Source: Couchioplanes caeruleus (GTDB lineage: Bacteria; Actinomycetota; Actinomycetes; Mycobacteriales; Micromonosporaceae). From it: a stretch of DNA of 64,000 nt. Where the stretch lies: the NCBI RefSeq assembly GCF_023499255.1, contig NZ_CP092183.1, positions 3,034,501 through 3,098,500 of the forward strand, given 5' to 3'. Under the pieces are notes generated by a model. The model did no database searches, was not told where the DNA came from, and was given only the letters and a program-made list of their open reading frames with translations. Positions 1 through 64,000 of this stretch are shown here, one piece after another; position 1 is the stretch's first letter, and every line of letters starts with the position of its first letter. The position numbers and the translations under genes were made by a program.

Positions 1-180
1 GGTGCGCGCACGAAGCCGGTCAACTTGCAATGGCGGGATGATCTGTCACCTGTCACCCGCGTCGGTTCTGTCAGGAAGCCGACACCGCGTTCAGTGACCA
101 TGACCGATACGCCGGGTTGTGCCGCGCGCGGATCTTGCACCAGGATGTCCGGCATGGGGGGTCTGGAATACCGGCGAGGG

Positions 181-1098
181 ATGCACGAGCTCGGCCGAGG
201 CGCGTGGGCATATCTGCGTCCACCGGGTACATGGGGGTGGAGCAATTGCGGGTTGCTCGTCTCGGGTGGTGACGCGTTGCTCGTCGATACGCAGTTCGAC
301 CTGCCGCTGACCCGTGAGCTGCTGACCGCTGTGGCTGAGGTGGCACCCGGCGTGGAGATTCGCACGGTGGTAACGACTCACGCGAACGGGGATCACTGCT
401 GGGGGAACCAGCTGCTTCCGCGGGTGGAGGTTGTCGGCTCGTCAGCCTGCGGCCACGGCATGGCGCATGAGGTTCAGCCGGCCGAGTTGGCGGCGCTGAG
501 CGGCTCTCGGTCCCCGGACTCGCCGCTGGGGGACTACATGCGGCGGCACTTCGGTGCGTTCGACTTCGAGGGTATCGAGGTGACTCCTCCGACCCGCACG
601 TTCAACGGCCGCCTGGATCTTCAGGTCGGCGACCGCCTGGTTCAGCTGAGCGAGGTCGGCCCGGCCCACACCGACGGCGACGTGATCGTTCACGTGCCGG
701 ACGCGGGGGTCGTGTTCGCCGGCGACATCTTGTTTATGGGCGGGCATCCGATCATGTGGACCGGTCCGGTACGGAACTGGATCACCGCCTGCGACCAGAT
801 CGCCGCTAGCGGCGCCGAACACATCGTGCCGGGGCACGGGCCTGTCACGGACCTGGCCGGCGTGGCCGTGTTCCGCGGCTACCTCGAGTGGGTGGCTGAC
901 TGGGCGCAGAAGGCGTACGCGGCTGGCTTGCCCTACTGGGAGGCTGGCGATCCGGACAGGGTGCCTGCGGCGTATGCGGGCTGGGGCAATCCGGAACGGC
1001 TGGTGATCACCATGGCTGCGGCATATCGGGAGCTGGGTGACGAGCCGCACGAGTTGATGGACATTCTGGCTAGGGTCGCTGACGCCGAACCACGGTAG
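181..1098 (+). CDS. MBL-fold metallo-hydrolase
   Basis: Metallo-beta-lactamase-fold hydrolase, probably cytoplasmic, substrate unknown. From the Met at 181 the metal motif THANGDH lies at residues 66-72. It is followed by GPAHTDGD (third metal His), FAGDILF (bridging Asp) and PGHGP (last His). The second His of the usual HxHxDH is Asn here, a variant that may alter the metal site. The frame is open from 25, but family-like sequence begins at MHELGRG; starts at 145 or 154 are possible and no ribosome-binding site decides. The stop abuts the convergent XRE gene. Confidence 0.8.
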   Translation: MHELGRGAWAYLRPPGTWGWSNCGLLVSGGDALLVDTQFDLPLTRELLTAVAEVAPGVEIRTVVTTHANGDHCWGNQLLPRVEVVGSSACGHGMAHEVQPAELAALSGSRSPDSPLGDYMRRHFGAFDFEGIEVTPPTRTFNGRLDLQVGDRLVQLSEVGPAHTDGDVIVHVPDAGVVFAGDILFMGGHPIMWTGPVRNWITACDQIAASGAEHIVPGHGPVTDLAGVAVFRGYLEWVADWAQKAYAAGLPYWEAGDPDRVPAAYAGWGNPERLVITMAAAYRELGDEPHELMDILARVADAEPR

Positions 1099-1962
1099 TT
1101 ACTGCGGTTTGCTTACCTCATCGCGTTCGATGGGCACGAGCATCATCATCCGGCTCGCCTGTGCGCGCATCGGAGCGAATGCGATCAGCTCTATCGGCTG
1201 TAGCCGCTTGTGCAGGGGTAGGTGAAGGTAGCGGTGGTCGCCGTCGGGGTGGGGGTAGGTGATGGGGTGTTCCTGGAAGCGGCGGGCGTCTTTGTTGACG
1301 TCGAGGATCTCTTCGATCAGGGCCGCGAGGCGCTTGTTCTCCGGCTGGCGTGCGTGGGCGAACTGCATCTGGGCAAACATCTGTGGTCCCCAGTCGGTGT
1401 CCCACCTGTGCAGCTGAGTACGGGCCTCGGGGAAGGTGAAGACCCAGCGCATGATGTTGTTCTCGTGGCCCTCCACCCAGGGGAACCATTTGCTCATGTG
1501 CTCGTTGTGGGCGATCAGGTCCCAGGCTTCGTCGTTGACGTAGGCCGGCCAGGGTTGCGCGTCGACGATGCGTTGGATCGTCGGGGTGGAGCGCATGCGG
1601 GACTGGTGGACCGTGATGGTGAGTGCGTGCCCGGTGGCGAGGAAGAACAGCATGCTCTTCTCGGCCTCGTTCAGGCGCAGCGTGTAGGCGACGCGGGTGA
1701 GGAAGTCATCGGAGTAGTTCTGCAGTACCCCGCGTTCGAGCGCGCTGTAATAGCCGACGCTGTAGCTGGTCAGCGCCGCGACGGTCTCTTTGCTGACGCG
1801 CCGGTGGCGGCGTGTGCGGGGCCGTTGGGCGTGCAGGCCAGGGATCTCGTCGGGGTTGAGGCGTAGCCTCCAGGCTTTGACGTGGCGTGCGAGGTCATCG
1901 CTGAGTTCCGGCGGGGTTTGGCGGGCGGTGGTCGCGTCGGGCGGGGGCTGATGAGCGGTCAT
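1099..1962 (-). CDS. XRE regulator with MmyB-like ligand-binding domain
   Basis: Transcription regulator of 287 aa. The N-terminal part (about residues 25-105) is a Cro/CI-type helix-turn-helix with the typical GYYSALERG recognition region. The C-terminal part (about 110-275) matches the MmyB-like PAS-like sensing domain, with the PWPAYVND, WDLIAHN and MRWVFTFPEAR signatures. Such regulators often control a neighbouring short-chain dehydrogenase; here a FabG-like gene starts 335 bp away on the opposite strand, so control of that gene is a reasonable inference. The ligand is unknown. Confidence 0.85.
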   Translation of the reverse strand: MTAHQPPPDATTARQTPPELSDDLARHVKAWRLRLNPDEIPGLHAQRPRTRRHRRVSKETVAALTSYSVGYYSALERGVLQNYSDDFLTRVAYTLRLNEAEKSMLFFLATGHALTITVHQSRMRSTPTIQRIVDAQPWPAYVNDEAWDLIAHNEHMSKWFPWVEGHENNIMRWVFTFPEARTQLHRWDTDWGPQMFAQMQFAHARQPENKRLAALIEEILDVNKDARRFQEHPITYPHPDGDHRYLHLPLHKRLQPIELIAFAPMRAQASRMMMLVPIERDEVSKPQ

Positions 1963-2297
1963 CGCGCTTCCTCGGGCGTGGTCGCCGTGGTCCCAGGTCG
2001 TGAATGTCCTTCATGGAAACGTCGAACCTAGCAGCGATGATCTATCGGTAAAGACCCCTTTCTGAGGATGATCACGGTGTCGGTTGGCTGTCGGTGACGA
2101 CGGAGCGCCTCACTGCGTGACGAGCAGTCACTCACAATTCCGGCAGTGTCATTGTGGGAATCGCACTGTGTAGGCAAAGCCCGCCGCAGGGTGCACGATA
2201 TTGGCTTCATCATGGCGTGGGGGGCGTCCTGGATGGCCAGGGACACTGTGACCAGCGGTTCCAGGGTTCGGCTGCCGCGCTGGGCGGAAGGGAACCT
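1963..2297. other. Intergenic region between divergent XRE regulator and FabG-like gene
   Basis: About 335 bp without a supported gene. It should hold the divergent promoters of the MmyB-type regulator and the reductase. A short inverted repeat, GTGAC-N5-GTCAC, lies near 2117-2131 and could be an operator, but this is weak. No terminator or structured RNA is apparent. Confidence 0.4.
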
Positions 2298-3002
2298 ATG
2301 AGTCGAACAGCTCTTGTCATCGGGGGCGCACGAGGCATCGGCCTTGCTACGGCGCGCGAGTTGGCCAAGGACGGGCACCGTGTTGGTGTCACTTTCCGTG
2401 ACTCTCCAGCGCCGTCTGACATCTTCGCCGTTCAGTGTGACGTGCGTAACACAGCAGCTGTGGATGCGGCCTTCGGTCAGGTTGAACGCGAACTGGGTGC
2501 CGTCGAGATCGTCGTGTTCGCCGCCGGTATCACTCGCGACCAGTTGCTGATGCGTATGGACGAGGACGCTTTCACCGATGTCGTGGACACCAACTTGGCC
2601 GGCGCGTTCCGGGTGGCCAAGCGCGCCAGCCGGGCGATGCTGCGGGCCAAATGGGGCCGGCTGATCTTCATCTCGTCAGCGGTGGCGCTTCGCGGAGAGC
2701 GCGGTCAGGCCAACTACGCCGCCTCCAAGGCAGGTCTGGTCGGACTCGCTCGATCACTGACACGCGAGCTGGGAAGCCGCAACATCACGGCCAACGTGGT
2801 GGCTCCTGGCTATACCGAAACGGCGATGACCGCGTCGTTGACCGACGAGCAACGCGAGCACATGCGCTCGCAGATCCCCTTGGGTCGAGCTGCCCGGCCG
2901 GAAGAGATCGCCTCCGCGGTGTCCTACCTGGCCAGTGACAGAGCCGCGTACGTCTCGGGTGCCGTGCTTCCTGTGGACGGAGGTGCCGGCATGGGTCACT
3001 GA
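2298..3002 (+). CDS. Short-chain dehydrogenase, FabG-like 3-oxoacyl reductase
   Basis: NAD(P)-dependent SDR of 234 aa. The cofactor motif GGARGIG is at residues 9-15, the conserved Asn in DTNLAG near 99, the catalytic Ser at 126/127 and YAASK at 140-144. The C-terminal VSGAVLPVDGG is typical of FabG. The start is ATG 2298, preceded by GGAAGGGAAC; the frame is open further upstream but without SDR sequence. It may act on an acyl-carrier-bound or free 3-keto substrate. The adjacent MmyB-type regulator suggests single-gene control rather than membership of a core fatty-acid operon. Confidence 0.88.
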   Translation: MSRTALVIGGARGIGLATARELAKDGHRVGVTFRDSPAPSDIFAVQCDVRNTAAVDAAFGQVERELGAVEIVVFAAGITRDQLLMRMDEDAFTDVVDTNLAGAFRVAKRASRAMLRAKWGRLIFISSAVALRGERGQANYAASKAGLVGLARSLTRELGSRNITANVVAPGYTETAMTASLTDEQREHMRSQIPLGRAARPEEIASAVSYLASDRAAYVSGAVLPVDGGAGMGH

Positions 3003-3047
3003 GCCATCCGCGGCCACCAGCCGCAGTACGCGACAACGAACATCACC

Positions 3048-3461
3048 ATGGGGGACGATGTGTTAGGCACCTGCGACAGACCGGCGATCATGTACGCCGA
3101 CAGTGCGGTATCGAGTTCAGTCGGTTCCGCTCCGGAGCCAGAAAGGGAAGGAGACGAAGCAGGAATGGCCCCGGCCGACGCGGCCGACAACGACTCAGAG
3201 GAATCATTCACCTACGGCCGCAGGCTGCGCCGAGCTCGACTGGCCAAGCAGTGGTCTCAACTGCAGCTGGCATATCGTATACGCGACGTCGGTGCTGAAC
3301 ATCGTGGTGCCGCGACGCTGCACTCCCTGCTGATCATGATCAGCAAGTGGGAGAACGATCGCAAACACCCGAACCAGTACAGCTTGCATCTGATCGCCGC
3401 GGCGCTCGAGATCGACGTTGCCAGCCTGGGACTGCCTGTCGATCAGGATTTCGTGTTCTAG
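3048..3461 (+). CDS. XRE-family helix-turn-helix protein
   Basis: Small DNA-binding protein of 137 aa, or about 98 aa if translation begins at the ATG at 3165. A Cro/CI helix-turn-helix spans roughly residues 57-125 (RLRRARLAKQWSQ, then ISKWENDRKHPN). The helix-turn-helix carries an unusual insertion between helices 2 and 3 (RIRDVGAEHRGAATLHS). The region before residue 40 is low-complexity and poorly supported. There is no ligand-binding domain. It lies 45 bp after the reductase and could be co-transcribed with it; its target is unknown. Confidence 0.7.
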   Translation: MGDDVLGTCDRPAIMYADSAVSSSVGSAPEPEREGDEAGMAPADAADNDSEESFTYGRRLRRARLAKQWSQLQLAYRIRDVGAEHRGAATLHSLLIMISKWENDRKHPNQYSLHLIAAALEIDVASLGLPVDQDFVF

Positions 3462-3518
3462 CCGAGCGCACGCAAGAGCGACGCGGCGCGCGGTCATCCG
3501 GTCAGCGGGCGACGGCTG

Positions 3519-4208
3519 TCAGCCGTGGGTCTCGCCAGAACCTTCCTGGCTGACGCCACTGAAAACGCCCAATGCCCAGACCAGCACGCTGGCGTAGGTG
3601 TGCAACGCATCCGGAAACGCCACGAGCCGACTTTCGCCACCGTCGTTGCCCGCAGCGACGGTGGCGATGTCGTCGTACGACGCCGACGGTGTGCCCTGCA
3701 TCTGGTTGGTGATCAAATCCAGCAAATGCTGGCGGGTCTGCGTCACCATGGCGTTCTGCTCCGCTACGACCCGCGACTCCGCGACGTCTTCAGCGAAACG
3801 GATGTCTGGCAGATACAACGCGGCTGCGGTGATGACATCCGACGGGCTGATGCGTTCCGAACCCGGCAGAGGAGCTGGTTCGTCGGCTGCTACTGCGGCC
3901 GCGACCTGTGACGCATACACAGCATAGGCCGTGCTGGCCCGTGCGAGAACAATGATCGCCTGCTCGAAATGCTGATCGGCCAGGACCTGAAGATCGCCGG
4001 TGACCTGACACATCAGCGGACCCGATCCAAGGCTCGTCCGCTGGGTCTCCAACGCGGATTCGACCTGCAGGGTGAAGGTCAGCGCCTGATGGAGGTGGAC
4101 AGCGGCCTGGTTGCATGCCGTGCCCATCTCCAGCAGCGAAGCGCGCACGTCCGCCGGTAGCCGTAGGCCCATTTCGGGCTGTAACAGCTGGTGCGTCGTC
4201 GGCGCCAT
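3519..4208 (-). CDS. Hypothetical protein, helical
   Basis: Protein of 229 aa that I do not recognise. The start is ATG 4208 because GAGGGGGGAC sits just upstream; the frame runs further to 4253 without such a site. The sequence is rich in Ala, Gln and Leu with long predicted helices (VHLHQALTFTLQVES, QAIIVLARASTAYAVYASQVAAAVAADE) and no signal peptide, metal motif or DNA-binding motif. The C-terminal part is moderately hydrophobic (TYASVLVWALGVF). It is transcribed away from the S53 operon. Confidence 0.65.
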   Translation of the reverse strand: MAPTTHQLLQPEMGLRLPADVRASLLEMGTACNQAAVHLHQALTFTLQVESALETQRTSLGSGPLMCQVTGDLQVLADQHFEQAIIVLARASTAYAVYASQVAAAVAADEPAPLPGSERISPSDVITAAALYLPDIRFAEDVAESRVVAEQNAMVTQTRQHLLDLITNQMQGTPSASYDDIATVAAGNDGGESRLVAFPDALHTYASVLVWALGVFSGVSQEGSGETHG

Positions 4209-4678
4209 CTGTGGCCGTCCCCCCTCGTCCGGAATCCGCGAGCGCGCATCCACAGCAGACTCGCAGAGTATTGCAAGGTACTTATCGGGCTGCGTAGCTC
4301 CGCGTCAAGAAGACCAAGGTGTCAGCCAGAAGGACAGCCCCGGACAGCCCCGGTTAGCTACCCCGAACGCACGATGTCGCCCAGGGTCGAACTCGTGGCA
4401 AACGTTCGACCGACTGTAGTCGTGAACCTCTCCGGAATCAGCGCACCCCCCGGCCCTTGTGGGCGCTCGCACTCGCCTCAATGCGCCGAGCCGGCGTCAA
4501 TGCGGGGCGTCTCAGCGCTGGCCACCCTGCCGCGACGCCACCGCGCCGTCGTCGCGCGTCGCCTGCTCATCGTGGCGTGCCGTCGCGCGGAAGCCCGCAA
4601 CCCCTCATCTACGGGCTGACTGCCCAGACCGAGTCCACTCGGCCCCTTCTGTCCTTTTCGAGAAAGGCCCTGCTGACC
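4209..4678. other. Intergenic region upstream of the pseudoenzyme operon
   Basis: About 470 bp between divergent genes. An open plus-strand frame joins the S53 gene from 4457, but the real signal peptide begins at 4679 and nothing protein-like precedes it. The region presumably holds the operon promoter. No convincing operator, hairpin or small gene is seen. Confidence 0.4.
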
Positions 4679-6655
4679 ATGCGCCTGCGCCACCTCCTGG
4701 CCTGCTTGCTGGCCGCCGCCCCCATCCTCGCGGCCGCCTCGGCTCCGGCCGCCGCCTCACCACCGCGCCCCGACGCCTCCACCGCGACGGCCGACTCGGC
4801 ACATGTTGCCGTCACGATCAGCCTGCGTAGCCCGCACGAGCAGCAGCTGCGCTCGTACGCGACCGCCGTGTCCACGCCCGGCAACAGCAGGTACCGGCAC
4901 TACCTCACAGTGACCCAGATGCGGCAACGCTTCGGTGCCCAGCCCACCACCGTCACCCGCGTGTCCACCTGGGCCCGCGAGGCCGGCTTCCGGGTCGGCG
5001 CGCTGGACGCCACCGGAAGCCGGCTTCTGCTGACCGGCACCGCGGGCATGGTCAGAACCGCGCTCGGCGCCACCCTGTACGACACCGTGCAGGACGGCAT
5101 CAGGGTGCGGGTCGCCACCGCCGTCCGCCTGCCGGCGCGTATTGCCGCCGATGTTGCGGCCGTCACCGGCTTGACCGAGCAGCCAGCCCAGCCGATGAGC
5201 TTGCGTCCCGCGACCGCATTGAACAGCAGCCGAGGAAGTTGCCTGTCGGCCCCGACAGCGGCTGTGGCCGAGGCGTCCTGCCTGGCGCGTCCCGCCGTCG
5301 AACAGCAGACCGCGGCGGGGCGCCGGCTGCTCGTGAACGTCGCCGGAACCTCCGTCGGCGCGGTCGGCGGCAGCACCGACGGGTGGCGGTTGCCGCCGGT
5401 GCGACCGGTGCAGTCCCCGGGTCTGTGCGCGACGTCCTGGGCGAGCCCGGACACCGCGCCGGTGCAGGGCCGCGCGACGGGGTCCGTGTCGATGCCGTTG
5501 TGCGGGTACACCGGCCCTCAGCTGCGAGCCCTGTACGGCCTGAGCGCCAGAGACGACGGGGCTGGTCAGACCATCGTGATTGTCGGCGCCTACAACCAGA
5601 GCTCCACCCTGCACGATGCCAATACCACCTTCGCGGTCAATGGCGTCGCCGCGCTGCCCGCCGGCCGCTACCAGGTCAAGGCCTACCCGTCCGCCGGGGC
5701 GCGGGCCCGAGGATGCGACACCGCAGCTTGGGGTCAGCAGCAAGCCACCGCCGTGCAGACCGCCCACACCCTGGCCCCGGCCGCGACGATCGTGTACGCC
5801 GTGGCCGCTGACTGCACCCGGCTCACCGACACCCTCGCGCAGGTCGTCACCGACCCGCAGCTGCGCGGCAGCGTGGTGTCGAACTCGTGGGGATACCCGG
5901 CCGAGGCCTTGAGCAACGACGAACTGGCCGCCACCGACGCCATCCTCGCCCGCGCCGCCGTCCTCGGTACCGGCACCTACAGCGCGTCCGGGCTGTACGG
6001 CACCGCATCGCGCAGTGGCATGCTGCTCCCGGACCGGTCCTACCCGGCGTCGTCGCCGTGGACGACTGCGGTCGGCGGCACCACCAGCGCAGTCGGTCCC
6101 GGTAACACGGTGCTGTGGCAGACCGGGTGGGCCGGCTCCGGCGTCGCCCTCAACAGCGGCCCGTCGGCCGCGGAAGCCGAGCCCGACATCGCCGCCGCCG
6201 GAGGGGGCAGCAGCGTCCGGGAACCACGGCCAGCGTGGCAACCCGCCACCACCGCGACGCGGCAAGTGCCTGATCTGGCAGCACTCGCCGACCCGCACAC
6301 CGGCCTGCTCGTCGGCACCACCGACGACGGCCGCTACGGCGCCGGGCCGGTCGGTGGAACTGGGCTGGCGACCCCGATCGTCGCGTCTCTTGCAGCGCTG
6401 GCCCAGGCCCACGGCGGCCACTCGTCGGGCCTCATCGCGCCGGCATTGTGGGCCCGGTCGTCGCAGGAGTCCGCGCTCACCGACATCACGCACGTCGACG
6501 CCGCCGTATGGACACCACAGCTGCCCGGCACGGCGCCCTCCCCGCACGGCTATCTAGTCCGCGTCGACGCGGCCGACCCGCACACCGGCCCCGGCTGGGA
6601 TCCGGTCACTGGTCTCGGCACGCCCGGGCGCGCCTTCCTGGCTCATGTCGGCTGA
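4679..6655 (+). CDS. S53 (sedolisin/kumamolisin) peptidase homologue, catalytically degenerate
   Basis: Secreted protein of 658 aa: signal peptide (residues 1-30), an S53 pro-domain (about 40-190) and a sedolisin-type domain (about 270-655). The family uses a Glu-Asp-Ser triad plus an oxyanion Asp. Aligning by eye, the GE-x-x-LD helix reads GQQQATAVQ (352-360), giving Gln for Glu (354) and Ala for Asp (358). The SSGD loop reads SASGLYG (435-441), with Leu for Asp. The GGTS motif reads GGTGLATP, with Gly562 for the nucleophile Ser. All four positions are lost while the fold signatures persist, so this is probably a binding or scaffold protein. It is the first gene of a five-gene operon; GAAAGG precedes the ATG. 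Confidence 0.85.
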   Translation: MRLRHLLACLLAAAPILAAASAPAAASPPRPDASTATADSAHVAVTISLRSPHEQQLRSYATAVSTPGNSRYRHYLTVTQMRQRFGAQPTTVTRVSTWAREAGFRVGALDATGSRLLLTGTAGMVRTALGATLYDTVQDGIRVRVATAVRLPARIAADVAAVTGLTEQPAQPMSLRPATALNSSRGSCLSAPTAAVAEASCLARPAVEQQTAAGRRLLVNVAGTSVGAVGGSTDGWRLPPVRPVQSPGLCATSWASPDTAPVQGRATGSVSMPLCGYTGPQLRALYGLSARDDGAGQTIVIVGAYNQSSTLHDANTTFAVNGVAALPAGRYQVKAYPSAGARARGCDTAAWGQQQATAVQTAHTLAPAATIVYAVAADCTRLTDTLAQVVTDPQLRGSVVSNSWGYPAEALSNDELAATDAILARAAVLGTGTYSASGLYGTASRSGMLLPDRSYPASSPWTTAVGGTTSAVGPGNTVLWQTGWAGSGVALNSGPSAAEAEPDIAAAGGGSSVREPRPAWQPATTATRQVPDLAALADPHTGLLVGTTDDGRYGAGPVGGTGLATPIVASLAALAQAHGGHSSGLIAPALWARSSQESALTDITHVDAAVWTPQLPGTAPSPHGYLVRVDAADPHTGPGWDPVTGLGTPGRAFLAHVG

Positions 6656-7439
6656 CCCGCGCCGCCCGGCGTTCCAGACCACATTCAACGAGAAGCAGGC
6701 GCGGCTGCGGACCCTGCTGGCCGCCACCGCCAGTCGCGAACCGTCCCTGCGTCAACTCCGAAGCCGCGCGCTTCGTACACAGTTCCCGCGTGTGTCGGCA
6801 GCGACGATGCAGGATCTCGTCGAGGTCACGGCGCAGACGGAGCTGACCGGTGCGCCGCGCGACGAGCATCAGGACCAACCCGGCACCGGTCAGGTCGTTG
6901 TGCCCCGTATCCCGCTCGCGATCTTCGACGCCGTCGGGGGAAGCCCCTTCGCGCGCATCCGGCCGGTATGGGCTGGTAGCGAGGCATGGCTGCCGGTCAT
7001 CGAATGGCAACCAGGCTGGGTACGGGTGCTGCTCCCGACGCAGCCGGACGGGGCCACGGGCTGGCTCGACGCCCGCAGAATCACCATCGCTCGCAGCCGC
7101 TACCGCATCCACCTGGCGCTGCGCACCGGCGTGCTCAGCCTGCTGCGCGGTGATCAACGCGTGGGCGCCTGGTCGGCTCACCTGCATGCCGAGCACGACG
7201 CCGTCCCAGTCGGGCGGAGCTTCGTTTTGACGAGTGTGCGTCGCGGTCCGGCAACGCCCCCGATGCTGTTGCGTCTGGCCGTGCACCCGCACGGCCGTGA
7301 CGCGGGCCTGCTGACGGTTCATCCCCGATCAGGACCTGATGGCGCGGCTGCTGGCGGTGGGATCGGCGTTTCTGACGAGGCGATGGCCGCCCTGCACGTG
7401 GTGTCACCGGGCTGCGTCGTGCACCTCGAGGCGTGCTGA
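6645..7439 (+). CDS. L,D-transpeptidase (YkuD)-like protein lacking the catalytic Cys
   Basis: Protein of 264 aa whose start overlaps the S53 stop by 11 nt, implying translational coupling. Residues 1-140 are unassigned, apart from a likely SH3-like stretch (GSEAWLPVIEWQPGWVRVLLP). Residues 145-263 resemble a YkuD domain: YRIHLALRTGVLSLLRGDQ, then VGRSFVLTSV, then VHPRSG in place of IHGT, and GGGIGVSDEAMAAL where active enzymes have SHGCIRVSNDAIARL. The catalytic His and Cys would be Gly237 and Gly239. No signal peptide is visible. The domain call rests on pattern alone and is less certain than for the neighbours. Confidence 0.6.
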   Translation: MSADPRRPAFQTTFNEKQARLRTLLAATASREPSLRQLRSRALRTQFPRVSAATMQDLVEVTAQTELTGAPRDEHQDQPGTGQVVVPRIPLAIFDAVGGSPFARIRPVWAGSEAWLPVIEWQPGWVRVLLPTQPDGATGWLDARRITIARSRYRIHLALRTGVLSLLRGDQRVGAWSAHLHAEHDAVPVGRSFVLTSVRRGPATPPMLLRLAVHPHGRDAGLLTVHPRSGPDGAAAGGGIGVSDEAMAALHVVSPGCVVHLEAC

Positions 7440-7498
7440 ACGACCACCTTCTCGCAGCCGCTGCTGCATCCGATCACCACTTTCATGGGGGACACAGC

Positions 7499-9277
7499 AT
7501 GGCAATCACTGGGTGGGTCCATCCCACACGAGACCTGCGCGACGAGCGGCCCGCCGTCAACGCGATGACCGTCGCACTCACGGCCGGGGTTGTACGCCGC
7601 GACGTCGTCCGACTTTCTCGTCGCGCCGCGTTCGCGCACCTCGGGTTGACCGGCGGCTACGCCGACTGGCGGCATCCCGAACGCCCCGATCCGGACCTCG
7701 CTCTAGTCATCGACGGGCAGTTGACCAACCGCGCTCATCTCGACGAGCAGCTGTACGGCGGACCGCGGCCGTTGTCGGGTGACGCCGAGGTGCTCCTGCA
7801 CGCCTACCGGGCGTGGGGCGCCGGCCTGGTCGACCGGGTTGACGGCGTGTACGCCATCGCCATCTGGGACAACCTCGCCCGGCAGCTGCTGCTCATCCGT
7901 GACCCGCTCGGTGCCCGCACCTTGTTTTTCTCGCTGGTCGACGACGGGATGGTGTTCGCGACCCGGGCCACCGCGCTGCTGGCCCATCCGGGGGTCAAAC
8001 CGGTCGTCGACGCCGACGGCCTCAACGAGCTGCTCACCCTCGGCCCGGTGCGCACCCCCGGCCACGGCGTGCTCAACGGGGTGGCCGAGGTGCAGGCCGC
8101 CGAACTCATCCAGGCGGCCCCGGGCGGGCTACGCCGGCGCCGCTACTGGTACCTCGAGGCCGACGACCCCCGCCACGACGCCGACACCGCCGTGCAGGTC
8201 GTGCGTCGCGCGCTGGCCGAGACCACGGCGGCTCACCGCACGCGGCCGGCGGGAGCGGTGCTGCTGTCCGGGGGCGTCGCGTCGGCTGCCGCGGCTGCCT
8301 ACGCCGCCGGGACCCGCGGGCACCGGCCCGCCGCCTGGACCTTCGCCCTGACCAGCCCCGACGCGCTCCCCGCAGACGCCGGCGCGGATGTGGACGTAGC
8401 TGGACGCACCGCCGAGCACCTGCGCCTGCGGCACACCGTGCTCACCATCGGATCGGACACCCTGCTCGGCACCGCACATGCCGCGCGTGAGGCCCTCGAC
8501 TTTCCTGGGGAGGCCGGCGTGGATGCCGTTCTGCTCGCGGGGCTGCGGCGGATCGCGGCCGCGGGCAGCACCAGCGTCGTGACCGGTGAGGGCGCCGATG
8601 CGGTCTTCGGCGGCTACCGGTGGCTGCACGATCCGCTGACCCTGGCCACCGACGACTTCCCCTGGCCCGGCGTCGGAGACCCGGCAGATCTGCTGAACGC
8701 CGATACCCGCCGCCATCTCATGCCCGGGGTGTATCGACGGCACCGCTACGAAGAAGCCATCCTCGGCGTGCCGCATCTGACCGGCGCTGACGCACTCGGG
8801 CGACGCCGCCGCGCGATGGCGTATCTGACCCTTACCCGGTATGTGCCGCATTTGCTGTCCCGCCTCAGCCAGCTCGCCGACACAGCCGGGGTCACCCTGC
8901 ACACGCCGTTCGCCGACTGGCTGCTCGCGGCCTACCTGTTCAACACGCCGACGGGCCTGCGTCACCTGCTCGGTATCCCGAACGGGCTGCTGCGCCACGC
9001 CGTCGCCGGCCTGCTGCCGGCCGAGACCACGTGGCTTCAGCCACGCCCGTTCCCCAGCGCCGACCTGCTCGCCGAATGGCGGCACTCCCGTACGGATCAG
9101 CTGCGCGACGTCCTTGACGACTCTGATGCACCGCTGCGTTCGCTGCTGGACCGACACCGCGTCATCGACCTGCTCACCCGGCCCGCCGATCCGCTCAGCG
9201 ACCGCGTCGCGGCCACCGTCGCCTACCTCGTCGACGTCAACGCCTGGTTGCAGCGCCACCACATCTCGCTCACCTGA
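7499..9277 (+). CDS. Asparagine synthetase (AsnB)-like protein with both active sites altered
   Basis: Protein of 592 aa with the AsnB two-domain layout: glutaminase-like (1-215) and ATP-pyrophosphatase-like (225-590). Functional AsnB begins MCGI with the Cys as nucleophile; here it begins MAITG, so the glutaminase Cys is missing, and RGPD is replaced by TAGVV. The synthetase P-loop SGGxDS reads SGGVAS (257-262), losing the Asp. GEGADAVFGGY and IRDPLGAR are retained. It is likely not a normal amidotransferase; it may be a pseudoenzyme or catalyse another adenylation-independent step. ATG 7499 follows GGGGACA; a GTG at 7433 is in frame but less likely. Confidence 0.85.
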   Translation: MAITGWVHPTRDLRDERPAVNAMTVALTAGVVRRDVVRLSRRAAFAHLGLTGGYADWRHPERPDPDLALVIDGQLTNRAHLDEQLYGGPRPLSGDAEVLLHAYRAWGAGLVDRVDGVYAIAIWDNLARQLLLIRDPLGARTLFFSLVDDGMVFATRATALLAHPGVKPVVDADGLNELLTLGPVRTPGHGVLNGVAEVQAAELIQAAPGGLRRRRYWYLEADDPRHDADTAVQVVRRALAETTAAHRTRPAGAVLLSGGVASAAAAAYAAGTRGHRPAAWTFALTSPDALPADAGADVDVAGRTAEHLRLRHTVLTIGSDTLLGTAHAAREALDFPGEAGVDAVLLAGLRRIAAAGSTSVVTGEGADAVFGGYRWLHDPLTLATDDFPWPGVGDPADLLNADTRRHLMPGVYRRHRYEEAILGVPHLTGADALGRRRRAMAYLTLTRYVPHLLSRLSQLADTAGVTLHTPFADWLLAAYLFNTPTGLRHLLGIPNGLLRHAVAGLLPAETTWLQPRPFPSADLLAEWRHSRTDQLRDVLDDSDAPLRSLLDRHRVIDLLTRPADPLSDRVAATVAYLVDVNAWLQRHHISLT

Positions 9278-9315
9278 GCACCACCCACCCCCGATCACTC
9301 CCGCAGGAGCATGCG

Positions 9316-10587
9316 ATGAGACTCGACCCGTTCAGCGGCCCCTACAGCCGCGACCCCGCCACCACCTGGCGGCGCATCAACGCCACCGCCACGTCCATCT
9401 GCTACGACGACGACCTCGCGATGTGGCTGATCGCCGGACACGACAACGTACGCACCGTGCTGTCCGACACCACGAGCTTCAGCAACGCCGCCACCATGCT
9501 GCCGATCACCGCGCTCACCACCGACGCCGGCGACATCCTGGCCGGTCTCGACGCCCCGGCGGTAGCCGTTGCCGCCGATCGCCCGCAGCACCTACGCACC
9601 CGAGCGATCCTTCGGGCGTTGATGCCCACCACCGCGGTCCGCGCCGAACAGCAGTGGGGGCCGCTGGTCGCGGCCCGCACCGATGACCTGATCAACGACA
9701 TGAAGACCGACGAGCCGACCGATCTCATGCACTTCGCGGTGCAGCTGCCGCTGCTGGTCATCCACGATGTCCTCGGCCTGCCGAGTGCGGCCGCGCAGCA
9801 GGTCCGCGCGTGGACCGACGACTTCGCCGACCTCGTCTGGGGCAACCCCACTCCTGAGGCGCAGATCGCGCACGCGTACTCCAGCGTCGCGTTGTGGCGT
9901 TACTGCTCCGACATCGTCTCCGGCCGCGCCGACAGCGGCCACCACGGCCCCGGCCTGATCGGTGAGCTGCTGCGCTACCGCAACAATGACGACAGCAACC
10001 TCACCATCGCCGAGGTCGCCGCACTCGCTCTCAACATCGTCGGCGCCGGCTGGATCACCACCGCCGGCGCCCTCGGCAACGCCCTCGCCCACGCCCTGGC
10101 CGATCCCGACCGGTGGGCGCTTGTGGCCGACGACGAGCACTACCTCAACCTGCACGTCGAGGAGACCCTGCGGCACAGCCCCGCCATCGACGGCTGGCTG
10201 CGCCTGACCACCACCGACGTCACCCTCGACGGGGTCACCATCCCGGCCGGCAGCCGCTGCCTGGTCCTGATCGGCGCGGCGAACCACGACCCTTCGGTCT
10301 ATGCCGAACCGGAGGTCTTCGATCCCCGCCGTGGCCGCGGTGGGCAGCACCTGGCCTTCGGTGCCGGCCCGCACTACTGCATCGGTGCTGCCCTGGCTCG
10401 CCTCGAGCTGACCACCGCGCTGCAGGCACTGGCCCGCCGACTGCCGGATCTCGCCTTGGCTACCGGGTTCCAGCAGCAGTTCAAGACCAGCGCGGCCCTG
10501 CGGCAGCTCACCAGCTTGCCCGTTGAGCAGCGCACGGCCGGCCGGTGCCCCGTCGCGCACGGCGCCTACGCGGAGCCGCGGTCATGA
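9316..10587 (+). CDS. Cytochrome P450
   Basis: Soluble bacterial P450 of 423 aa. The haem motif FGAGPHYCIG is near residues 346-355, the K-helix ExxR is in EETLRH, and the PERF-like region is in VFDPRRGRG. The I-helix reads GAGWITTAG, so the usual acid of the A-G-x-(E/D)-T oxygen-activation motif is Ile; proton delivery may be unusual or substrate-assisted. It begins 38 bp after the AsnB-like gene with GCAGGAG upstream, and its stop overlaps the next start (ATGA). The substrate is unknown; it is one of two operon members with intact cofactor-binding residues. Confidence 0.9.
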   Translation: MRLDPFSGPYSRDPATTWRRINATATSICYDDDLAMWLIAGHDNVRTVLSDTTSFSNAATMLPITALTTDAGDILAGLDAPAVAVAADRPQHLRTRAILRALMPTTAVRAEQQWGPLVAARTDDLINDMKTDEPTDLMHFAVQLPLLVIHDVLGLPSAAAQQVRAWTDDFADLVWGNPTPEAQIAHAYSSVALWRYCSDIVSGRADSGHHGPGLIGELLRYRNNDDSNLTIAEVAALALNIVGAGWITTAGALGNALAHALADPDRWALVADDEHYLNLHVEETLRHSPAIDGWLRLTTTDVTLDGVTIPAGSRCLVLIGAANHDPSVYAEPEVFDPRRGRGGQHLAFGAGPHYCIGAALARLELTTALQALARRLPDLALATGFQQQFKTSAALRQLTSLPVEQRTAGRCPVAHGAYAEPRS

Positions 10588-11756
10588 CGGGACACGGCAT
10601 GACCGATACCCTCCCGGCCGGTTCCGTCCTCCGGTCCCCGGGCGCCATACAGGCGATGGGCGCGCGACTGCATGCGGTCGAGGCGCGGTTGACCGCGGCC
10701 ACCGCCACGAACATCGGGTTTCCCGCCGCCCGCGACATCGACTACCGGCCGCTCGCGCCGTTGCTGGGTCACCTGCTCAACAATCTCGGCGACCCCCGCA
10801 TCGACCCGCTGTACCCGGGCCACGTGCACGACCTGGAACGTGAGGTGCTCGACTTCACCGCCGAGCTGTTTCGCGCCCCGCCCGGCTGGAGCGGCTACCT
10901 CACCTCCGGCGGCACCGAAGGCAACTTGTACGGCATGTGGCTGGGCCGCACGAAACTCCCGAATGCTGTTGCCTATTACTCCAGCGCGGCGCATTACAGC
11001 GTGCCCAAGGCGTGCCACCTGCTCGGCCTGGCCGCCGTCGAGGTCACCACGACGGTCAGCGGCCAGATGGACTACACCGATCTGACCCGCAAAGCTGCGC
11101 GGCACCGCAGCCGACCGGCGATCGTCGTGGCCACCATCGGCACCACCATGACCGAGGCCGTCGACGACGTCACCGACGTCCACAACGCCCTGGACGCCGC
11201 AGGCATCCGCCACCGCTACGTGCACAGCGATGCCGCCCTCGCCGGCGTCCCGCTCGCGACCACCGCGAACCGGCCTGCGTTCGATCTGGCCGACGGTGCC
11301 GTCAGCATCAGCGTGTCCGGCCACAAGTTCTTCGGAACCCCGGTGGTCTGCGGGATCGTCCTGACCCGCCGCAAGCCCGAAGAACTCACTCCCAACGTGC
11401 CGTACCTCAATACCCATGACACCACCATCAGCGGGTCCCGCAACGGCCTCGCCGCAGCGATGCTGTGGCACGCGATGACTTCTCTCGGCCCGACCGGGCA
11501 CGCCGACCGGGCCGAGCGAGCCCGCGAGGTCGCCGCCTACACCATCCAACGACTTCGCCACATCGGATGGCCGGCCTGGCGCAACCCCCTGTCGTTCACC
11601 GTGCTGCTCAGGCGACTTCCGGTCGGCATGGCAACCGTCTGGCCCCTGCCGAGCGAAGGTGACTGGTCCCACATCATCTGCATGCCCGGCGTCGAGACGG
11701 CGCGCATCGATTCACTCGTCAACACGCTGGTCACTTACGGCAGTAACCGAGGTTAA
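10584..11756 (+). CDS. Group II PLP-dependent decarboxylase, histidine decarboxylase-like
   Basis: PLP enzyme of 390 aa, start at the ATGA overlap with the P450 stop. It carries TSGGTEGNLYG (107-117), HYSV at 137-140 (His stacking on PLP), HSDAAL (His214, Asp216 contacting the ring nitrogen) and SGHKF with Schiff-base Lys248. These match PLP-type histidine decarboxylases and related acyl-amino-acid decarboxylases. Unlike the first three operon members it keeps all key residues, so it is probably active. The operon may make or modify an amine or a peptide-derived product; this is inference. Confidence 0.88.
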   Translation: MTGHGMTDTLPAGSVLRSPGAIQAMGARLHAVEARLTAATATNIGFPAARDIDYRPLAPLLGHLLNNLGDPRIDPLYPGHVHDLEREVLDFTAELFRAPPGWSGYLTSGGTEGNLYGMWLGRTKLPNAVAYYSSAAHYSVPKACHLLGLAAVEVTTTVSGQMDYTDLTRKAARHRSRPAIVVATIGTTMTEAVDDVTDVHNALDAAGIRHRYVHSDAALAGVPLATTANRPAFDLADGAVSISVSGHKFFGTPVVCGIVLTRRKPEELTPNVPYLNTHDTTISGSRNGLAAAMLWHAMTSLGPTGHADRAERAREVAAYTIQRLRHIGWPAWRNPLSFTVLLRRLPVGMATVWPLPSEGDWSHIICMPGVETARIDSLVNTLVTYGSNRG

Positions 11757-11839
11757 GAAGTCCGAGTCGGCATTCCCGTTTGTCGCGGGCGATTCGGGAA
11801 GCGATGAGACCGCTGAAGCCGGGCGTTTCGTCGCCTGTT

Positions 11840-12685
11840 CTACTGCCCCCATTGGGCATACAGCTGTTTCAAGCTGATCAGGTCGCGTTGACACTGTTCT
11901 CGCTCTTGCTCATCCGAAGCAAGATCAACAAGGGCATTGAATGATTCCACTGCGCGGGTGAAATCTGAGCGGGCACCGTCGCGTTCGAGTCGAGTGACCA
12001 GCAGCGGTCCCAGCAGTTGGTGAGCGCGCCGAATAGCGGGACTGGCAATCCGTGGATGGCGTAGAGCGCGTTCGGCCGCACCGATAGCGTCATCGAGGTC
12101 CGAGTCCGCCACGGAGGGCATGAACCGGCTGCGCGACGCGGTGACGCCGGCGAGGTCGAGCAACCTCATGGCGTAGGCAGGCTCTTCGGTCGGCGTGTGG
12201 TCGAGCAGCCGCACGAAAACGGCGACAACAGTGTCTGCCAAAGCTGGATCCTGCGTCTTCAGCCAGTGGGCACGAACAGCTGAGGCGTGGCCTTGCAGGG
12301 CACGCAGCGTAGCGGTCGGCTCATCGGTCTCGGCGCCGCGCGCGATGGCGTTATCGACCTCTGGGCGTAGCTGCGGTGCGACATCACCCCCGTTCGCGGC
12401 GTGCATCCACACCGCGAGAGCGACGTAGGCGTGCGTGTCTTCCGCACTTGCCAGTTCCGTCGCACGCAGCCGATGCACCACGATTACATCGGCCAGAACA
12501 CCCACCGGCAGGGCGGCGCCCCGCCGGCGCTGCAGCAGCATGGCATCGAGTGCCTGCGAGGTGTCGGCGAGAGCGGCGCCCGCCAAAGCCGCTTTCACAC
12601 TATGGCGGTCTACATAGTCCTCGACGCGGCGGCGCAACCGGGCCTCGACGGAGGATGACGCTTCTCGGCGCCGCCAGAAAGCCAC
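11840..12685 (-). CDS. Hypothetical alpha-helical repeat protein
   Basis: Protein of 281 aa from a GTG start. It begins with a basic stretch (WRRREASSSVEARLRRRVEDYVDRH) followed by Ala/Leu-rich helices that resemble irregular TPR-like repeats, for example DLDDAIGAAERALRHPRI and DFTRAVESFNALVDLA. There is no transmembrane segment or enzyme motif. It converges on the PLP decarboxylase with 83 bp between them. The function is unknown; a protein-interaction role is only inferred. Confidence 0.65.
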   Translation of the reverse strand: MAFWRRREASSSVEARLRRRVEDYVDRHSVKAALAGAALADTSQALDAMLLQRRRGAALPVGVLADVIVVHRLRATELASAEDTHAYVALAVWMHAANGGDVAPQLRPEVDNAIARGAETDEPTATLRALQGHASAVRAHWLKTQDPALADTVVAVFVRLLDHTPTEEPAYAMRLLDLAGVTASRSRFMPSVADSDLDDAIGAAERALRHPRIASPAIRRAHQLLGPLLVTRLERDGARSDFTRAVESFNALVDLASDEQEREQCQRDLISLKQLYAQWGQ

Positions 12686-13148
12686 CGGTCGAGGCTAGCC
12701 GTCACCGGCAAGCCGATCCAACGCTATTGCCGCGACTCGTCCTGCGGCGGTCAGCGGCCGCCAGGTCGTCGCGCCTGCGCACCGCGGCTCCGGCCGTCTG
12801 CAGAAGCGTTGCGGGTTAGCGAAGGACAGTGCTGGACAGCGCCGGACAACTGCCGTCGCCCTAGGAGCCAAGGCAGGGTAGATGGCGTGACCGATCCGCA
12901 TTTCTGCGAAATGAAATGCGATTGGGTGACGAGCGATGGATATGCGTCCGAGGGGGGCGTCGATCGTCGCCTCGAGTAGTGATTCACCGATGCGCTGAGA
13001 AACGTTGTCGGGCCGAATTCCCCGTGCTGCTCGGGTCACCAGCCGGTACCTATCGGCTGCCTTTCGCTGACCACGTGCGGTTGCCCCCATCAATCGCACG
13101 TGGTCAGCAAACAACGTGACGACACTCGAACCTAATCCGAGGGGATGG
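12686..13148. other. Non-coding leader of the conjugation operon
   Basis: About 460 bp between the divergently transcribed helical protein and the ParA-like gene. No credible ORF is seen. It holds the strong inverted repeat at 13066-13108 and presumably the promoter of the whole transfer operon. The frame of the ParA-like gene is open from a GTG at 13116, but no ribosome-binding site serves it. Confidence 0.5.
13066..13108 (+). promoter_or_regulatory. Perfect 14-bp inverted repeat before the transfer operon
   Basis: GCTGACCACGTGCG (13066-13079) and its exact complement CGCACGTGGTCAGC (13095-13108) are separated by 15 nt. It ends about 40 nt before the ParA-like start. It may be a leader hairpin in the mRNA or an operator for a transfer repressor. 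No U-tract follows, so a simple terminator is unlikely. Confidence 0.6.
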
Positions 13149-14168
13149 ATGGTGCTCTCGTTTGCCGCGCTGGATGCGTCATCCGCTGAAGTGATGGCGG
13201 CAGCTGGGGATTCCGCATCGCTGGAGGCGGGCACGGAATGGTCGGCCTATCCGGTAGCAGCTGACCAGCGCGGCCACGAGCTGCCAGCGAACCAATCGAT
13301 AGTTGTGCGAGCGCGGGCCGTGCCCGCCGAGTTCGGGCCCGCAGACGTCGCGGAACGGGTTTGGCTACGAGCCGCCGCGCTGCGTCCCGCGGCGACGATC
13401 GCGGTGTCGTCCGCCGACGGCGGAGTCGGCCGCTCCACCCTCGTCGCCGCCCTCGGCGACGTGCTCGCTCTTGCTGTGCCGGGACCGGTCATCGCTGTCG
13501 ACATGCACCCCGTTCCCTGGGGTGGCCTCGGTGAACGCATCGGCCGGTCGAACGCCGGAACTGTGTGGGACGCGGTTCGCGACCTGCATACCCTGACCAG
13601 CCGCCACGAGGTCGAGCGGTGGACCCAGCGCAGCCCCTCGGGGCTGCTGGCACTGGTCGGGGAAACCGAAGGGCAGGGCCGGCGCCCGCCACGCCACGAC
13701 GAAGCCGCGGCGGTCGTCGAGGCAGTGCGCCGGCTCTACCCGCTGACGATCTGCGACATCATGCCCGCCCTGATCACCGGCGTCTGGCGCACCCTGGCCG
13801 CCGCCTACGCGCCGGTGCTGGTCGCGCGAGCGACCACCGACAGCCTGCACCACACGATGCGGCTGCTCACCCACCTCCGCGCGGCCGGAAACGGCGCCGT
13901 GGTCGATCGAGCAGTGCTGGCCGTCATAGCTGCCTCTCCGGCCACCGACCGCACGGTGCGCGCCGTCCTGCAGCAAGCAGCCACGGTCGTGCCCGACGTG
14001 GTCTCGATCCCCTATGACCCCCAGCTCGCCCGGCCCGAGCCGGTCGACGCGCGGCACCTGAAGAAGCAGACGCGGGCCGCGCTGGTGCAGCTGGCCGACG
14101 CCGTCATCGCACGGTGCGCCGATCCCCGGGTCGCCTTACCCATCGCCGCCCGAAAGGAGCGTGCCTGA
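13149..14168 (+). CDS. ParA/MinD-like P-loop ATPase of a transfer operon
   Basis: Protein of 339 aa from ATG 13149, chosen because GAGGGGA lies 3-5 nt upstream; a GTG at 13116 is an alternative. The deviant Walker A SSADGGVGRSTL starts near residue 100, with Arg where canonical ParA has the conserved Lys/Thr context. VIAVDMHP is the Walker A-prime/B region, and LTICDIMPAL and PVLVARATTDS follow the MinD/ParA pattern. Homologues commonly head actinobacterial type IV secretion operons, where they may position the machinery or recruit DNA. Its stop overlaps the next start by one base (TGATG). Confidence 0.8.
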   Translation: MVLSFAALDASSAEVMAAAGDSASLEAGTEWSAYPVAADQRGHELPANQSIVVRARAVPAEFGPADVAERVWLRAAALRPAATIAVSSADGGVGRSTLVAALGDVLALAVPGPVIAVDMHPVPWGGLGERIGRSNAGTVWDAVRDLHTLTSRHEVERWTQRSPSGLLALVGETEGQGRRPPRHDEAAAVVEAVRRLYPLTICDIMPALITGVWRTLAAAYAPVLVARATTDSLHHTMRLLTHLRAAGNGAVVDRAVLAVIAASPATDRTVRAVLQQAATVVPDVVSIPYDPQLARPEPVDARHLKKQTRAALVQLADAVIARCADPRVALPIAARKERA

Positions 14169-14539
14169 TGATCTCCACGCTGACTGCTTGGCTCGCCGTG
14201 CGCCTTCCCGCCGCAGCCCAGCACGTGCTGGCAGCACCCGGGCCGACACCGACGCCCTCGAACGGCCCCGGCGGGTTCGACTGGGACCGCGTGCATCCCG
14301 ACGGCTCCGCGATCCCAAAGTCGGGGATCTTCTACACGATCATGAACGCCGTCATGTGGCTCGGCGGCGTGGCCGCGTTCTGTGGCCTGGTCGCCGGCGC
14401 CATCGCCTTCGGTGTCGGCCCGATCTTCGGCGCTCACATCGTCTCCGACCGCGGCAAGAGCATGATGTGGCGCAACGGCCTGGTGGCGATCATCGTCGGC
14501 TCGGCCACGGCCATCATCGCCGGCCTGTTGGTGCTGTGA
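14168..14539 (+). CDS. Small membrane protein, VirB2/TrbC pilin-like
   Basis: Protein of 123 aa. An N-terminal hydrophobic signal (about 1-25, ending near QHVLAAPG) is followed by a Pro-rich linker and two closely spaced transmembrane segments (VMWLGGVAAFCGLVAGAIAFGVG and GLVAIIVGSATAIIAGLLVL). They are separated by a short charged loop, the layout of conjugative pilin subunits. GAAAGGAGC precedes the ATG. It sits between the ATPase and the TrbL-like gene, which fits a VirB2-type role. Family assignment is by topology only. Confidence 0.7.
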   Translation: MISTLTAWLAVRLPAAAQHVLAAPGPTPTPSNGPGGFDWDRVHPDGSAIPKSGIFYTIMNAVMWLGGVAAFCGLVAGAIAFGVGPIFGAHIVSDRGKSMMWRNGLVAIIVGSATAIIAGLLVL

Positions 14540-16728
14540 GCGCGGCTATGCAGGCGAGCAGGGCCGCATCGAGCGGCTCAGGCCACCGCCACATGCGCCG
14601 GGCCAGCATCGCGCGTGGGCTGCTCCTGCTGGCTGCCTGCATCGCGATGCTCCTCGGCGGTGCGGTCCGCGCCGACGCGGCACCCACCCCGAGCCCCGCA
14701 CCGACGAGCCCGGTCGTCGACGCGGCCTGCGCGGCCAAAGCACCCGGGTCGGTCGCATGGTGCATGCCGTGGGCCGTGCACGTCGACAAGCCCACCGACC
14801 AAGGGCGATCCCACTGGGTCACCCAATGCAGCAAGGCGACCAGCGACGCCGACAAAGCATCCTGCGCCGCCGCGTCGATCACCCTGAGCAATAGCCCACG
14901 CGACGGCACCGCGTCGGTGCTGATGGACGGCCCGAGCACCGGCGCCGGCCCCAAGGGGCTGATCAACTGCGCCGCCCAGCTCCCGGTCGGCTATAACCCC
15001 AACTCCCACACGCAGCCGGACTTCGACCTTAAGTACAACCTCTGCCAGCAGCAGGTCTCGACGTTGGCTGCCCAGATGTACGACCCGGACCCGAAGCAGC
15101 CGGACTGCCCGGTCACCGACGTCAGCTGCAATGTGCAGCGCAACGCCGAGCAGGCGCTGGAGTCCGGCATACGGACCGGCATCCAGGGGCTCGTCGACGC
15201 AGCGGTACAGGGCGTGGTGTTCCTACTGTCCAAACTGGCCAGCCTGGTTTTCAAGGTCACCGCGATCTCTTCGCCGGACGCCGCGTTCTATTCCACCTAC
15301 AACTCCCTCGCCGGCGTGATGGTCGGGCTGGTCTTCATCTTCTTCATCATCTCCACGATCATCAACGGGCTGCGCACCACCGCCGGGCCTAGCCCGGTCG
15401 CCTCGTTGGGCGGCCTCGTGCGGGCGGTGCTCGGTATCACCTTCGCCGGCGGCTTGGCCTACACGATCGTCGCGGCCTGGGACCAGGCCACCAACGCGGT
15501 CATCGACGCGAATGCACGCACCCCGTACGACCCGTCGGCGCTGGTGACCAGCTTCAGCAACCTCACCGGCGGCGCTGGAACGATGTTCATCGCGCTGCTG
15601 CTGGCCGTACTGGCCACGATCGGGCTGCTCCTGCTGTTCGTCATCATGCTGTTCCGCGGACTGCTCGCCACCGGCGCCGCCCTGTTCGGCGCGGTCGCGA
15701 TGTCCGGCCAAGCCATGCACGAGACCCGGCCCTGGGGGCGCCGCTGGTTCTGGACGGTCAACGCCCTGGGCAGCAGCAAGTTCTTCATCGCCGAACTGTG
15801 GATCTACGGCTCCCGCGCCGCGTACGGGTCGGACGACTTGATGAACGCCCTGCGCGGGGTGCTGCTGATCTGGCTGATGGTGGTGGCGCCGTGGATCCTG
15901 CTGCGGCTGACAACGCTGTGGGACGGCTACCTGTCCGACGTCAACGCCCACGGCATCCTGTCGAGCGCCGGTGGCCCGCTGCAGCTGGGAGCCGACTTCG
16001 TCGACGGGTTCCGCGGCGCCGCCGACGCCGGCGGCGGTGGTGGAAGTCCGGGCTCGGATGCCGCCGGCGTCATGGACGAGAACGCCGCGAGCGTGCCGAC
16101 CAGCCCGGTCGAGGCCGCTGGTGTCGGTGACGGCACGAGCCGTCAGGTGGGCGACGCCGCGTCGACCGGCGCCGACGGCGGGAAGGTCGGCGAAAGCGCC
16201 AACGGCGCGGGCGGCGAGGACCAGGGCCAGGCCGGAGCGGATGAGACCCCGAACGGCGATGAGGCCGACGGTATCGAGTCCGGTGCGCAGAGCGCGCAAC
16301 ACGACGTGGCATCCGGGCAGCTCACCGCTCCCGGCGATGCCACCGGCTCGCACGGGTCTCTGCCGGTCACCCCGGGCGGGGCGCAGGCCGCCGACCCGAC
16401 CGGAGGCGCCACCAGCGACCTCACCGGCACCCCGGCCGGCACCGGCACAGGTGGCGGACAGGGCGACAGCGGCAGCACTGGCGCCGCAGCGGATGCCAGT
16501 ACCTCCCCGATACCTGACACGGCCGGCGCCCCGTCACCCGCTGCGGCGGGCGGCGACCCCGCGGGCGCCTCGTCGGCGGGTGAGCTACCAGCAGCCGCAC
16601 CGGACCCCGGCCCGCAGCACCACTCATCTGCTGACGGCGAGCAGTCCGGTGGCCGCCCGGGAGCCGCAGCGAGCGGCGGCGAGGGCGCTGCCGCCGCGGC
16701 CAGCGAAGTGCCCATCGTGCCGATCTAA
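14536..16728 (+). CDS. TrbL/VirB6-like conjugal transfer membrane protein
   Basis: Protein of 730 aa; GTG 14536 overlaps the previous stop (GTGA), while ATG 14548 is an alternative. It has a signal peptide (RGLLLLAACIAMLLGGAVRADA), a Cys-containing extracellular segment (about 50-190) and then at least five transmembrane helices (about 230-480), for example VMVGLVFIFFIISTIING, IALLLAVLATIGLLLLFVI and GVLLIWLMVVAPWILL. The last 240 residues form a Gly/Ala/Asp/Ser-rich low-complexity tail. The channel core matches TrbL/VirB6-type proteins of actinobacterial type IV systems. The tail may reach the cytoplasm or wall. Confidence 0.8.
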   Translation: MSAAMQASRAASSGSGHRHMRRASIARGLLLLAACIAMLLGGAVRADAAPTPSPAPTSPVVDAACAAKAPGSVAWCMPWAVHVDKPTDQGRSHWVTQCSKATSDADKASCAAASITLSNSPRDGTASVLMDGPSTGAGPKGLINCAAQLPVGYNPNSHTQPDFDLKYNLCQQQVSTLAAQMYDPDPKQPDCPVTDVSCNVQRNAEQALESGIRTGIQGLVDAAVQGVVFLLSKLASLVFKVTAISSPDAAFYSTYNSLAGVMVGLVFIFFIISTIINGLRTTAGPSPVASLGGLVRAVLGITFAGGLAYTIVAAWDQATNAVIDANARTPYDPSALVTSFSNLTGGAGTMFIALLLAVLATIGLLLLFVIMLFRGLLATGAALFGAVAMSGQAMHETRPWGRRWFWTVNALGSSKFFIAELWIYGSRAAYGSDDLMNALRGVLLIWLMVVAPWILLRLTTLWDGYLSDVNAHGILSSAGGPLQLGADFVDGFRGAADAGGGGGSPGSDAAGVMDENAASVPTSPVEAAGVGDGTSRQVGDAASTGADGGKVGESANGAGGEDQGQAGADETPNGDEADGIESGAQSAQHDVASGQLTAPGDATGSHGSLPVTPGGAQAADPTGGATSDLTGTPAGTGTGGGQGDSGSTGAAADASTSPIPDTAGAPSPAAAGGDPAGASSAGELPAAAPDPGPQHHSSADGEQSGGRPGAAASGGEGAAAAASEVPIVPI

Positions 16729-16756
16729 CCCTGGCCTTGACGAAAGAGAAGAACCG

Positions 16757-18274
16757 ATGAAATTCCAGTTCCCGCCGCGCTCGACGCGCGGAGCGGTCCT
16801 CGGGTTCGCCTGGTCGCAGATCGCCCTGGTCATGGCCGGTGTCATCGCCGCCGTGGTGGCACTCAACCTGCTGGTCGCCGGCCATCGCGGACCCGCCATC
16901 GGAGCGCTCGCGGGCTGCGTGCTGCTGGTGACTTTGGGCCTGCTGCGATTCAAAGGCCGCCGGGTGACCGAATGGGCGCCGGTCGTCGCCGGAGCCCTAT
17001 TGCAGCGCCAGTCCGGGCAGAGCGAATACCGGGGCGGCCCGTACGCGCCGAGCAGCGTCGAGAATTGGATGGATCTGCCGGGCCCGGCCGCCGCTTACGT
17101 ATGGCTCACAGCTACGGCCTCCGACGGCACCACGCAGATCGGGCTGCTGCACCACCGCCGCGAAAAGACTGTGACGGCAGCCCTCACCTGCTACGGCACC
17201 AACCTCATCCTGGCTGATCGCGATGTCCAGACGCAGCGGCTGACGGACTGGGCGCAGCTGCTCAACATCCTCGGCAGTGAGTACGCCGACGCCGGGCTGG
17301 TCCGTTGGTCGGTGACCTCTAGGGCGGTGCCGGACACCGGAAACGCCGCGCAGCGGTTCCTGGTCAACCGGGCCGTCGACACCAGCTCCGCGGCGTACCG
17401 GTCGCTGGCGCAGCTGACCGCGGCGGCGGCCCCTGCGGCGCAGCGCCACGAGATCTACCTGTCGGTGGTGTTCGACATCGCCCGGCTCTCTGGGGAGATC
17501 GCCCAGGCCGGTGGAACGGATGCGGCGATCGCTGCGGTGGTGCTGGACCGGCTGACCGGTATCGAGTCCGCCGTCGTCGAAGCCGGGATCACCACCGCTG
17601 GCTGGCTGTCCCCGCGCGCGTACGCCGCGATCATCCGTACCCAGTTTGATCCCGACGATCAGGAAGTCGTCGACCTGCGCGCCAGCACCCCTGCGACCGG
17701 CGACGGCCCGACGGCGGCGGGGGTGCAGCCGCGGCTGGCCGGGCCGGTCGCCGCCCGCACGGTCGGCTGGAACACCTACCAGCACGACTCGGCGTTCTCG
17801 AGAACGCTGTGGGTGGCGCAGATGCCGCGGCAGCTGGTCGCCGCAACGTGGCTGAGCCCGCTCTACATGCGCACCACCTGTCGGCGCACCGTGAGTCTGG
17901 TTGCGCAGCCGGTCCCGGCAGCGGTGGCGCAGCTGGCCACCCGCCGGGAGAAGGTGTCCCGGGCCGGTGACGAGGTCACCAAACGCAAACTGCGGCTGGT
18001 CCGCACGGCCCGAGAGGATGATGAGGCCCGCGCGGTCGAGCAGATCGACCGGGAGCAGGCCGCCGGGCACGTGCGCTACCGGTACGCGCTGCTGGTCACC
18101 GTCACCGCCACCACGCTGCCCGACCTGGACCGTGATGTGCGGTCGGTGAAACGGATCCTGTCGCGGGCCGGGTGCGAGGCCATCGTCCTGGCCGGGGAGC
18201 AGGACCAGGCGTTCGCCGCCGGGGCCCTGCCGTTGGCGCGCGGGTTGAAGCCGGCCCGGGGGTGGTCCGCGTGA
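16757..18274 (+). CDS. SCO6880-family conjugation protein
   Basis: Protein of 505 aa. Two N-terminal transmembrane segments (SQIALVMAGVIAAVVALNLLVAG and AIGALAGCVLLVTLGLL) resemble a PrgI module. They are followed by a large soluble region with no Walker motif, resembling the N-terminal domain of VirB4/TraC ATPases. In actinobacteria this SCO6880-like protein is encoded next to a separate VirB4 ATPase, as here, so together they may make one split VirB4. ATG 16757 follows GAAAGAGAAG; the open frame upstream is a shadow of the previous gene. Confidence 0.82.
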   Translation: MKFQFPPRSTRGAVLGFAWSQIALVMAGVIAAVVALNLLVAGHRGPAIGALAGCVLLVTLGLLRFKGRRVTEWAPVVAGALLQRQSGQSEYRGGPYAPSSVENWMDLPGPAAAYVWLTATASDGTTQIGLLHHRREKTVTAALTCYGTNLILADRDVQTQRLTDWAQLLNILGSEYADAGLVRWSVTSRAVPDTGNAAQRFLVNRAVDTSSAAYRSLAQLTAAAAPAAQRHEIYLSVVFDIARLSGEIAQAGGTDAAIAAVVLDRLTGIESAVVEAGITTAGWLSPRAYAAIIRTQFDPDDQEVVDLRASTPATGDGPTAAGVQPRLAGPVAARTVGWNTYQHDSAFSRTLWVAQMPRQLVAATWLSPLYMRTTCRRTVSLVAQPVPAAVAQLATRREKVSRAGDEVTKRKLRLVRTAREDDEARAVEQIDREQAAGHVRYRYALLVTVTATTLPDLDRDVRSVKRILSRAGCEAIVLAGEQDQAFAAGALPLARGLKPARGWSA

Positions 18275-19842
18275 GCCGCCGCCGGGTCCTGCGCCGCGAG
18301 GGATCTCTCGCAGACCGTATCGAGCAGCGAGCCGCCGCCCGCGACCTCGCCCGCGCGCAGGCCGCGCTGGAACGCGAACAAGCGGCGGTGGCCCGGCAGG
18401 AGGACCGGCTGCTCGGACCGGTGCCGGTCGGCCGGGGCGGCGCCTACGGCCGGGCGGCCGGGCGGGTGTTCTGGCAGATGCAACTGCCGCCGCTGACCAC
18501 CACCTCCGCCCAGCTCTGCTCGGTGTATCCGTTCGTGTCCGACCCGGGTCTGCCCGTTGACGGGCCGCTGATCGGCCTGGAGGTCTACTCCCGGTCGGCG
18601 TTCACCTTCAGCCTGCACGAGCTGTACCGGGCGAAAGTCATCACCGCCCCGAACATGGTTGTCACCGGGGAGATCGGCTCGGCGAAGTCGTCCCTGCTCA
18701 AGACCCTCGCGTTCCGTGGCATCCCATTCGGTACCCGGTTCTACGGCACCGACTACAAAGGCGAATACGAGCAGCTCGCCGTGGCTGCCGGGATCGCACC
18801 GGTGCGGATCGGTCCCGGCCTGGGCGTGATCATGAACCCCCTGGCCGGGATCCGCCGCTACCCGCAGCAGACCGAGGCGCAATGGCGGCAGTTGCAGCGT
18901 TCGCGGCGGCTGTTGCTGCTCGAAGGGCTCCTGGAGATCCAGCTCGGCGGTCCTTTGCAGGAAGCCGAACGCTCGCTGCTGGAGTACGCGGTTGACGCGG
19001 TCACCCGCGAACACGACGCGAGCGCCGGCCGGCTTGCCACCCCCACCCTGTCCGCGGTGCTCGCCGCGACCGGCGACCCGACGTTGTGGCAGCACCGCCT
19101 TGACCAGCTCGCCTACCCCGTCGACACGTTCGTCTCCGACTCGCGTCGGGTGCGCCTGGCCCTTGAGCGGCTCATCTCCGGAGCGCTTGGCGGGGTGTTC
19201 GACGGCCCGGTCGAATCCAACGCGCGCCTGGACTTCACCCAGCCTGGGGCGATCCTGGATCTGCGCACCATCCGCGCCAGCGATCAGATGACCGCGATGG
19301 CGATGACCTGCGCCCAGTCCTGGCTGGAGACCGAACTGTCCGCGCCGGACGCCCCGCCGCGGGTCTGCTTCTACGACGAGTTCGCGCTCATCGCCCGGCA
19401 CCTGCCGCTGATCCGCCGCATGCGCGAACAGCTGAAGCTCGCTCGGGCGCTGGGCATCGCCAACGTGCTGGCGTTCCATCGCTTCAGTGATCTGGCAGCG
19501 TCCGGGTCGGCTGACTCCGAACAGGTCCGCATCGCCCGGGGCCTGATCGAGGACTCCGGTGTGCGGGTCTCGTACCGCCAGGCCACCGGCAGCCTGGAAC
19601 AGGCCCGCGAGTTCCTCGGCACCTCCGATGTCGAGACCGACCTGATGCGCTTTCTGCGCCAGGGCGTCGGCCTGTGGAAGATCGGCACCCGCTCCTTCGT
19701 CGTCAAACACCAGCTCAGCCGGCTGGAGACGGCGATGGTGCACACCGACAGCCGCATGGAAGCCGACGAACCGGTCGCGCCGGCCGACGGCGCCGACTAC
19801 GACGCCCGGCTGGCCGCCGCCACCGATCCGGCGGCCGCGTGA
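18271..19842 (+). CDS. VirB4-like conjugation ATPase
   Basis: Type IV secretion ATPase of 523 aa. It starts at GTG 18271, overlapping the previous stop. Residues 10-50 form a charged coiled coil (REGSLADRIEQRAAARDLARAQAALEREQ-type composition). The Walker A-like GEIGSAKSS is near residues 132-140 and Walker B VCFYDEFA near 370. The C-terminal part has helicase-like motifs (RVSYRQATGS). It would energise pilus assembly or substrate transfer at the inner face of the membrane, with the upstream SCO6880-like protein supplying the N-terminal half. Confidence 0.88.
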   Translation: MSRRRVLRREGSLADRIEQRAAARDLARAQAALEREQAAVARQEDRLLGPVPVGRGGAYGRAAGRVFWQMQLPPLTTTSAQLCSVYPFVSDPGLPVDGPLIGLEVYSRSAFTFSLHELYRAKVITAPNMVVTGEIGSAKSSLLKTLAFRGIPFGTRFYGTDYKGEYEQLAVAAGIAPVRIGPGLGVIMNPLAGIRRYPQQTEAQWRQLQRSRRLLLLEGLLEIQLGGPLQEAERSLLEYAVDAVTREHDASAGRLATPTLSAVLAATGDPTLWQHRLDQLAYPVDTFVSDSRRVRLALERLISGALGGVFDGPVESNARLDFTQPGAILDLRTIRASDQMTAMAMTCAQSWLETELSAPDAPPRVCFYDEFALIARHLPLIRRMREQLKLARALGIANVLAFHRFSDLAASGSADSEQVRIARGLIEDSGVRVSYRQATGSLEQAREFLGTSDVETDLMRFLRQGVGLWKIGTRSFVVKHQLSRLETAMVHTDSRMEADEPVAPADGADYDARLAAATDPAAA

Positions 19843-21698
19843 TGGCCCGCCCACCGCTGTCCTCACCCGGTCACCGCCCACCCCGGCAGGGCCGGGCCCG
19901 CGCCGACATCCTCGGCCGGCTGATTCTGCTCGTGTTGTTCGTCGTGATCGCCGTGGTCGGTGTGGTGTCGCTATGGGCGGCCGGGCAGCTGTCTGCCCTG
20001 TTGGTCCACCACCAGTGGGCGGACACCACGCTCGGGCAAACGCCCGGGATCGTGGTGCGTCTGACCGGTCACTTGGACCGGCCCGCCGACGCGTGGCCGG
20101 CCACCGCCCGCCCGGTGATCGGGGGGCAGTGGCTGCTGTATCCCCTGTGGGCGCTGACTTTCTTCGGCATCCTCGCCGGGATCGGCGCGCCGGCCCTGCA
20201 CGTGGCCAAGACCAGGATGCGCCGCAGCGGATTCGCCACCCACGCCGACCTGCACCGCACGCTGACTGCCGACGCGGTCCGCGCTCGCGTCGACGTCGTA
20301 CGTCCCGGGCTCACGATCGTCGACACCGACGACCAGCTCACCCGAGCCGCGAAGACCGCCCGGCGCCATGATCCCCTCGAGGCCGCCCGGTTCCTGGGCA
20401 ACGACGCCACCAGCGGCCGGCCGCTCTACCTGGCCAACGAATACACGTTGTTGGCCGCCGCGGTGCCGCGCTTCGGCAACAAGACCACCCGGTACGTGAT
20501 CCCGGCGGTCGCCGACGCGCGCGGCGCGGTCATCACCACCTCGACCCGCCTGGACGTCGCCGAGATCACCTACGACCGCCGCGCCGCGATCGGCCCGACC
20601 CACATCTTCGAGCCGCAGGGCGAGATCCGCGGCGTACCCCGCATGGCGTGGTCGCCGATCGAGGGCGCCGACGACCAGATCGTCGCCATGCTCAGGGCCA
20701 ATGGCTTCGCGGCCGGCTCGGGTATCGGCGACGAGTCGGTGGAGAACGGCAAGTGGTTCCGCGACCAGGCCGCGACGATCCTGCGGGGATTGCTGCACGC
20801 TGCCGCGCTGGACGAGCACGCCACCATGCTCGATGTCCTGGCCTGGTCGCAGAACCCGGCGAACTCCCGGCCGGAACGGATTCTGCGCGCGCACGGTGTC
20901 GACTCCTGGGCCGACCGCCTCGCCCGGCACCGCGAAACTAGCGGTAGGGCCCGCGACACCATCCAAACCGTCGTCTCCGGCGCCCTCGACGCGTTCAACG
21001 ACCCTCGGGTCCTGCTGGCTTGTTCGCCGCCGCGCGGCACCCAGTTCAAGCCGGTCGACTGGCTCAAGGAGTCCGGCACCATCTACCTGGTCGGCACCCG
21101 TGACGCCCAGGCGTTGATCGCTCCACTGCTCGCCGCGCTGAGCGAGGACATCATCTACCAGGCCAAACGCCTCGCGCTCACCGCGCCGGGCGGGCGGATC
21201 GAACCGACGCTGTACTTCATCGGCGACGAGATCACCAACATCGCACCACTGCCCTCCTTGCCGTCGCTGATGAACGAAGGCGGCGGCTCCGGCATCGCCG
21301 TCAGCGTATTCGCGCAGAACCTGCACCAGCTCCGCGAACGCTGGGGCGACAAGGGCGGGCGGGCCATCGCGGACTCCGCCAGCGCCCGGCTGCTCATCGG
21401 CGGCAGCACCGACGTCACCGGCCTACGCGACGCGCAAGCTCTGGCCGGGCAGGTCACCGACATCACCTCCAGCCACTCCTGGGGCGGCGGCCGAGCCTCG
21501 GTCAACGAAAGCACCCGCCGCGAAAACCTCCTCGACCTGGCCGACCTGCGCACCCTGCCCGAAGGCCGCGCGCTCGCCCTGGTCGGCAACCTGCCCCCGG
21601 TTGAGCTCGCCGTACCGGCGTGGTGGGAACGCCCCGACGCCGGCGAGCTGACCGCCGGCCGTGACGCCTTCCGCAAACGACTCGCCGAGGCCGCCTGA
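19842..21698 (+). CDS. VirD4/TraG-type coupling protein
   Basis: Protein of 618 aa, start at the TGATG overlap. Two N-terminal transmembrane helices (LILLVLFVVIAVVGVVSLWAAG and LLYPLWALTFFGILAGIGA) precede a cytoplasmic ATPase. The nucleotide-binding loop is degenerate (VPRFGNKTTRYVIP instead of GxxGxGKT). Walker B is YFIGDEITNIAP, and SARLLIGGST and DITSSHSWGGG fit the TraG/VirD4 family. It should link the relaxase-DNA complex to the secretion channel. The altered P-loop is common in actinobacterial members but deserves an alignment. Confidence 0.85.
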   Translation: MARPPLSSPGHRPPRQGRARADILGRLILLVLFVVIAVVGVVSLWAAGQLSALLVHHQWADTTLGQTPGIVVRLTGHLDRPADAWPATARPVIGGQWLLYPLWALTFFGILAGIGAPALHVAKTRMRRSGFATHADLHRTLTADAVRARVDVVRPGLTIVDTDDQLTRAAKTARRHDPLEAARFLGNDATSGRPLYLANEYTLLAAAVPRFGNKTTRYVIPAVADARGAVITTSTRLDVAEITYDRRAAIGPTHIFEPQGEIRGVPRMAWSPIEGADDQIVAMLRANGFAAGSGIGDESVENGKWFRDQAATILRGLLHAAALDEHATMLDVLAWSQNPANSRPERILRAHGVDSWADRLARHRETSGRARDTIQTVVSGALDAFNDPRVLLACSPPRGTQFKPVDWLKESGTIYLVGTRDAQALIAPLLAALSEDIIYQAKRLALTAPGGRIEPTLYFIGDEITNIAPLPSLPSLMNEGGGSGIAVSVFAQNLHQLRERWGDKGGRAIADSASARLLIGGSTDVTGLRDAQALAGQVTDITSSHSWGGGRASVNESTRRENLLDLADLRTLPEGRALALVGNLPPVELAVPAWWERPDAGELTAGRDAFRKRLAEAA

Positions 21699-22312
21699 TG
21701 GACGCTTCCGACTTTCAACTACCCGAAGACCCGCCGCCGGACATGGTCGCGGTCGCCCAGCTCGCCGCATCCATGGCCAGGCTGACCGAGGCCGTCGACA
21801 CCCTGCACCAGCAACACCTCGCCCTGGCCGACACCGTCGCCCGCGGCCAGAACGCCGGACCGCGTAAAGCCCCGCAAAGCATTCCATGGCCACTGCGCTG
21901 GGCCGAGCTCGACCGCGACGTCGCCGCGCAGGTGTGGGCGTGGCTGATCGACTGGGTCGGCTGGGCCGTCGACCGCTACCAGCTGGCCGAAGAGATCCCG
22001 GCCTGCTGGTACCAGCACCCGCCGCTGATAGAAGAGCTGACGGGGCTCGCCGCCGCCTGGCACACCGCGTACGACGACGCCGCACCGGCAGAAGGTCCGT
22101 TGCTGTGGCACGAACGCTTCGCCCGCGCCCGCCTGCGGCTGCGCGACTGGGACGACTACACCCGCTGCCGCAACGGCACCCACACCGACCGGCACCTCGA
22201 CCTCACCTGGCCCGCCGCCTGGCGTGAAGCCGCTGCCCTAATCGCCGACGCGGACCTCACCGACCGGCCGGACGGCGCACCGGCCGCCAGCCCGCAGGAG
22301 CCGACGTCATGA
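21698..22312 (+). CDS. DUF4913-family protein
   Basis: Protein of 204 aa, start overlapping the previous stop. An N-terminal helix with coiled-coil character (QLAASMARLTEAVDTLHQQHLALAD) precedes a Trp-rich domain (WPLRWAELDRDVAAQVWAWLIDWVGWAVDRYQ-type composition, then IPACWYQHPPLIEEL). This is the pattern of DUF4913 proteins encoded in actinobacterial conjugative elements. No catalytic motif is evident. Its place directly after the coupling protein suggests an accessory role in DNA processing or coupling. Confidence 0.75.
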   Translation: MDASDFQLPEDPPPDMVAVAQLAASMARLTEAVDTLHQQHLALADTVARGQNAGPRKAPQSIPWPLRWAELDRDVAAQVWAWLIDWVGWAVDRYQLAEEIPACWYQHPPLIEELTGLAAAWHTAYDDAAPAEGPLLWHERFARARLRLRDWDDYTRCRNGTHTDRHLDLTWPAAWREAAALIADADLTDRPDGAPAASPQEPTS

Positions 22313-22611
22313 CCATGCCCGCCGAAGTCACCTCGGATGCCGCCTGGGACCGCCTCAACACCGTCCTGCGGGCCATGTACCGCGACGTCGACGACCTCTA
22401 CCAGCGCATCACCGAACCCGAACCCGACGAGGAAAACCCGCAGCCGGAGGAGAACGAACCCGTGAGTGACCTGGACGCCGAGTACGACGCCGACGATCGC
22501 GCCGCCGAATACGCCGACGAGGAACGCGTACGCCTTGATGCCGAGACCGACGGCCGTCTCGACGGCGACTACGACACCGATGTCGACGACGAACCCGGCC
22601 TGGAGGACTGA
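22309..22611 (+). CDS. Small acidic hypothetical protein
   Basis: Protein of 100 aa, start in an ATGA overlap with the DUF4913 gene. It is strongly acidic, with a long Glu/Asp-rich tail (EPEPDEENPQPEENEP, then EYDADDRAAEYADEE). No known domain. Composition alone allows a DNA-mimic or chaperone-like role, but there is no direct evidence. Its tight spacing makes it part of the transfer operon. Confidence 0.65.
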   Translation: MTMPAEVTSDAAWDRLNTVLRAMYRDVDDLYQRITEPEPDEENPQPEENEPVSDLDAEYDADDRAAEYADEERVRLDAETDGRLDGDYDTDVDDEPGLED

Positions 22612-22892
22612 TGCCCGGCCACACCACCCTCGCTCAGGACCGCGAAGCCACCGATGATGCGGCCGCCGGCCACCCGCCCGGCAGCGGCTATCTGCTCTAC
22701 CTCGACATCCTTCGCGCGCTCGATGAGCAAGGCGCCGCCGTCAACAGCGCGCTGCTCGAGGCGCACACCGCCCACACCGCCCAGCAACGCCAGAAGGCGA
22801 TGACCAGGTTGCATACCCGGCTGCGTGACATGGCCGCCACCGCCAACGACGCCCTGGGCAGCTGGCCCGAACGCAGCGACGGAACGGCATGA
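22611..22892 (+). CDS. Small helical hypothetical protein
   Basis: Protein of 93 aa starting within the TGATG at the end of the acidic gene. The central region is helical and hydrophilic (LYLDILRALDEQGAAVNSALLEAHTAHTAQQRQKAMTRL-type composition, shown here as a coiled-coil candidate). There is no signal peptide or known domain. It is coupled on both sides, so it is likely translated as part of the transfer operon. Confidence 0.6.
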   Translation: MPGHTTLAQDREATDDAAAGHPPGSGYLLYLDILRALDEQGAAVNSALLEAHTAHTAQQRQKAMTRLHTRLRDMAATANDALGSWPERSDGTA

Positions 22893-23338
22893 GCTGCCGG
22901 CGACTGGCCGCCGTCTGCGGCCTCGCCGTCCTCCTGACGGCGGGGTGCAGCCCGACCATCAGCTACACCGCGCCGAGCGAACAAGCCGCGACCACCAGCC
23001 GCGACCACCCTGCTCCCATCGGTGGGCCACGCCGCAACGCCGCGCTGCTCGCCGCCCTGACCTACATCCGGTTGTGGGCCCGGCCCACGCTCGACCGCAA
23101 CGCCTGGTACACCGGCGTGCAGCCGATGGTGACGCCGGCCTACGCACAGCTACTCACCGACACCGACCCGGCACAGGTTCCCGCCCACACGGTGACCGGC
23201 AGCCCGCGCGCGGTGTCGGCTAACACGGCCGTCGTGGTCGCGGACGTGCCGACCGACGCAGGACTCATCCGCGTCACCATCGCCAGCACGGACGGGCGAT
23301 GGCTGGTCGACAACGCTCGTCCGGCGCCGGCACCATGA
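22889..23338 (+). CDS. Lipoprotein of the transfer operon
   Basis: Protein of 149 aa starting in an ATGA overlap. A lipoprotein signal peptide ends in the lipobox LTAGC (Cys at about residue 20). The exported domain (about 45-145) has the YIRLWARPTLDRNAWYTGVQPMVTPAY signature seen in actinobacterial conjugation-associated lipoproteins and may adopt a VirB8/NTF2-like fold, though this is not proven. It would be anchored outside the membrane and could connect channel and cell wall. Confidence 0.75.
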   Translation: MSCRRLAAVCGLAVLLTAGCSPTISYTAPSEQAATTSRDHPAPIGGPRRNAALLAALTYIRLWARPTLDRNAWYTGVQPMVTPAYAQLLTDTDPAQVPAHTVTGSPRAVSANTAVVVADVPTDAGLIRVTIASTDGRWLVDNARPAPAP

Positions 23339-23436
23339 CAGCGCCGACCCTTGTCACCGGGGCCACCGGGCCCGGGCCTGGCTCGGGGGTCGGTCCATCG
23401 CGCCGGGCGGCCCACACAACTCGGCGGCGGCCATGA
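23335..23436 (+). CDS. Possible 33-aa protein coupled at both ends
   Basis: A 34-codon frame starts at an ATGA overlapping the lipoprotein stop and ends at an ATGA overlapping the next start. The peptide is Gly/Pro/Arg/Thr-rich (MTAPTLVTGATGPGPGSG and so on) with no domain. It may be a real microprotein or simply a device to carry ribosomes across the gap. Evidence is limited to the two overlaps. Confidence 0.35.
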   Translation: MTAPTLVTGATGPGPGSGVGPSRRAAHTTRRRP

Positions 23437-24425
23437 GCAACCGCGTCGTCGCCTTGTTAGTGGGTGCCTTCCTGTTGGTCGGCTGCTGTCTCGCCGGGCC
23501 GCTGTTGCTGCTGACCACCGTCAACGATGAGTGCGCCCCCGCGCCGACGACATCGGTAGCCAGTAGCCAGCCCGCAGGGCAGTGGGACGCCGAGCAACTG
23601 GCCAACGCCCGCACGATCGTCAGCGTCGGCGCCGAGCGGCGCATCCCGGCACGCGGGCAGATCATCGCGCTCGCGACCGCCATGCAGGAGTCCGGGCTGC
23701 GCAACCTCGCCGGCGGTGACCGCGACTCCATCGGCCTGTTCCAGCAACGCCCCAGCCAAGGCTGGGGCACCCCGGCCCAGATCGGCGACCCCGTCTACGC
23801 CGCCGGCAAGTTCTACGACAAACTCGCCACCGTCCGCGGCTGGCAGGCCATGCCACTAACCGAAGCCGCACAAGCCGTCCAAGGCTCCGCACTCCCGAAC
23901 GCCTATGCGAAGTGGGAAGACGACGCCACCGCTCTCAGTCAGCAGCTCGGCGTCACGGTCGGTAGCGCAACCGACTGCTCAGCCGCCGACGTCGCGGTGG
24001 CGCAGCCGGTCACGCGCAACCCCGACGGCTCCTGGCCGGATGAGCCCTGCAGCATTCGACCCGATCCGACCACCGGGCTCGGCTGCCTGACGCCACGGAC
24101 GTTGCACCTCGTACAACAAGCCAAAGCCGCAGGGTTCCCGAAGCCGGGCTGCTACCGCGTCGACGATCACGGCGAGCACCCCAAGGGCCGCGCCTGCGAC
24201 TTCATGATGACCTCCGGCGGCGAAGCCTCCGGCGCCCAGAAAGCCCGCGGCGACGCGATGGCCGCCTGGGCTGTCGCCAACGCCGACCGCCTCGGCCTCA
24301 AGTACGTCATCTGGTTCCGCCGCATCTGGACCCGCTCCGAAGGCTGGCACGCGTACAACAACCCCTTCGGTGGCAACGACCCCTCCGGATGGCACACCAA
24401 CCACGTCCACATCAGCGTCGAGTGA
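23433..24425 (+). CDS. VirB1-like cell-wall hydrolase of the transfer operon
   Basis: Protein of 330 aa. An N-terminal signal anchor (VVALLVGAFLLVGCCLAGPLLLLTTV) is followed by a lysozyme-like transglycosylase domain (about 55-170) with catalytic Glu in TAMQESGLRN and the SIGLFQQRPSQGWG motif. The C-terminal domain (about 205-330) has GCYRVDDHGEHPKGRACDF and HTNHVHISVE, resembling actinobacterial ARB_07466-like metal-binding hydrolase domains. It would open the peptidoglycan for the secretion apparatus. It is the last gene of the operon. Confidence 0.87.
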   Translation: MSNRVVALLVGAFLLVGCCLAGPLLLLTTVNDECAPAPTTSVASSQPAGQWDAEQLANARTIVSVGAERRIPARGQIIALATAMQESGLRNLAGGDRDSIGLFQQRPSQGWGTPAQIGDPVYAAGKFYDKLATVRGWQAMPLTEAAQAVQGSALPNAYAKWEDDATALSQQLGVTVGSATDCSAADVAVAQPVTRNPDGSWPDEPCSIRPDPTTGLGCLTPRTLHLVQQAKAAGFPKPGCYRVDDHGEHPKGRACDFMMTSGGEASGAQKARGDAMAAWAVANADRLGLKYVIWFRRIWTRSEGWHAYNNPFGGNDPSGWHTNHVHISVE

Positions 24426-24597
24426 AATCAGCAACAATTCATGCGCTGGTTTAGCCGATGAGTACGTCGCGTGCATCACCTTGGATCTTCCCGCTGGCTG
24501 GGGTGGAGATTTGAGCGGACTGACTTAAGAGTTGTGAATGCGGGTGCCGCAGGCCGATCACCGCATTGGCCCCGAGTGAGCGCCGCTCGGGGCGGAG

Positions 24598-26019
24598 TTA
24601 GAGCCCGATCGCCTCGTTGAACATGTCCAGAATTGTGTGAGGATCGGCAACTTCGTTATGAATTAGTTTTCTGTCAGACGCCTCGAACATTGCGCCGTTC
24701 CAAAAAATGGTTTGGGGCTTTGCTCCACTTCCCATCATGTGGTTCGGCGACGAAGAAAGTGGCGCGAACCTTAGCAAGTGCCATTGCGCGGATTCACCAT
24801 TCCAAGCGCACACCATATTTGCCGGAATGACCCCCGCCTCTTCACCCATGTCACCCTCTTTCATCGCGACGAGACTCCCAACATAGAGGGTGTTCATTGA
24901 CTCTGTTGCTGAATCGAGCTCGAAGATTTTCAACATGAGCCGGAAGTCGCCAACAATGAGGTAAGGGAATCCGTGAGGTCGGTCCTCTCCAGCGATGACA
25001 TCTGGGACATCTCTGCTCAAGATGTCTACCGTTGAGCCCCACAGGTACTTCAAGGCAAGTCGCCCTTGGCGTTGGCGTTCCCGATACTCCATAACCAAGT
25101 TTGCCTTGGCATCGTTCTTCATCCGGCGCTCGGCCGTGGTGGCCAACATGCGTTGCACTCCGAGCTGCCAATCTTTGCTATTCCGGCCGGGCTTTAGCAC
25201 GTCCACTACCCGTCGAGCGTCAGGCGGTCGAGCGGACGGCTCCTTGGCGAGCATGTCGAGAATCACCGTACGGAGCGGAGCTTGGACAGACTCCGGGAGT
25301 TGCGGAACAACTGTGAGGTGCTGGTGCCTGTGGTCCGGTCCTGGAAACGCCTTCCGTCCGGTCACCAACTCGTAGCCAATGCAACCTATCGCGTAGAGGT
25401 CACTCGCTACTCGCTCCTCGGCACCTACCACGAACAGTTCTGGCGCCCGGTATTCCATTGTGCCTCCGCCCCGAAGGGTATGGGAGGCCGTCGCGGCCGC
25501 CATGACACGCGAGATCCCAAAGTCGGCAAGGTGCCATCGATTGTCGATATCTAAGATATTTAGCGGCTTGATATCTCGGTGGATGACCCCGGCTTCGGCT
25601 AGCTCCCGCAGTCCTTCCGCGACCTGCCTCACAACGTCGGTAGCCTCAGGTGTCGTAAGCGGAGCGCTCTGCGCGACAAGCTCCGCGAGGTTCCGCCGGG
25701 CCCGTGGCATGACGAACATCAACTGGTCCGTCGCTCTCGCCACGTCGAGGAGCGGAACGAGGTGACCTTCAGGTTGGACTGGAAGTCGGCGCCAGACCTC
25801 AACCTCACGTTCCGCTATGGCCCTGTCCTGGACGGAACTGGCGCGGAAGCTGACAACTTTGACCGCGACGCTCGTGCCGTCCTCAGCCCTACCACCGTAG
25901 ACGGTTCCATAGCTGCCGGGATCGCCGATGCGGTCTGCTTCGTCGTAGGAGTAAACGTTGCCGGATTCCGCCTGAAAGTCGATCAAGGAGCCCTCGCGTG
26001 TCCGTGTCCTCGTCTCCAA
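24598..26019 (-). CDS. Serine/threonine protein kinase with unknown C-terminal domain
   Basis: Protein of 473 aa. An N-terminal Hanks-type kinase (about 25-280) carries a Gly-loop IGDPGSYGTVYGG, VAVK (Lys54), HRDIKPLN (147-154), DFGIS (166-170) and the APE-like RAPEL. The last 190 residues form an unrecognised domain with no transmembrane segment, so it is cytosolic. The gene and its neighbour are clearly less GC-rich than their surroundings (ATT/AAT codons, T-rich stretches), suggesting separate acquisition. Paired with a PIN-domain gene, it could be a defence module; that is inference. Confidence 0.85.
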   Translation of the reverse strand: METRTRTREGSLIDFQAESGNVYSYDEADRIGDPGSYGTVYGGRAEDGTSVAVKVVSFRASSVQDRAIAEREVEVWRRLPVQPEGHLVPLLDVARATDQLMFVMPRARRNLAELVAQSAPLTTPEATDVVRQVAEGLRELAEAGVIHRDIKPLNILDIDNRWHLADFGISRVMAAATASHTLRGGGTMEYRAPELFVVGAEERVASDLYAIGCIGYELVTGRKAFPGPDHRHQHLTVVPQLPESVQAPLRTVILDMLAKEPSARPPDARRVVDVLKPGRNSKDWQLGVQRMLATTAERRMKNDAKANLVMEYRERQRQGRLALKYLWGSTVDILSRDVPDVIAGEDRPHGFPYLIVGDFRLMLKIFELDSATESMNTLYVGSLVAMKEGDMGEEAGVIPANMVCAWNGESAQWHLLRFAPLSSSPNHMMGSGAKPQTIFWNGAMFEASDRKLIHNEVADPHTILDMFNEAIGL

Positions 26020-26164
26020 TGTGACGGGGATTCGCCTCGAACTTACCCAGAGCGCTGCCGGCCGCGCCTACTGGGTTCTTCCCGTCAACCGCGGCGCGGG
26101 CGCAGTTGCCCCAGCGCTGGCCGCCGTCAGCGCCTGGGCACTCGACGGGGCCGGCCTTTGCCGA

Positions 26165-27271
26165 CTACCCCCTTATGCTGTGCAAGTAGAAATGCTCGAC
26201 ATGCAGAACCCACTCGGACGAATCCTTATCTCCATATACCTCGGCGGTCGCGGCTACATCGTAAGCCGGAGAGAAGTCATTTTCGAGTCGGCCTGAGTCC
26301 CACCAGGTCCCCTCGATGACGATCGACACCGTCAACTGCACCGAGGCTGATGCATACGAGCGCGACGTTTCGATGTCGCCTATCTCGTCCACTGAATCAA
26401 TCTGAGTCACCAAGGCTTTGGTGTTCAGGTATCGTTCTAGATCCCAGCCGCTCGCACTAACCAAGTTGCCGTAGTCATCAGTCGGCACTAGGCGGAGCGC
26501 CGCCTGCTCGATTTCCGGAAGTTGGTTATATATCTTTTCTAAGAACTCGTTGAGTGCAAGTTCGCTTCCGGCAGTCAAGGTTAGCAGTCCTCTTCGCGTC
26601 TGCCATAAGTCTTTTGCCATGACCGGCGACTCGCGTCCTCTGAAGTGGGCGACTGCGTCACGATCGGCAGAGACAAGAACAACATTTCCCAATTGCGAAG
26701 ACGCCCTCTGCTCCAATAGGTTGAATGAAGCGGAGTCGGCTGCACCTGTCTTGACCCGTGCGCCGCCAAGAACCTTCTGCTTTCCACCCGAATCTGTTTT
26801 CCGACGGGCAGCTCCCGTCTGAAGGATTTGATCTCGAATTCCCTGCACGGCGGCCAAGGGATGAGCTGCAAGGCGCACGATCTCCGCGCCAACCCCTTCG
26901 AGGGAGTCGGAAAGGACTTTTACTAAATGCTCGATCTCAGCTGCGCCGCTTGGTAGTCCTGGCCAGTTGGGCACGTCGAGCCCGACCCGTCGCGCGGCGG
27001 CTAATGAATTCTCGAACGGTTCGACTGTTCGAGAGATCGAGTCGAATAGGTGCTCGGCCCACTCCCATAGGACGGGCTCAAGTATCCATACCGCTATGTC
27101 GCGCTCTTGCTCGTCGATAATGTTTACGAGGTCTTCAATCTTACTCAGGTCTAGTAGCCCTCGCGGCATGGAGTTGGTGTCCAAAGCTATGGCCACGACA
27201 TCGTCCGGGAAGTTGAATTTTTCATCAACAGACACCCGGTCGATGATAGGGAGGCAGTCCTTCGTAGGCAA
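26165..27271 (-). CDS. PIN-domain-like protein
   Basis: Protein of 368 aa. Residues 20-220 look like a large PIN nuclease domain: ALDTNSM (catalytic Asp), VLWEWAEHL (acidic residue), a long helical insert, then LVSADRDAVAHF (second acidic cluster). The C-terminal part (about 270-368) is unassigned. PIN domains cut RNA and occur in toxins and antiphage systems. It is upstream of the kinase gene in the same orientation, 145 bp apart, with the same low GC. Assignment is by motif only; metal-site residues need an alignment. Confidence 0.65.
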   Translation of the reverse strand: MPTKDCLPIIDRVSVDEKFNFPDDVVAIALDTNSMPRGLLDLSKIEDLVNIIDEQERDIAVWILEPVLWEWAEHLFDSISRTVEPFENSLAAARRVGLDVPNWPGLPSGAAEIEHLVKVLSDSLEGVGAEIVRLAAHPLAAVQGIRDQILQTGAARRKTDSGGKQKVLGGARVKTGAADSASFNLLEQRASSQLGNVVLVSADRDAVAHFRGRESPVMAKDLWQTRRGLLTLTAGSELALNEFLEKIYNQLPEIEQAALRLVPTDDYGNLVSASGWDLERYLNTKALVTQIDSVDEIGDIETSRSYASASVQLTVSIVIEGTWWDSGRLENDFSPAYDVAATAEVYGDKDSSEWVLHVEHFYLHSIRG

Positions 27272-27531
27272 TGTGGCGGCGGACTAAACGGAGGCGGTCA
27301 GGAACGCCAAGGTGCTGGACCAGGTGCTCCGATCGACTTCGCCAGCGCATGGGTGCCGCGCTAGCAGGAGCAAGGCCCGGCTCCGAAGCCCGCTCACCGC
27401 TGCCGGCCGCGCGAAGCAGCGGTTAACGAATCCCGGACCGGATCGTCATGCGGATGCTCCTGCTGTGTGAGTATGTATCTGTGACGTTCACACTGGCGCG
27501 GGCGACTGGGCTTGCTGGAAGGTACGCATCG

Positions 27532-28251
27532 ATGTTCACCAGCTCCGACCTGGAGTTGCGGTTCCTCGAGTGTGGACTCGGGCCCTTCGTACCGCCGCCA
27601 CGTTCCGGCTCCCAGCGCTACGCCAAGACCGAACTGATCGCGAGCACGCTCACTGGGGCGGTTAAGGCAGCCGGAAAGAACTCAGACGTCGCTAAGGGCG
27701 TCATGGAACTCATTGCCCTCGTCGCGGAACGGTGCGACGAGGAGCAGTTTGGCCGGCTGCGTGAAGCGACGCGATCCGGAGGTTTCGATCTTCGCCGTGC
27801 TGACGGTGAGGCCCGGCTTCTACCGCTAGACGAGCCTCATATTCCGTTGGGAGAGTCGGTCTCCGCGCTCGAAGCGGATCTTCAACGCCTCGGGATGGCC
27901 GTGGCCCACAATCACTACCGGCAAGCTGTGGACAGCCTGACGGACGGACGACACGAAGCGGCCAACGGTCAACTGCGCGCGATGTTTGAGGAAGTCGTCA
28001 CCTACATGGCGGTGCAGCAGGGATTCAGCCGCGCCGGTCAGGGCGCGGGTGGCCGAGCGATCAGTTTCCTGGTGGACAACGGGCATCTTCCCGCTGATGA
28101 TGGCGGCCTATATATCCGGGGTTTGTGGAAGATCGTGCATACCAACGGTCCGCACCCGGGCGCATCGCCGGTCGGCGAGGCGTACTTCCGCACACATGCT
28201 TTGACCGCCGCCGCCCGCTACCTCATCGATCGCTTCGCACCACCGGCATAA
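27532..28251 (+). CDS. Hypothetical protein, possible abortive-infection-like C-terminus
   Basis: Protein of 239 aa from ATG 27532, which has GGAAGGT upstream; the frame is open from 27448. The N-terminus (LELRFLECGLGPFVPPPRSGSQ) and a helical centre are unassigned. The C-terminal half (HYRQAVDSLTDGRHEAANGQLRAMFEEV, then IVHTNGPHPGASP) resembles short C-terminal domains of some Abi-like proteins, but I cannot confirm this. It is oriented opposite to the kinase/PIN pair and more GC-rich. Confidence 0.6.
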   Translation: MFTSSDLELRFLECGLGPFVPPPRSGSQRYAKTELIASTLTGAVKAAGKNSDVAKGVMELIALVAERCDEEQFGRLREATRSGGFDLRRADGEARLLPLDEPHIPLGESVSALEADLQRLGMAVAHNHYRQAVDSLTDGRHEAANGQLRAMFEEVVTYMAVQQGFSRAGQGAGGRAISFLVDNGHLPADDGGLYIRGLWKIVHTNGPHPGASPVGEAYFRTHALTAAARYLIDRFAPPA

Positions 28252-28372
28252 GGACCACCACCTTGCCCTGTCGAGGAGCCGCTTCGCCTGGCATGACAGA
28301 GCAGCACTCGTGCAGTGTCTCTCCCGCCCGCTTTTGACGGCCGCCGGAAAACCCGGTCGCTGACCGAGCGTC

Positions 28373-29116
28373 TTAGTCTGCTGTGGCCTCGGGGGTGGCC
28401 AGCAGCCGGACGAAGTAGTCGCCGTACCCCGTGATCTCGTACTCAGGTTCCCAGCCTCCGTGGGGTGTGTGGTTCTCGCCGATCTTCGTGATCAGGCTGT
28501 GCCGTTCCAAGACCAAGAGGGCTCCCGACGCGGAATCCGCCAGACCGGAGTCAGCGGCCGCGATGCTGTAGGGATACCAGCGCCGAGCCCCTTGCGGGTC
28601 GACGCCGTGAGCGGTGGCGTACTCGGCTAGGTGTCGTGGTGCCTCGCTCATGATTCGCAGGACGCGGACATGGACAGCGTCGAGATCGGCGATGGCGCGG
28701 GCGTCAGCGAGTTCGCTGTCGACCTTGGTCCCGGTCTCATCGGCTGCGTTGGCCAAGACGCGGCCGAGGGCTCGCCGCTTGTCGCGCATCGCGCTGTCCT
28801 GCGCCGCGCTCAGCACCCGTGCCAAGAGTTCCTGATGTTGTTCATCGCGGGCGAGCTTTTCGACGAACATCTCGAACTCGTCCTCCTCGACGCCGGCTGC
28901 CTGAGCCGCGTCAGCAAGGGTCTCGGCGGCGTTGACCATTCGCTGCTGGAAGAACCGCTTGTCCAGATATACGAAGGCGCGTTCGAGTACAGGGGTCAGA
29001 GCCGCACCGGCTAGAGCCCCACCCGGTCCCGCCAACCCGGCAGCGGCACCGACTGCTCCCGCAGCGGCACGAGCAGCAAGAGCCCGGGACTTCTGATCGT
29101 CATGTTCGCCGGTCAT
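28373..29116 (-). CDS. Hypothetical protein with Gly/Ala-rich N-terminus
   Basis: Protein of 247 aa that I do not recognise. Residues 10-45 are a Gly/Ala-rich, weakly hydrophobic stretch (AARAAAGAVGAAAGLAGPGGALAGAA), followed by a charged helical region (EEDEFEMFVEKLARDEQHQELL). A possible winged-helix-like part lies near 145-230 (DAVHVRVLRIMSEAP, LLVLERHSLITKIGE). It converges on the preceding plus-strand gene, 120 bp away. A role as a membrane-associated sensor is possible but unproven. Confidence 0.6.
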   Translation of the reverse strand: MTGEHDDQKSRALAARAAAGAVGAAAGLAGPGGALAGAALTPVLERAFVYLDKRFFQQRMVNAAETLADAAQAAGVEEDEFEMFVEKLARDEQHQELLARVLSAAQDSAMRDKRRALGRVLANAADETGTKVDSELADARAIADLDAVHVRVLRIMSEAPRHLAEYATAHGVDPQGARRWYPYSIAAADSGLADSASGALLVLERHSLITKIGENHTPHGGWEPEYEITGYGDYFVRLLATPEATAD

Positions 29117-29637
29117 TCGTCAAGTATCGACGGCGGCGGCAAGGGCACAGAGCACAAGTAGCGGGTAGGTCGATGTCCGCTGGCTTCCGGCCTTCACGAC
29201 CGACTTTTCGGTAAGCGGGGGTCGTTGGGCCCGGTACCGCCGCCACTTACGGGCCACGGGGACAGGTGGGGACAGCTGGGGACAGCTACTCCGACGCGTC
29301 GTCTTCCCGGCAGGGTCGTTGCTGTGGTTGCTCGGCCTGACGCCTCGCATTTCCTCGGTCCTGCATGCGCGTGGGAATACCTGGTTTCCCCAGTAGCCCC
29401 GGTTCCCAGCAACGTTGCAGCCGTCGTGGCCTCGTCGGGGTGCGGAGCAGGTGCGCCGGCAGTGACCACGCAGTCGTACCTCCGCCACAGAAAGGCTTGC
29501 TTGCGGCTGCGGAGAAGTCCGACACCACGAGGGATCGGCCACTCGGCCCGACTCATTCACACCGTTGGAATATTCGCACTTCCCCGGTACACCGCCGTCA
29601 CTCGACCGTCTCCACCGAACAACCGAAGGAGCAGCGC
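29117..29637. other. Non-coding region upstream of a secreted hydrolase gene
   Basis: About 520 bp without a convincing gene; frames here lack protein-like sequence and ribosome-binding sites. A threefold direct repeat of GGGGACAG at about 29258-29285 is the only obvious pattern and might bind a regulator. The promoter of the hydrolase gene is presumably in the last 150 bp. Confidence 0.4.
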
Positions 29638-30753
29638 ATGCTGTCGAACACCAACCCGGCCGCTACCCGAGACCTGCAACGGTCTCGTACCCGGCACCTC
29701 CTGATCTCCGTCGCAGTGACTCTGGCGTTCATCCTGGCCGGCTTCGCGCTGGCTACGCCGGCTGCGCACGCGCAATCTGCACCCGCGGGGCGTCCGGGAT
29801 GCGCCCGGGACGACCTGGCCGTCACGCTGACCGCCAGTCGTGGTGCGTCGACGTACCGGCTCGCCGGATGGCTGTGCCGGCCGGCCCGCACGACCAGCAC
29901 CGTGCAGTTGCTGATCCCCGGCCTGACCTACACCCACCGCTACTGGACCGGCCCCGGAATTGGCACCGACTACACCGCAGCGGCAGTGGCCGGAGGTGAC
30001 GCCGTCTACCTCATCGACCGCATCGGCACCGGCGCCAGTGACCGGCCACCCGCCGATCAGGTCACCGCCACCACCGAAGCAACCGTGACCCACCAGGTGG
30101 TGCGCGCGCTGCGCGACGGCACCCTCGGTCGGTTCACCCGGGTCGTCGGCGTCGGACACTCCTACGGCTCCGTCATCGCGATGGCCGAGGCCGCCACCTA
30201 CCACGACGTCGACGTGCTCGTGCTCACCGGGCTGCTGCACGACATCCGCGTTGACGAGATGACCCGCTTCATCACCGACCTGTACCCGGCCGCCGCCGAC
30301 CCGAAGTTCACCGGCACCACGCCGCCCGACGGCTACCTGACAACCCGGCCCGGCAGCCGGCCCGGGTACTTCCTCGACCCGGACACCGCCGTCCGCGGCG
30401 TCGCCGGGTGGGACGAGCACACCAAGACGACCGCCACGACCGGCGAGCTCACCTTCACCCCGGACGACGAGCTGGCCTATAGCCGCGCCATCACGGTGCC
30501 CGTCCTGTTCGTCATGGGCACCACCGACGCCCTGTTCTGCGGCACCGGCCAGCCCTGCACCACACCGGCCGACATCTGCCAACGCGAACATGCCGCCTTC
30601 CCGACCAGCACCGCCCTGGCCGCGGCGACCATCCCTCGGACCGGCCATTCGATCAACCTGCACCGCACGGCACCGCTGGCGTTCACGGCCATCACCACCT
30701 GGCTGCACCAGCGCGGCGCACCGGCCACGCCGCTGGTGTCGTCCTGCCGGTAA
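29638..30753 (+). CDS. Secreted alpha/beta hydrolase
   Basis: Protein of 371 aa. A Sec signal peptide (about 20-45: LLISVAVTLAFILAGFALATPAAHA) precedes an alpha/beta-hydrolase fold. The nucleophile elbow is GHSYGS, an oxyanion region is at LLIPGLTYTHRYWTGP, an acid candidate is in GTTDALF and the catalytic His is in RTGHSINLH near the C-terminus. The substrate is unknown; a lipase- or esterase-like role outside the cell fits. AAGGAGCAGCGC precedes ATG 29638. The next genes include a MarR regulator that may control it. Confidence 0.87.
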   Translation: MLSNTNPAATRDLQRSRTRHLLISVAVTLAFILAGFALATPAAHAQSAPAGRPGCARDDLAVTLTASRGASTYRLAGWLCRPARTTSTVQLLIPGLTYTHRYWTGPGIGTDYTAAAVAGGDAVYLIDRIGTGASDRPPADQVTATTEATVTHQVVRALRDGTLGRFTRVVGVGHSYGSVIAMAEAATYHDVDVLVLTGLLHDIRVDEMTRFITDLYPAAADPKFTGTTPPDGYLTTRPGSRPGYFLDPDTAVRGVAGWDEHTKTTATTGELTFTPDDELAYSRAITVPVLFVMGTTDALFCGTGQPCTTPADICQREHAAFPTSTALAAATIPRTGHSINLHRTAPLAFTAITTWLHQRGAPATPLVSSCR

Positions 30754-30813
30754 TGACCGGCGAGCACCTGCAGACCCACCGCGACCGGAAACCCACCAGA
30801 AAGGACCACGACC

Positions 30814-31014
30814 ATGCACGTTCCCGCGGCTAGTCACCGACCCGCCCGGCACACCCGGTACCTGCCCAGCAGCGCTGGCGGGCTCGACGACGCGCACCAG
30901 TTCTGGCCCGTGCGCAGGCTCGCGGACTGGACCAGCGGCGACCACCACCGCCACAGCAGAACCCGGACCCCGGCCCGCCCGGCAGCGCTGCTCGGCTCAG
31001 GAACCGGAGCGTGA
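30814..31014 (+). CDS. Small hypothetical protein
   Basis: A 66-aa frame with a good ribosome-binding site (GAAAGGACC) whose stop overlaps the MarR start (GTGA). The peptide is rich in Arg, His and Pro, with no known domain. Coupling to the regulator gene supports translation; function is unknown. Confidence 0.5.
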   Translation: MHVPAASHRPARHTRYLPSSAGGLDDAHQFWPVRRLADWTSGDHHRHSRTRTPARPAALLGSGTGA

Positions 31015-31517
31015 AGATGACCGAGAAGCCATCGGGTGTCGCCGACTTCGCCGCGCTGGTGACGTCGGCGGCACCGGGCACCGCAGAAGATGACGGGCCG
31101 GGGCGGCTGGATCGCCTCGCCGTGCTGTGCCGCACCGCGAACTTCGCCCGCCACCACCTCGAGGTCATCGTCCTCCACGACGCCAACCTGACCTGGACCA
31201 GCTACGAGGTGCTGCACCTGGCCGTCATGCACCGACCCGTCGACACCGGAGTCGTCGCCGCCCTGGCCCACGTCTCCAAAGGCTCCGTCACCCGCTCCGC
31301 GACCGCCCTCATCAAACGCGGGCTGCTACGCCGCAGCATCCCCACCAAGGACCGCCGCCGGTCCCTACTCGCGCCCACCCCCACCGGCTGGGCGCTCAAC
31401 CAGCAACTACGCGCGCAACTCATCACCGAGCTGAACACCCTGCTCGACGCCGAATCCAGCGCCGACCGGCACGACATCGCCGCCCTGCGGCGACTCATCA
31501 CCGCACACCACCGATGA
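31011..31517 (+). CDS. MarR-family transcription regulator
   Basis: Winged-helix regulator of 168 aa from GTG 31011 (or ATG 31017). The MarR core spans about residues 40-150: LTWTSYEVLHLAVMH, VAALAHVSKGSVTRSATALIKRGLLRRS as the recognition helix, and KDRRRSLLAPTPTGWAL as the wing with the conserved DRR. Members usually repress a neighbouring operon until a small ligand binds. Likely targets are the secreted hydrolase or the DUF981 gene that follows 24 bp later. Confidence 0.88.
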   Translation: MKMTEKPSGVADFAALVTSAAPGTAEDDGPGRLDRLAVLCRTANFARHHLEVIVLHDANLTWTSYEVLHLAVMHRPVDTGVVAALAHVSKGSVTRSATALIKRGLLRRSIPTKDRRRSLLAPTPTGWALNQQLRAQLITELNTLLDAESSADRHDIAALRRLITAHHR

Positions 31518-31541
31518 CCTTCACCTGACAGGAGTCAACAC

Positions 31542-32240
31542 ATGATCATGTACAACACGCTTATCGGCGTCGCCGCCGGCGCGGCGCTGATCCTCGTCCC
31601 GCGTTACTGGGCCTGGCTGCGCAACGAACGCATGCCCCTGCGCCTCGTGCGCGCACCGACCGACCACAGCGGCTGGGCCGCAGCCTTCGGCGTCCTCGGC
31701 ATCCTGCTGACCGGGCTCGGGTTCACGATGACCGTCACCCATCCGCTCGCCGAGGCCAAGCCGTACATCGATTCGCTCTTCGGCGAACCGGCCCTGCTGC
31801 TCGGCGTGCTTCTGCTCGCCGCCGCCTGGCGAATCGGCCGCACCAAGCCGGCCCTCGACGTCGATCGCCTACCCGAGGCGCTGGGCCCCGTCGGCGTCAT
31901 CGTCTTCATCCTCGGGCTCGTCATGACCTGGTGCACCCTGGCCATCCTGCGGTTCGACGTCATCAGCGCCGCACCCGAGCAGGAACCCATCACCGGGCTG
32001 TTGCACAACTACCCCGCCATCGAGAACACGTTTTTTGCCGTCGTGCTTTATGGCCCGGCCGCGCTGGGTTGCCTGCTTTTTCCCTTCGCGGCTCGGCCCG
32101 GCAGCCGCCGCAGCTGGCAGGTCCTCTACTGGGCCTGGACGGTCGCCGGCATCGGCTTCGCGCTGTTCTCCGCGATGAACTTCTACACCCACACCGGCAT
32201 GGTTGTGAACCTCACCGACGGGAGTGGCTACCGGTGGTAG
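31542..32240 (+). CDS. DUF981-family membrane protein
   Basis: Integral membrane protein of 232 aa with about six transmembrane helices (for example TLIGVAAGAALILVP, AAFGVLGILLTGLGF, ALLLGVLLLAAAW and VGVIVFILGLVMTWCTLAIL). The pattern of residues (HPLAEAKPYIDSLFGEPALLLGVLLL, NFYTHTG) matches DUF981. Function is unknown in the family. It follows the MarR gene closely with AGGAG upstream, so MarR control is plausible. Confidence 0.8.
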   Translation: MIMYNTLIGVAAGAALILVPRYWAWLRNERMPLRLVRAPTDHSGWAAAFGVLGILLTGLGFTMTVTHPLAEAKPYIDSLFGEPALLLGVLLLAAAWRIGRTKPALDVDRLPEALGPVGVIVFILGLVMTWCTLAILRFDVISAAPEQEPITGLLHNYPAIENTFFAVVLYGPAALGCLLFPFAARPGSRRSWQVLYWAWTVAGIGFALFSAMNFYTHTGMVVNLTDGSGYRW

Positions 32241-32281
32241 AGCCCGTGACCGCGACTCGCCCAGCCGGAAGGCGGCACCTC

Positions 32282-32932
32282 ATGCCCCTCTCACCGACTA
32301 CCGCGGCTGTCCGTGCTGTGTGCGGGATCGCGGCCGTGCTGATGGCCTTCGGAACAGGTGCTTGCCGAGACACCGGCAGCACCACACAGCCCACGACCAA
32401 GACACGGACGAGCGCGTCGGCGCCGACCGCTGCGCAGTCGGCAAGCTCGGCGCCGAGCGGCACCACCGCTGCTCGCTACCTCAACAGGCGTGACGTGTGC
32501 AGCACCTTGGATCACGCCCGTCTCACCCGGGCGCTCGGCGCCGACGCCGGCAACCTCGGCAAACCGCGATTCAGTGACACCAGGATCTCGTCGCTCGCCA
32601 ACTGCGATCGCCAGTACGGCCCCGCCGGGATGCGCAGCTTGATCTCCCTAGAGGTCATGACCAGCAAGGTGGGCTCGGTGCAAGCCTTCTACGAAGGGAT
32701 GCGGGGCGCCCAGCAAAGGTCGACCGCGGTAGCCGACGTACCGGGAGTCGGCCAGCAGGCCGCCGTCTACACCGACCCCACCACCGGCCCACACTTGGTG
32801 GTGTACGACGGCAACCTCTACCTGAGCATCGCCCTCATCCCCGTGAACAGCTCCGCCACCGAACAGTTGAACACTCAGGAACTTCTGGTTGCCTGCGCGC
32901 AGCACGTTCTCGACGAACTTCGTCAGCGATAG
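32282..32932 (+). CDS. Probable lipoprotein, DUF3558-like
   Basis: Protein of 216 aa. A signal peptide ends in GTGAC (lipobox-like Cys near residue 25), followed by a Thr/Ser/Ala-rich linker (about 28-60) and a globular domain. The domain has two Cys (DVCSTLD and ANCDRQYG) and a late VACAQHVLDEL, the layout of DUF3558-type actinobacterial lipoproteins. GGAAGG precedes ATG 32282. It is probably surface-exposed with unknown ligand. Confidence 0.72.
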   Translation: MPLSPTTAAVRAVCGIAAVLMAFGTGACRDTGSTTQPTTKTRTSASAPTAAQSASSAPSGTTAARYLNRRDVCSTLDHARLTRALGADAGNLGKPRFSDTRISSLANCDRQYGPAGMRSLISLEVMTSKVGSVQAFYEGMRGAQQRSTAVADVPGVGQQAAVYTDPTTGPHLVVYDGNLYLSIALIPVNSSATEQLNTQELLVACAQHVLDELRQR

Positions 32933-33124
32933 AGCGCCGCCTTGGCCGCTCCGATGTATCTCGTCGGCGCGACCAAGGTGAGCCAGCTGACGGTCCTACA
33001 TGCCGACGTAGAGGCCAGTGGCATGTATTCAGCAGGACAAGCGAGGTTCGGTCGTGGCAAGCTGACCGGCCCAGGCGGACGCCGGCGCGGTGCGAGCACC
33101 GCTCTAAGTATCGACGGCGAGGTT

Positions 33125-34471
33125 ATGGTGGAGATCAAGTCTCTGGAACAGCTGCGTGAAGCCGATGAACGCACGCAGCGCTTTACACCCGGCGGGCTCA
33201 GCCTCGGCAGCAAACTCACACCAGAATCCGCCGCACAGTTCCAGCAGGAACTCGTCGCGGACCTGGACCTTGCGCCCGGCGTCGCGGCCGGTACACGGCA
33301 GAGCTTCGATCGGCTCCGCACCATCTACGCGTACGGAGTGCTCTGTTACGACATTTTCACTATCGTCGACGGCCATGCTCTGCTGGTCATCGAGCATGCC
33401 CTACGAGACCGATTCCTTGAGTTCCACGCCGGCACCGTCACCTTCGTCCGCCCCAGCGACCAGCGGGAATTCCGCGTGGACGCCACCTCCTATGAGTCGA
33501 TCATGGACTTCCTCAGAACGTCTGCCGGCCGGAAGGCGCTGCTACGGGTGGGCGCTGGACCGGCTACCGTGCGTTTCAACGGGATGCTCGACGGACTCCA
33601 TCGCTGGGCTCGGGCAGCGGGACTGCTGCGCGGACAACGCAACCGCGGCCACGAGCGCGTATCGATGCAGCTGCGGAACTTCGTCGCGCACCCAACCTCA
33701 GCACATCTGCTCATGCCGGTCGATTGCTTGCGCACGTTGAGAGATCTTGCGGAGTTCATCAACGAACTGTGGGGTCGTCCGACTCCCGGGGGTCGCCTGT
33801 ACTCGGCGCCGAGCGAACGCAGCATCGTGGTCGTCGCCTGGGACAGCCAGGGCGGCACGCAGACGTTCCTCGCGGAGCAGCTCGGTGGCGGAACCCAGGA
33901 AGGCGACGACAGGCTGCGCTGCGTCATCCTGCGCGGCCGCTTCCACCCGGGCATCTACGAGGTAGATCCCGGCCTCTCCCATTTCGATAGCCGCTTCGAG
34001 AACACACTGTTTCCCACGGACTATCTGTGGGGTCCCGGCACCCTGGCCGAGGCCGCCGACTGGTATGCCAAGCAACAACCGCGGTCGGACGAGGTCGACC
34101 ACCTCGACAGAGTATTCGCCATCCGCTACGCCGCCGGGCAGCTCTACCGGCCGATGCGCACTGACATAGCGGCCGGCCTCGAGCAAGAGGACCAGGCCGG
34201 TACGTGGCACCTTGTGCGCGCCGACCACCCCGACGACGCGCTTGGCCATGTGCGCAACCTGATCACCGGCGGCCACGGTTGCGCCAGCGAGGGCGAATGC
34301 CCAGTCTGCTACGTCACGGGGCTCGCCACCGGCCCCTGGCGGGACCTCATCGATGCAGGATCAATCGGCCCCGAGGCGCGTCACCAACTATCCGTTGACC
34401 TGCATCTGTCGGACGTCTATGCCCGGTCCAAGCCGGTTACGCGGATTGAAGCCGGTGATCACGGCTCGTGA
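33125..34471 (+). CDS. Hypothetical protein with a C-terminal Cys cluster
   Basis: Protein of 448 aa from ATG 33125 (GAGG just upstream); the frame is open from 32942 but the first 60 residues look non-native. No known domain is visible. The sequence is soluble and mixed alpha/beta, with a LRNFVAHPTSAHLLMP segment resembling HEPN-like or Abi-like helices. A GCASEGECPVCYVTG cluster near residue 410 may bind zinc. It overlaps nothing and lies 23 bp before the next gene, so the two may form a unit. Confidence 0.65.
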   Translation: MVEIKSLEQLREADERTQRFTPGGLSLGSKLTPESAAQFQQELVADLDLAPGVAAGTRQSFDRLRTIYAYGVLCYDIFTIVDGHALLVIEHALRDRFLEFHAGTVTFVRPSDQREFRVDATSYESIMDFLRTSAGRKALLRVGAGPATVRFNGMLDGLHRWARAAGLLRGQRNRGHERVSMQLRNFVAHPTSAHLLMPVDCLRTLRDLAEFINELWGRPTPGGRLYSAPSERSIVVVAWDSQGGTQTFLAEQLGGGTQEGDDRLRCVILRGRFHPGIYEVDPGLSHFDSRFENTLFPTDYLWGPGTLAEAADWYAKQQPRSDEVDHLDRVFAIRYAAGQLYRPMRTDIAAGLEQEDQAGTWHLVRADHPDDALGHVRNLITGGHGCASEGECPVCYVTGLATGPWRDLIDAGSIGPEARHQLSVDLHLSDVYARSKPVTRIEAGDHGS

Positions 34472-34493
34472 CGATCGCCGGTATCCTGCGCCG

Positions 34494-35135
34494 ATGACGG
34501 ACGAACCGCTGCGCGAATTCGACGACGGTGCCGCGTTCTGGGCAACCAGGCGCGGCTGGCCGGCGGACCTGCACGATGCCTTCTACCGTGACCGATGGGC
34601 AATCAACGACGGCACGTTCACCGACGAGTGGTGGACCGCAACGTTGCCGTGGCTGCACCGGTGGAAAGCCACCCGCGGGGCCACCTCCGCCCACCTCACC
34701 CACCAATTTCGGCGGCACCGCAACGAGCTACGCGACATCTGGGGCACCGAAGTCGTCCCACGACTCGCCGAGGACATCACGACAGTCCGATGGGACGATG
34801 TAAAAGCTCTGCCAGACATGGCGGCGAGGATCAAACCGACCAGGAACGGGTCAGGGGTGTTCCCGTCGAAGTTCGCCCATTTTGTGAGCCCGCGCCTCTT
34901 CCCGGTCCTCGACAAGACCGCGCTGCCCGGGCGCCAGCACAATTACGGGAGCTACTTTCGCCTTGTCCAGCAGACGTGGGCTGACACCAGCCCACAGGAT
35001 CAGAGGCGTCTGAGACAACGGCTGGCTGAGATCATCACCGCGACAACCGGGCAGGAGCCCTTCAAGCGGTTCCCGACCGTGAACAAAATCGTCGAGTTGC
35101 GCCTGATCGGCCGGCAACACCCCACCCCGCTCTGA
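34494..35135 (+). CDS. Hypothetical protein
   Basis: Protein of 213 aa from ATG 34494; the open frame upstream is a shadow of the preceding gene. It is rich in Trp and basic residues (WATRRGWPADLHDAFYRDRW, HLTHQFRRHRNELRDIWG). The pattern RNGSGVFPSKFAHFVSPRLFPVLDKTA resembles helix-rich actinobacterial proteins with a nucleic-acid-glycosylase-like layout, but I cannot assign a family. It is probably co-transcribed with the gene before it. Confidence 0.65.
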   Translation: MTDEPLREFDDGAAFWATRRGWPADLHDAFYRDRWAINDGTFTDEWWTATLPWLHRWKATRGATSAHLTHQFRRHRNELRDIWGTEVVPRLAEDITTVRWDDVKALPDMAARIKPTRNGSGVFPSKFAHFVSPRLFPVLDKTALPGRQHNYGSYFRLVQQTWADTSPQDQRRLRQRLAEIITATTGQEPFKRFPTVNKIVELRLIGRQHPTPL

Positions 35136-35607
35136 CGGACGGAGCGCCCGCACGGTCGCGTATGACGCAAAGACAGGAAGTGCCGTGCCTTCTAATGTCG
35201 GATCACAATGGGCCGCACCTCAGCTGAGACCAGGCTGTGGCCGCTCGGCTTCGGACGGGTGCGCCTGGATAGGTTCAACCGTCTCAGGGGTGCCGGGTCC
35301 GACCTCCGTCGATTGGGGATAATCCGGTTGATCTTGGCGAGGGCCGGCTGTACTGATGGCGGTGGCGAGTCTGTCCACGCTCACCGCGAGCGCGGCGATG
35401 CTGACCTGCAGAGCGGACCCCGTAGACGCAGAGGTCGCGTCGACCGCCTGGGATAACGGCAGCGAACAGGTACGCGCCGGGATGCTGGCGCAGGCGGATA
35501 GAGGCTTCGTCGACGAACGCGACCGGATGCGAACTCACGGCCGGATCCGATTCCGGCAGCTGAAGAGCACCGAAGCGGCGTCTGCCCGCCGGCCAGGTGC
35601 GCGGGTT
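35136..35607. other. Region between cargo and relaxase, with gene remnants
   Basis: About 470 bp with no intact gene. It contains the short minus-strand fragment described at 35284-35538 and a palindrome-poor remainder. The relaxase terminator should be at the right edge, but no clear hairpin is visible. It may be a junction between cargo and the transfer module. Confidence 0.4.
35284..35538 (-). pseudogene. Possible gene fragment, DUF3800/nuclease-like start
   Basis: An 84-codon frame from GTG 35538. Its first 30 residues (VAFVDEASIRLRQHPG, AYLFAAVIP) resemble the start of DUF3800-type proteins, which begin with a metal-binding Asp-Glu strand. The remaining residues are Arg/His-rich and look out of frame. 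Best read as a truncated, frameshifted remnant. Assignment is tentative. Confidence 0.25.
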
Positions 35608-38600
35608 TCAGGCATGGTCTGCCTCCGGCTCAGAGGGGTCGGCCGGTGCTTCGAGGTCGGCATCCTCGAGGACGCGCTGCCGTGCCGCCTCGGCGTGCGC
35701 GGTGAGATCGTCGGGAACAGGCCGGGCATGAGGTTTCGGGCGGGTGGCATCGACGGCGCGGACGCGGGCCGCGGTCGCCCGGACGGCGTCGGCCAGGGTG
35801 CTGGCATCGTCGGCGCGGTTCTGCGCTCGGCGGGCGGCCTCGGCGCCGGCTGCGAGTCCGGCGTAGCGGGTGGGTAGCGCGTCTTCGTACCAGCCGGTCC
35901 ACGTCTGGTGCTGGCCTTCGAGATCGTGGACGCGTCTCCGGGCGGTGTCGATGCGGCCGCGTGCGGATCCGAGTCGGTCCTGCAGTTCGTCGACGGTGGT
36001 GTCGGCGCGGAGCGCGTCGGTTCTGGCGTGCTGGTGACGGATTGCGGCGCGGGTGTGGAGCGGTCCGGCGTGCCACCACCGCGGCGTCGTGGTGTCGGCG
36101 TGCCGAGCTGCGGACGCGGCGGCGGTTTGGGCGGTAGCCAGGTCAACGCGGGCGTCACGGAGATGGTTCTCGGCGCCGACGAGTTGGGTGTGGGCGACGC
36201 GGAGCTGCCCGGCGACGTAGGCGGGGGCGTTCTGGTCAGCGTCGCGTTGCGCAGCGATGAGTGTGCGGAGCTGCCCGTCGGTGGCAGTGCTGATCTGCCC
36301 GGCGAGCGTGGCGACCCCGAGCACGGTCTGGGCGCGCTGCCACGCGCCCCACCGGCCGACGTCGCGGGCTGAGGGTTCGGGACCGATCGGGTCCTCGCCG
36401 GTGACGGTGTAACGGTCGCGGTAGGCGGCGATGACCGCGGCGCGCCCGGTCCACTGGTTACGGCCGGGCTCGTCGTCGGGTAGCGGTCCCAGCGAGGTGG
36501 TCCAGGCGGGTCGTTCGGCGGCGGCCTGGTTGGCGAGGGCGTCGATGCGGGTGTCGCAGATGGCCGCGACCTCGCGTAGCGCGTCGCCGATATCGCCGTC
36601 GACGGTGGGTGCGCGCTGGGCGAAGGTGCCGGCTTGGGTGGGGCTGAGCGCGACGGCCGGGTCGGGTTGCAGGTCGCGGTAGGCCTGGTCGATGCGCCAG
36701 GCGAGAACGGCAGCGGTGTCGTGGGCGCTGTTCAATTCCCGCTCGGACGCGACAGCGGCAAGCACGTGTTCGGGGTTGTGGCCGGCCGCGGCGAGGGCTT
36801 GTAGGCGGGCGGCGAGGGCGGGCATGGCGGGGTCGGCGGCCAGATTGTCCGCGACCGTACGCCCGGCCGCACCGCGGACCACAGCGATGTATCGGTCGGT
36901 GCTGGCGCGGGCGGAGAGGTCGTCGAAGATGGGCCCCCAGTGCCGCAGGGCGTCGGCATCGGCCCACAGCGTCTGTTCGGTTTCGGTGCCGGAGCGATCG
37001 GCGCCGTCTTCGCGCAGGATCCCGGCGAGCACGGCGACGCCAGCAGTAGGCGGTGCGGGCGGGTGGGCTTCGGGGGGTTCGTCGGCGGTGACGACGGCGA
37101 GTTGGTTGAGGAGTCGGCCGCGGGTGGCCATGACGTAGAGCCGGGCGCGGGTGGTGGCTTGGTCGATGATGGCGCGGGCGACGTCGACGGTGCGGCCTTG
37201 TGCGGAGTCGACGGTGGCGGCGTAGGCGAGTTGGACGTGTGCGGCGACGTAGTCGGCGGGCAGCGCTGTGGTGGCGTGGCTGGTGGTGTTCTCGACGAGC
37301 AGGGCGCCGTCGGGGCCGTGTTCGAGGATGCGCCATTGGGTGCGGTTGGCGACGAACGCGTCGCCGGCGATCAGGGTGCGGTTGTTGCGGCGGGTGACGA
37401 CAAGGTCGCCAACACCGGCGCGGGTGCTGTCGGCGAGGGTGACGGTGGGCCCGGGTTCCACGATCCCGGCGCGGATTAGCAGGCGGCGGGCTTGGGTGGC
37501 GATGTCGGCGGCTTCGGCCTGGGTTTCGACGAGGATGAGGCTGGTGCGGCCTTGCAGGACGTCGGCGGCCCACCCGTCGAGGACATGGGAGATGAGTTCG
37601 GTGCGGTGTCCGGCGATGACCCGGCCGCGGCGGTCGTACTCGGCGAGCACGGTGGTGTCGCCTTCGCGCAGCCGTAGCGAGGCGGGGCCTTCCCACGGGT
37701 CGGTGAAGCGGCGGACCTCGCGCAGGTCGGTGGTGGCGCCCAGCGAGGCGAGGTAGCGGAACATCCCGCCGGGCCCGATCGCGGAAATTTGTTCGGGGTC
37801 ACCGACCAGGATGAGTTTCCCGCCGACCGGTTCGAGGAGCTGGCTGAGGCGCACGAGGTCCAGCGTCGAAGCCTGCGAAGCTTCGTCGACGATGACCCAC
37901 TGACCCGGCTTGAACGCCCAGTCATCGGGGGTCGTGCCTTCCGGAGGCATGTTTTGGGCGTGCAACCACATGGCGATGTTCTCGGTGCGGATGCCGGGCT
38001 GGTCGCCGTCGCGGGTGGCGTCGGCGAGGACGAAAGCAGCGTTCTGCCCGACCGTCAGCCCGACCACGGGGATGCCGGCCTGGCGGGCGGCGACCCCGAC
38101 GGCCCGCTGCAAATAGGTTTTCCCGGTACCGGCCGGCCCGACAATGCCGGTGACGCGGCGGTCGTCACCGACGGCGAAGTGCAGCGCCGCACGTTTTTCG
38201 TCGGACAGGTCGAGCCGGTCAGCGACCCCATCGAGCAGCGCCCGGGGTGCAGGGGTGGCGCCGTGGCGAGTGGCGTAGGCGATGAGTTCTTTCTCGGCGG
38301 CCAGGACCGGTTCGGTGGACAGTTTCAGGTCGCGGTGCCGGCTGTAGATGCTCTGCCGGTCGGAGCCACGGAGCAGGGTTTCGCCCCACTCGAGCAGTGC
38401 GGGTGGGGTCAGCACGCGCAGCCCGCCGGCCCGGGTCCGGATGGCGTGGGCGGCGTAGCGCTGCACTCGTTGCCAGTCGGCGCGGCGGTCTGTGGTCGGG
38501 CTGACGTGCAGCTGACGGCCGATGGCGAGTTCGAGATGGTTGATGCTGAACACGGCGTGATCGGCGCTGAGCTCGTCGACGGCGCGTTCGACGGCCAGGT

Positions 38601-39903
38601 GCGGCAGCCGCCGGATAGCGGCGATGACGACCGGGGCCCGCTGCTCGGGGCGCTCCAGCCCGACCTGGACGGCAGCGGCGTCGAGGTCTTGAACCCGGAC
38701 CGGCCGGTCGACGCGGTGCCGCTGCGCAAGGCGGATTACCAGCCGTGCCTGCTGGTCAACGGGGTCGAGCGTGCGGCCTGCGGCGATGCGACGTACCGCG
38801 GCAGCGGTGTCGAAATCGGCCTGCCGGTCCTCGCGCTGCCAGCGGGTGACAGCTTCGTTGGTGGATTCGGGGCCGTCCTTGGGGCGTCGAGTGCGCAGGG
38901 TGGCGTCCTGTGCGGAGCGCCGCCACCGCCCGGTCGGGATCCACTCGCGGCCGGTGCTGGGATCGCTGTGACGCCTGTCGAGCTCGGTCTCGACGGCGGC
39001 GCGCCGCTTGGAGAAGTGCAAGATCGCGCGCGGGTCGAACCCGATGATTTCGCGGATCGGGGAGCCGACTCGGGCGGCGAACCGGACGCCGAGGCGGCGG
39101 CCGAGTTGGTGTTCGACGGCGCGTTCGTAGGCGATCCGGGCACCGATGGTGGCCTGGTAGAACGCCTTGCTGTCGAGTGCGAGCCACGTTTCGCGTCCGT
39201 CGCGGACGACGCGGACCTTGGACGAGACGATGATGTGGGAGTGCAGCTGCGGGTCCTTCTCCCGGGACATGCGGTGGTCGAAGACCGCGGCGGCGAGGCC
39301 GTCGGTGTCGACCTGCACGATGCCGTTGGTGCCCAGCCGGGTGAACGCCCCGTGGGCTCGCAGGTGCTCCAGGGCGGCGCGGACGCCGTCGTGGTGCGAC
39401 GCCATCACCTCCCGTTTGACCTGGTCATCGCCGAACGCCCACAACAGACTGACGCTTTTGACCGGGGAGACGGTGACATCGAACCCGGCGACCGGATGCC
39501 GTTCGGGTGCGGTCCAGATCCGCAACCAGACCTGGGCGATCTGTTCGTAGGTGGCATCCTCGGGTAGCGCTTTCCACGCTTTCTCGACGGCGGCTTGGCG
39601 GCCGTCGTCGTCGAGTGCCTCGAATTTGCGCCACAGCCGGCCGAGTTGTTCGCCGGTGTCCGGGTGCCGGCCCTCGCCGATGAGGTTCTGCAACTGCTTC
39701 TCGGTGACCTGCCCGTGCACACCAAACAGGACCGAGCTTTGGCCGGCCCACCACCCGGGCGCCTCGCCGTGCGCGCCCGGGTCGGCGTGGTACGCCACCG
39801 CTGCGCTGGGCACGGCGGGGCGGAAGTCGTGCCGGCCGGTGGCCACCTGCTGCGTCAGGTAGGCGATCCCGGCCCCTGGCGAGATGCGGGTTACCGAGAG
39901 CAT
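35608..39903 (-). CDS. TrwC/TraI-type relaxase-helicase
   Basis: Protein of 1431 aa starting at ATG 39903 (MLSVTRISPG, the usual TrwC start); the frame stays open to 40047 but those residues lie in the oriT-candidate region. Relaxase domain 1-320: Tyr candidates in IAYLTQQ and AVAYHAD, and the three-His metal site at His210, His221 and His223 (FDHRMSREKDPQLHSH). Helicase domain about 540-1010: Walker A GPAGTGKT (589-596), Walker B VIVDEAS, later motifs SAQGRTVDVA and YVMATRGR. The Ala/Arg-rich C-terminus (about 1050-1431) is likely helical. It would nick oriT and unwind the transferred strand. Confidence 0.93.
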   Translation of the reverse strand: MLSVTRISPGAGIAYLTQQVATGRHDFRPAVPSAAVAYHADPGAHGEAPGWWAGQSSVLFGVHGQVTEKQLQNLIGEGRHPDTGEQLGRLWRKFEALDDDGRQAAVEKAWKALPEDATYEQIAQVWLRIWTAPERHPVAGFDVTVSPVKSVSLLWAFGDDQVKREVMASHHDGVRAALEHLRAHGAFTRLGTNGIVQVDTDGLAAAVFDHRMSREKDPQLHSHIIVSSKVRVVRDGRETWLALDSKAFYQATIGARIAYERAVEHQLGRRLGVRFAARVGSPIREIIGFDPRAILHFSKRRAAVETELDRRHSDPSTGREWIPTGRWRRSAQDATLRTRRPKDGPESTNEAVTRWQREDRQADFDTAAAVRRIAAGRTLDPVDQQARLVIRLAQRHRVDRPVRVQDLDAAAVQVGLERPEQRAPVVIAAIRRLPHLAVERAVDELSADHAVFSINHLELAIGRQLHVSPTTDRRADWQRVQRYAAHAIRTRAGGLRVLTPPALLEWGETLLRGSDRQSIYSRHRDLKLSTEPVLAAEKELIAYATRHGATPAPRALLDGVADRLDLSDEKRAALHFAVGDDRRVTGIVGPAGTGKTYLQRAVGVAARQAGIPVVGLTVGQNAAFVLADATRDGDQPGIRTENIAMWLHAQNMPPEGTTPDDWAFKPGQWVIVDEASQASTLDLVRLSQLLEPVGGKLILVGDPEQISAIGPGGMFRYLASLGATTDLREVRRFTDPWEGPASLRLREGDTTVLAEYDRRGRVIAGHRTELISHVLDGWAADVLQGRTSLILVETQAEAADIATQARRLLIRAGIVEPGPTVTLADSTRAGVGDLVVTRRNNRTLIAGDAFVANRTQWRILEHGPDGALLVENTTSHATTALPADYVAAHVQLAYAATVDSAQGRTVDVARAIIDQATTRARLYVMATRGRLLNQLAVVTADEPPEAHPPAPPTAGVAVLAGILREDGADRSGTETEQTLWADADALRHWGPIFDDLSARASTDRYIAVVRGAAGRTVADNLAADPAMPALAARLQALAAAGHNPEHVLAAVASERELNSAHDTAAVLAWRIDQAYRDLQPDPAVALSPTQAGTFAQRAPTVDGDIGDALREVAAICDTRIDALANQAAAERPAWTTSLGPLPDDEPGRNQWTGRAAVIAAYRDRYTVTGEDPIGPEPSARDVGRWGAWQRAQTVLGVATLAGQISTATDGQLRTLIAAQRDADQNAPAYVAGQLRVAHTQLVGAENHLRDARVDLATAQTAAASAARHADTTTPRWWHAGPLHTRAAIRHQHARTDALRADTTVDELQDRLGSARGRIDTARRRVHDLEGQHQTWTGWYEDALPTRYAGLAAGAEAARRAQNRADDASTLADAVRATAARVRAVDATRPKPHARPVPDDLTAHAEAARQRVLEDADLEAPADPSEPEADHA

Positions 39904-40114
39904 GCCGCCGAGCGTAAGCACCGGGCAGCCGCCTTTGCGACATTGGAATGCCAGGGGGTGTGCTAGTTCTGAGAAGGGGTTAAGGGTGACCTGATATTTG
40001 GGCTGATGAGAGATGGTGTGAGCAATGTTGAACGATTGGGTGACCATTTACAACTAACATTCAACGATTGTTAGGTGTGGAGGTCGAGCCTGTGAAATAG
40101 GTAGCGTCGATGGT
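39904..40114. promoter_or_regulatory. Relaxase control region and candidate oriT
   Basis: About 210 bp between the minus-strand relaxase and the plus-strand gene at 40115. The near-palindrome CAATGTTGAACGATTG (40023-40038) and the inverted repeat CTAACA-TTCAACGAT-TGTTAG (40054-40074) share the half TTSAACGATTG, suggesting paired operators for one repressor. Position next to a relaxase and relatively low GC fit an origin of transfer, but no nic consensus can be named. Confidence 0.5.
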
Positions 40115-40609
40115 ATGGCTAGCAAAAGCACGAACAAAGCTATTGAGGCGTTGGAGCGACGGCATGTGGCAGAGCGTGCGGCGCTGAAAGCGGCGACGGA
40201 TGCCGGTGCGGCGCTCCGCCGCGCGCAGGAGCGACGCGCGGCGGAGCTCGTGCGGCTGGATGCGGCCGTAGCAGAGGCTGAGACGGGCGCGGATGTGGCG
40301 TTGGCGGTGCTGGCGTCGCTGGTGGCACCGGATGTTGCTGCGGTGCTGACGGAGGAGACTCCGGCGCGGGTGCGGATGGGTCAGCAGCGGGCCTCGGTGG
40401 ATGACGTCAGTGCTCGGGTGGGCGAACTGACCGGTGGTGTCCCGGTGGTACGGCGGCGGGGCCGCCCGCGTGGAAGCGGACGGCCTGCGTCAGGTGTGGA
40501 GGCTGCCGGGACGGCACGGTCGGCTGGCGGTGGAAGTGCGTCAGGTGCGTTGACGGTGGCGGTAAGTCCGGCCGTGTCGGCGGGTGCGTCGTCTAGCGAA
40601 GGAAGATAA
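40115..40609 (+). CDS. Small basic coiled-coil protein, possible relaxosome accessory
   Basis: Protein of 164 aa. The N-terminal half is a charged helix (ALERRHVAERAALKAATDAGAALRRAQERR-type composition) with coiled-coil character; a central segment follows, and the VRRRGRPRGSGRP stretch is AT-hook-like. The tail is Ala/Ser/Gly-rich. It is divergent from the relaxase across the operator region and is the only plus-strand gene in this part, so a DNA-binding partner of the relaxase or the local repressor is plausible. The 3' end overlaps a convergent small gene. Confidence 0.7.
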   Translation: MASKSTNKAIEALERRHVAERAALKAATDAGAALRRAQERRAAELVRLDAAVAEAETGADVALAVLASLVAPDVAAVLTEETPARVRMGQQRASVDDVSARVGELTGGVPVVRRRGRPRGSGRPASGVEAAGTARSAGGGSASGALTVAVSPAVSAGASSSEGR

Positions 40610-40724
40610 GGGCTACCACGAGCAGGGCGGCGGCTGCGATGGCGAGCCATTTACCCGTACGGGCGGTAATGGGGCCGATCCGGGCGACGCGGCGGCCCCA
40701 CTTGTCGTTGTGGATCAGCGGCAT
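40593..40724 (-). CDS. 43-aa single-span membrane protein
   Basis: A 44-codon gene whose ATG is preceded by AGGAGACGCC. The first 25 residues are basic and hydrophilic (MPLIHNDKWGRRVARIG); the rest forms one transmembrane helix (WLAIAAAALLVVALIFL). It overlaps the end of the upstream minus-strand gene by 10 nt, so translation is coupled. Small anchored proteins like this may act in entry exclusion, but that is only a guess. Confidence 0.6.
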   Translation of the reverse strand: MPLIHNDKWGRRVARIGPITARTGKWLAIAAAALLVVALIFLR

Positions 40725-40906
40725 GGCGTCTCCTGTGTGGATGCGTCAGTGAAGATTAGTCCGTAGCGTTCGCAGATCGCTTCGATTCGCTGGGCCGTGG
40801 CGGGATGGTCGCGTCGGTCGGGGCCGGTGAATGGTTCGATGTCGGCAGCGAGCGAGGCGAGCTCGGCGATGGCGAGGGCTGTCATGTGAGCGGTGTCGCT
40901 GGGCAT
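40715..40906 (-). CDS. Small hypothetical protein
   Basis: About 63 aa from ATG 40906; the frame continues upstream to 41038 with a less protein-like basic start. The sequence is helical (MTALAIAELASLAADIEPF, then ATAQRIEAICERYGLIF). No known domain. It ends inside the start of the membrane-protein gene, forming a two-gene unit. Confidence 0.5.
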   Translation of the reverse strand: MPSDTAHMTALAIAELASLAADIEPFTGPDRRDHPATAQRIEAICERYGLIFTDASTQETPCR

Positions 40907-41217
40907 GGTGGGTTCCGTCTCGGCGGTGGTCGTGGTGTTGAGGCGACGCGCGGAGCGGGCTAGGCTGGAGATGGCCTTTCTGCCGGCGTTTACGCGTCGG
41001 TGTGTCTGGTTGGTGTTGGCCGGCGGTTTTGCCTGCACCTCTTCGGAGGTGTCCCCGAGAGGGGCCGTCGGCCTCTAAACTTTCCGGCTCGTTGCGCGGT
41101 GGTGGTACGGCCGTGGGCGGGCGGCGCGGCAGCCCGGGTCGGCGTGCTCGATGCGCGTCGACGCGGTATACGCGTAGCGGCGTCGCTTACCTGCGCCGGT
41201 GATTCGTTCAGTGCAGC

Positions 41218-41250
41218 GATGCGCGGGGACCGTGGCGGTCCCCGCGCATC
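41218..41250 (-). terminator. Strong hairpin terminator after the 41258-41605 gene
   Basis: GATGCGCGGGGACC (41218-41231) pairs perfectly with 41237-41250 around a 5-nt loop. It lies 8 bp beyond the stop of the minus-strand gene. Confidence 0.8.
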
Positions 41251-41257
41251 GGTGCGT

Positions 41258-41605
41258 TTAGAACGGGCAGGGCCAACCGTCGGTGTTGACCGCCGGGGTT
41301 GTCGCTGCGTAGAGGATGCCGAGAACGGCGGGGGTCTCGCAGATCCCCTCCCGCGTCGCGTCGGCGGTGAGGGTGGCGCTCATGTCGTCGGGCACCTTGG
41401 CGTACATGCTGGCAAGCTCGATTGCGGCTGCGGGGTCGGTGACTTCACGAAAGTCCGTGCCGATCTCGAACGTGGGGGCGTCAAACTCGTTGTCGTCGTC
41501 GGTGAGGTAGACATGCGTGAAGAACGATCCGAGCGGGCGGTCCCATCCGACGACGACGCAGGAGACGGTGTCCGCGTCGAGCGGGGTGAGGTCGTGACGG
41601 CTCAC
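41258..41605 (-). CDS. Hypothetical protein
   Basis: Protein of 115 aa from GTG 41605 (GAGAGG upstream); an ATG at 41674 is in frame but its extra residues are Gln/Lys/Arg-rich and unlike the rest. The protein is acidic and soluble (FFTHVYLTDDDNEFDAPTFEIGTDF), no known family. It follows an AT-rich candidate promoter/operator and ends at a strong terminator, so it is an independent unit. Confidence 0.65.
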   Translation of the reverse strand: MSRHDLTPLDADTVSCVVVGWDRPLGSFFTHVYLTDDDNEFDAPTFEIGTDFREVTDPAAAIELASMYAKVPDDMSATLTADATREGICETPAVLGILYAATTPAVNTDGWPCPF

Positions 41606-41680
41606 GATGTGGCCTCTCTTCTTTTGTTGTCTTGTTGGTGTCGCCAGGGTTTGCCCTCCCTGACTAAGCTCCATCTTACA

Positions 41681-41708
41681 CCATTTATCGACGTATATCT
41701 ATAAATGG
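41681..41708. promoter_or_regulatory. AT-rich inverted repeat, candidate operator
   Basis: CCATTTAT and ATAAATGG flank 12 bp (CGACGTATATCT). It overlaps the probable promoter of the 41258-41605 gene. The AT content is striking in this GC-rich DNA. Operator identity is inferred. Confidence 0.5.
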
Positions 41709-41873
41709 CAAGCGGTTCTCGAGTTTTTCTGCGCTTTCTTCTGGCGCGCCCGTAAAGGTGTTGTCGCAGCTAGCGGCGATGGTTGCGCTCTTCGGCATTT
41801 TTTCGGCCGCAGGCGGCGAGCTTGCTCGCCAGGTTGCGGCCGCCGGGAGCCAAATTCGGTGCGGGGGTTTCGA

Positions 41874-41908
41874 CTAAAACATTATGCGGGTTTTGCATAA
41901 TGTTTTAG
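41874..41908. repeat. Perfect 14-bp AT-rich inverted repeat
   Basis: CTAAAACATTATGC (41874-41887) and its exact complement (41895-41908) flank the 7-nt spacer GGGTTTT. No gene end is adjacent, so a terminator role is doubtful. It could be a partition or recombinase site or a repressor operator. See findings. Confidence 0.6.
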
Positions 41909-42095
41909 GAGCCCGCAGCGGATTTGGTGGACGGCGGGCGCAACCTACACTCGTGGCGCAGCCAGTGGCCGAAAGGATGCTTTTAAGCAGCGCGGCCGCA
42001 GGCCGCTTCCGGTCTACCGGGCCGCCAAGGCCCGGCCGGGTTGAGCGCAGCCGCGGTACCCGGTTCAGCTCAGCGCCCAGATGGCGCGCTGGAGC

Positions 42096-42123
42096 GCGGG
42101 AAGGAGCCGGAGCTCCTTCCCGC
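42096..42123 (-). terminator. Hairpin terminator after the 54-aa gene
   Basis: GCGGGAAGGAGC (42096-42107) pairs perfectly with 42112-42123 around a CGGA loop, 7 bp beyond the stop of the 54-aa gene. Confidence 0.8.
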
Positions 42124-42130
42124 CTGGGGA

Positions 42131-42295
42131 TCAGCGGTGACCGTAGTTCACGACGATGCGGTACTCGCGCGCGTCCGCCGGGCTGGTGGGGTCGAAGACC
42201 TCCTTTTCGCCTGCCAGGACGAAGCGGCGGCGGTGAGCGGTGACGCGGGCGTCGCGGCGCTGACGGCGGTCGGCGAAGGGCTGGTCCTGGTGCAT
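42131..42295 (-). CDS. 54-aa basic protein behind hairpin element A
   Basis: A 55-codon gene with an AGGAGGC ribosome-binding site six nt before its ATG. It is Arg/Asp-rich (MHQDQPFADRRQRRDARVTA, then EYRIVVNYGHR) with no known domain. Conserved hairpin element A ends 100 nt upstream and a perfect terminator follows, so it is a complete one-gene unit. Strong translation signals support it despite its size. The function is unknown. Confidence 0.7.
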   Translation of the reverse strand: MHQDQPFADRRQRRDARVTAHRRRFVLAGEKEVFDPTSPADAREYRIVVNYGHR

Positions 42296-42395
42296 GGTCT
42301 TGCCTCCTGGCGGGCAGATCGAGGTGCGGCGGCCGACGGCGGGAGCCGGGGTGTCGCGCTGACGAGCCGGTGTGGGATCGGCGCGGCCTGCCGGT

Positions 42396-42494
42396 GGCAG
42401 GCCGGTCGTCGGCCAAGAGATCTTGGAAGCGCAGCGTCCAAGGCGTTCGTGGGTACGGTTGGCTGCGCTTCCAAGATGTTTTGCCGGGCTTGCC
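42396..42494 (-). promoter_or_regulatory. Conserved hairpin element, copy A
   Basis: Read on the minus strand: GGCAAGCCCGG, then CAAAACATCTTGG with arm AAGCGCAGC, a loop, GCTGCGCTT, CCAAGATCT and an imperfect outer arm. The GTCAGCGCGACA box follows, and the ATG of the 54-aa gene is 100 nt downstream. Belongs to the A/B/D class. Confidence 0.8.
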
Positions 42495-42889
42495 GCCGCC
42501 GGACGGGTCGGTCATCGCTTCGGGCTGGCAGACGCGGCCCCTGCCTTCACGCCAGTCGACCGCACCGAGATTCCGTCAGGCGGCGGCCCTGGGACAGGGC
42601 TGGTCTTCGCCTGCCGTCAGCGTCGCGCCCGTGTCGCCCACCACCGGTGCACGTACGCCGGAGCAGCAGGGCGCCGCCCCGGCCAGCCCGCCCCGGATGT
42701 CGCGCAGGGCCAGCGTTCTCGGTCGTTGCTGGTACTTGCGCGACTTGGCGACGTCGCGATGTGCGGCCCGCCACGCACCTCGGTCTACGCCGAGGTGGTC
42801 GGCAGCACCCGCCGGGTCTGCGCCTGGGCGAGGGCGCGCTGACGTGTTCGGCGGTGTCATGGTCGTAGCGGTGGCGGGTAGCCGTTGCC

Positions 42890-42925
42890 AGCGCGGCCCT
42901 GGCCGACTCCGGCCAGGGCCGCGCT
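42890..42925 (-). terminator. Hairpin terminator after the FAD oxidoreductase
   Basis: AGCGCGGCCCTGGCCG (42890-42905) pairs perfectly with 42910-42925 around a 4-nt loop. It lies immediately beyond the oxidoreductase stop. Confidence 0.85.
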
Positions 42926-42929
42926 GACG

Positions 42930-44081
42930 TTAGGCGCCGAGGCCGTACCGGTGGCCGAGCTTCGGGCCGAGTTGCACGGAGGCAACAGCGGCGGGCAGGT
43001 GACGGTGTTGCCATCCGTCGAGGGCGGTGGTCAGGTCGGCACCGTACTTGCGGTGCTGGTTGAGGGCGGCGGTCAGGCCGGCGGCTTGTTCGATGCCGTT
43101 GTTGGCGCCGCGCGCGGTGTGCGGCCGCACGGGTGCCAGAGCGTCGCCGATGAGAACGGCGTGTCCGGTACCGACGGGCCAGACCATGCGGGTAGGCGGG
43201 TCGATGTCCATGACGGCGGCAGCCATCCGGGTCTGGGTGTCGTGGACCAAGGCGGCCTGCTCGTCGGGCAGGAGCTGGCGGGCGCTGGCGTCGACGGCGG
43301 TGCGGGCCGCTGGCGTGACGTGCTGGGGCAGGGCGAAGACCCTGCGGGTCGGTGCGGCGCCGAAGAAGTCGATGTACTGGTCGGGGGTGGCGCCGAGGTA
43401 GAACGTCCAGTCGGTGCCGCCGGGGATGGGCGCTAGGTTGAACTGCGCGCCGCTGCGCGGGTCGGGTTCGAAGCGCAGGAAGTCGCGCAGGCCGGGCTGA
43501 CTGCTGGTGGCTTGCCCGCGATGGGCAACGTAGCCGGCATAGTGCAGTTGGCGGTGCGGGTCGAGCAGTCGCCGTCCCGTCGAGGCACGGCCGTCGGCGA
43601 AGATCACGAGGTCGGCCTGCGCGTTGTCGCCGTCGGCGAAGTGCAGCAGTGGCTGGCCGTGCTCGCCGGTCAGGCCGGTGACTCGTTTGCCGGTGTGCAG
43701 GATGCCGGCGGGCAGGCGGTGGCTGAGGGCCTGATGCAGCAGGGTCCAGGTGGTGTTGCGGCCGGCGTACAAGTGGCGGTGTTCGGTTTCGGGGCGGCGG
43801 TGGCAGACGCTGATGTCCATGACCGCTTCGGATTCGTAGGGGACGAACTCGTGCTGGGGGACACCGAGCTGGTCGAGGATGTCCAGGGAGGAGTGCTCGA
43901 GGCCGATCAGGCCGCCGCCGAGCGGGGCGCTGGCCGGGGTCGCTTCGTAGAGGGTGACGTCGTCGAACCCGGCGTGGTGCAGCAGCAGGGCCGTGGTGGG
44001 GCCGGTCAGGGATCCGCCGACGACCGCGACGCGCAGCCCAGAGGTGGTGTGGTGTCTGGTGGCGGTGATGGGGCTGCTCAT
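42930..44081 (-). CDS. FAD-dependent monooxygenase/oxidoreductase
   Basis: Flavoprotein of 383 aa from ATG 44081, with GGAGGTCACC upstream; the longer frame to 44183 runs into the element-B leader. Rossmann FAD motif VVGGSLTG starts near residue 18, and the second FAD motif GDALAPVRPHTARGANNGIEQA is near 295-316, typical of the PHBH-like monooxygenase family. It hydroxylates or epoxidises an unknown small molecule using NAD(P)H. It is a single-gene unit: element B upstream, strong terminator downstream. A metabolic enzyme among transfer genes is unusual. Confidence 0.85.
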   Translation of the reverse strand: MSSPITATRHHTTSGLRVAVVGGSLTGPTTALLLHHAGFDDVTLYEATPASAPLGGGLIGLEHSSLDILDQLGVPQHEFVPYESEAVMDISVCHRRPETEHRHLYAGRNTTWTLLHQALSHRLPAGILHTGKRVTGLTGEHGQPLLHFADGDNAQADLVIFADGRASTGRRLLDPHRQLHYAGYVAHRGQATSSQPGLRDFLRFEPDPRSGAQFNLAPIPGGTDWTFYLGATPDQYIDFFGAAPTRRVFALPQHVTPAARTAVDASARQLLPDEQAALVHDTQTRMAAAVMDIDPPTRMVWPVGTGHAVLIGDALAPVRPHTARGANNGIEQAAGLTAALNQHRKYGADLTTALDGWQHRHLPAAVASVQLGPKLGHRYGLGA

Positions 44082-44178
44082 ATGGTGACCTCCGTGGCGC
44101 GAACCGTGCGACTCGCGCCGGTTGCACCGGCGCTGCCGCGTTGACGAGGCCACGGGGGGACGGGCGCGGTGAGTGGCG

Positions 44179-44280
44179 GGCAAGCCCAGCGGTTGAGGTC
44201 AAAAGATCTTGGAAGCGCAGCGCGGTGTGCGCTGGTGGTGGTCAGGTGCTGTGCTTCCAAGATGTTTTGCCGGGCTTGCC
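44179..44280 (-). promoter_or_regulatory. Conserved hairpin element, copy B
   Basis: Outer arms GGCAAGCCC and GGGCTTGCC (44272-44280 and 44179-44187) enclose AAAACATCTTGGAAGC and GCTTCCAAGATCTTTT. The GTCAACGCGGCA box lies about 33 nt further and the oxidoreductase ATG 97 nt downstream. Confidence 0.85.
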
Positions 44281-44312
44281 GGCCGCTGCCGGGTCGGTCA
44301 TCACTGCGGACC

Positions 44313-44350
44313 GGCGAATGCGGCGGCTGTGGGTGGCCGCCGCATTCGCC
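44313..44350 (-). terminator. Hairpin terminator upstream of element B
   Basis: GGCGAATGCGGCGGC (44313-44327) pairs perfectly with 44336-44350. It separates the unit on its right from element B. A similar hairpin precedes element D at 49636-49673. Confidence 0.8.
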
Positions 44351-44483
44351 GTCGCTGTCTCGCGGAACGGTGAAGCCCTGGGGCCTCACCGCGGCGCCCG
44401 ACGCGACGGTGACCCGCGGAAGTGCGCCGTCTCGACGGACGTCCGGAGGCGGCTCGGTCGGCTTGCGGCTGTCCGCCGCCGGG

Positions 44484-44718
44484 TCAGGTGGTCACCTCGC
44501 GATACTGGGCACGGCGGCGCAGCTCGCGCAGCGGCAGCGGGTAGCTGACTCCGGCGCGGCGTTCCTTGAGGACCGCGATGTCGCCGAGTGGCGTACAGCT
44601 TCTCCTCTTCGGCATCGGCGGCCAGGTATCGCTCGGGGCGCGACCGTGAGCAGGTGCCGCCACCGCTGCCGCTGCCGGCGCATACAGGCACCGACGCCGT
44701 TGTTGTGTTCTCCAGCAT
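44484..44718 (-). pseudogene. Frameshifted 3' fragment duplicated from the PP-loop hydrolase gene
   Basis: Read across frames, this stretch gives HNNGVGACMRRQRQRW, then LLTVAPERYLAADAEEEKL and LGDIAVLKERRAGVSYPLP with LRELRRRAQ. It closely matches the last 75 residues of the intact protein at 45752-46597. At least one frameshift separates the parts and no start is present, so it is a decayed partial copy. Confidence 0.75.
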
Positions 44719-44956
44719 GCGGGTGTCTCACGAGGCACGCCGTTCCATGTCGACTGAATTGCGTCGGCCTCGGTTGCCAGCTTCTACCAGCCGAGGCTCG
44801 ATTCGGTGTCGGTCAGTACCGGTGGTGGGGCAGCGAGACGGCCTGGGCGTTCGGATGCTGTTGCACAACAGCATCCACCGGAGTCCGCCGGGCACTGGCT
44901 GCCGTTCGCCGCGAGGGGTTTGTGAGCGACGGGTACGACCTGGCTGGGACGCCCGG

Positions 44957-45541
44957 TTAGTACGCGCGGTCGATGCGGTCGGCGATCACCATGAGTACCG
45001 CGTGGGCCAGGTCGATCCCGCTGCCTTCGCGGCCGGTCCGCACGAGGTCGTCGTCGTGGAGTGGCTCGCAGCCGATCCAGAACCCATCGACCTTCACGCC
45101 GGCGACCATCCCCCCGGCGTCGTCGTCACCGCCGTCCTCGTCGACCTGGGCGAAGAGCTCGGTGACGCCATCGCCGAACGTCCACCCGAAGGCGGCCGGG
45201 TTCTTGGCGACCGCCTGCACCAGGTCGCAGACGGTTTCGACCGTCGCCGTCCATTCGGCTCGTTCCTCAGGGTCGGCGCCCAGCACGTGGCTGCCGGTCA
45301 GCCACGCCTGCTGCTGATCCTGGTTGACGATGACCAGCGGCTTGCCGGTCCGGTCACCAGGCAGCCGGTCGACGATCGACTGCGCCCACTCGCGCAAACT
45401 TTCGCGGTTGCTGTAGACGACGACGTTCTCCACGGCGGCGCCCCATTCGCCGTTGTGCAGGCGGCCGTACCCGGCTAAGTAGCTGGGGGCCATCAGGTGA
45501 GCGCGTTGACTCTCAATTGCACCCCATTCGATGTTGTTCAT
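44957..45541 (-). CDS. Hypothetical protein
   Basis: Protein of 194 aa from ATG 45541 (AGGAG eight nt upstream). It is soluble and acidic with no recognised family; a VVYSNRESLREWAQSIVDRLPGD helix and a VVETVCDLVQAVAKNP-type helix are followed by an Asp/Gly loop (QVDEDGGDDDAGG) and a C-terminal helix. It may be co-transcribed with the pseudogene downstream and ends at the 44313-44350 terminator. Confidence 0.7.
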   Translation of the reverse strand: MNNIEWGAIESQRAHLMAPSYLAGYGRLHNGEWGAAVENVVVYSNRESLREWAQSIVDRLPGDRTGKPLVIVNQDQQQAWLTGSHVLGADPEERAEWTATVETVCDLVQAVAKNPAAFGWTFGDGVTELFAQVDEDGGDDDAGGMVAGVKVDGFWIGCEPLHDDDLVRTGREGSGIDLAHAVLMVIADRIDRAY

Positions 45542-45751
45542 GTCCGGACTCCTGGTTCTTGTCCTGGCTGTCCGTGCACCGAAACCACTCGACGCCCGAC
45601 TCGCGGTGGGATCGAGCGCCGAGGCGTCGGGACGGTCTGGGTTCGGTTTGTTGCCCGGCCGATCTGGCCACCGACGACGAAGCAGCGCCAGCGCGGCACA
45701 ATTTCCGCACGGCGTGGCGGACGCGACTGCTTCGCACGACCTTGAAGCTGG

Positions 45752-46597
45752 TCAGGCAGCTTTGTCGTCACGCTGGGCGCGACGGCGTAGCTCGCGCAAC
45801 GGCAGCGGGTAGCTGACGCCGGCGCGGCGTTCCTTGAGGATCGCCACGTCACCGAGCGAGTGCCGCAGTTCGTCTTCGTGGGCTTCGGCTGCCAGGTACC
45901 GCTCGGGCGCCACCTCAAGCAGATGCAGCCATTGGCGTTGCCCAGCACGTACGCAGACACCGAAACAGTTGTTGTGAGCGAAACCCTGCTCGTACAGCCG
46001 CGGCGGTGTCAGGCCAACGGTCGTCGCCCAGTCGAGCATCTGATCCTTGCTCAGATAGGGCGGCTCGCACATTGGGAAGCGAACGGTCCACGGCGACCAG
46101 CCCCGCACGATGGCAGGCACCCGGCGCTGCTCGCTCCAGTCGATCCCGACGTACAGCACGGTGCGGTCCGGGTTGGCGTGCTCGGTCAGCCACCGCCGAC
46201 AGGGCTTCTGCTTCAGGTGCACCGAGCAAGGAGCGATGCGAGAATTTCCCATAAAGCGCTGATCGGCGAAAACCTGCCACGGTGTACGGCCGTCAGCGAC
46301 GATCACCGGGTCGACGCCGAAGTGGGCGCCGGCGTCGGCGACGAAGCGCCACAGATCGGGGTCCTCGGCTTTGGTGTCGGCGGCGAGCAGGATCAGATTG
46401 TCAGTGCCATGATCTTCGGCGACGCGCATGGCAGCAGCCCAGCTGCCGATACCGCCAGAGAACTGCACGACGTGCAGGATGTTTTCTGGGTTCGGTGCCC
46501 GGCGCGGGTTCGCGGACGGTTCGCCGCCGCCGGTCAGGTTGATGTGGGCGGAGCGCTCGCCGTGTCCGCCAGCGGCGGACGGCGTCGTGTCGGTCAT
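45752..46597 (-). CDS. PP-loop adenine nucleotide alpha-hydrolase (PAPS reductase-like)
   Basis: Protein of 281 aa; its ATG overlaps the upstream stop (ATGA). VVQFSGGIGSWAAAMR near residues 43-58 is a PP-loop (SGGxGS, where sulfonucleotide reductases have SGGxDS). NLILLAADTKAEDPDL and the C-terminal NNCFGVCVRAG Cys motif match phage- and plasmid-borne PAPS-reductase-like proteins. It would bind ATP or a sulfonucleotide and modify an unknown substrate, possibly DNA or a tRNA base. A decayed copy of its 3' end lies about 1 kb downstream. Confidence 0.8.
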   Translation of the reverse strand: MTDTTPSAAGGHGERSAHINLTGGGEPSANPRRAPNPENILHVVQFSGGIGSWAAAMRVAEDHGTDNLILLAADTKAEDPDLWRFVADAGAHFGVDPVIVADGRTPWQVFADQRFMGNSRIAPCSVHLKQKPCRRWLTEHANPDRTVLYVGIDWSEQRRVPAIVRGWSPWTVRFPMCEPPYLSKDQMLDWATTVGLTPPRLYEQGFAHNNCFGVCVRAGQRQWLHLLEVAPERYLAAEAHEDELRHSLGDVAILKERRAGVSYPLPLRELRRRAQRDDKAA

Positions 46598-47145
46598 GGC
46601 CTGACCGCGGCGAGGGTGCGCAATTCGATCGCGCGAGTAAAGACGCCGCGGTCGGGCACGCTCCAGCCGTCGCCGCACCGGACGTGCTCTTGCCCGTGCA
46701 GGTCGACCATGACGTACCACCCTTGCTCGCCGCGGGCCTGACGCGTGGGGTCCACTGGCCCGTGCTCGTCGAGGTAGGCCGTGACTCGAGCGGTGGACTG
46801 CTCGCGTAGGTGGTTGGTCCACCGGTATGCGGTGCTGGACGTCCAGTCGGGGTGTTCGCAGGATTGGTAGGCCAGCGAAGCCGCGGCTGCGGCGACGGCT
46901 TCGGGGTCGACCGGGCCGGGGTAGGGGTAGAAGCGGTAGGTGTCGGCGTGCCGGTCGCGGAAGTCGATCGGGCCGGGCCGGTCGCCGTCGTGGTCGTACG
47001 GGTAGCGGTGGGCGACGCTGGCGAGGTTCTCCTTCCACAGCATCCGACCGGTCTCGTCGGCTTCACCTGCTGAGATGATCTCCCACGCTATGGCGGCGGT
47101 CAGCAGCAGGTCGAGGTGGTCACGGCTGACGATCCAGGCGCTCAT
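46594..47145 (-). CDS. Hypothetical protein
   Basis: Protein of 183 aa from ATG 47145 with GAAGGGA upstream. It begins MSAWIVSRDHLDLLLTAAIA, a start common to actinobacterial plasmid and phage proteins of unknown function, with GRMLWKENLASVAHRY following. Later Trp/Tyr-rich helices (YQSCEHPDW, YRWTNHLREQ) are seen, with no catalytic motif. It is coupled by a 4-nt overlap to the PP-loop hydrolase, so the two probably work together. Confidence 0.72.
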   Translation of the reverse strand: MSAWIVSRDHLDLLLTAAIAWEIISAGEADETGRMLWKENLASVAHRYPYDHDGDRPGPIDFRDRHADTYRFYPYPGPVDPEAVAAAAASLAYQSCEHPDWTSSTAYRWTNHLREQSTARVTAYLDEHGPVDPTRQARGEQGWYVMVDLHGQEHVRCGDGWSVPDRGVFTRAIELRTLAAVRP

Positions 47146-47268
47146 CAGTAATCCCTTCGTTAGGGGCGTGGCGCGGCTAGGTGACCGCGAATATGTCTTC
47201 GTGGCGCAGCGCACGAGACGTGGTGGCTTGCGCGTTTCGGCGACGCGGTGGTGGTAGGTCACCAGGGC

Positions 47269-47301
47269 GTTGCCCGGCCGGGTGCCAACCGGCCGGGCAA
47301 C
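47269..47301 (-). terminator. Hairpin terminator after the 47311 gene
   Basis: GTTGCCCGGCCGG (47269-47281) pairs perfectly with 47289-47301, just beyond the stop of the element-C gene. Confidence 0.8.
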
Positions 47302-47310
47302 CGGCGATAA

Positions 47311-47913
47311 CTACGGCCGCAGGGTCGGGGTGGCCAGCTCGTTTTTTTCGGTCGTGACGGTGAAGCCGGTCGTGATCCCGGCGCGCAGGGCATAGGCCAT
47401 GCCGTCTTCGTCAGCGGTCTGGTCGTTCATCTGCTCGTTGGTGACGGTGAAGGTGACCGTGTACGTGGTCACCGGAAGCGGCACGTCGTCCAGTTGGTAG
47501 GTGTCGATGAGCTCGCGGTACAGGCGGCGGTACTGGCCCCCGTCGTAGCCGAGTTCGCAGGCTTTCCTGATCGCCTTCTTCAGGCGCGCCTTCGTGACGA
47601 ACGGGTCGACGCCCTCTGCCGCGGTGAACCGCTCGGCGACGGCGTCCCGGGGGTGGCAGCGCTCGCAGGACGGATCGTGGCATCCGCCGTCGGACGCGCG
47701 GAACGGCTTGAATGACAAGCTCTCGTTCAAGGCCCGCAGGGTGACGTCCTCGGCCTCTGAGCACCAGCTGTTGTCGCTGGCGTGTCGGCGGATCCTGGCC
47801 AGGACGTCGACCAGGTAGAGCGAGCCCTCTGGGGCGGCCGGCCGCCCGTCACCGGCGGAGGTCTGCTCGGCCGGGGTGGCAGACGTTGTCTGGTCGATGA
47901 CGTTCTCCGTCAT
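47311..47913 (-). CDS. Hypothetical protein behind element C
   Basis: Protein of 200 aa from ATG 47913 with GGAGGCACC upstream. The N-terminal 35 residues are low-complexity. The central part has a Cys/His cluster (GCHDPSCERCHPRD) that may bind zinc, followed by a helical stretch (RLKKAIRKACELGYDGGQYRRL) and a beta-rich end (TTYTVTFTVTNEQMND). No family is recognised. It is a complete unit: element C, gene, terminator. Confidence 0.7.
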   Translation of the reverse strand: MTENVIDQTTSATPAEQTSAGDGRPAAPEGSLYLVDVLARIRRHASDNSWCSEAEDVTLRALNESLSFKPFRASDGGCHDPSCERCHPRDAVAERFTAAEGVDPFVTKARLKKAIRKACELGYDGGQYRRLYRELIDTYQLDDVPLPVTTYTVTFTVTNEQMNDQTADEDGMAYALRAGITTGFTVTTEKNELATPTLRP

Positions 47914-48024
47914 GGTGGTGCCTCCATCAGGCTGTAGCTGATGCGGCCCGCCCTGCTGGACCGGGTGATCCCGGCGCCGGGGGTGCCGCGCTGACGGGAC
48001 CGGTCAGAGCCCGCACGTGGGCCT

Positions 48025-48116
48025 AGGGGCGCAAGCCCCGATCGAGTCAGAAGATCTTGGCGTCGAGCGGAGCGAGACGGTGTGGGCCAAGATGTTCTGC
48101 CGGGGCTTGCGCCCCT
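48025..48116 (-). promoter_or_regulatory. Conserved hairpin element, copy C
   Basis: The outer stem is 15 bp: 48025-48039 pairs perfectly with 48102-48116. The inner arms AACATCTTGG and CCAAGATCTT carry the conserved C-C mismatch. GTCAGCGCGGCA follows and the ATG of the 200-aa gene is 111 nt downstream. Nearly identical to copy E. Confidence 0.88.
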
Positions 48117-48144
48117 GGCCTGGGGTGGGCTGACCTCGGGTCCC

Positions 48145-48330
48145 TCAGCGAGCGGCTCCAGACGCCTCCGGGGTTAGCTCGTAGCGGGTATGCGCGACGT
48201 ACAGGCGTCGAGGCTGCTGCAGGAGGCGCAAGTGGTCAGCCGGACTTGCTGCTCGCCGGTGTCGAGGCGCCACGGCCAGCAACCGGTCGCAGGTCAGTGG
48301 GGACGGTCCTCCCGTTGTCCGCCTGTGCAC
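48145..48330 (-). CDS. Possible 61-aa protein
   Basis: Frame from GTG 48330, overlapping the end of the upstream gene by about 37 nt. The C-terminal half (LRLLQQPRRLYVAHTRYELT) looks protein-like. No ribosome-binding site is obvious; coupling to the gene before it is possible. Its stop lies at the 5' border of the conserved element-C sequence. Confidence 0.35.
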   Translation of the reverse strand: MHRRTTGGPSPLTCDRLLAVAPRHRRAASPADHLRLLQQPRRLYVAHTRYELTPEASGAAR

Positions 48331-49046
48331 GTGGCCTCGGGCGGCAGAGTGCGGACGAGGCGGTACAGCGACGGGCCGTCGGGGTAGCGGCGGTAGAAGT
48401 CCTGCAGCTGTGTGTGCGCTGCGGTGTCGCTGGAGTTGCGTGCAGCGAGCCGGTGCACGGAGCCGACGACGTGATTGAGGAAGTAGGCCGGCCAGGTGAA
48501 CATCCGCATCGCGGCGATGCGTCCGGTGTCGGCGTGCACGAGGAACGTGAAGGTGCGGCTGTGGGTGCCGCGCGGTATCGGCCGGCCGGTGAAGGGTTCG
48601 CTGAGCCGGTGCGGGTTGAACGGGGCGTCGTTCCACGGTGAGTCGCCGTACTTGAACAACAGGAACCCGTTGACGTCCTGCTCGGTCCAGGCGAAGCGTG
48701 GGGTGCCGGACTCGACGGCGGAGATTTCACGTCGCTCGGGGTTGGTCAGGAAGATCGCCAGCCGGGTGTCGCCGTCGGAGTCCAGCCACAGGTGGGAGCC
48801 TTGCGGCCAGCTGGTGCGGGCGGGGTCGAACATGTCGCCGACGCGGTAGAGGTGACCCTGGTCCATAGCGCCTTGGGCGGGTCGGTGGGCTGTGCACGAT
48901 GCGCCCGTGTTGTGGTGCCAGCCGCGGCTGGGGTCGGTGACCAGCCACCATGGCTGGCCGGGGCCGAGTCGGTGTCCACCGGCGTCGCAGTGCTGCACGG
49001 TGGGTGATGCGGGGTAGGGGCCGGTCACGGTTATGTCGTTGTCCAT
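48294..49046 (-). CDS. Hypothetical protein
   Basis: Protein of 250 aa from ATG 49046 with AAGGAAG upstream; the longer frame is leader. It has CDAGGHRLGPGQPWWLV and SRGWHHNTGASCTAHRP near the N-terminus, which may form a small Cys/His site, then a mixed region (HLWLDSDGDTRLAIFLTNPE, RTFTFLVHADTGRIAAMRMF). No family is known to me. No hairpin element precedes it. Confidence 0.68.
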   Translation of the reverse strand: MDNDITVTGPYPASPTVQHCDAGGHRLGPGQPWWLVTDPSRGWHHNTGASCTAHRPAQGAMDQGHLYRVGDMFDPARTSWPQGSHLWLDSDGDTRLAIFLTNPERREISAVESGTPRFAWTEQDVNGFLLFKYGDSPWNDAPFNPHRLSEPFTGRPIPRGTHSRTFTFLVHADTGRIAAMRMFTWPAYFLNHVVGSVHRLAARNSSDTAAHTQLQDFYRRYPDGPSLYRLVRTLPPEATCTGGQREDRPH

Positions 49047-49172
49047 CGTTTCTTCCTTGCTGGGTCTGCGTGAAGGCGGTCTGGTGGTCATGCCGGCAAC
49101 CCGGCGTAGCAGCGCCGCTGAGGTCGCGCGCTGGGCGACCGCCGTTGCTGATGCGCCGCGTGCACGCACGTA

Positions 49173-49215
49173 GGTCCTGGTGGGGCGCTGCCGAGGGCGG
49201 CGCCCCACCAGGACC
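49173..49215 (-). terminator. Hairpin terminator after the 60-aa membrane protein
   Basis: A 16-bp perfect stem, 49173-49188 with 49200-49215, starting eight bp beyond the stop of the 60-aa gene. Confidence 0.82.
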
Positions 49216-49223
49216 CGCGGGGA

Positions 49224-49406
49224 TCAGTGCAGCGAGAGCAGGACGAGCAGCGGCGTCTTCTCCAGCACCGCCAGCGCGGCGACGTGCGCGATGAGAAGGC
49301 CGCCGAGGTGCACCAGCGGGTGGGCCAGGTGACGGGCGGTCGTGCGCAGCGACCGGCGGGTGGTGGTGGTCGGCTCGGTGGTGGTGACCTCGGTGTTGTC
49401 GTTCAT
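49224..49406 (-). CDS. 60-aa membrane protein behind element D
   Basis: Small protein from ATG 49406 with GGAAGGCAGC upstream. A Thr/Glu/Arg-rich hydrophilic N-terminus (MNDNTEVTTTEPTTTTRRSL) is followed by one hydrophobic segment (LVHLGGLLIAHVAALAVL, then LLVLLSLH). It has its own hairpin element (98 nt upstream) and terminator. Size and topology resemble entry-exclusion or inhibitor proteins, but nothing proves this. Confidence 0.7.
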   Translation of the reverse strand: MNDNTEVTTTEPTTTTRRSLRTTARHLAHPLVHLGGLLIAHVAALAVLEKTPLLVLLSLH

Positions 49407-49504
49407 GGCGCTGCCTTCCGGTTAGCGGAGGGTGCGGCGTCTGCCGGTTGGCACCGGGGCTGCCGCGCTGACAGGCCATTGGGGGGAACGGCACGGTGGC
49501 GGCT

Positions 49505-49602
49505 GGCAAGCCAGCTCTTGGGTCAAAAGATCTTGGAAGCGCAGCACGGGAGGCGTGAGTGAGGGTTGGTGCTGCGCTTCCAAGATGTTTTGCCGGCTTG
49601 CC
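49505..49602 (-). promoter_or_regulatory. Conserved hairpin element, copy D
   Basis: Outer arms GGCAAGCC/GGCTTGCC (49595-49602 and 49505-49512) enclose CAAAACATCTTGG with AAGCGCAGC, and GCTGCGCTT with CCAAGATCTTTTG. The GTCAGCGCGGCA box follows and the ATG of the 60-aa gene is 98 nt downstream. Confidence 0.85.
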
Positions 49603-49635
49603 TGACTGTTGCCGGGTCGGTCATCACTGAGGACT

Positions 49636-49673
49636 GGCGAACGCGGCGGCCGGGTGTAGCCACCGCGTTCGCC
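49636..49673 (-). terminator. Hairpin upstream of element D
   Basis: GGCGAACGCGG (49636-49646) pairs with 49663-49673, the same arrangement as the hairpin before element B. It would end transcription from the right. Confidence 0.7.
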
Positions 49674-49966
49674 GGGCCGGCTGTGCCGGTCGGTTCGCCG
49701 AGCTGACACCTTCGGTGAGCGCCGGGGGCGGCTGCGCCGCGCTGCGCCGGGTCCGGCACGATTCTCGGACTCCACGCGGTGTTGTCGGCGGCGCAGGGCC
49801 TTCACCCCGCGGGCCGGTCGTGGCAACTCGCAGATGCCGTGGGCCTGTCCGTAGGCCACCGGGCGCCAGAAGGTATCGGGTGGCGTCGTCGGAGGAGCGC
49901 ACCCCGACCTTGACGAGCTTCGCTGAGCGGCGAAGCTGAACGGTCCCTGTGGTGATGTGGGGCGGG
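49674..49966. other. Gap without a supported gene
   Basis: About 290 bp. Minus-strand frames contain a protein-like stretch (FWRPVAYGQAHGICELP near 49850) but no start signal or intact gene; it may be a decayed remnant. A GC-rich palindrome lies near 49722-49747. Confidence 0.35.
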
Positions 49967-50257
49967 CTACTCGGCGACGGGGTGCCCGGGCCAGCGGGCA
50001 GCGTCGGGCCACAGCGCTGCCTCGTCCGGGCTCTCGATCGGTTCGACATCTAACCAGGAGCAGCACGGGTAGATGTGTGCGCTGCCGGGGTCGGCGTAGC
50101 AGTCGCTGCATGGCCGTGCCACGTGCGGTGTACGACACTCGGTGCTGTGCTCGAAGTACCAGCCGCGGCAACAGGTCACCACTCGCACCTGGACCGGCGT
50201 AAGCCTGCCCGTCGCGGCGGGAATTGCAGGGCCAACGAGGTTGATCGTTGCTGTCAT
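49967..50257 (-). CDS. Small Cys-rich protein
   Basis: Protein of 96 aa from ATG 50257 with a strong AGGAGGT site. It contains seven Cys, including VVTCCRGWYFEHSTEC, RPCSDCYADPG and YPCCSW, likely one or two zinc-binding knuckles. No family is known to me. It follows the SSB2 terminator, so it is transcribed separately. Confidence 0.7.
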   Translation of the reverse strand: MTATINLVGPAIPAATGRLTPVQVRVVTCCRGWYFEHSTECRTPHVARPCSDCYADPGSAHIYPCCSWLDVEPIESPDEAALWPDAARWPGHPVAE

Positions 50258-50281
50258 GCGGCGGACCTCCTGAACGACGAA

Positions 50282-50309
50282 AGGCCGGCCCGCAGGTGCG
50301 GGCCGGCCT
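50282..50309 (-). terminator. Hairpin terminator after the second OB-fold gene
   Basis: AGGCCGGCCCGC (50282-50293) pairs perfectly with 50298-50309 around AGGT. Confidence 0.85.
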
Positions 50310-50322
50310 GGACGCGATCGGT

Positions 50323-50790
50323 TTAGCGGTGATGCGCGAGCTGCGGGTCGGTTACGACGTCGGGCCAGGCGTCCGCGGCGATCTTCTCGCCGTGCGGGCT
50401 GACGACCAGGTCGCCACTGCGCTGCCGGCGCGGTGCGCTGGGCGCGGGCGAGCTGCTCGGCAGAGGCAGAATGTCGGCCGGTGTGATGTTGATGATGGGT
50501 TCATCGCCCTGGTCGAGGTACGGAGTCATCTTCTTGACCGTGACCAGGACATCGGTGCCGGGGCGTAGGGAGCGGGCGAGCAGCATCTGCTGTTCGTCCC
50601 AGCAAGTCACCTCGAACTCCATCGGGTTGGTGGCCACCCACTGGCCGGCCTTGAAAAAGCCGGTGCGGTGCACGATGCGGAACTTGACGAAGGCCCGCCC
50701 GCCGCTGTTGGTGTGTCCCTGCTCGCTGCGGCCACGGACGGTGCCTTGGATGAGACTGGTGAAGATCTGCTTCGACGGTTCCTGGCTCAT
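50323..50790 (-). CDS. SSB-like OB-fold protein (second copy)
   Basis: Protein of 155 aa. An OB-fold core spans about residues 8-110 (SLIQGTVRGRSEQGHTNSGGRAFVKFRIVHR, then EFEVTCWDEQQMLLARSLRPGTDVLVTV), giving an SSB-like pattern with a Pro/Ser-rich linker and short tail. It differs strongly from the other SSB next door, so it is not a recent duplicate. It may bind incoming single-stranded DNA or a specific substrate. It has its own terminator. Confidence 0.75.
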   Translation of the reverse strand: MSQEPSKQIFTSLIQGTVRGRSEQGHTNSGGRAFVKFRIVHRTGFFKAGQWVATNPMEFEVTCWDEQQMLLARSLRPGTDVLVTVKKMTPYLDQGDEPIINITPADILPLPSSSPAPSAPRRQRSGDLVVSPHGEKIAADAWPDVVTDPQLAHHR

Positions 50791-50830
50791 GACGAAACTC
50801 CCCGGGATGGATCGGACGTGTCAGTGGCGA

Positions 50831-50858
50831 CCGGGGCCGGCCGGGTGGCCGGCCCCGG
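50831..50858 (-). terminator. Hairpin terminator after the first SSB gene
   Basis: CCGGGGCCGGCC (50831-50842) pairs perfectly with 50847-50858 around GGGT, eight bp beyond the SSB stop. Confidence 0.85.
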
Positions 50859-50865
50859 AAGCCGG

Positions 50866-51303
50866 TCAGGCCGGCTGCAGCTCCCGCTCGGGCTCAGTGG
50901 CGGCGGGCTCAGTGGTGGTGGGATCCCAGGCGTCCCCGGCAGGCTTGTCGTCGGCCACCGACTGGGCACCGGCGAAGCGCATGGACAACGCCACGTTCTC
51001 GGCGGTGACCTCGAGGACACCGCCGGCAGTGCCGTCCTGGCGGATGAACGGCCACACGTTCAGGTCGTCGCGGGCGTTCACGACCACGGTGTCGCCCTTG
51101 CCCAACTCCGCGCACCGTTCGGCGAGCTCGCCCCAGACGGTGACCTGGACCCACATGGGGGCCGTGTCGACCCACTGGCCCTCGGACTTGCGGCGGCGGT
51201 TGTGGGCGACCCGCAGCCGGCACAGCGCCTGTCCGCTGGCGGTGACGTCGAGCTCGGGCTTGGCGGCGAGGTTGCCTTCGAAGGTGAGGGTGAACTGCGA
51301 CAT
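50866..51303 (-). CDS. ssb: Single-stranded DNA-binding protein behind element E
   Basis: SSB of 145 aa. The OB-fold (1-110) has FTLTFEGNLAAKPELDVTASG, LCRLRVAHNRRRK, WVQVTVWGELAERCAELGKGDTVVV and a short acidic tail ending ERELQPA rather than the usual DDDIPF, so interaction with host SSB partners may differ. It is preceded by element E (114 nt upstream of the ATG) and followed by a terminator. SSB is a hallmark of conjugative leading regions, where it protects the entering strand. Confidence 0.88.
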   Translation of the reverse strand: MSQFTLTFEGNLAAKPELDVTASGQALCRLRVAHNRRRKSEGQWVDTAPMWVQVTVWGELAERCAELGKGDTVVVNARDDLNVWPFIRQDGTAGGVLEVTAENVALSMRFAGAQSVADDKPAGDAWDPTTTEPAATEPERELQPA

Positions 51304-51417
51304 GTGCTGACTCCCGTTCCGGTGATGCGGTGCGGCCCATGCACGCCGTCCGGATCGGGTGATCCGGGCGCCGTGGTGCCGCGCTGACGGGGCCGGTCAG
51401 AGCCCGCACGTGGGCCA

Positions 51418-51510
51418 AGGGGCGCAAGCCCCGTCCGAGTCAGAAGATCTTGGCGTCGAGCGCAGCGAGACGGTGTGGGGCCAAGATGTTCTGCCGGGGC
51501 TTGCACCCCT
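51418..51510 (-). promoter_or_regulatory. Conserved hairpin element, copy E (upstream of ssb)
   Basis: The outer stem is 15 bp with one mismatch (51418-51432 with 51496-51510). Inner arms AACATCTTGG and CCAAGATCTT show the same C-C mismatch as the others. GTCAGCGCGGCA follows and the ssb ATG lies 114 nt downstream. Confidence 0.88.
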
Positions 51511-51794
51511 GGCCTGGGTGGGCTGACCTTCGGGTCCCTCAGCAGCGACACCCACCGACGTCCACGGACATGCCCAGCCGGGATGCCAGGACCGCAAACT
51601 GCCGCCGTCACGAGCAGCTGTCGTTGCCCGCCCCGTCCGGGCCGCCGCTGCGCGGGCTCATAGCCGCACCGCAGATCCCCGACATGACGGACGGGCGGCG
51701 CGTCGTCTCGCCGCCCGCGTCGAGGACGGATGTCAGTCCCACCGTTGGCCAGCCGAGCTGGTTGCTCGCGGCGGTGACGGCGGGGCAGGGGACG
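51511..51794. other. Gap between primase-polymerase gene and element E
   Basis: About 285 bp. Its left 35 bp match the sequence 5' of element C on the minus strand (CTGAGGGACCC). No gene is supported; the minus-strand frame 51608-51868 overlaps the primase end and lacks a clear start. Confidence 0.35.
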
Positions 51795-52994
51795 TCAGCA
51801 GTGTGGTCCCGGCCAGGTGTGAACCGGCGCCCTCCTGGCCCGACGTCCGGCGGCACTCTGCCGATCACCGAGACGCCGAGGATGACGCAGCCCGGCTCGC
51901 CACCCGGACGACAGCGTGCGCTGGACCTCAGCGCGTCCCAGCCCCGTGCTGAGGGCGGCTTCGGTGAGTTCGCGGCGCACGGCCGTCTCGTCCATGGGGG
52001 TGCGCGCGGCCAGTTGCCCGAGCCGGAACGCGGCCCGGTTCAGGGCGTCGTTGCGGCCGCCGCCGCTGATGCGCCGGCCGCCGCTGAGTACCGGCCGCGG
52101 CGCGCGCCGCACGCGTTCAGCCTCGCCCTCGATCGCGGCTTGCACGTAGCGGTCCAGGTCCACGATCGATCGGGCGGGCTGTGGGCTGAGCGGCGCAGGT
52201 CGTGGAGGAATGACCAGGGCGCGCAGCTGCGGTGGGCAAACCGGCAGGTCGCGGTGCTGCCAGGGCTGCTGGAACGTGTACCGGGTTCCGGTGGTGTGCA
52301 GCGACGGCGGGGCGACGACCAGGCCGCCGCGACCACGCCAATCCACCCCGGGTGCGATCGCCACCCGGCTGGGCAGCTCACCGGCGGCGTACCAGAGATG
52401 CCACCCGGACCCAGTACGGATCAGCGGCCCTGGCGGGCGAACCACGTCGAGCAGGTCAAGAACAACACCCAATCCGTCATTGGTGTCGATGTCACAGACG
52501 TCCAGCTCTGTTCCGGTGACCAGGCCGATGTTCGCGTCCGGCCACCGCAACCACCACCCCCGGATGACCTGCGGCTGCCGGGAGGCGTCGTGCAAGCCGC
52601 GACGCAGACGGGGATGCTTGCCCGGTGAGCCGCAGGCCCCACCGGCTCGGCAACTGCACCCGCCACCGACACCGGGGGTGTGCAGCGGCAGCACCGCTAT
52701 ACCCGCCGCGGCGTAGCCGATCGCCGCGGCCACCAGGTCTGCCGTGGTGACCGGCGGTCGCAGATCACCGCTGTCGATCGGCTCGGCCAGCCAGGAGGCG
52801 TTCACCGCCCACCTGCACAACGCCGGCACCGCTGGGACGTCCTGTCCACCTGCAAAGTGCGCCTGGTGATGCTGACACGGTCGGGTGGCCGGCGACCGGC
52901 AACCAGCAGACGCGGTGTCGAACGTGCAGGTCGCTGGGGCCGGCCGGCGAGGCGCATGTGGGACACGACGCTGCCGTAGGGCGCGGCGGGGCAA
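51795..52994 (-). CDS. Bifunctional DNA primase/polymerase (Prim-Pol) protein
   Basis: Protein of up to 399 aa. The Prim-Pol domain (about 80-270) shows GIAVLPLHTPG, CGSPGKHPR, WWLRWPDANIGLVTG and the metal motif DVCDIDTNDG, then WHLWY. Upstream of it the frame has a Cys/His cluster (CTFDTASAGC, TRPCQHHQAHF) that may be a zinc finger. A helical C-terminal domain (NDALNRAAFRLGQLA) resembles primase-C terminal regions. The start is unsure: the frame begins at 52994, while a better ribosome-binding site (AAGGAG) at 53074 serves a different frame. It may prime the complement of the transferred strand. Confidence 0.75.
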   Translation of the reverse strand: MPRRALRQRRVPHAPRRPAPATCTFDTASAGCRSPATRPCQHHQAHFAGGQDVPAVPALCRWAVNASWLAEPIDSGDLRPPVTTADLVAAAIGYAAAGIAVLPLHTPGVGGGCSCRAGGACGSPGKHPRLRRGLHDASRQPQVIRGWWLRWPDANIGLVTGTELDVCDIDTNDGLGVVLDLLDVVRPPGPLIRTGSGWHLWYAAGELPSRVAIAPGVDWRGRGGLVVAPPSLHTTGTRYTFQQPWQHRDLPVCPPQLRALVIPPRPAPLSPQPARSIVDLDRYVQAAIEGEAERVRRAPRPVLSGGRRISGGGRNDALNRAAFRLGQLAARTPMDETAVRRELTEAALSTGLGRAEVQRTLSSGWRAGLRHPRRLGDRQSAAGRRARRAPVHTWPGPHC

Positions 52995-53214
52995 CGGCGA
53001 CCCGACCGCGGCGCCGGCGCCGAACGCGGATCACAGATGCCAGGTCTGAGTGCAAGACGAGAAGGGCGAGGCACGACGGCTCCTTGGGTGACGGCGGTGC
53101 TACGACCGCGGAGGCGGATAGGTCGACGACGATCGGGTCGTCCGCCGGTGTCACTGGCGGACGGTGGTGGCTAGTGGTAGAGGCCGGGTCGGTGACGGTC
53201 ACCGTCACGCGGGC

Positions 53215-53253
53215 GCCGTGGTCGGCGGCCGTACGCGGCCCGCCGACCACGGC
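53215..53253 (-). terminator. Hairpin terminator after the 53258 gene
   Basis: GCCGTGGTCGGCGG (53215-53228) pairs perfectly with 53240-53253, directly beyond the stop. Confidence 0.8.
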
Positions 53254-53257
53254 GCGG

Positions 53258-54064
53258 TCAGAGCCGGGTATTCCACCGACCGGGCTGCGGGCCGTCGGCG
53301 GGGTGGCTGGGCTGGTGTTCGTGATCGATCACGACGGCGTCGGGACGGCTGGGCTGCCACTGGTCGCCTGCCGCGGTCACCGCGTGGCAGCCCGCGACGG
53401 TGCAGTGCCGGGTGAGGGGCTCGAAGACGATGCCGTAGTGGCCGGCGTCGTCGGTGCTGACATACAGCGAGAGCGGTCCGTCGGGGTGCAGCACCCGGCG
53501 GACGCCGTTTGGGGCGCTGATCAGGGCGGTGAGCTGCAGCGACCAGCTGGCTGCGGCGTCGCGGTAGTGGTCGCTGTCGGTGCCGTAGGCGTCGGCGAGC
53601 GCGATCAGGTGCTGCTGGCAGGACGCAACGGTGGCGGTGGCCTCCCGGCTGATGTCCAGGCGAACCAGGTGGGGGTTGCCGCCGATGGGTTGCAGGAGCG
53701 GGGTGGGTACGGCCGGGTCGTCGTAGCTGCTCGGCAGCAGCGCGGCGAGGTCCATGCCGGTCGAGGTAGCGGCGCCCCAGGTGTAGGCGCGATCAGTCAC
53801 GGTGGTGACGATCGCGGTCCATTGACTGACCGGAATCGCGTGGCTGCTGCGATCGAACAGCTCGTCATCGTGGTCGCGGTATGCCCGCCCCTGGCTGGCC
53901 AGCAGAGCATCGAACACCGCGGTGACGACAGCGGTGACCAACTCATGTGGGCCAGCAGCGTCACCGTGGATCTGGCCGCGGATCGTGTCCAGCTCGGTGC
54001 TTGTCAAAGGACGCCGAACGGCGAAGACCTGCGGCGGTGAGGTGGGTGTGAACCAAGGACTCAT
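53258..54064 (-). CDS. Hypothetical protein
   Basis: Protein of 268 aa from ATG 54064 (CGGAGTTGC upstream). It is soluble with long helices (STELDTIRGQIHGDA, PHELVTAVVTAVFDALLASQG, ATVASCQQHLIALADAYG) and a beta-rich end (GPLSLYVSTDDAGHYGIVFEPL). No family is recognised. It is a single-gene unit bounded by the ParB terminator and its own terminator. Confidence 0.7.
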   Translation of the reverse strand: MSPWFTPTSPPQVFAVRRPLTSTELDTIRGQIHGDAAGPHELVTAVVTAVFDALLASQGRAYRDHDDELFDRSSHAIPVSQWTAIVTTVTDRAYTWGAATSTGMDLAALLPSSYDDPAVPTPLLQPIGGNPHLVRLDISREATATVASCQQHLIALADAYGTDSDHYRDAAASWSLQLTALISAPNGVRRVLHPDGPLSLYVSTDDAGHYGIVFEPLTRHCTVAGCHAVTAAGDQWQPSRPDAVVIDHEHQPSHPADGPQPGRWNTRL

Positions 54065-54388
54065 AATGCAACTCCGAATAGGAAAACTGTCCCGGCACGT
54101 CAACAGGCGCACCGGGACAGCAGTTGGTGGGATCAGTGGGCGAGTTACCGCGAGGGGGTCCACAGCCCGCGGGCTGGCGCGGTTGCCGACGATGAACGAA
54201 TCGGCGACGAACCGTGGCTGGCCACGCAGCGGGAACCAACGGTCGTGTCGGTGACACCGCGGCACCCGTGGTTCGGCGCTCGGATGTCCGCACGGTGTCC
54301 AGGCGAAGCGCAAGGCCGGAATGCAGCATCAGATGACGACCGGTGTGCCTGCTCCGTCCAACCGAACCGCCGCATAGTTGCTGGTGAG
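54065..54388. other. Leader region of the 53258 gene
   Basis: About 320 bp between the ParB-like terminator and the next start. No gene is supported and the six-copy hairpin element is absent. A CCGGCACGTCAACAGGCGCACCGG palindrome-like stretch (shown here only by its CCGG ends near 54092 and 54111) might form a short leader hairpin. Confidence 0.35.
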
Positions 54389-54438
54389 GCGCCGCGCTGC
54401 GTCCCCTGCCGTTCCGGCGAGGGAGCACAGCGCGGCGC
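54389..54438 (-). terminator. Hairpin terminator after the ParB-like gene
   Basis: GCGCCGCGCTG (54389-54399) pairs with 54428-54438; an inner TCCCCTGCCG/CGGCGAGGGA arm extends it. Confidence 0.8.
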
Positions 54439-54443
54439 GTGCG

Positions 54444-56327
54444 TCAGGCGGCGTCGGAGAATTCGTCGCGTTCGTGCCGCTCGTCGGTGACGTCGTCGTC
54501 GACCTCGGGGCGGTCGAATGATGCCGCGATCACCACGCCGTCCGCATTCTGGCTTGCGGCGAGCACCTCGGCGATCTCCTCGGGCTCCGCAGCACTGGGC
54601 TTCCCGAAGCTCGGCACCTCACCCATCTCCACCTGCTCCGCGGCGTCGGGTACCTCTGCGGCGTCGGGCACCTCTGCGGCGTCGGGCACCTCCTCGACGT
54701 CGGTGGCCAGCGAGGCGTCAGGGATTGTTTCGTCGGAGTCGTCCTCGTCCTCGCCGTCGTCATCCTCGTCATCGGCGGCGGCCGAGGCCGTCCAGTCCTG
54801 GTAAAGCTCCTGCTCGTCGTCGGTCAGCGGGTACCGGCGCTGGCGCAGTTCGTCGTACCAGGCGACGGCCGCCTGCTTGTCGAGCCAGTAGCGGTTCGGC
54901 TGCGTGGTGCCGTTGAGGTTGTACTCCAGCGCGCAGATGTACTTGGCGACCAGGCTGCGGCGCAGCCGGTCCTCGCCGGCGCCGGCGAGGGTGTCGTTGT
55001 CCGAGCCGCCCAGCGCCTGGTACAGCTCGTCCAGGTCAGCGGAACGACTCATCGACTTGCCCAGCGTGGCCATCCGCAGCGCAGGCACGAACAGGGCACG
55101 GGCGCCCTTGGCGGTGCCGAACTTCGCGACGATGAACTCCCGGCGCACCGTCGCGGCCAGCGTGAGGCGCTCGAGTCGCTCCTTGCCCTGCTGCTCAGCC
55201 AGTTCTTTGGCAGCGATCTGTTCCGGGCTCAGACCACGGTGCGCCGCCGAGACCTCCTTGCGGCGGGTGTAGCCGCGCTGGTCTGGGTCGTCGCAGTACA
55301 CGACGGTGCGGGCCCGACCGCCGTCCTTCTCGACGAAGGCGTGGAAGCCGGGCTGGGTTTTGACCGCCTCGACGTCGACCGGCTGACCGTCGGCGTCCAC
55401 GAGCAGATCCGCGGGTACCGCGGTGCCGTCGTAGCCGAAGCCGCGCGGCTTGGGTGTCACGTCGACGCCAGCCACCATCAGGTGGCCCTTGGCGACGTCG
55501 CGGTTGCGGGCGTAGGTGTGCTTGTCGCGCAGCCGCGACAGCTCGTGCTTGAAGGCGTACTCGTCGCCCAGCTTGTCCAGTAGCTTGCTTTGGGCGTCGG
55601 GGTCGTCGGCGAATTCCTCCAGCGCGAGGGCCTGGTCCAGGGTGAGGGTGCCCTGGTTGAGGGCGCGCTGCGCGGTGGACGGCAGGGCCCGGGCCTTGAT
55701 GGCGGTGCGGACCTGGTTGACGTCGGTGCGGCGGGCGTCGGCGATCTGCTGCTCGCTGAGCCCCAGGTCGAGCAGCATCTGGTAGGCGTCGGCCTGTTCG
55801 ATGCCCTCGAGGTCCTTGTGGTGGTCGTTGACCTCCAGCATGTGCAGGATGAGCTGGATGTCGTCGTCGGTGTCGGCGATGAAGCACGGCAGGTCGAAGC
55901 GTTCGGCCTCGATCGCCGCGTGGCGGCGCCGCAGCCCGTCGACGACGGCGAAGTGCTCGACGGGTTCGCCGCCGGGGACGAGGTTGCCTTCGGCGTCGGT
56001 GGGCGGGATAAGCCCGAGGGAGCGCACGACCAGCGGGGCCCGGACGCCGAACAGGCGCACCGAGGCGATCAGGTCGCTCAGGTCGCCCAGCTTCTTGCGC
56101 TTGAAACGCTGCGGCTCGTGCAGGTGGCGGGCGTCGAGCAGCCCGGCACGGAACGGCAACGGGGTACCGTCCTGGCCGGTGTTGAGGTGGACCGGCTCGT
56201 CGGCGACCTCGCCGATCAGTGCGGGCTCGATGGTCACGAGGTCGGTACCGGCGGCGGTGTCGAGCTCCTCGGGCGCGGCGACGTCGTTGTCCTGGAAAGT
56301 CTCGGTGTCGTGGGTGATGGTGGTCAT
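54444..56327 (-). CDS. ParB-like nuclease-domain protein
   Basis: Protein of 627 aa from ATG 56327 (AGGTAGTTCC upstream). The ParB/Srx-like domain (about 60-190) includes KLGDLSDLIASVRLFGVRAPLVVR and EHFAVVDGLRRRHAAIEAE, followed by a KorB-like helix-turn-helix (LGLSEQQIADARRTDVNQVRTAIKA). The middle (about 330-480) is unassigned. The acidic tail (about 520-627) carries three tandem EVPDAA hexapeptides. With no ParA beside it, a stand-alone role in the leading region is more likely than partition. Confidence 0.82.
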   Translation of the reverse strand: MTTITHDTETFQDNDVAAPEELDTAAGTDLVTIEPALIGEVADEPVHLNTGQDGTPLPFRAGLLDARHLHEPQRFKRKKLGDLSDLIASVRLFGVRAPLVVRSLGLIPPTDAEGNLVPGGEPVEHFAVVDGLRRRHAAIEAERFDLPCFIADTDDDIQLILHMLEVNDHHKDLEGIEQADAYQMLLDLGLSEQQIADARRTDVNQVRTAIKARALPSTAQRALNQGTLTLDQALALEEFADDPDAQSKLLDKLGDEYAFKHELSRLRDKHTYARNRDVAKGHLMVAGVDVTPKPRGFGYDGTAVPADLLVDADGQPVDVEAVKTQPGFHAFVEKDGGRARTVVYCDDPDQRGYTRRKEVSAAHRGLSPEQIAAKELAEQQGKERLERLTLAATVRREFIVAKFGTAKGARALFVPALRMATLGKSMSRSADLDELYQALGGSDNDTLAGAGEDRLRRSLVAKYICALEYNLNGTTQPNRYWLDKQAAVAWYDELRQRRYPLTDDEQELYQDWTASAAADDEDDDGEDEDDSDETIPDASLATDVEEVPDAAEVPDAAEVPDAAEQVEMGEVPSFGKPSAAEPEEIAEVLAASQNADGVVIAASFDRPEVDDDVTDERHERDEFSDAA

Positions 56328-56645
56328 GATGGAACTACCTCCACATAGAGCAGTGATGAGAGTTGCGCTCGGGCGGGCGCCCGAGCGGGGCTGGCCTGAT
56401 CCGCACGGGGCCGGCCGATCGGCGGGACCCGCAGGGCCCACCCCGGCGGTCACATCGACCCAGCGGTGGCTGGTAGGGGTGGGCTTGCGGGGCGCGACGC
56501 GGGCGGCCAGGATCAGTGGCCAGCCCACGCCGGCCCCGACCCGCAGCCCGACGACACGTCCTGCTCTTCACAGCGGCTTGGTCTGCGCTGGCACTTGTTG
56601 CGTTGGCAGAACGATTGCGGGTCAGCGCCGGGTCTGCGCCAGGGA
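56328..56645. other. Leader of the ParB-like gene
   Basis: About 320 bp with GC-rich inverted repeats (for example GCTCGGGCGGGCGCCCGAGC at 56367-56386) but no gene and no copy of the six-copy element. It contains the DUF4192 stop side and the ParB promoter. Confidence 0.4.
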
Positions 56646-57560
56646 TCAGTGCGGGGTCGACCGCCGGAGGCGGTGTGCGGGCATGTGGGCACGCACGACG
56701 CTGGTCACCAGCCGGGTGAGCCGGTCACCGGGACCTTGGTGGATGGCGCGTTTGCACGCCACGATGGCCAGTGCGTGTTCGTCGCGCCGCCACGCGCACC
56801 AGGCGGCCAGGGTTGCCGGGCCGGCGACGTAGCGGTCCGGGACGCGGCGGGCCACATCCAGCCACAGATCGCGTTGCCACATGCACGCGCACACGACGCT
56901 CCACGCCGTCTCCAGGGCGTCGCGGTGGGTCAAGGCCAGCGCCAGCGGTGCCACCTGGCCGGGGCTGAGGCGCTGGCCCTTCTTGGCCGTGGCCAGGACG
57001 TCGTCGAGCAGCCCGGTGACGGTGACATCTGCTGCCAGCGCCGCCAGTGCGGTTTCCGTCTCGGCCTGTGCCACCAGGTCCGGGGCGATCAGCGTGGTCA
57101 GGGCCTGCCGCGACGGCAGGGCCACGACGCCGTCGACGGTGAGCTGGGCGGCGACCGGGCTGGTGGCCGGGTCGATGTCCATGCCGCGGCCGGCCGCACA
57201 CGAGCAGCCGTCGAGCAGGCACACGCACCGGGGACCGGTCACCCACAGCAGGGTGTGCAGCGGAAGGAACAGGTCGATGATGCGACCCATCCTTGCCAAG
57301 GTGGGCCGCATCGTCGGCGGGCCGTAGCCGATCACCGCGACCTGCGCACACGGTTCGGCCGGGGCCCGCAGCACAAGATGTTCGCTCAGTGTCTCGGCGG
57401 AAAACCGGATGGGCTCGGCGGCCACGGCGAGGATGCGGCGATCGGCGCCGAGGTAGACCGCGACGATCTCATCACCCGGGTGGTAGCGGAGCAGGTACGG
57501 CACGGCGCCGAGCAGATCCTGCAGGCTGCGATGGGTGGTGTTGGGCAGCGGGTCGGTCAT
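56646..57560 (-). CDS. DUF4192-family protein
   Basis: Protein of 304 aa from ATG 57560 with AAAGGAGCTC upstream. The hallmark DUF4192 features are present: a start region LQDLLGAVPYLLRYHPGDEIVAVYLG, a CVCLLDGCSCAAGRG segment near 110-125, and a late tetratricopeptide-like part (RRVPDRYVAGPATLAAWCAW, ALAIVACKRAIHQGP). The family is common in actinomycetes, often with unknown function. Here it precedes the ParB-like gene in the leading region. Confidence 0.82.
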   Translation of the reverse strand: MTDPLPNTTHRSLQDLLGAVPYLLRYHPGDEIVAVYLGADRRILAVAAEPIRFSAETLSEHLVLRAPAEPCAQVAVIGYGPPTMRPTLARMGRIIDLFLPLHTLLWVTGPRCVCLLDGCSCAAGRGMDIDPATSPVAAQLTVDGVVALPSRQALTTLIAPDLVAQAETETALAALAADVTVTGLLDDVLATAKKGQRLSPGQVAPLALALTHRDALETAWSVVCACMWQRDLWLDVARRVPDRYVAGPATLAAWCAWRRDEHALAIVACKRAIHQGPGDRLTRLVTSVVRAHMPAHRLRRSTPH

Positions 57561-57705
57561 GATCGAGAGCTCCTTTCGCAGACGAGCGGGTCGGAAGGCT
57601 GCGCTGGATGACCAGCGCCGCTGATGGGAGGCATCGAGCTGCCGGGCCATGAGGTACGCCGGGCGTCGCGCTGGCGCGGTATGCCGGGACCTCCGCAACT
57701 GCAGG

Positions 57706-57738
57706 GCAGGGCGCCCACCGAGTCGGTGGGCGCCCTGC
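57706..57738 (-). terminator. Hairpin terminator after the DUF932-like gene
   Basis: GCAGGGCGCCCACCG (57706-57720) pairs perfectly with 57724-57738. The same AGGGCGCCCACC core recurs in the terminator at 60411-60441. Confidence 0.85.
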
Positions 57739-57772
57739 AACGGCAGCGAGGAAAGCCGACCGGGGGGCTACA

Positions 57773-58924
57773 TCAACCGGCTGCTGCGGCCAGGTGCAGC
57801 GCCTTGGAAGCGGTGGTCTCCATCCGGTAGGCCGCGTCGGCGTCGTCGATGCTGCGCGCTACGGAGGTGACGGCCTGCATGATGCCGCCGGCGCTGAGGT
57901 CGGCCCCGGCGATGAAGTGCGCGAGGATCGCGTCCTGCTGGTCCTTGGTGTACCGCAGCTGCTGGGAAACGACCTTGATCGTGGCTTCCGGCTTGCGGAC
58001 CGTGACGCCGGCTGCGCGTTCCAGGTCAGCGACCGCGCGGGCGACGAACTCGACGTTGAGGTAGGTGCTGATCGTGTCGACGGTCTGCGCGGTGACCAGG
58101 TCCAGGAGCTTGCGCATCGTCTCCGCCGAAGGGTCGACGATGCCGTCGTCGTCGGTGATACGGGCACCGATGTGAGTGCGCCCGACTTCGCCGCGCTCGA
58201 CGGTCTGGCCGTTACGACACACTTCGATGCGCAACCACGGGGCCAGCGAGTACCGGCCCTCACCGGTCTCGGAGTTCTGCAGCAGGAACCCGCCGGAGAT
58301 GACCGGTAGGTCACTGCCGCGGCGCCCGTCGAACGGCGACCGGTAATTACGCAGCAGCTCCGGCGCCATCACCTGCACGTCGGGGGACACGAACCGCACG
58401 TACATGCGCCGGTCGGTCAAGTCACACGAGGCGACCTGCACCGCGACGCCGGCCTTCTCGATGCCCTTGATGGCCGCCATCAGCACGTCGAGGTTGTTGA
58501 TCCGCAGATACTTGTCGGACAGGAACGCCCGGGCGGTGCCGTCACCGCTGTCGGGCGTGCGACGCAGGCAGCGCACCAGGAACCGGCGGTCGTCGCGCCC
58601 CAGCCAGCTGTTGATGTTGGTATCCAGCAGCGGCACGTTCTCACGGGCGCAGCGGCGCAGATACGGCACCGGAATGTCGAGCTTCGCGCCGACGCCACCC
58701 AGGGCTACCTCGGATAGGCGAAAACTGCCCGTGGACAGGTCTACGCCCGTCGAGGTCAGGATGGGTGCGGTCCGCGGAATGATCAGATTGCCGTTGGCGG
58801 CATGCATCGTTGTCGCGCTGGCGATGACATCCACCGACCGGGCTTGTTGATCTCTGAGTGTGGTGATCAGGCTGTTCATCCCGATGTGGCGGTTCGGGGC
58901 CACTGCGAGGGTCGGCTGAGCCAT
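57773..58924 (-). CDS. DUF932-like protein behind element F
   Basis: Protein of 383 aa from ATG 58924 with GGAAGGCC upstream; the longer frame enters the element-F leader. It resembles DUF932 phage/plasmid proteins: LIIPRTAPILTSTGVDL, LRRCARENVPLLDTNINSWL, then FLVRCLRRT, and RAFLSDKYLRINNLDVL in the core (80-160). The C-terminal half is helical. DUF932 proteins are frequent in plasmid leading regions. It has element F 126 nt upstream and a terminator downstream. Confidence 0.75.
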   Translation of the reverse strand: MAQPTLAVAPNRHIGMNSLITTLRDQQARSVDVIASATTMHAANGNLIIPRTAPILTSTGVDLSTGSFRLSEVALGGVGAKLDIPVPYLRRCARENVPLLDTNINSWLGRDDRRFLVRCLRRTPDSGDGTARAFLSDKYLRINNLDVLMAAIKGIEKAGVAVQVASCDLTDRRMYVRFVSPDVQVMAPELLRNYRSPFDGRRGSDLPVISGGFLLQNSETGEGRYSLAPWLRIEVCRNGQTVERGEVGRTHIGARITDDDGIVDPSAETMRKLLDLVTAQTVDTISTYLNVEFVARAVADLERAAGVTVRKPEATIKVVSQQLRYTKDQQDAILAHFIAGADLSAGGIMQAVTSVARSIDDADAAYRMETTASKALHLAAAAG

Positions 58925-59050
58925 GGAGAGGCCTTCCAATTGGGCCGCTACCGTGATGGTGGCGGCCGGCGGGCACGCTCGCCCGGGCCGTGGTCGGCCG
59001 GGGTGAGCGCGTGCTGGCCCGCCGGTGCCCGGGGCCGTGCCCGGCCGGCT

Positions 59051-59122
59051 GGGGCGGCAAGGCGTTGAGGACGAGAAGATCTCTGGCCGAAGGCCAAGAT
59101 GTTCTCGGCTCGCCTTGCGCCC
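59051..59122 (-). promoter_or_regulatory. Conserved hairpin element, copy F (short form)
   Basis: The shortest and most diverged copy: CAAGGCG/CGCCTTG outer stem (59058-59064 and 59111-59117) and GAGAACATCTTGGCC with GGCCAGAGATCTTCTC inner arms around a 3-nt loop. A weaker match to the downstream box follows. The DUF932-like ATG is 126 nt downstream. Confidence 0.7.
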
Positions 59123-59188
59123 GGCGCCGGGTCGGCCACCGTGCCCGGCCAGCACCGCCGCCCCGCCCCGAACCGGGAACCGGTAGGC

Positions 59189-59791
59189 CTAGAACTGCGA
59201 AAGATCGGCCAACAGGGGAAACCCCACGGCGCCGACGCGAGCCGGAAGCCGTCCGCTGCTGGCCCGGTGACCGGGGTAAGACGACCGGCCGGGATCGTCG
59301 GTCCGGGAGCGTCGATCCAACACCCGGCTCGGGCGAGGTGGAGTCCCTGCCGGACCGTCGATGTAGCGCTCTGATCGCAGCCGGACGTAGTCGACCTGAG
59401 AGCAGTAGGCGATGTACGTCCCGTCCAGGACGATGCCGCCGAGCCGGTCACAGCAGGCGACTGACACGGGGTACCAGCCGGTCACGGCGTAGGTGATGAC
59501 GTGGCCGCAGGACAGGTCGAGGTCGAACACGCAGCGCCGGCGCTGTTCCCGGGGGCCCTCCGGCGGTGGCATGTTCGCCTTGGTGCCCCCGGCGTCCTGG
59601 CAAGGCTGGCAGGTCGGCCCGAGGTCGGCGTCGTAGCCGGCGTCGCAGCTTTCACACACTATCCGTTGGCAGCTGCGGCATTCACCGGAGGCGGTGGTGC
59701 TCAGGTCGGTGTCGCAGAAGCCGCACATACCGGCCATGCAAGCGGTGGTGTGCTGGCCGGTCCGGTGCTGGTCACACGGATGGTCAGCCAT
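59189..59791 (-). CDS. Zinc-knuckle-rich hypothetical protein
   Basis: About 200 aa from ATG 59791; an in-frame ATG at 59830 lacks a ribosome-binding site. Residues 1-80 have many Cys in CxxC pairs (CGFCDTD, CRSCQRIVCESCDAG, CQPCQD), likely two zinc ribbons. A domain around residues 85-145 (CVFDLDLSCGHVITYAVTGW) shows a CGH motif. The C-terminus is Arg/Ser-rich. A nucleic-acid or protein-binding role is likely but the family is unknown. Confidence 0.65.
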   Translation of the reverse strand: MADHPCDQHRTGQHTTACMAGMCGFCDTDLSTTASGECRSCQRIVCESCDAGYDADLGPTCQPCQDAGGTKANMPPPEGPREQRRRCVFDLDLSCGHVITYAVTGWYPVSVACCDRLGGIVLDGTYIAYCSQVDYVRLRSERYIDGPAGTPPRPSRVLDRRSRTDDPGRSSYPGHRASSGRLPARVGAVGFPLLADLSQF

Positions 59792-59899
59792 GCTGACCTG
59801 CGCTAGCTGGCGCCGGACGGTCATTGTCACGAGGCGGGTCTGTTGTGTCGGCGGGAGAAGCCAGACGGAACCGGGCCCGGTCAGGGGGCTGGTGGGTAG

Positions 59900-60388
59900 T
59901 CATGACGGGGCCCCGGTGAGGGAGGCCGCGGTGTGCAGGAACTCGCGGTACGTGTGGTCAGCGACGTCGACGATCACGGCGAGAACCTGTCGCGGCAGAT
60001 CGTCAGAGTTTTGGAACACCTGGGGAAGCAGCTGTCCGGAAGCCAGGGTGATCCGGTCGGCGATGGTGACCATGACCAGGAACCCGCCGTCGCGGTAGTC
60101 ACCGTTGACGGTCGCCTCGATCCCAATGGCGGTAATCGGCGGCACGATGCGTAGGACCTGCTGCTCGCCGCAGTGGTCGATGAAGGTGGCTACGTCAGTG
60201 CCGAAGTCACCCCCGAGCGGGTCCATCAGAATGAACAGAGTCGGCAGGTCATCGGTGTCGTCGTTCACGAGTTGATCGAGGCGGGTCAGGTCAGCCCAGA
60301 CGGTCAGTGCAGGGGCGGCGAAACGCACCGTCTCGGGCTGGGCGCGCAGCCACGAACGTAGCTTGCGGGCAAAGGGCGTGAGGAACAT
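59900..60388 (-). CDS. Hypothetical protein
   Basis: Protein of 162 aa from ATG 60388 with AGGAGCC upstream. After a basic N-terminus (FARKLRSWLRAQ) the sequence is acidic and beta-rich (IEATVNGDYRDGGFLVMVTI), ending in a helix (VLAVIVDVADHTYREFLHTAA). No domain is recognised. It follows the ComM-like gene and its terminator. Confidence 0.68.
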   Translation of the reverse strand: MFLTPFARKLRSWLRAQPETVRFAAPALTVWADLTRLDQLVNDDTDDLPTLFILMDPLGGDFGTDVATFIDHCGEQQVLRIVPPITAIGIEATVNGDYRDGGFLVMVTIADRITLASGQLLPQVFQNSDDLPRQVLAVIVDVADHTYREFLHTAASLTGAPS

Positions 60389-60410
60389 GCAGGCTCCTGA
60401 GCATCGAAAT

Positions 60411-60441
60411 CAGGGCGCCCACCGAATGGGTGGGCGCCCTG
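60411..60441 (-). terminator. Hairpin terminator after the ComM-like gene
   Basis: CAGGGCGCCCACC (60411-60423) pairs perfectly with 60429-60441; nearly the same sequence as the terminator at 57706-57738. Confidence 0.85.
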
Positions 60442-60487
60442 ACAGACGGGATGAGTGGTGGGTGTCGACGATGGTTGAGCCGGTGGA

Positions 60488-61999
60488 TCAGTGGGTGTGT
60501 CGCCGAGGGATGTAGAGGTCGACGGCGGTGTCGACGGCTTCCTTGTCGGGCCTACCGGTGCCGACCAGGTCGCTGACCGTCCACGCGAGCCGTAGAACAA
60601 CGCGGTATGCCCTGGTGCTCAGCTGGCCGATATCGACCATGCGCCGCAGGGTGCTCGTAGCTGGGACCGGTAAATGAAACGCGGGCTGCCGCAGGACCTC
60701 GAGAGGGACCTCTGCGTTGGTGGAGTAGCCCTGCGGTGACCACCGCTCGGCGGCAGCTGCTCGGGCCGCGCCGACGCGTGCCGCGGCGGTGGAAGTTGAC
60801 TCACCGTCGGAGGCGTCGCCGGATGCCGCACCGTCGATGCTGAGGGCGATGGCCAAGCGATCGGAGATCGAGTGCATCTGGTTGCGGTAGCGCCGCCGGG
60901 CCGGCGCGCTGCAGCTATTGCTCCTGCTGTGGGCGGCCGAACAGGGGCACGGCCGGGACGTCGCGACCAGCTGAACGTCGGCCGGGAAGGTCGTGATGCC
61001 TCGTGCGTGGACCACCTGAACGATCTGCTGATCCAGCGGCTGACGCAACGCATGTAGAACCTCCGGCGCGAAGTCAGGAGCGTCGCGCAGCAGCAGGACG
61101 CCACGGTGCGCCAGGCTGGCTGCACCCGGTCGTCGGCCACCGATCATGGCGGTCACCGACGTCGCGGGCCCCGGCGCCTGCAAAGGCGGGCGCCGGATCA
61201 GAGCGTCGACCTGGCGCCCTGCGGCGGCATGCATGGCGCTGACATCGGTGGCGTGACGATCGTCAAGGTCAGGCAGCAGAGACTGTAGGTACTCGCCCAT
61301 CAGCGGTACCGGCAGCTCCGGTGCGACAGTGAGGTCGAGGTGGTGCCGTCCCGCGGCGGCGACCTCGAGGGCGAACCGTGCCGGTGACAGCCACGCCGGC
61401 AAGAACGGCGGGACCGCTTCGGCCGCACCGCCACCTGCCCTCGCCACGCCGGCAAGCGGAGTGGGTAGAGCCGGTTCCACGCCGGTGGTGGCCCAGGCGA
61501 TGAGTTCGGACAGGGATTGGACCGCAACCACGTGCACCCCGGGCACCAGCATCGCGTGCCGTGCGTCGGTGGCCGGTACCACGACCGTGTGGTATCCCCG
61601 GTCAGCGGCTGCGGCGACCAGGGCGAGCGTTTCGCGGACGGGGCGTACTGCTCCGTCGAGCCCGACTTCACCGAGGAGCATCGTGTCGCTCAGCGCGGTG
61701 ATAGGTAGGTGGCCGGTGGCGGTGAGGACCGCTGCGGCGACCGCCAGATCGGTGCTGGGATGCACTGGCCCTTGTCCCGGCCCGGGCGAGCCGAGGGAGA
61801 TGTGGACGTGGCGATCCGGCCAGGTCAATCTGGAGTTGGTGATGCCGGCGTACACACGGTCGCGTAGCTCGGGATAGGAGGTGCCGTCCGGGCCGACCGC
61901 GATCAGGCTGCGGCCGCCGGGCAGCGCGCTCACCTGTAGGAGCACTTCTCGGCAGACGCCACCGTCGGGCGTCAACGTCGCCATGTTCACCGCGGTCAT
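60488..61999 (-). CDS. ComM/YifB-like Mg-chelatase-family protein with lost Walker motifs
   Basis: About 503 aa from ATG 61999 (ATG 61984 is possible). The N-terminal Lon-like domain (1-180) is well preserved (HVHISLGSPGPGQ, TDLAVAAAVL, MLLGEVGLDGAVRPV, VVVPATDA). In the AAA+ domain the Walker A segment reads APELPVPLMGEYLQSLLPDL where ComM has GPPGxGKTMLAxRLxxLLPxL. Walker B reads GVLLLRDAPDFAPEVLHALR instead of GVLFLDE. Both ATP-binding motifs are gone while the scaffold remains, so it is likely a non-hydrolysing ComM mimic. Confidence 0.8.
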   Translation of the reverse strand: MTAVNMATLTPDGGVCREVLLQVSALPGGRSLIAVGPDGTSYPELRDRVYAGITNSRLTWPDRHVHISLGSPGPGQGPVHPSTDLAVAAAVLTATGHLPITALSDTMLLGEVGLDGAVRPVRETLALVAAAADRGYHTVVVPATDARHAMLVPGVHVVAVQSLSELIAWATTGVEPALPTPLAGVARAGGGAAEAVPPFLPAWLSPARFALEVAAAGRHHLDLTVAPELPVPLMGEYLQSLLPDLDDRHATDVSAMHAAAGRQVDALIRRPPLQAPGPATSVTAMIGGRRPGAASLAHRGVLLLRDAPDFAPEVLHALRQPLDQQIVQVVHARGITTFPADVQLVATSRPCPCSAAHSRSNSCSAPARRRYRNQMHSISDRLAIALSIDGAASGDASDGESTSTAAARVGAARAAAAERWSPQGYSTNAEVPLEVLRQPAFHLPVPATSTLRRMVDIGQLSTRAYRVVLRLAWTVSDLVGTGRPDKEAVDTAVDLYIPRRHTH

Positions 62000-62415
62000 G
62001 CCGGCCACCGCCCCTGTCGCACGCTGTGGTGCGCCGCTGCCGAGCTGAGCCGGCACCCGGGGGTCGGATGGATGAGAGGAGATGGCTGCCCCGCGAGTTC
62101 GCGGGTGTGGTCATCGTGGGTGGGCAAGGACGGCCTCCGTAGCCAGTCAGGGTCCCGGCCGCCGAGGTGTTGCGATGGCTGCCGGGAGGGACGGCACGAG
62201 TCGGCCCGCCCGGCGTGGTGCCGGTGTCCAGCCCCGGCCCGGGGCTGGTCACGTCGGTGTCGTCGTTGAGCTCCGCGGCGATGCTGGATGCGTGTAATGG
62301 CCGGTGGCTTGACGACGGCGCGAGCGGGCGGGACCGTGCCTAGTCCCATCCCGCGCAGCCGCCCGCATATGAGACGTCGCGGCCCGGCGCCGACGTCACC
62401 ACTGGTCCCGCGCGG
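62000..62415. other. Intergenic region upstream of the ComM-like gene
   Basis: About 415 bp without a supported gene. It should hold the promoter of the ComM-like gene. No hairpin element or strong terminator was found; GC-rich short palindromes (CCCGGGGCTGG near 62230) are present. Confidence 0.35.
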
Positions 62416-62817
62416 CTACGGCGTGCCGAGGATGACCTCAGCGACGCCCAGGGCCCGCGCCCGTAATTCGTCGGCGGCCTCCCGGACAGCGAACTCGTCG
62501 TTCTCCAGCCCGGATTCGTTCGCCTCGTCGCATAGCCGTTCGGCTTCGTCCTGCATGGCGACGGCCGCTGACACCAGCTTGAGGAACTCGGTGCGCCGCA
62601 TGCTGTGCCACACCGCGCGTAGCCCGGCGATGAAGGCACCCGCCTGGCCCGGGTCCTGCAACCGGATCTCCACGTCGCCGGTCACCGCGATGTATCTGCC
62701 GACGGGGCCGTGTGGACGCCACTGGCGGATGAGCCCCACCTTGGCGAAGTGGGTCAGCTCGGCCTCAATGTCCTGGCCCTGGACAGGAGGTTCGCCGGAC
62801 CCGTTCTGGGAGGTCAT
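62416..62817 (-). CDS. Hypothetical protein
   Basis: Protein of 133 aa from ATG 62817, or 139 aa from GTG 62835, which overlaps the upstream gene. It has a winged-helix-like N-terminus (IEAELTHFAKVGLIRQW, GRYIAVTGDVEIRLQ) and a long C-terminal helix (FLKLVSAAVAMQDEAERL). No family is known. It is coupled to the gene before it. Confidence 0.65.
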   Translation of the reverse strand: MTSQNGSGEPPVQGQDIEAELTHFAKVGLIRQWRPHGPVGRYIAVTGDVEIRLQDPGQAGAFIAGLRAVWHSMRRTEFLKLVSAAVAMQDEAERLCDEANESGLENDEFAVREAADELRARALGVAEVILGTP

Positions 62818-62822
62818 GTGGG

Positions 62823-63326
62823 TCACCAGTCCCACGAGGCAAGAGCGTCAGCGCGGTCGGCGTCGGCGTCGAGCAGGACGTACTCGGCGTCGAAGCGGTG
62901 CGCGTACTCCCACAACGCCCATACCGCGTCAGGCACGGTGGCGGGGTGATCGGTGCGGTGTCCGTCCAGGTCGCCCGGTACGGCCAGGAGCCAGCCGTAG
63001 GTGGTGTGGTGGGCGGTGACCCCGGCGTAGCCGTTCAGCTGCTCGCAGACGTGTTCCGTAAGGTGGTGCGTGGACAGGTCGAGCATGTTCATGATGCGCG
63101 GACCGCCGGTGGCGGTCCTCAGGTGTCGGCGAGCGCGGGTGAGCCAGCCGTACAGTTGCTCGTCGGTGCCGGCGATCTGGATGCCGTCCTCGCCGTTGGT
63201 GGTGATGATCGAGAACGTTCCGTCCGGATCGGGGGCGTCGACGTCCTTGGCGATAGCGAACGCCTCTGCCGCATCGCGTACCGTGACGTCGTCTCGTGCC
63301 TTTACGGGTTCCAACCTGAGCAACAT
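62823..63326 (-). CDS. Hypothetical protein
   Basis: Protein of 167 aa from ATG 63326 with CGGAGGACACC upstream; the frame extends to 63404 but into leader. It is acidic with mixed structure (FAIAKDVDAPDPDGTFSIITTNGED, LYGWLTRARRHLRTATGG) and no known domain. It forms a two-gene unit with the next gene. Confidence 0.68.
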   Translation of the reverse strand: MLLRLEPVKARDDVTVRDAAEAFAIAKDVDAPDPDGTFSIITTNGEDGIQIAGTDEQLYGWLTRARRHLRTATGGPRIMNMLDLSTHHLTEHVCEQLNGYAGVTAHHTTYGWLLAVPGDLDGHRTDHPATVPDAVWALWEYAHRFDAEYVLLDADADRADALASWDW

Positions 63327-63467
63327 GGTGTCCTCCGTGATGATGTGAGTGATCGGGTGATCTGGGCCTGCGCCGAGGAGTCGCCGCGGCGTAGCCGGCT
63401 GCACAGCGCCATGAAGCAGGCCGGTTGCCGCTTTCCGGGTAGTCGGTGGTGCCGGAGGCCCGAGCCG

Positions 63468-64000
63468 CTACGTCGGGGTGACTTCGAGCCGTAGACGCCG
63501 GCGTTCCACAGCCAGCAGCGTCCGGGCTGGGGCGTGCCACCGGTCGTCGCCGATGACCGCGGTGGTCTGTCCGTCGATCAGGGCGTGCAGGGCGGGGATC
63601 TGCTCGGCGTAGGCCCCGCCAATTGCTTGCAGGTCGGCGCAGGCGCGCAGGGTGGTCTCGCGCATCTTCTTGGTCCAAGGGGTGCGCTGGTGACCGGCGG
63701 GGTGGGGTTCCGCGCTGGGATTGCCGTCGTGACCAGGCGCGCGGTAGTCGGCCATGCCGCACGAGCAGCCGCGGACATCGCCGACCGAAGCCGGGAGCTC
63801 CCGGCGGCGGGTGCGGCCGTAGAGCGGGCCTTCGCAGAGGTGGTAGCCGAGCCACACGACCGGCGGATGAACCCCGGCGGCTTGGGCGAGCAGGGCGACT
63901 TTGTCGTAGTCCCAGGCCCGGCCGCCGCGTTGCTGGCGGTGCCCGGCGACTTTCGGGTGTGTCAGGGTGCGCCAGTAGTCCGGGTGGACTCCGGTCGAGG
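63468..64000 (-). CDS. Hypothetical protein, 5' end beyond the window
   Basis: The frame is open to the right edge of the window, giving at least 177 residues. The visible part includes HRQQRGGRAWDYDKVALLAQ, VVWLGYHLCEG, a Cys pair CSCG and a C-terminal helix (TKKMRETTLRACADLQAIG). Internal starts exist (GTG 63857) but the protein-like sequence continues upstream, so this is a truncated view of a longer gene. The function is unknown. Confidence 0.6.
   Translation of the reverse strand, partial: STGVHPDYWRTLTHPKVAGHRQQRGGRAWDYDKVALLAQAAGVHPPVVWLGYHLCEGPLYGRTRRRELPASVGDVRGCSCGMADYRAPGHDGNPSAEPHPAGHQRTPWTKKMRETTLRACADLQAIGGAYAEQIPALHALIDGQTTAVIGDDRWHAPARTLLAVERRRLRLEVTPT

Follow-up and report, generated by a model that had tools for sequence, protein, structure and literature searches.

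The hairpin cluster and its genes

The window, i.e. the whole 64-kb stretch of Couchioplanes caeruleus DNA analysed here, carries a gene for a MobF (TrwC-type) relaxase and, adjoining it, a cluster of hairpin elements, each upstream of a minus-strand gene (Table 1). Six copies had been described in the initial annotation, and we find them at those places, all on the minus strand and in one orientation. The distances from their described ends to the start codons were recomputed as 100, 97, 111, 98, 114 and 126 nt for copies 1-6, as reported there. A seventh related copy within the window, representing a further class (class D), had been overlooked, and an eighth lies 5.7 kb past the end of the window (G000:C1:3104178). 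A hairpin upstream of the ParB-like gene (~56410-56500) was considered as an additional copy and rejected, its apex being missing.

The sequence ACATCTTGG occurs six times on the minus strand of the window and not once on its plus strand. A pattern search of the organism's entire 8.42-Mb genome returned five sites, every one of them within this cluster and on a single strand, with no site on the opposite strand and none in a reversed-pattern control; copy 6 escapes this pattern, as its loop is shorter than allowed. When folded as single-stranded DNA (plus strand), the six copies reach z-scores of -5.6 to -8.4, and for none of them was any of 200 shuffles equally stable. The same strand of the class D element folds with -52.5 kcal/mol (z -8.8), and 13 related copies of this class were found by pattern. 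A box resembling GTCAGCGCGGCA, previously noted behind copies 1-5, is indeed present, but it is not a separate box: it pairs upstream, so that the hairpin is longer and has this box as its 3' foot. Scanning of the 64 kb against Rfam at gathering scores gave no match.

Table 1. Hairpin elements and genes of the window (position 1 is its first nucleotide).
Feature	Position	Strand	Remarks
Type IV coupling protein (TraG/TraD/TrwB type)	19962..21698	+	PF12696 3.5e-19, PF10412 3.5e-12
MobF/TrwC relaxase-helicase, 1479 aa	35608..40047	-	PF08751 9.3e-69, PF13604 1.5e-42
115-aa protein	41258..41605	-	downstream of class D element; no Pfam, NCBIfam or PHROG match
Class D element	41850..41927	-	apex hexamer CATAAT; extended hairpin ~41827-41958
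54-aa protein	42131..42295	-	no Pfam, NCBIfam or PHROG match
Copy 1, class A, hairpin and flanks	42349..42539	-	core 42397-42493; upstream of 54-aa gene
FAD-binding monooxygenase-like protein	42930..44081	-	matches below curated cut-offs; domain search also on longer frame
Copy 2, class A	44132..44325	-	core 44180-44279; upstream of FAD-binding protein gene
200-aa protein	47311..47913	-	no Pfam, NCBIfam or PHROG match
Copy 3, class B	47983..48156	-	core 48031-48110; upstream of 200-aa gene
60-aa protein	49224..49406	-	no Pfam, NCBIfam or PHROG match
Copy 4, class A	49458..49647	-	core 49506-49601; upstream of 60-aa gene
Single-strand DNA-binding protein (SSB)	50866..51303	-	Pfam PF00436 1.8e-17; PHROG 44
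Copy 5, class B	51376..51550	-	core 51424-51504; upstream of ssb
ParB-like protein	54444..56327	-	in the same gene block; PF17762 2.4e-6, PHROG 6218 5.4e-40
383-aa protein	57773..58924	-	NCBI names several relatives DUF932 domain-containing; itself without Pfam match
Copy 6, class C	58997..59168	-	short apex, without GTCAGCGCGGCA foot; core 59057-59118; upstream of DUF932-type gene

The relaxase gene probably sets the side of oriT. In a search for oriT between 40048 and 41260, hairpins were present and a nic site was not identified; the term 'transferred strand' as used below rests on the polarity of the relaxase gene.

Relatives, covariation and polarity

Searches with a covariance model uncovered relatives in Micromonosporaceae and some Pseudonocardiaceae, and 84 elements were counted. 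The search listing comprised 136 rows, of which 76 were taken and 75 kept, the other 60 being 59 opposite-strand echoes and one fragment in L087. Two hits were excluded before counting, namely L050:9383, which is without flanks, and L087:9980, whose removal leaves G180, one of 17 genomes with matches, as a chance match. Genuine copies in L058, L095, L098, L106, L108 and L115 stand outside the 84. A class-level search produced matches in 6/394 genomes; four of these (L117-L120) lie in coding sequence, are without flanks and were discarded as chance matches, so that the organism's own genome and one Prauserella remain. Two of the 22 stretches from the genome-contig search (L099, L112) were rejected as chance matches, as flanks are absent. 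The R2 model detected nothing convincing (best E 0.035) in five further MobF plasmids (pA387, pPcorDSM45821b, one each from Amycolatopsis and Pseudonocardia, and part of one from Natronoglycomyces), and when three of them were scanned for strong hairpins, no clear pattern emerged.

Paired substitutions had been put forward as a sign of selected structure. Within the six copies alone they are not significant (one pair changed on both sides, a value reached by 316/500 shuffles), but they become so once the relatives are included (8 pairs, 30 cells, related copies being treated as separate cells; 0/500 shuffles). Of 74 distinct elements, 70 show the C-C mismatch recorded in the initial annotation at the same position. 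The spacing between element and start codon is 92-108 nt in class A and 106-127 nt in class B, which holds in 56/56 cases and confirms a fixed relation to the downstream gene; in both classes it is accompanied by a ribosome-binding-site-like string. Element classes are mostly kept before the same genes across species. Homologues with covariation and a fixed spacing, the two points on which the initial annotation had staked its reading, were thus both found, and a selected secondary structure before the probable leading-region genes is supported.

Each of 32 sources shows one element polarity, 18 of them carrying at least two elements. A MobF relaxase gene is located on the same contig and the same strand, downstream of the elements, in 19 of the 24 genomes searched, and upstream of them instead in three (two Prauserella and one of the same family); of the remaining two, G178 is without relaxase and G196 encodes it on another contig.

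The structure is better kept on the template strand

Folding of both strands as DNA favours the template strand in 75/75 cores and 73/75 extended elements. The strand difference measured against dinucleotide shuffles has a mean z of -2.55 and is negative in 71/75. Other hairpins are also slightly biased, 70% of them folding better on the template strand; the strand energy difference is -9.15 kcal/mol for 67 elements versus -2.57 for 991 other strong hairpin windows at the same loci. Consensus energies of the template and sense strands are -45.95 versus -25.31 for class B (30/31 sequences) and -67.82 versus -42.53 for class A (19/26 sequences), and the middle stem of class B is kept in the template consensus and absent from the sense consensus. 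In class C, the type of copy 6, the preference is weak (8 elements; G.T 5 versus A.C 2).

Mismatches were counted in a strand-neutral alignment of the arms, related copies again being treated as separate cells. Read on the template strand, there are 188 G.T versus 26 A.C, 123 G.G versus 9 C.C and 106 A.G versus 10 C.T mismatches, or 94 versus 15, 39 versus 4 and 48 versus 9, respectively, when scored as unique events; the ratios calculated from composition are ~1.3, 1.5 and 1.1. Single-strand deamination could in part generate the G.T excess, but G.G and A.G are not so explained. Wobbles were also counted at the covariance model's 21 fixed pairs, where they are nearly balanced (on the sense strand G.T 40, A.C 30); this model derives from the sense strand and spans the core only. 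Taken together, the data point to a structure carried by the template, and probably transferred, DNA strand and not by RNA.

A conserved hexamer beside the apex

A CANNNT hexamer stands on the non-template arm beside the hairpin apex in 82/84 copies, with CAAGAT, CATGAT, CATAAT and CAGGAT among its variants and the differences between copies falling at positions 3-5. The Streptomyces -10 motif is described as TANNNT, likewise variable at positions 3-5 (PMC4895711). CANNNT resembles this actinobacterial -10 motif, its first base being C instead of T. In most copies a conserved G.G mismatch comes next, then an A/T-rich stretch and, on the template arm, an unpaired bulge.

Ordinary promoter motifs are scarce around the elements. 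TANNNT is present between element and start codon in 0/56 cases, within ~440 nt in 5/56 as compared to 28% of random windows, and in the 250 nt upstream of the element in 3/56 (class A 1/26, class B 2/30). Stretches reading TTGACC or CTGACC in classes A and B were considered as -35 boxes, and by reading the sequences none was found to have a -10 at normal spacing. Close to the class D gene, TAAGAT at ~41671-41676 has by eye the look of an ordinary promoter.

Comparison with known single-strand promoters

The arrangement recalls Frpo1 and Frpo2 of plasmid F. Both systems have a long hairpin that is interrupted and A/T-rich in its apical stem, and one copy upstream of ssb; a location in the leading region of a MobF element, with its genes directed toward oriT/tra, is probably shared as well. 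Frpo and ssi promoters are further characterised by transcription of the single strand by RNA polymerase, which SSB stimulates. It differs in that the present copies are G+C-rich and number seven in one window versus two reported in F. Frpo is reported to rebuild both -10 and -35 (PMC9849209), whereas here a -10-type hexamer sits beside the apex and reading of the sequences showed no -35 box at the usual spacing. Of the features of Frpo and ssi promoters, the elements possess the stable long stem-loop on the template strand, but their stem does not rebuild the canonical -10 and -35. Frpo2 of F, used as a yardstick, is laid out in a similar manner and favours the template strand with z -1.97 (+-75 nt); this bias is weaker in a wider window (z -0.75), and its mismatch count is unbiased (G.T 1, A.C 2). 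No relation in sequence to Frpo or ssi emerged from a search of the F stretch (L094) with the R2 model, which returned nothing up to E 5, and blastn of copy 4 against PLSDB gave six records (best E 1) with no Frpo-bearing enterobacterial plasmid among them.

The ssi promoters of ColIb-P9 and the candidates of Samuel et al. 2024 are comparable in being single-strand promoters upstream of leading genes. That study, which proposed more distant Frpo-like candidates as well, relied on BLAST to five known sequences and on the E. coli -35/-10/UP consensus (PMC11541004), so that elements like ours are not expected to be found in this way; the strings 'actinobact' and 'actinomycet' do not occur in its main text. 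We consider it likely that the copies belong to an actinobacterial integrative conjugative element of MobF type and act there as Frpo-like promoters on single-stranded DNA. This is supported by the structure and its covariation, by the preference for one strand, by the pattern of the hexamer, by the spacing and by the polarity of genes and relaxase.

Alternative explanations

The same strand evidence, and the presence of several copies per element, would also fit ssi-type initiation sites, at which hairpins recruit RNA polymerase or primase mainly for second-strand priming and gene expression is secondary. However, priming requires no spacing to a start codon, and the constancy of this distance to within ~20 nt in 56/56 class A and B elements, together with the ribosome-binding-site-like string, makes such sites unlikely as the main explanation. 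Single-strand origins of rolling-circle plasmids are hairpins that RNA polymerase reads as single strands at the start of synthesis; these origins are not known to be tied to start codons. A structured 5' leader RNA, transcribed from an ordinary upstream promoter and regulating the gene through its hairpin, would fit the covariation and the site before start codons. Pairing should then be better kept on the sense strand, which is not observed, although the near-even core-pair wobbles partly offset this point: the arm mismatches are, on the sense strand, of the kinds that RNA tolerates least (A.C, C.C, C.T), the sense consensus of class B lacks the middle stem, TANNNT lies within 250 nt upstream in just 3/56 cases, and Rfam offers no match. 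We regard a leader RNA as quite improbable.

Slightly lower still is the probability that the elements are double-stranded operators for an element-encoded regulator, with the inverted repeat as binding site or cruciform. Operators would agree with the uniform orientation of the repeats in front of adjacent genes, with an invariant apex that could be a protein site and with the ordinary-looking promoter of the class D gene, but a duplex site implies no strand preference, in which the elements exceed other hairpins, and the arms vary in a paired fashion. As to a mobile or recombinogenic repeat of REP/MITE type without regulatory role, the elements are palindromic and present in multiple copies, but the location of 5/5 own-genome pattern sites inside this cluster and the retention of classes mostly before the same genes across species render it hardly credible.

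Proposed mechanism

If the copies are single-stranded-DNA promoters, the element would enter the recipient as single-stranded DNA, and at every copy the incoming template strand would form an interrupted hairpin whose arms measure some 60-80 nt. The -10-type hexamer on the non-template arm, together with the G.G mismatch, the A/T-rich stretch and the bulge, may then act as a pre-weakened transcription bubble, at which host RNA polymerase with the main sigma factor would initiate in the apex region. Transcription would run along the transferred strand toward its 5' end and into the gene behind the hairpin, thereby serving one gene per copy (ssb, the DUF932-type gene and those of small proteins) before a second strand exists. 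Conversion to double-stranded DNA would remove the hairpin, and the class A and B genes, which have no ordinary -10 motif nearby, would then fall silent. The identity of template and transferred strands, the binding of RNA polymerase, the start point and the timing are inferred. We lean towards a hitherto undescribed, independently evolved class of actinomycetotal single-stranded-DNA promoters, in which a lone -10 hexamer beside an apex with a fixed mismatch would be enough and nearly every early gene would have a copy before it. Ordinary promoters would be lacking, which would confine expression to the minutes during which the DNA is single-stranded.

Expression from the incoming single strand has been shown in vivo for F and has genetic support for ColIb-P9 (PMC9849209). 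Known cases of such expression are to date mostly plasmids from gut bacteria, and in our literature search, which covered titles and abstract openings of open-licence papers, no report of actinobacterial single-strand promoters was among the entries listed. The elements described here provide an actinobacterial candidate with many natural variants, and the tentative -10 register renders the question testable with short oligonucleotides. The strand-specific signature, i.e. the enrichment of one strand in G.T and purine-purine mismatches, could serve to locate such promoters elsewhere without a known consensus.

The hairpins form a family with conserved partners

The block to the right of the relaxase gene, which consists mostly of minus-strand genes, includes ssb as well as one ParB-like and one DUF932-type gene (see table). 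The initial annotation had placed six hairpin copies in this block, each ahead of one of six genes, and these were borne out; all six fold far more stably than shuffled sequences (z -5.6 to -8.4), and none of the copies matched an Rfam family. The set was nevertheless incomplete, as a class D copy within the window had been overlooked; an eighth copy of this genome lies beyond the window.

A covariance model built from the six window copies (R1) had matches in 12 out of 200 same-family genomes, counting the own genome. A second model built from 34 copies (R2) matched 17 of 67 genomes within the genus, G180 being a chance match; at order level it matched 6 of 397, and at class level 6 of 394, four of the latter six by chance. 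Pattern scanning of genome_contigs returned 22 stretches, two of them chance matches; the 20 others, which either have the flanks or sit on contigs equal in length to some already analysed, come from Actinoplanes, Paractinoplanes, Winogradskya, Amorphoplanes, Nucisporomicrobium, Rugosimonospora, Micromonospora, Prauserella and Amycolatopsis. From 136 match rows 75 elements were retained and split by their flanks into classes A (26), B (30, or 31 once L036:14917, sorted among the others, is added), C (8), D (4) and others (7). Class D shares the layout of the other classes but differs in sequence, and lies between the remaining copies and the relaxase in loci showing both. A pattern for this class found 13 elements, of which four were already among the 75, giving 84 elements in total. 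Unlike class A and B genes, the class D gene also has a TAAGAT motif nearby.

The distance from the hairpin core to the start codon is 92–108 nt in class A (26/26) and 106–127 nt in class B (30/30). This count was first limited to 80–135 nt, and a wider rule of 20–400 nt gave identical numbers; a separate, earlier rule with a preference for strong ribosome-binding sites had placed the start further downstream for three class B elements. Mostly, the element classes keep to the same genes. Class A precedes FAD, 54-aa-type, 60-aa-type and a few other small genes, class B precedes ssb-type genes or the 200-aa gene (with the exception of L051:8166, ahead of a 65-aa gene), and class C precedes the DUF932-type gene (6/8) or a ~215-aa gene (2/8).

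Features of the locus and of related stretches (window, 3034501-3098500 of the single 8.42-Mb contig of the host genome; L, fetched stretch)
Feature	Position	Strand	Remarks
Coupling protein gene	19962-21698		
MobF/TrwC relaxase-helicase gene	35608-40047	leftward	
16-bp hairpin	41120-41269		Near-perfect (GCGATGCGCGGGGACC...), between relaxase and class D gene; could be part of oriT, or a terminator
Palindrome	41660-41720	minus	CCATTTAT...ATAAATGG, ahead of 115-aa gene, TAAGAT near; resembles an ordinary promoter that may be repressed
Class D copy	41850-41927	plus (fold)	-52.5 kcal/mol, z -8.8
ssb	50866-51303		In the block right of the relaxase gene
Hairpin upstream of ParB-like gene	56410-56500	minus	Strong, conserved apex missing; may be a site of a different kind
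Same hairpin, folded region	56376-56525		Template -58.6 vs -48.1 kcal/mol on the other strand
Palindromic 31-nt pair	57707-57737 and 60411-60441		Nearly identical (94% complementary), flanking the DUF932-type gene
Eighth copy	L074:5678-5739		Copy-6 type, 5.7 kb past the window
Further class, TCAAGGG...CCCTTGA stem	L086:9464-9538, L092:9855-9929, L095		In G178, G170:C2 and Rugosimonospora; no relaxase found in G178, and apex mismatch missing
Identical cores	L051:8166-8243 and 12649-12726		4.5 kb apart, ahead of different genes; suggests recent duplication or gene conversion

Structure and strand of the selected hairpin

Anatomy was read from printed class A and B examples after a strand-neutral alignment of the arms, which pair from the apex as far as the GTCARCGCGGCA box. 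This box is indeed present, but had been described as a separate feature following the hairpin. It pairs with an upstream CCGC.GCTGA or similar sequence, and the element is therefore a single interrupted hairpin with arms of roughly 60–80 nt and the box as its 3' foot. The sense strand has AACATCTTGG ... CCAAGATCTT close to the apex, including a C.C mismatch (G.G as seen on the opposite strand) that 70 of the 74 distinct elements retain; beneath this, several additional nt stay unpaired in the template arm.

Covariation shows that hairpin pairing is under selection, with double changes at eight pairs, a result equalled by none of 500 shuffles. As covariation is silent on which strand is selected, four further tests were aimed at the strand. 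The DNA folding energy was lower on the template strand for 75/75 cores and 73/75 extended elements, and the strand difference exceeded that of dinucleotide shuffles (mean z -2.55, negative in 71/75). Isolated mismatches in strand-neutral alignments of the arms, read on the template strand, comprised 188 G.T vs 26 A.C, 123 G.G vs 9 C.C and 106 A.G vs 10 C.T; counted as unique events, these ratios were 94 vs 15, 39 vs 4 and 48 vs 9, respectively. The strand energy difference was -9.15 kcal/mol for the elements (n=67, 97% better on template) as compared to -2.57 kcal/mol for other strong hairpin windows in the same loci (n=991, 70%). Consensus folds gave -45.95 on the template vs -25.31 on the sense strand for class B (30/31), and -67.82 vs -42.53 for class A (19/26). 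However, the 21 fixed core pairs are near even (40 sense wobbles vs 30 A.C), and the bias is weak in class C. On balance, the selected molecule is very probably the template DNA strand.

Polarity relative to the relaxase

Element orientation is uniform within each of 32 sources (stretches, some sharing a contig), 18 of which hold at least two elements. When the N-terminal 482 aa of the window relaxase served as query, 23 of 24 genomes gave matches, G178 being the one without. In 19/24 the relaxase lies on the element contig, on the same strand and downstream; it is on a separate contig in G196 and upstream of the elements in three genomes belonging to another family (G225, G403, G412). For two contigs with elements, G126:C50 and G170:C2, no relaxase is listed. 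In F and R388, oriT lies upstream of the relaxase gene; if this also holds here, the template strand of the element genes would be the transferred strand. The nic site was looked for and not found.

Putative promoter signal and comparison with Frpo

Beside the apex, the non-template arm of 68/71 non-D elements carries CAAGAT (67) or CAAGTT (1), the exceptions being CACGAT (one) and CAAGAC (two). All 13 class D elements have CATGAT (6), CATAAT (5), CAGGAT (1) or CAGAAT (1), so that CANNNT is found in 82/84 elements. On the opposite arm, the hexamer string is often broken and is absent in 15/71 non-D elements, in class C through an extra base. In Streptomyces, the -10 motif TANNNT is reported at 80.4% of 3,570 start sites, and the -35 motif, NTGACC, is less conserved (PMC4895711). 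The element hexamer likewise varies at positions 3–5, with few independent changes, but has C instead of T at position 1. Reading revealed no -35 at the usual distance from the hexamer; NTGACC-like strings do occur in classes A and B. TANNNT itself is absent between element and start in all 56 class A and B genes, occurs within ~440 nt around 5/56 of them vs 28% of random windows, and is found within the last 250 nt in 2/56 vs 23/124 other gene-like starts.

According to PMC9849209, the leading region of plasmid F carries Frpo1 and Frpo2, with ssb downstream of Frpo2; both are required for early expression in vivo and reportedly restore -10 and -35 boxes. The F region resembles our elements in being an interrupted hairpin of the same kind with an A/T-rich apical stem, and leans to the transferred strand (z -1.97 at ±75 nt, -0.75 at ±130 nt), whereas its mismatch counts lean to neither strand. 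No sequence relation between the elements and F Frpo was detected. Samuel et al. are described as searching by BLAST with five known Frpo sequences and an E. coli consensus (PMC11541004), and a 2026 survey as running the same sequences plus 13 further putative ones against PLSDB (PMC12826799); neither main text contains a word beginning with actinobacteri or actinomycet. By analogy, the elements would work like Frpo; membership of the Frpo sequence family is not supported by sequence.

Taken together, the elements are real, conserved and structure-selected on the template strand, and are most likely single-strand promoters. As such, they would represent a fresh variant of single-strand promoters, which are already known.
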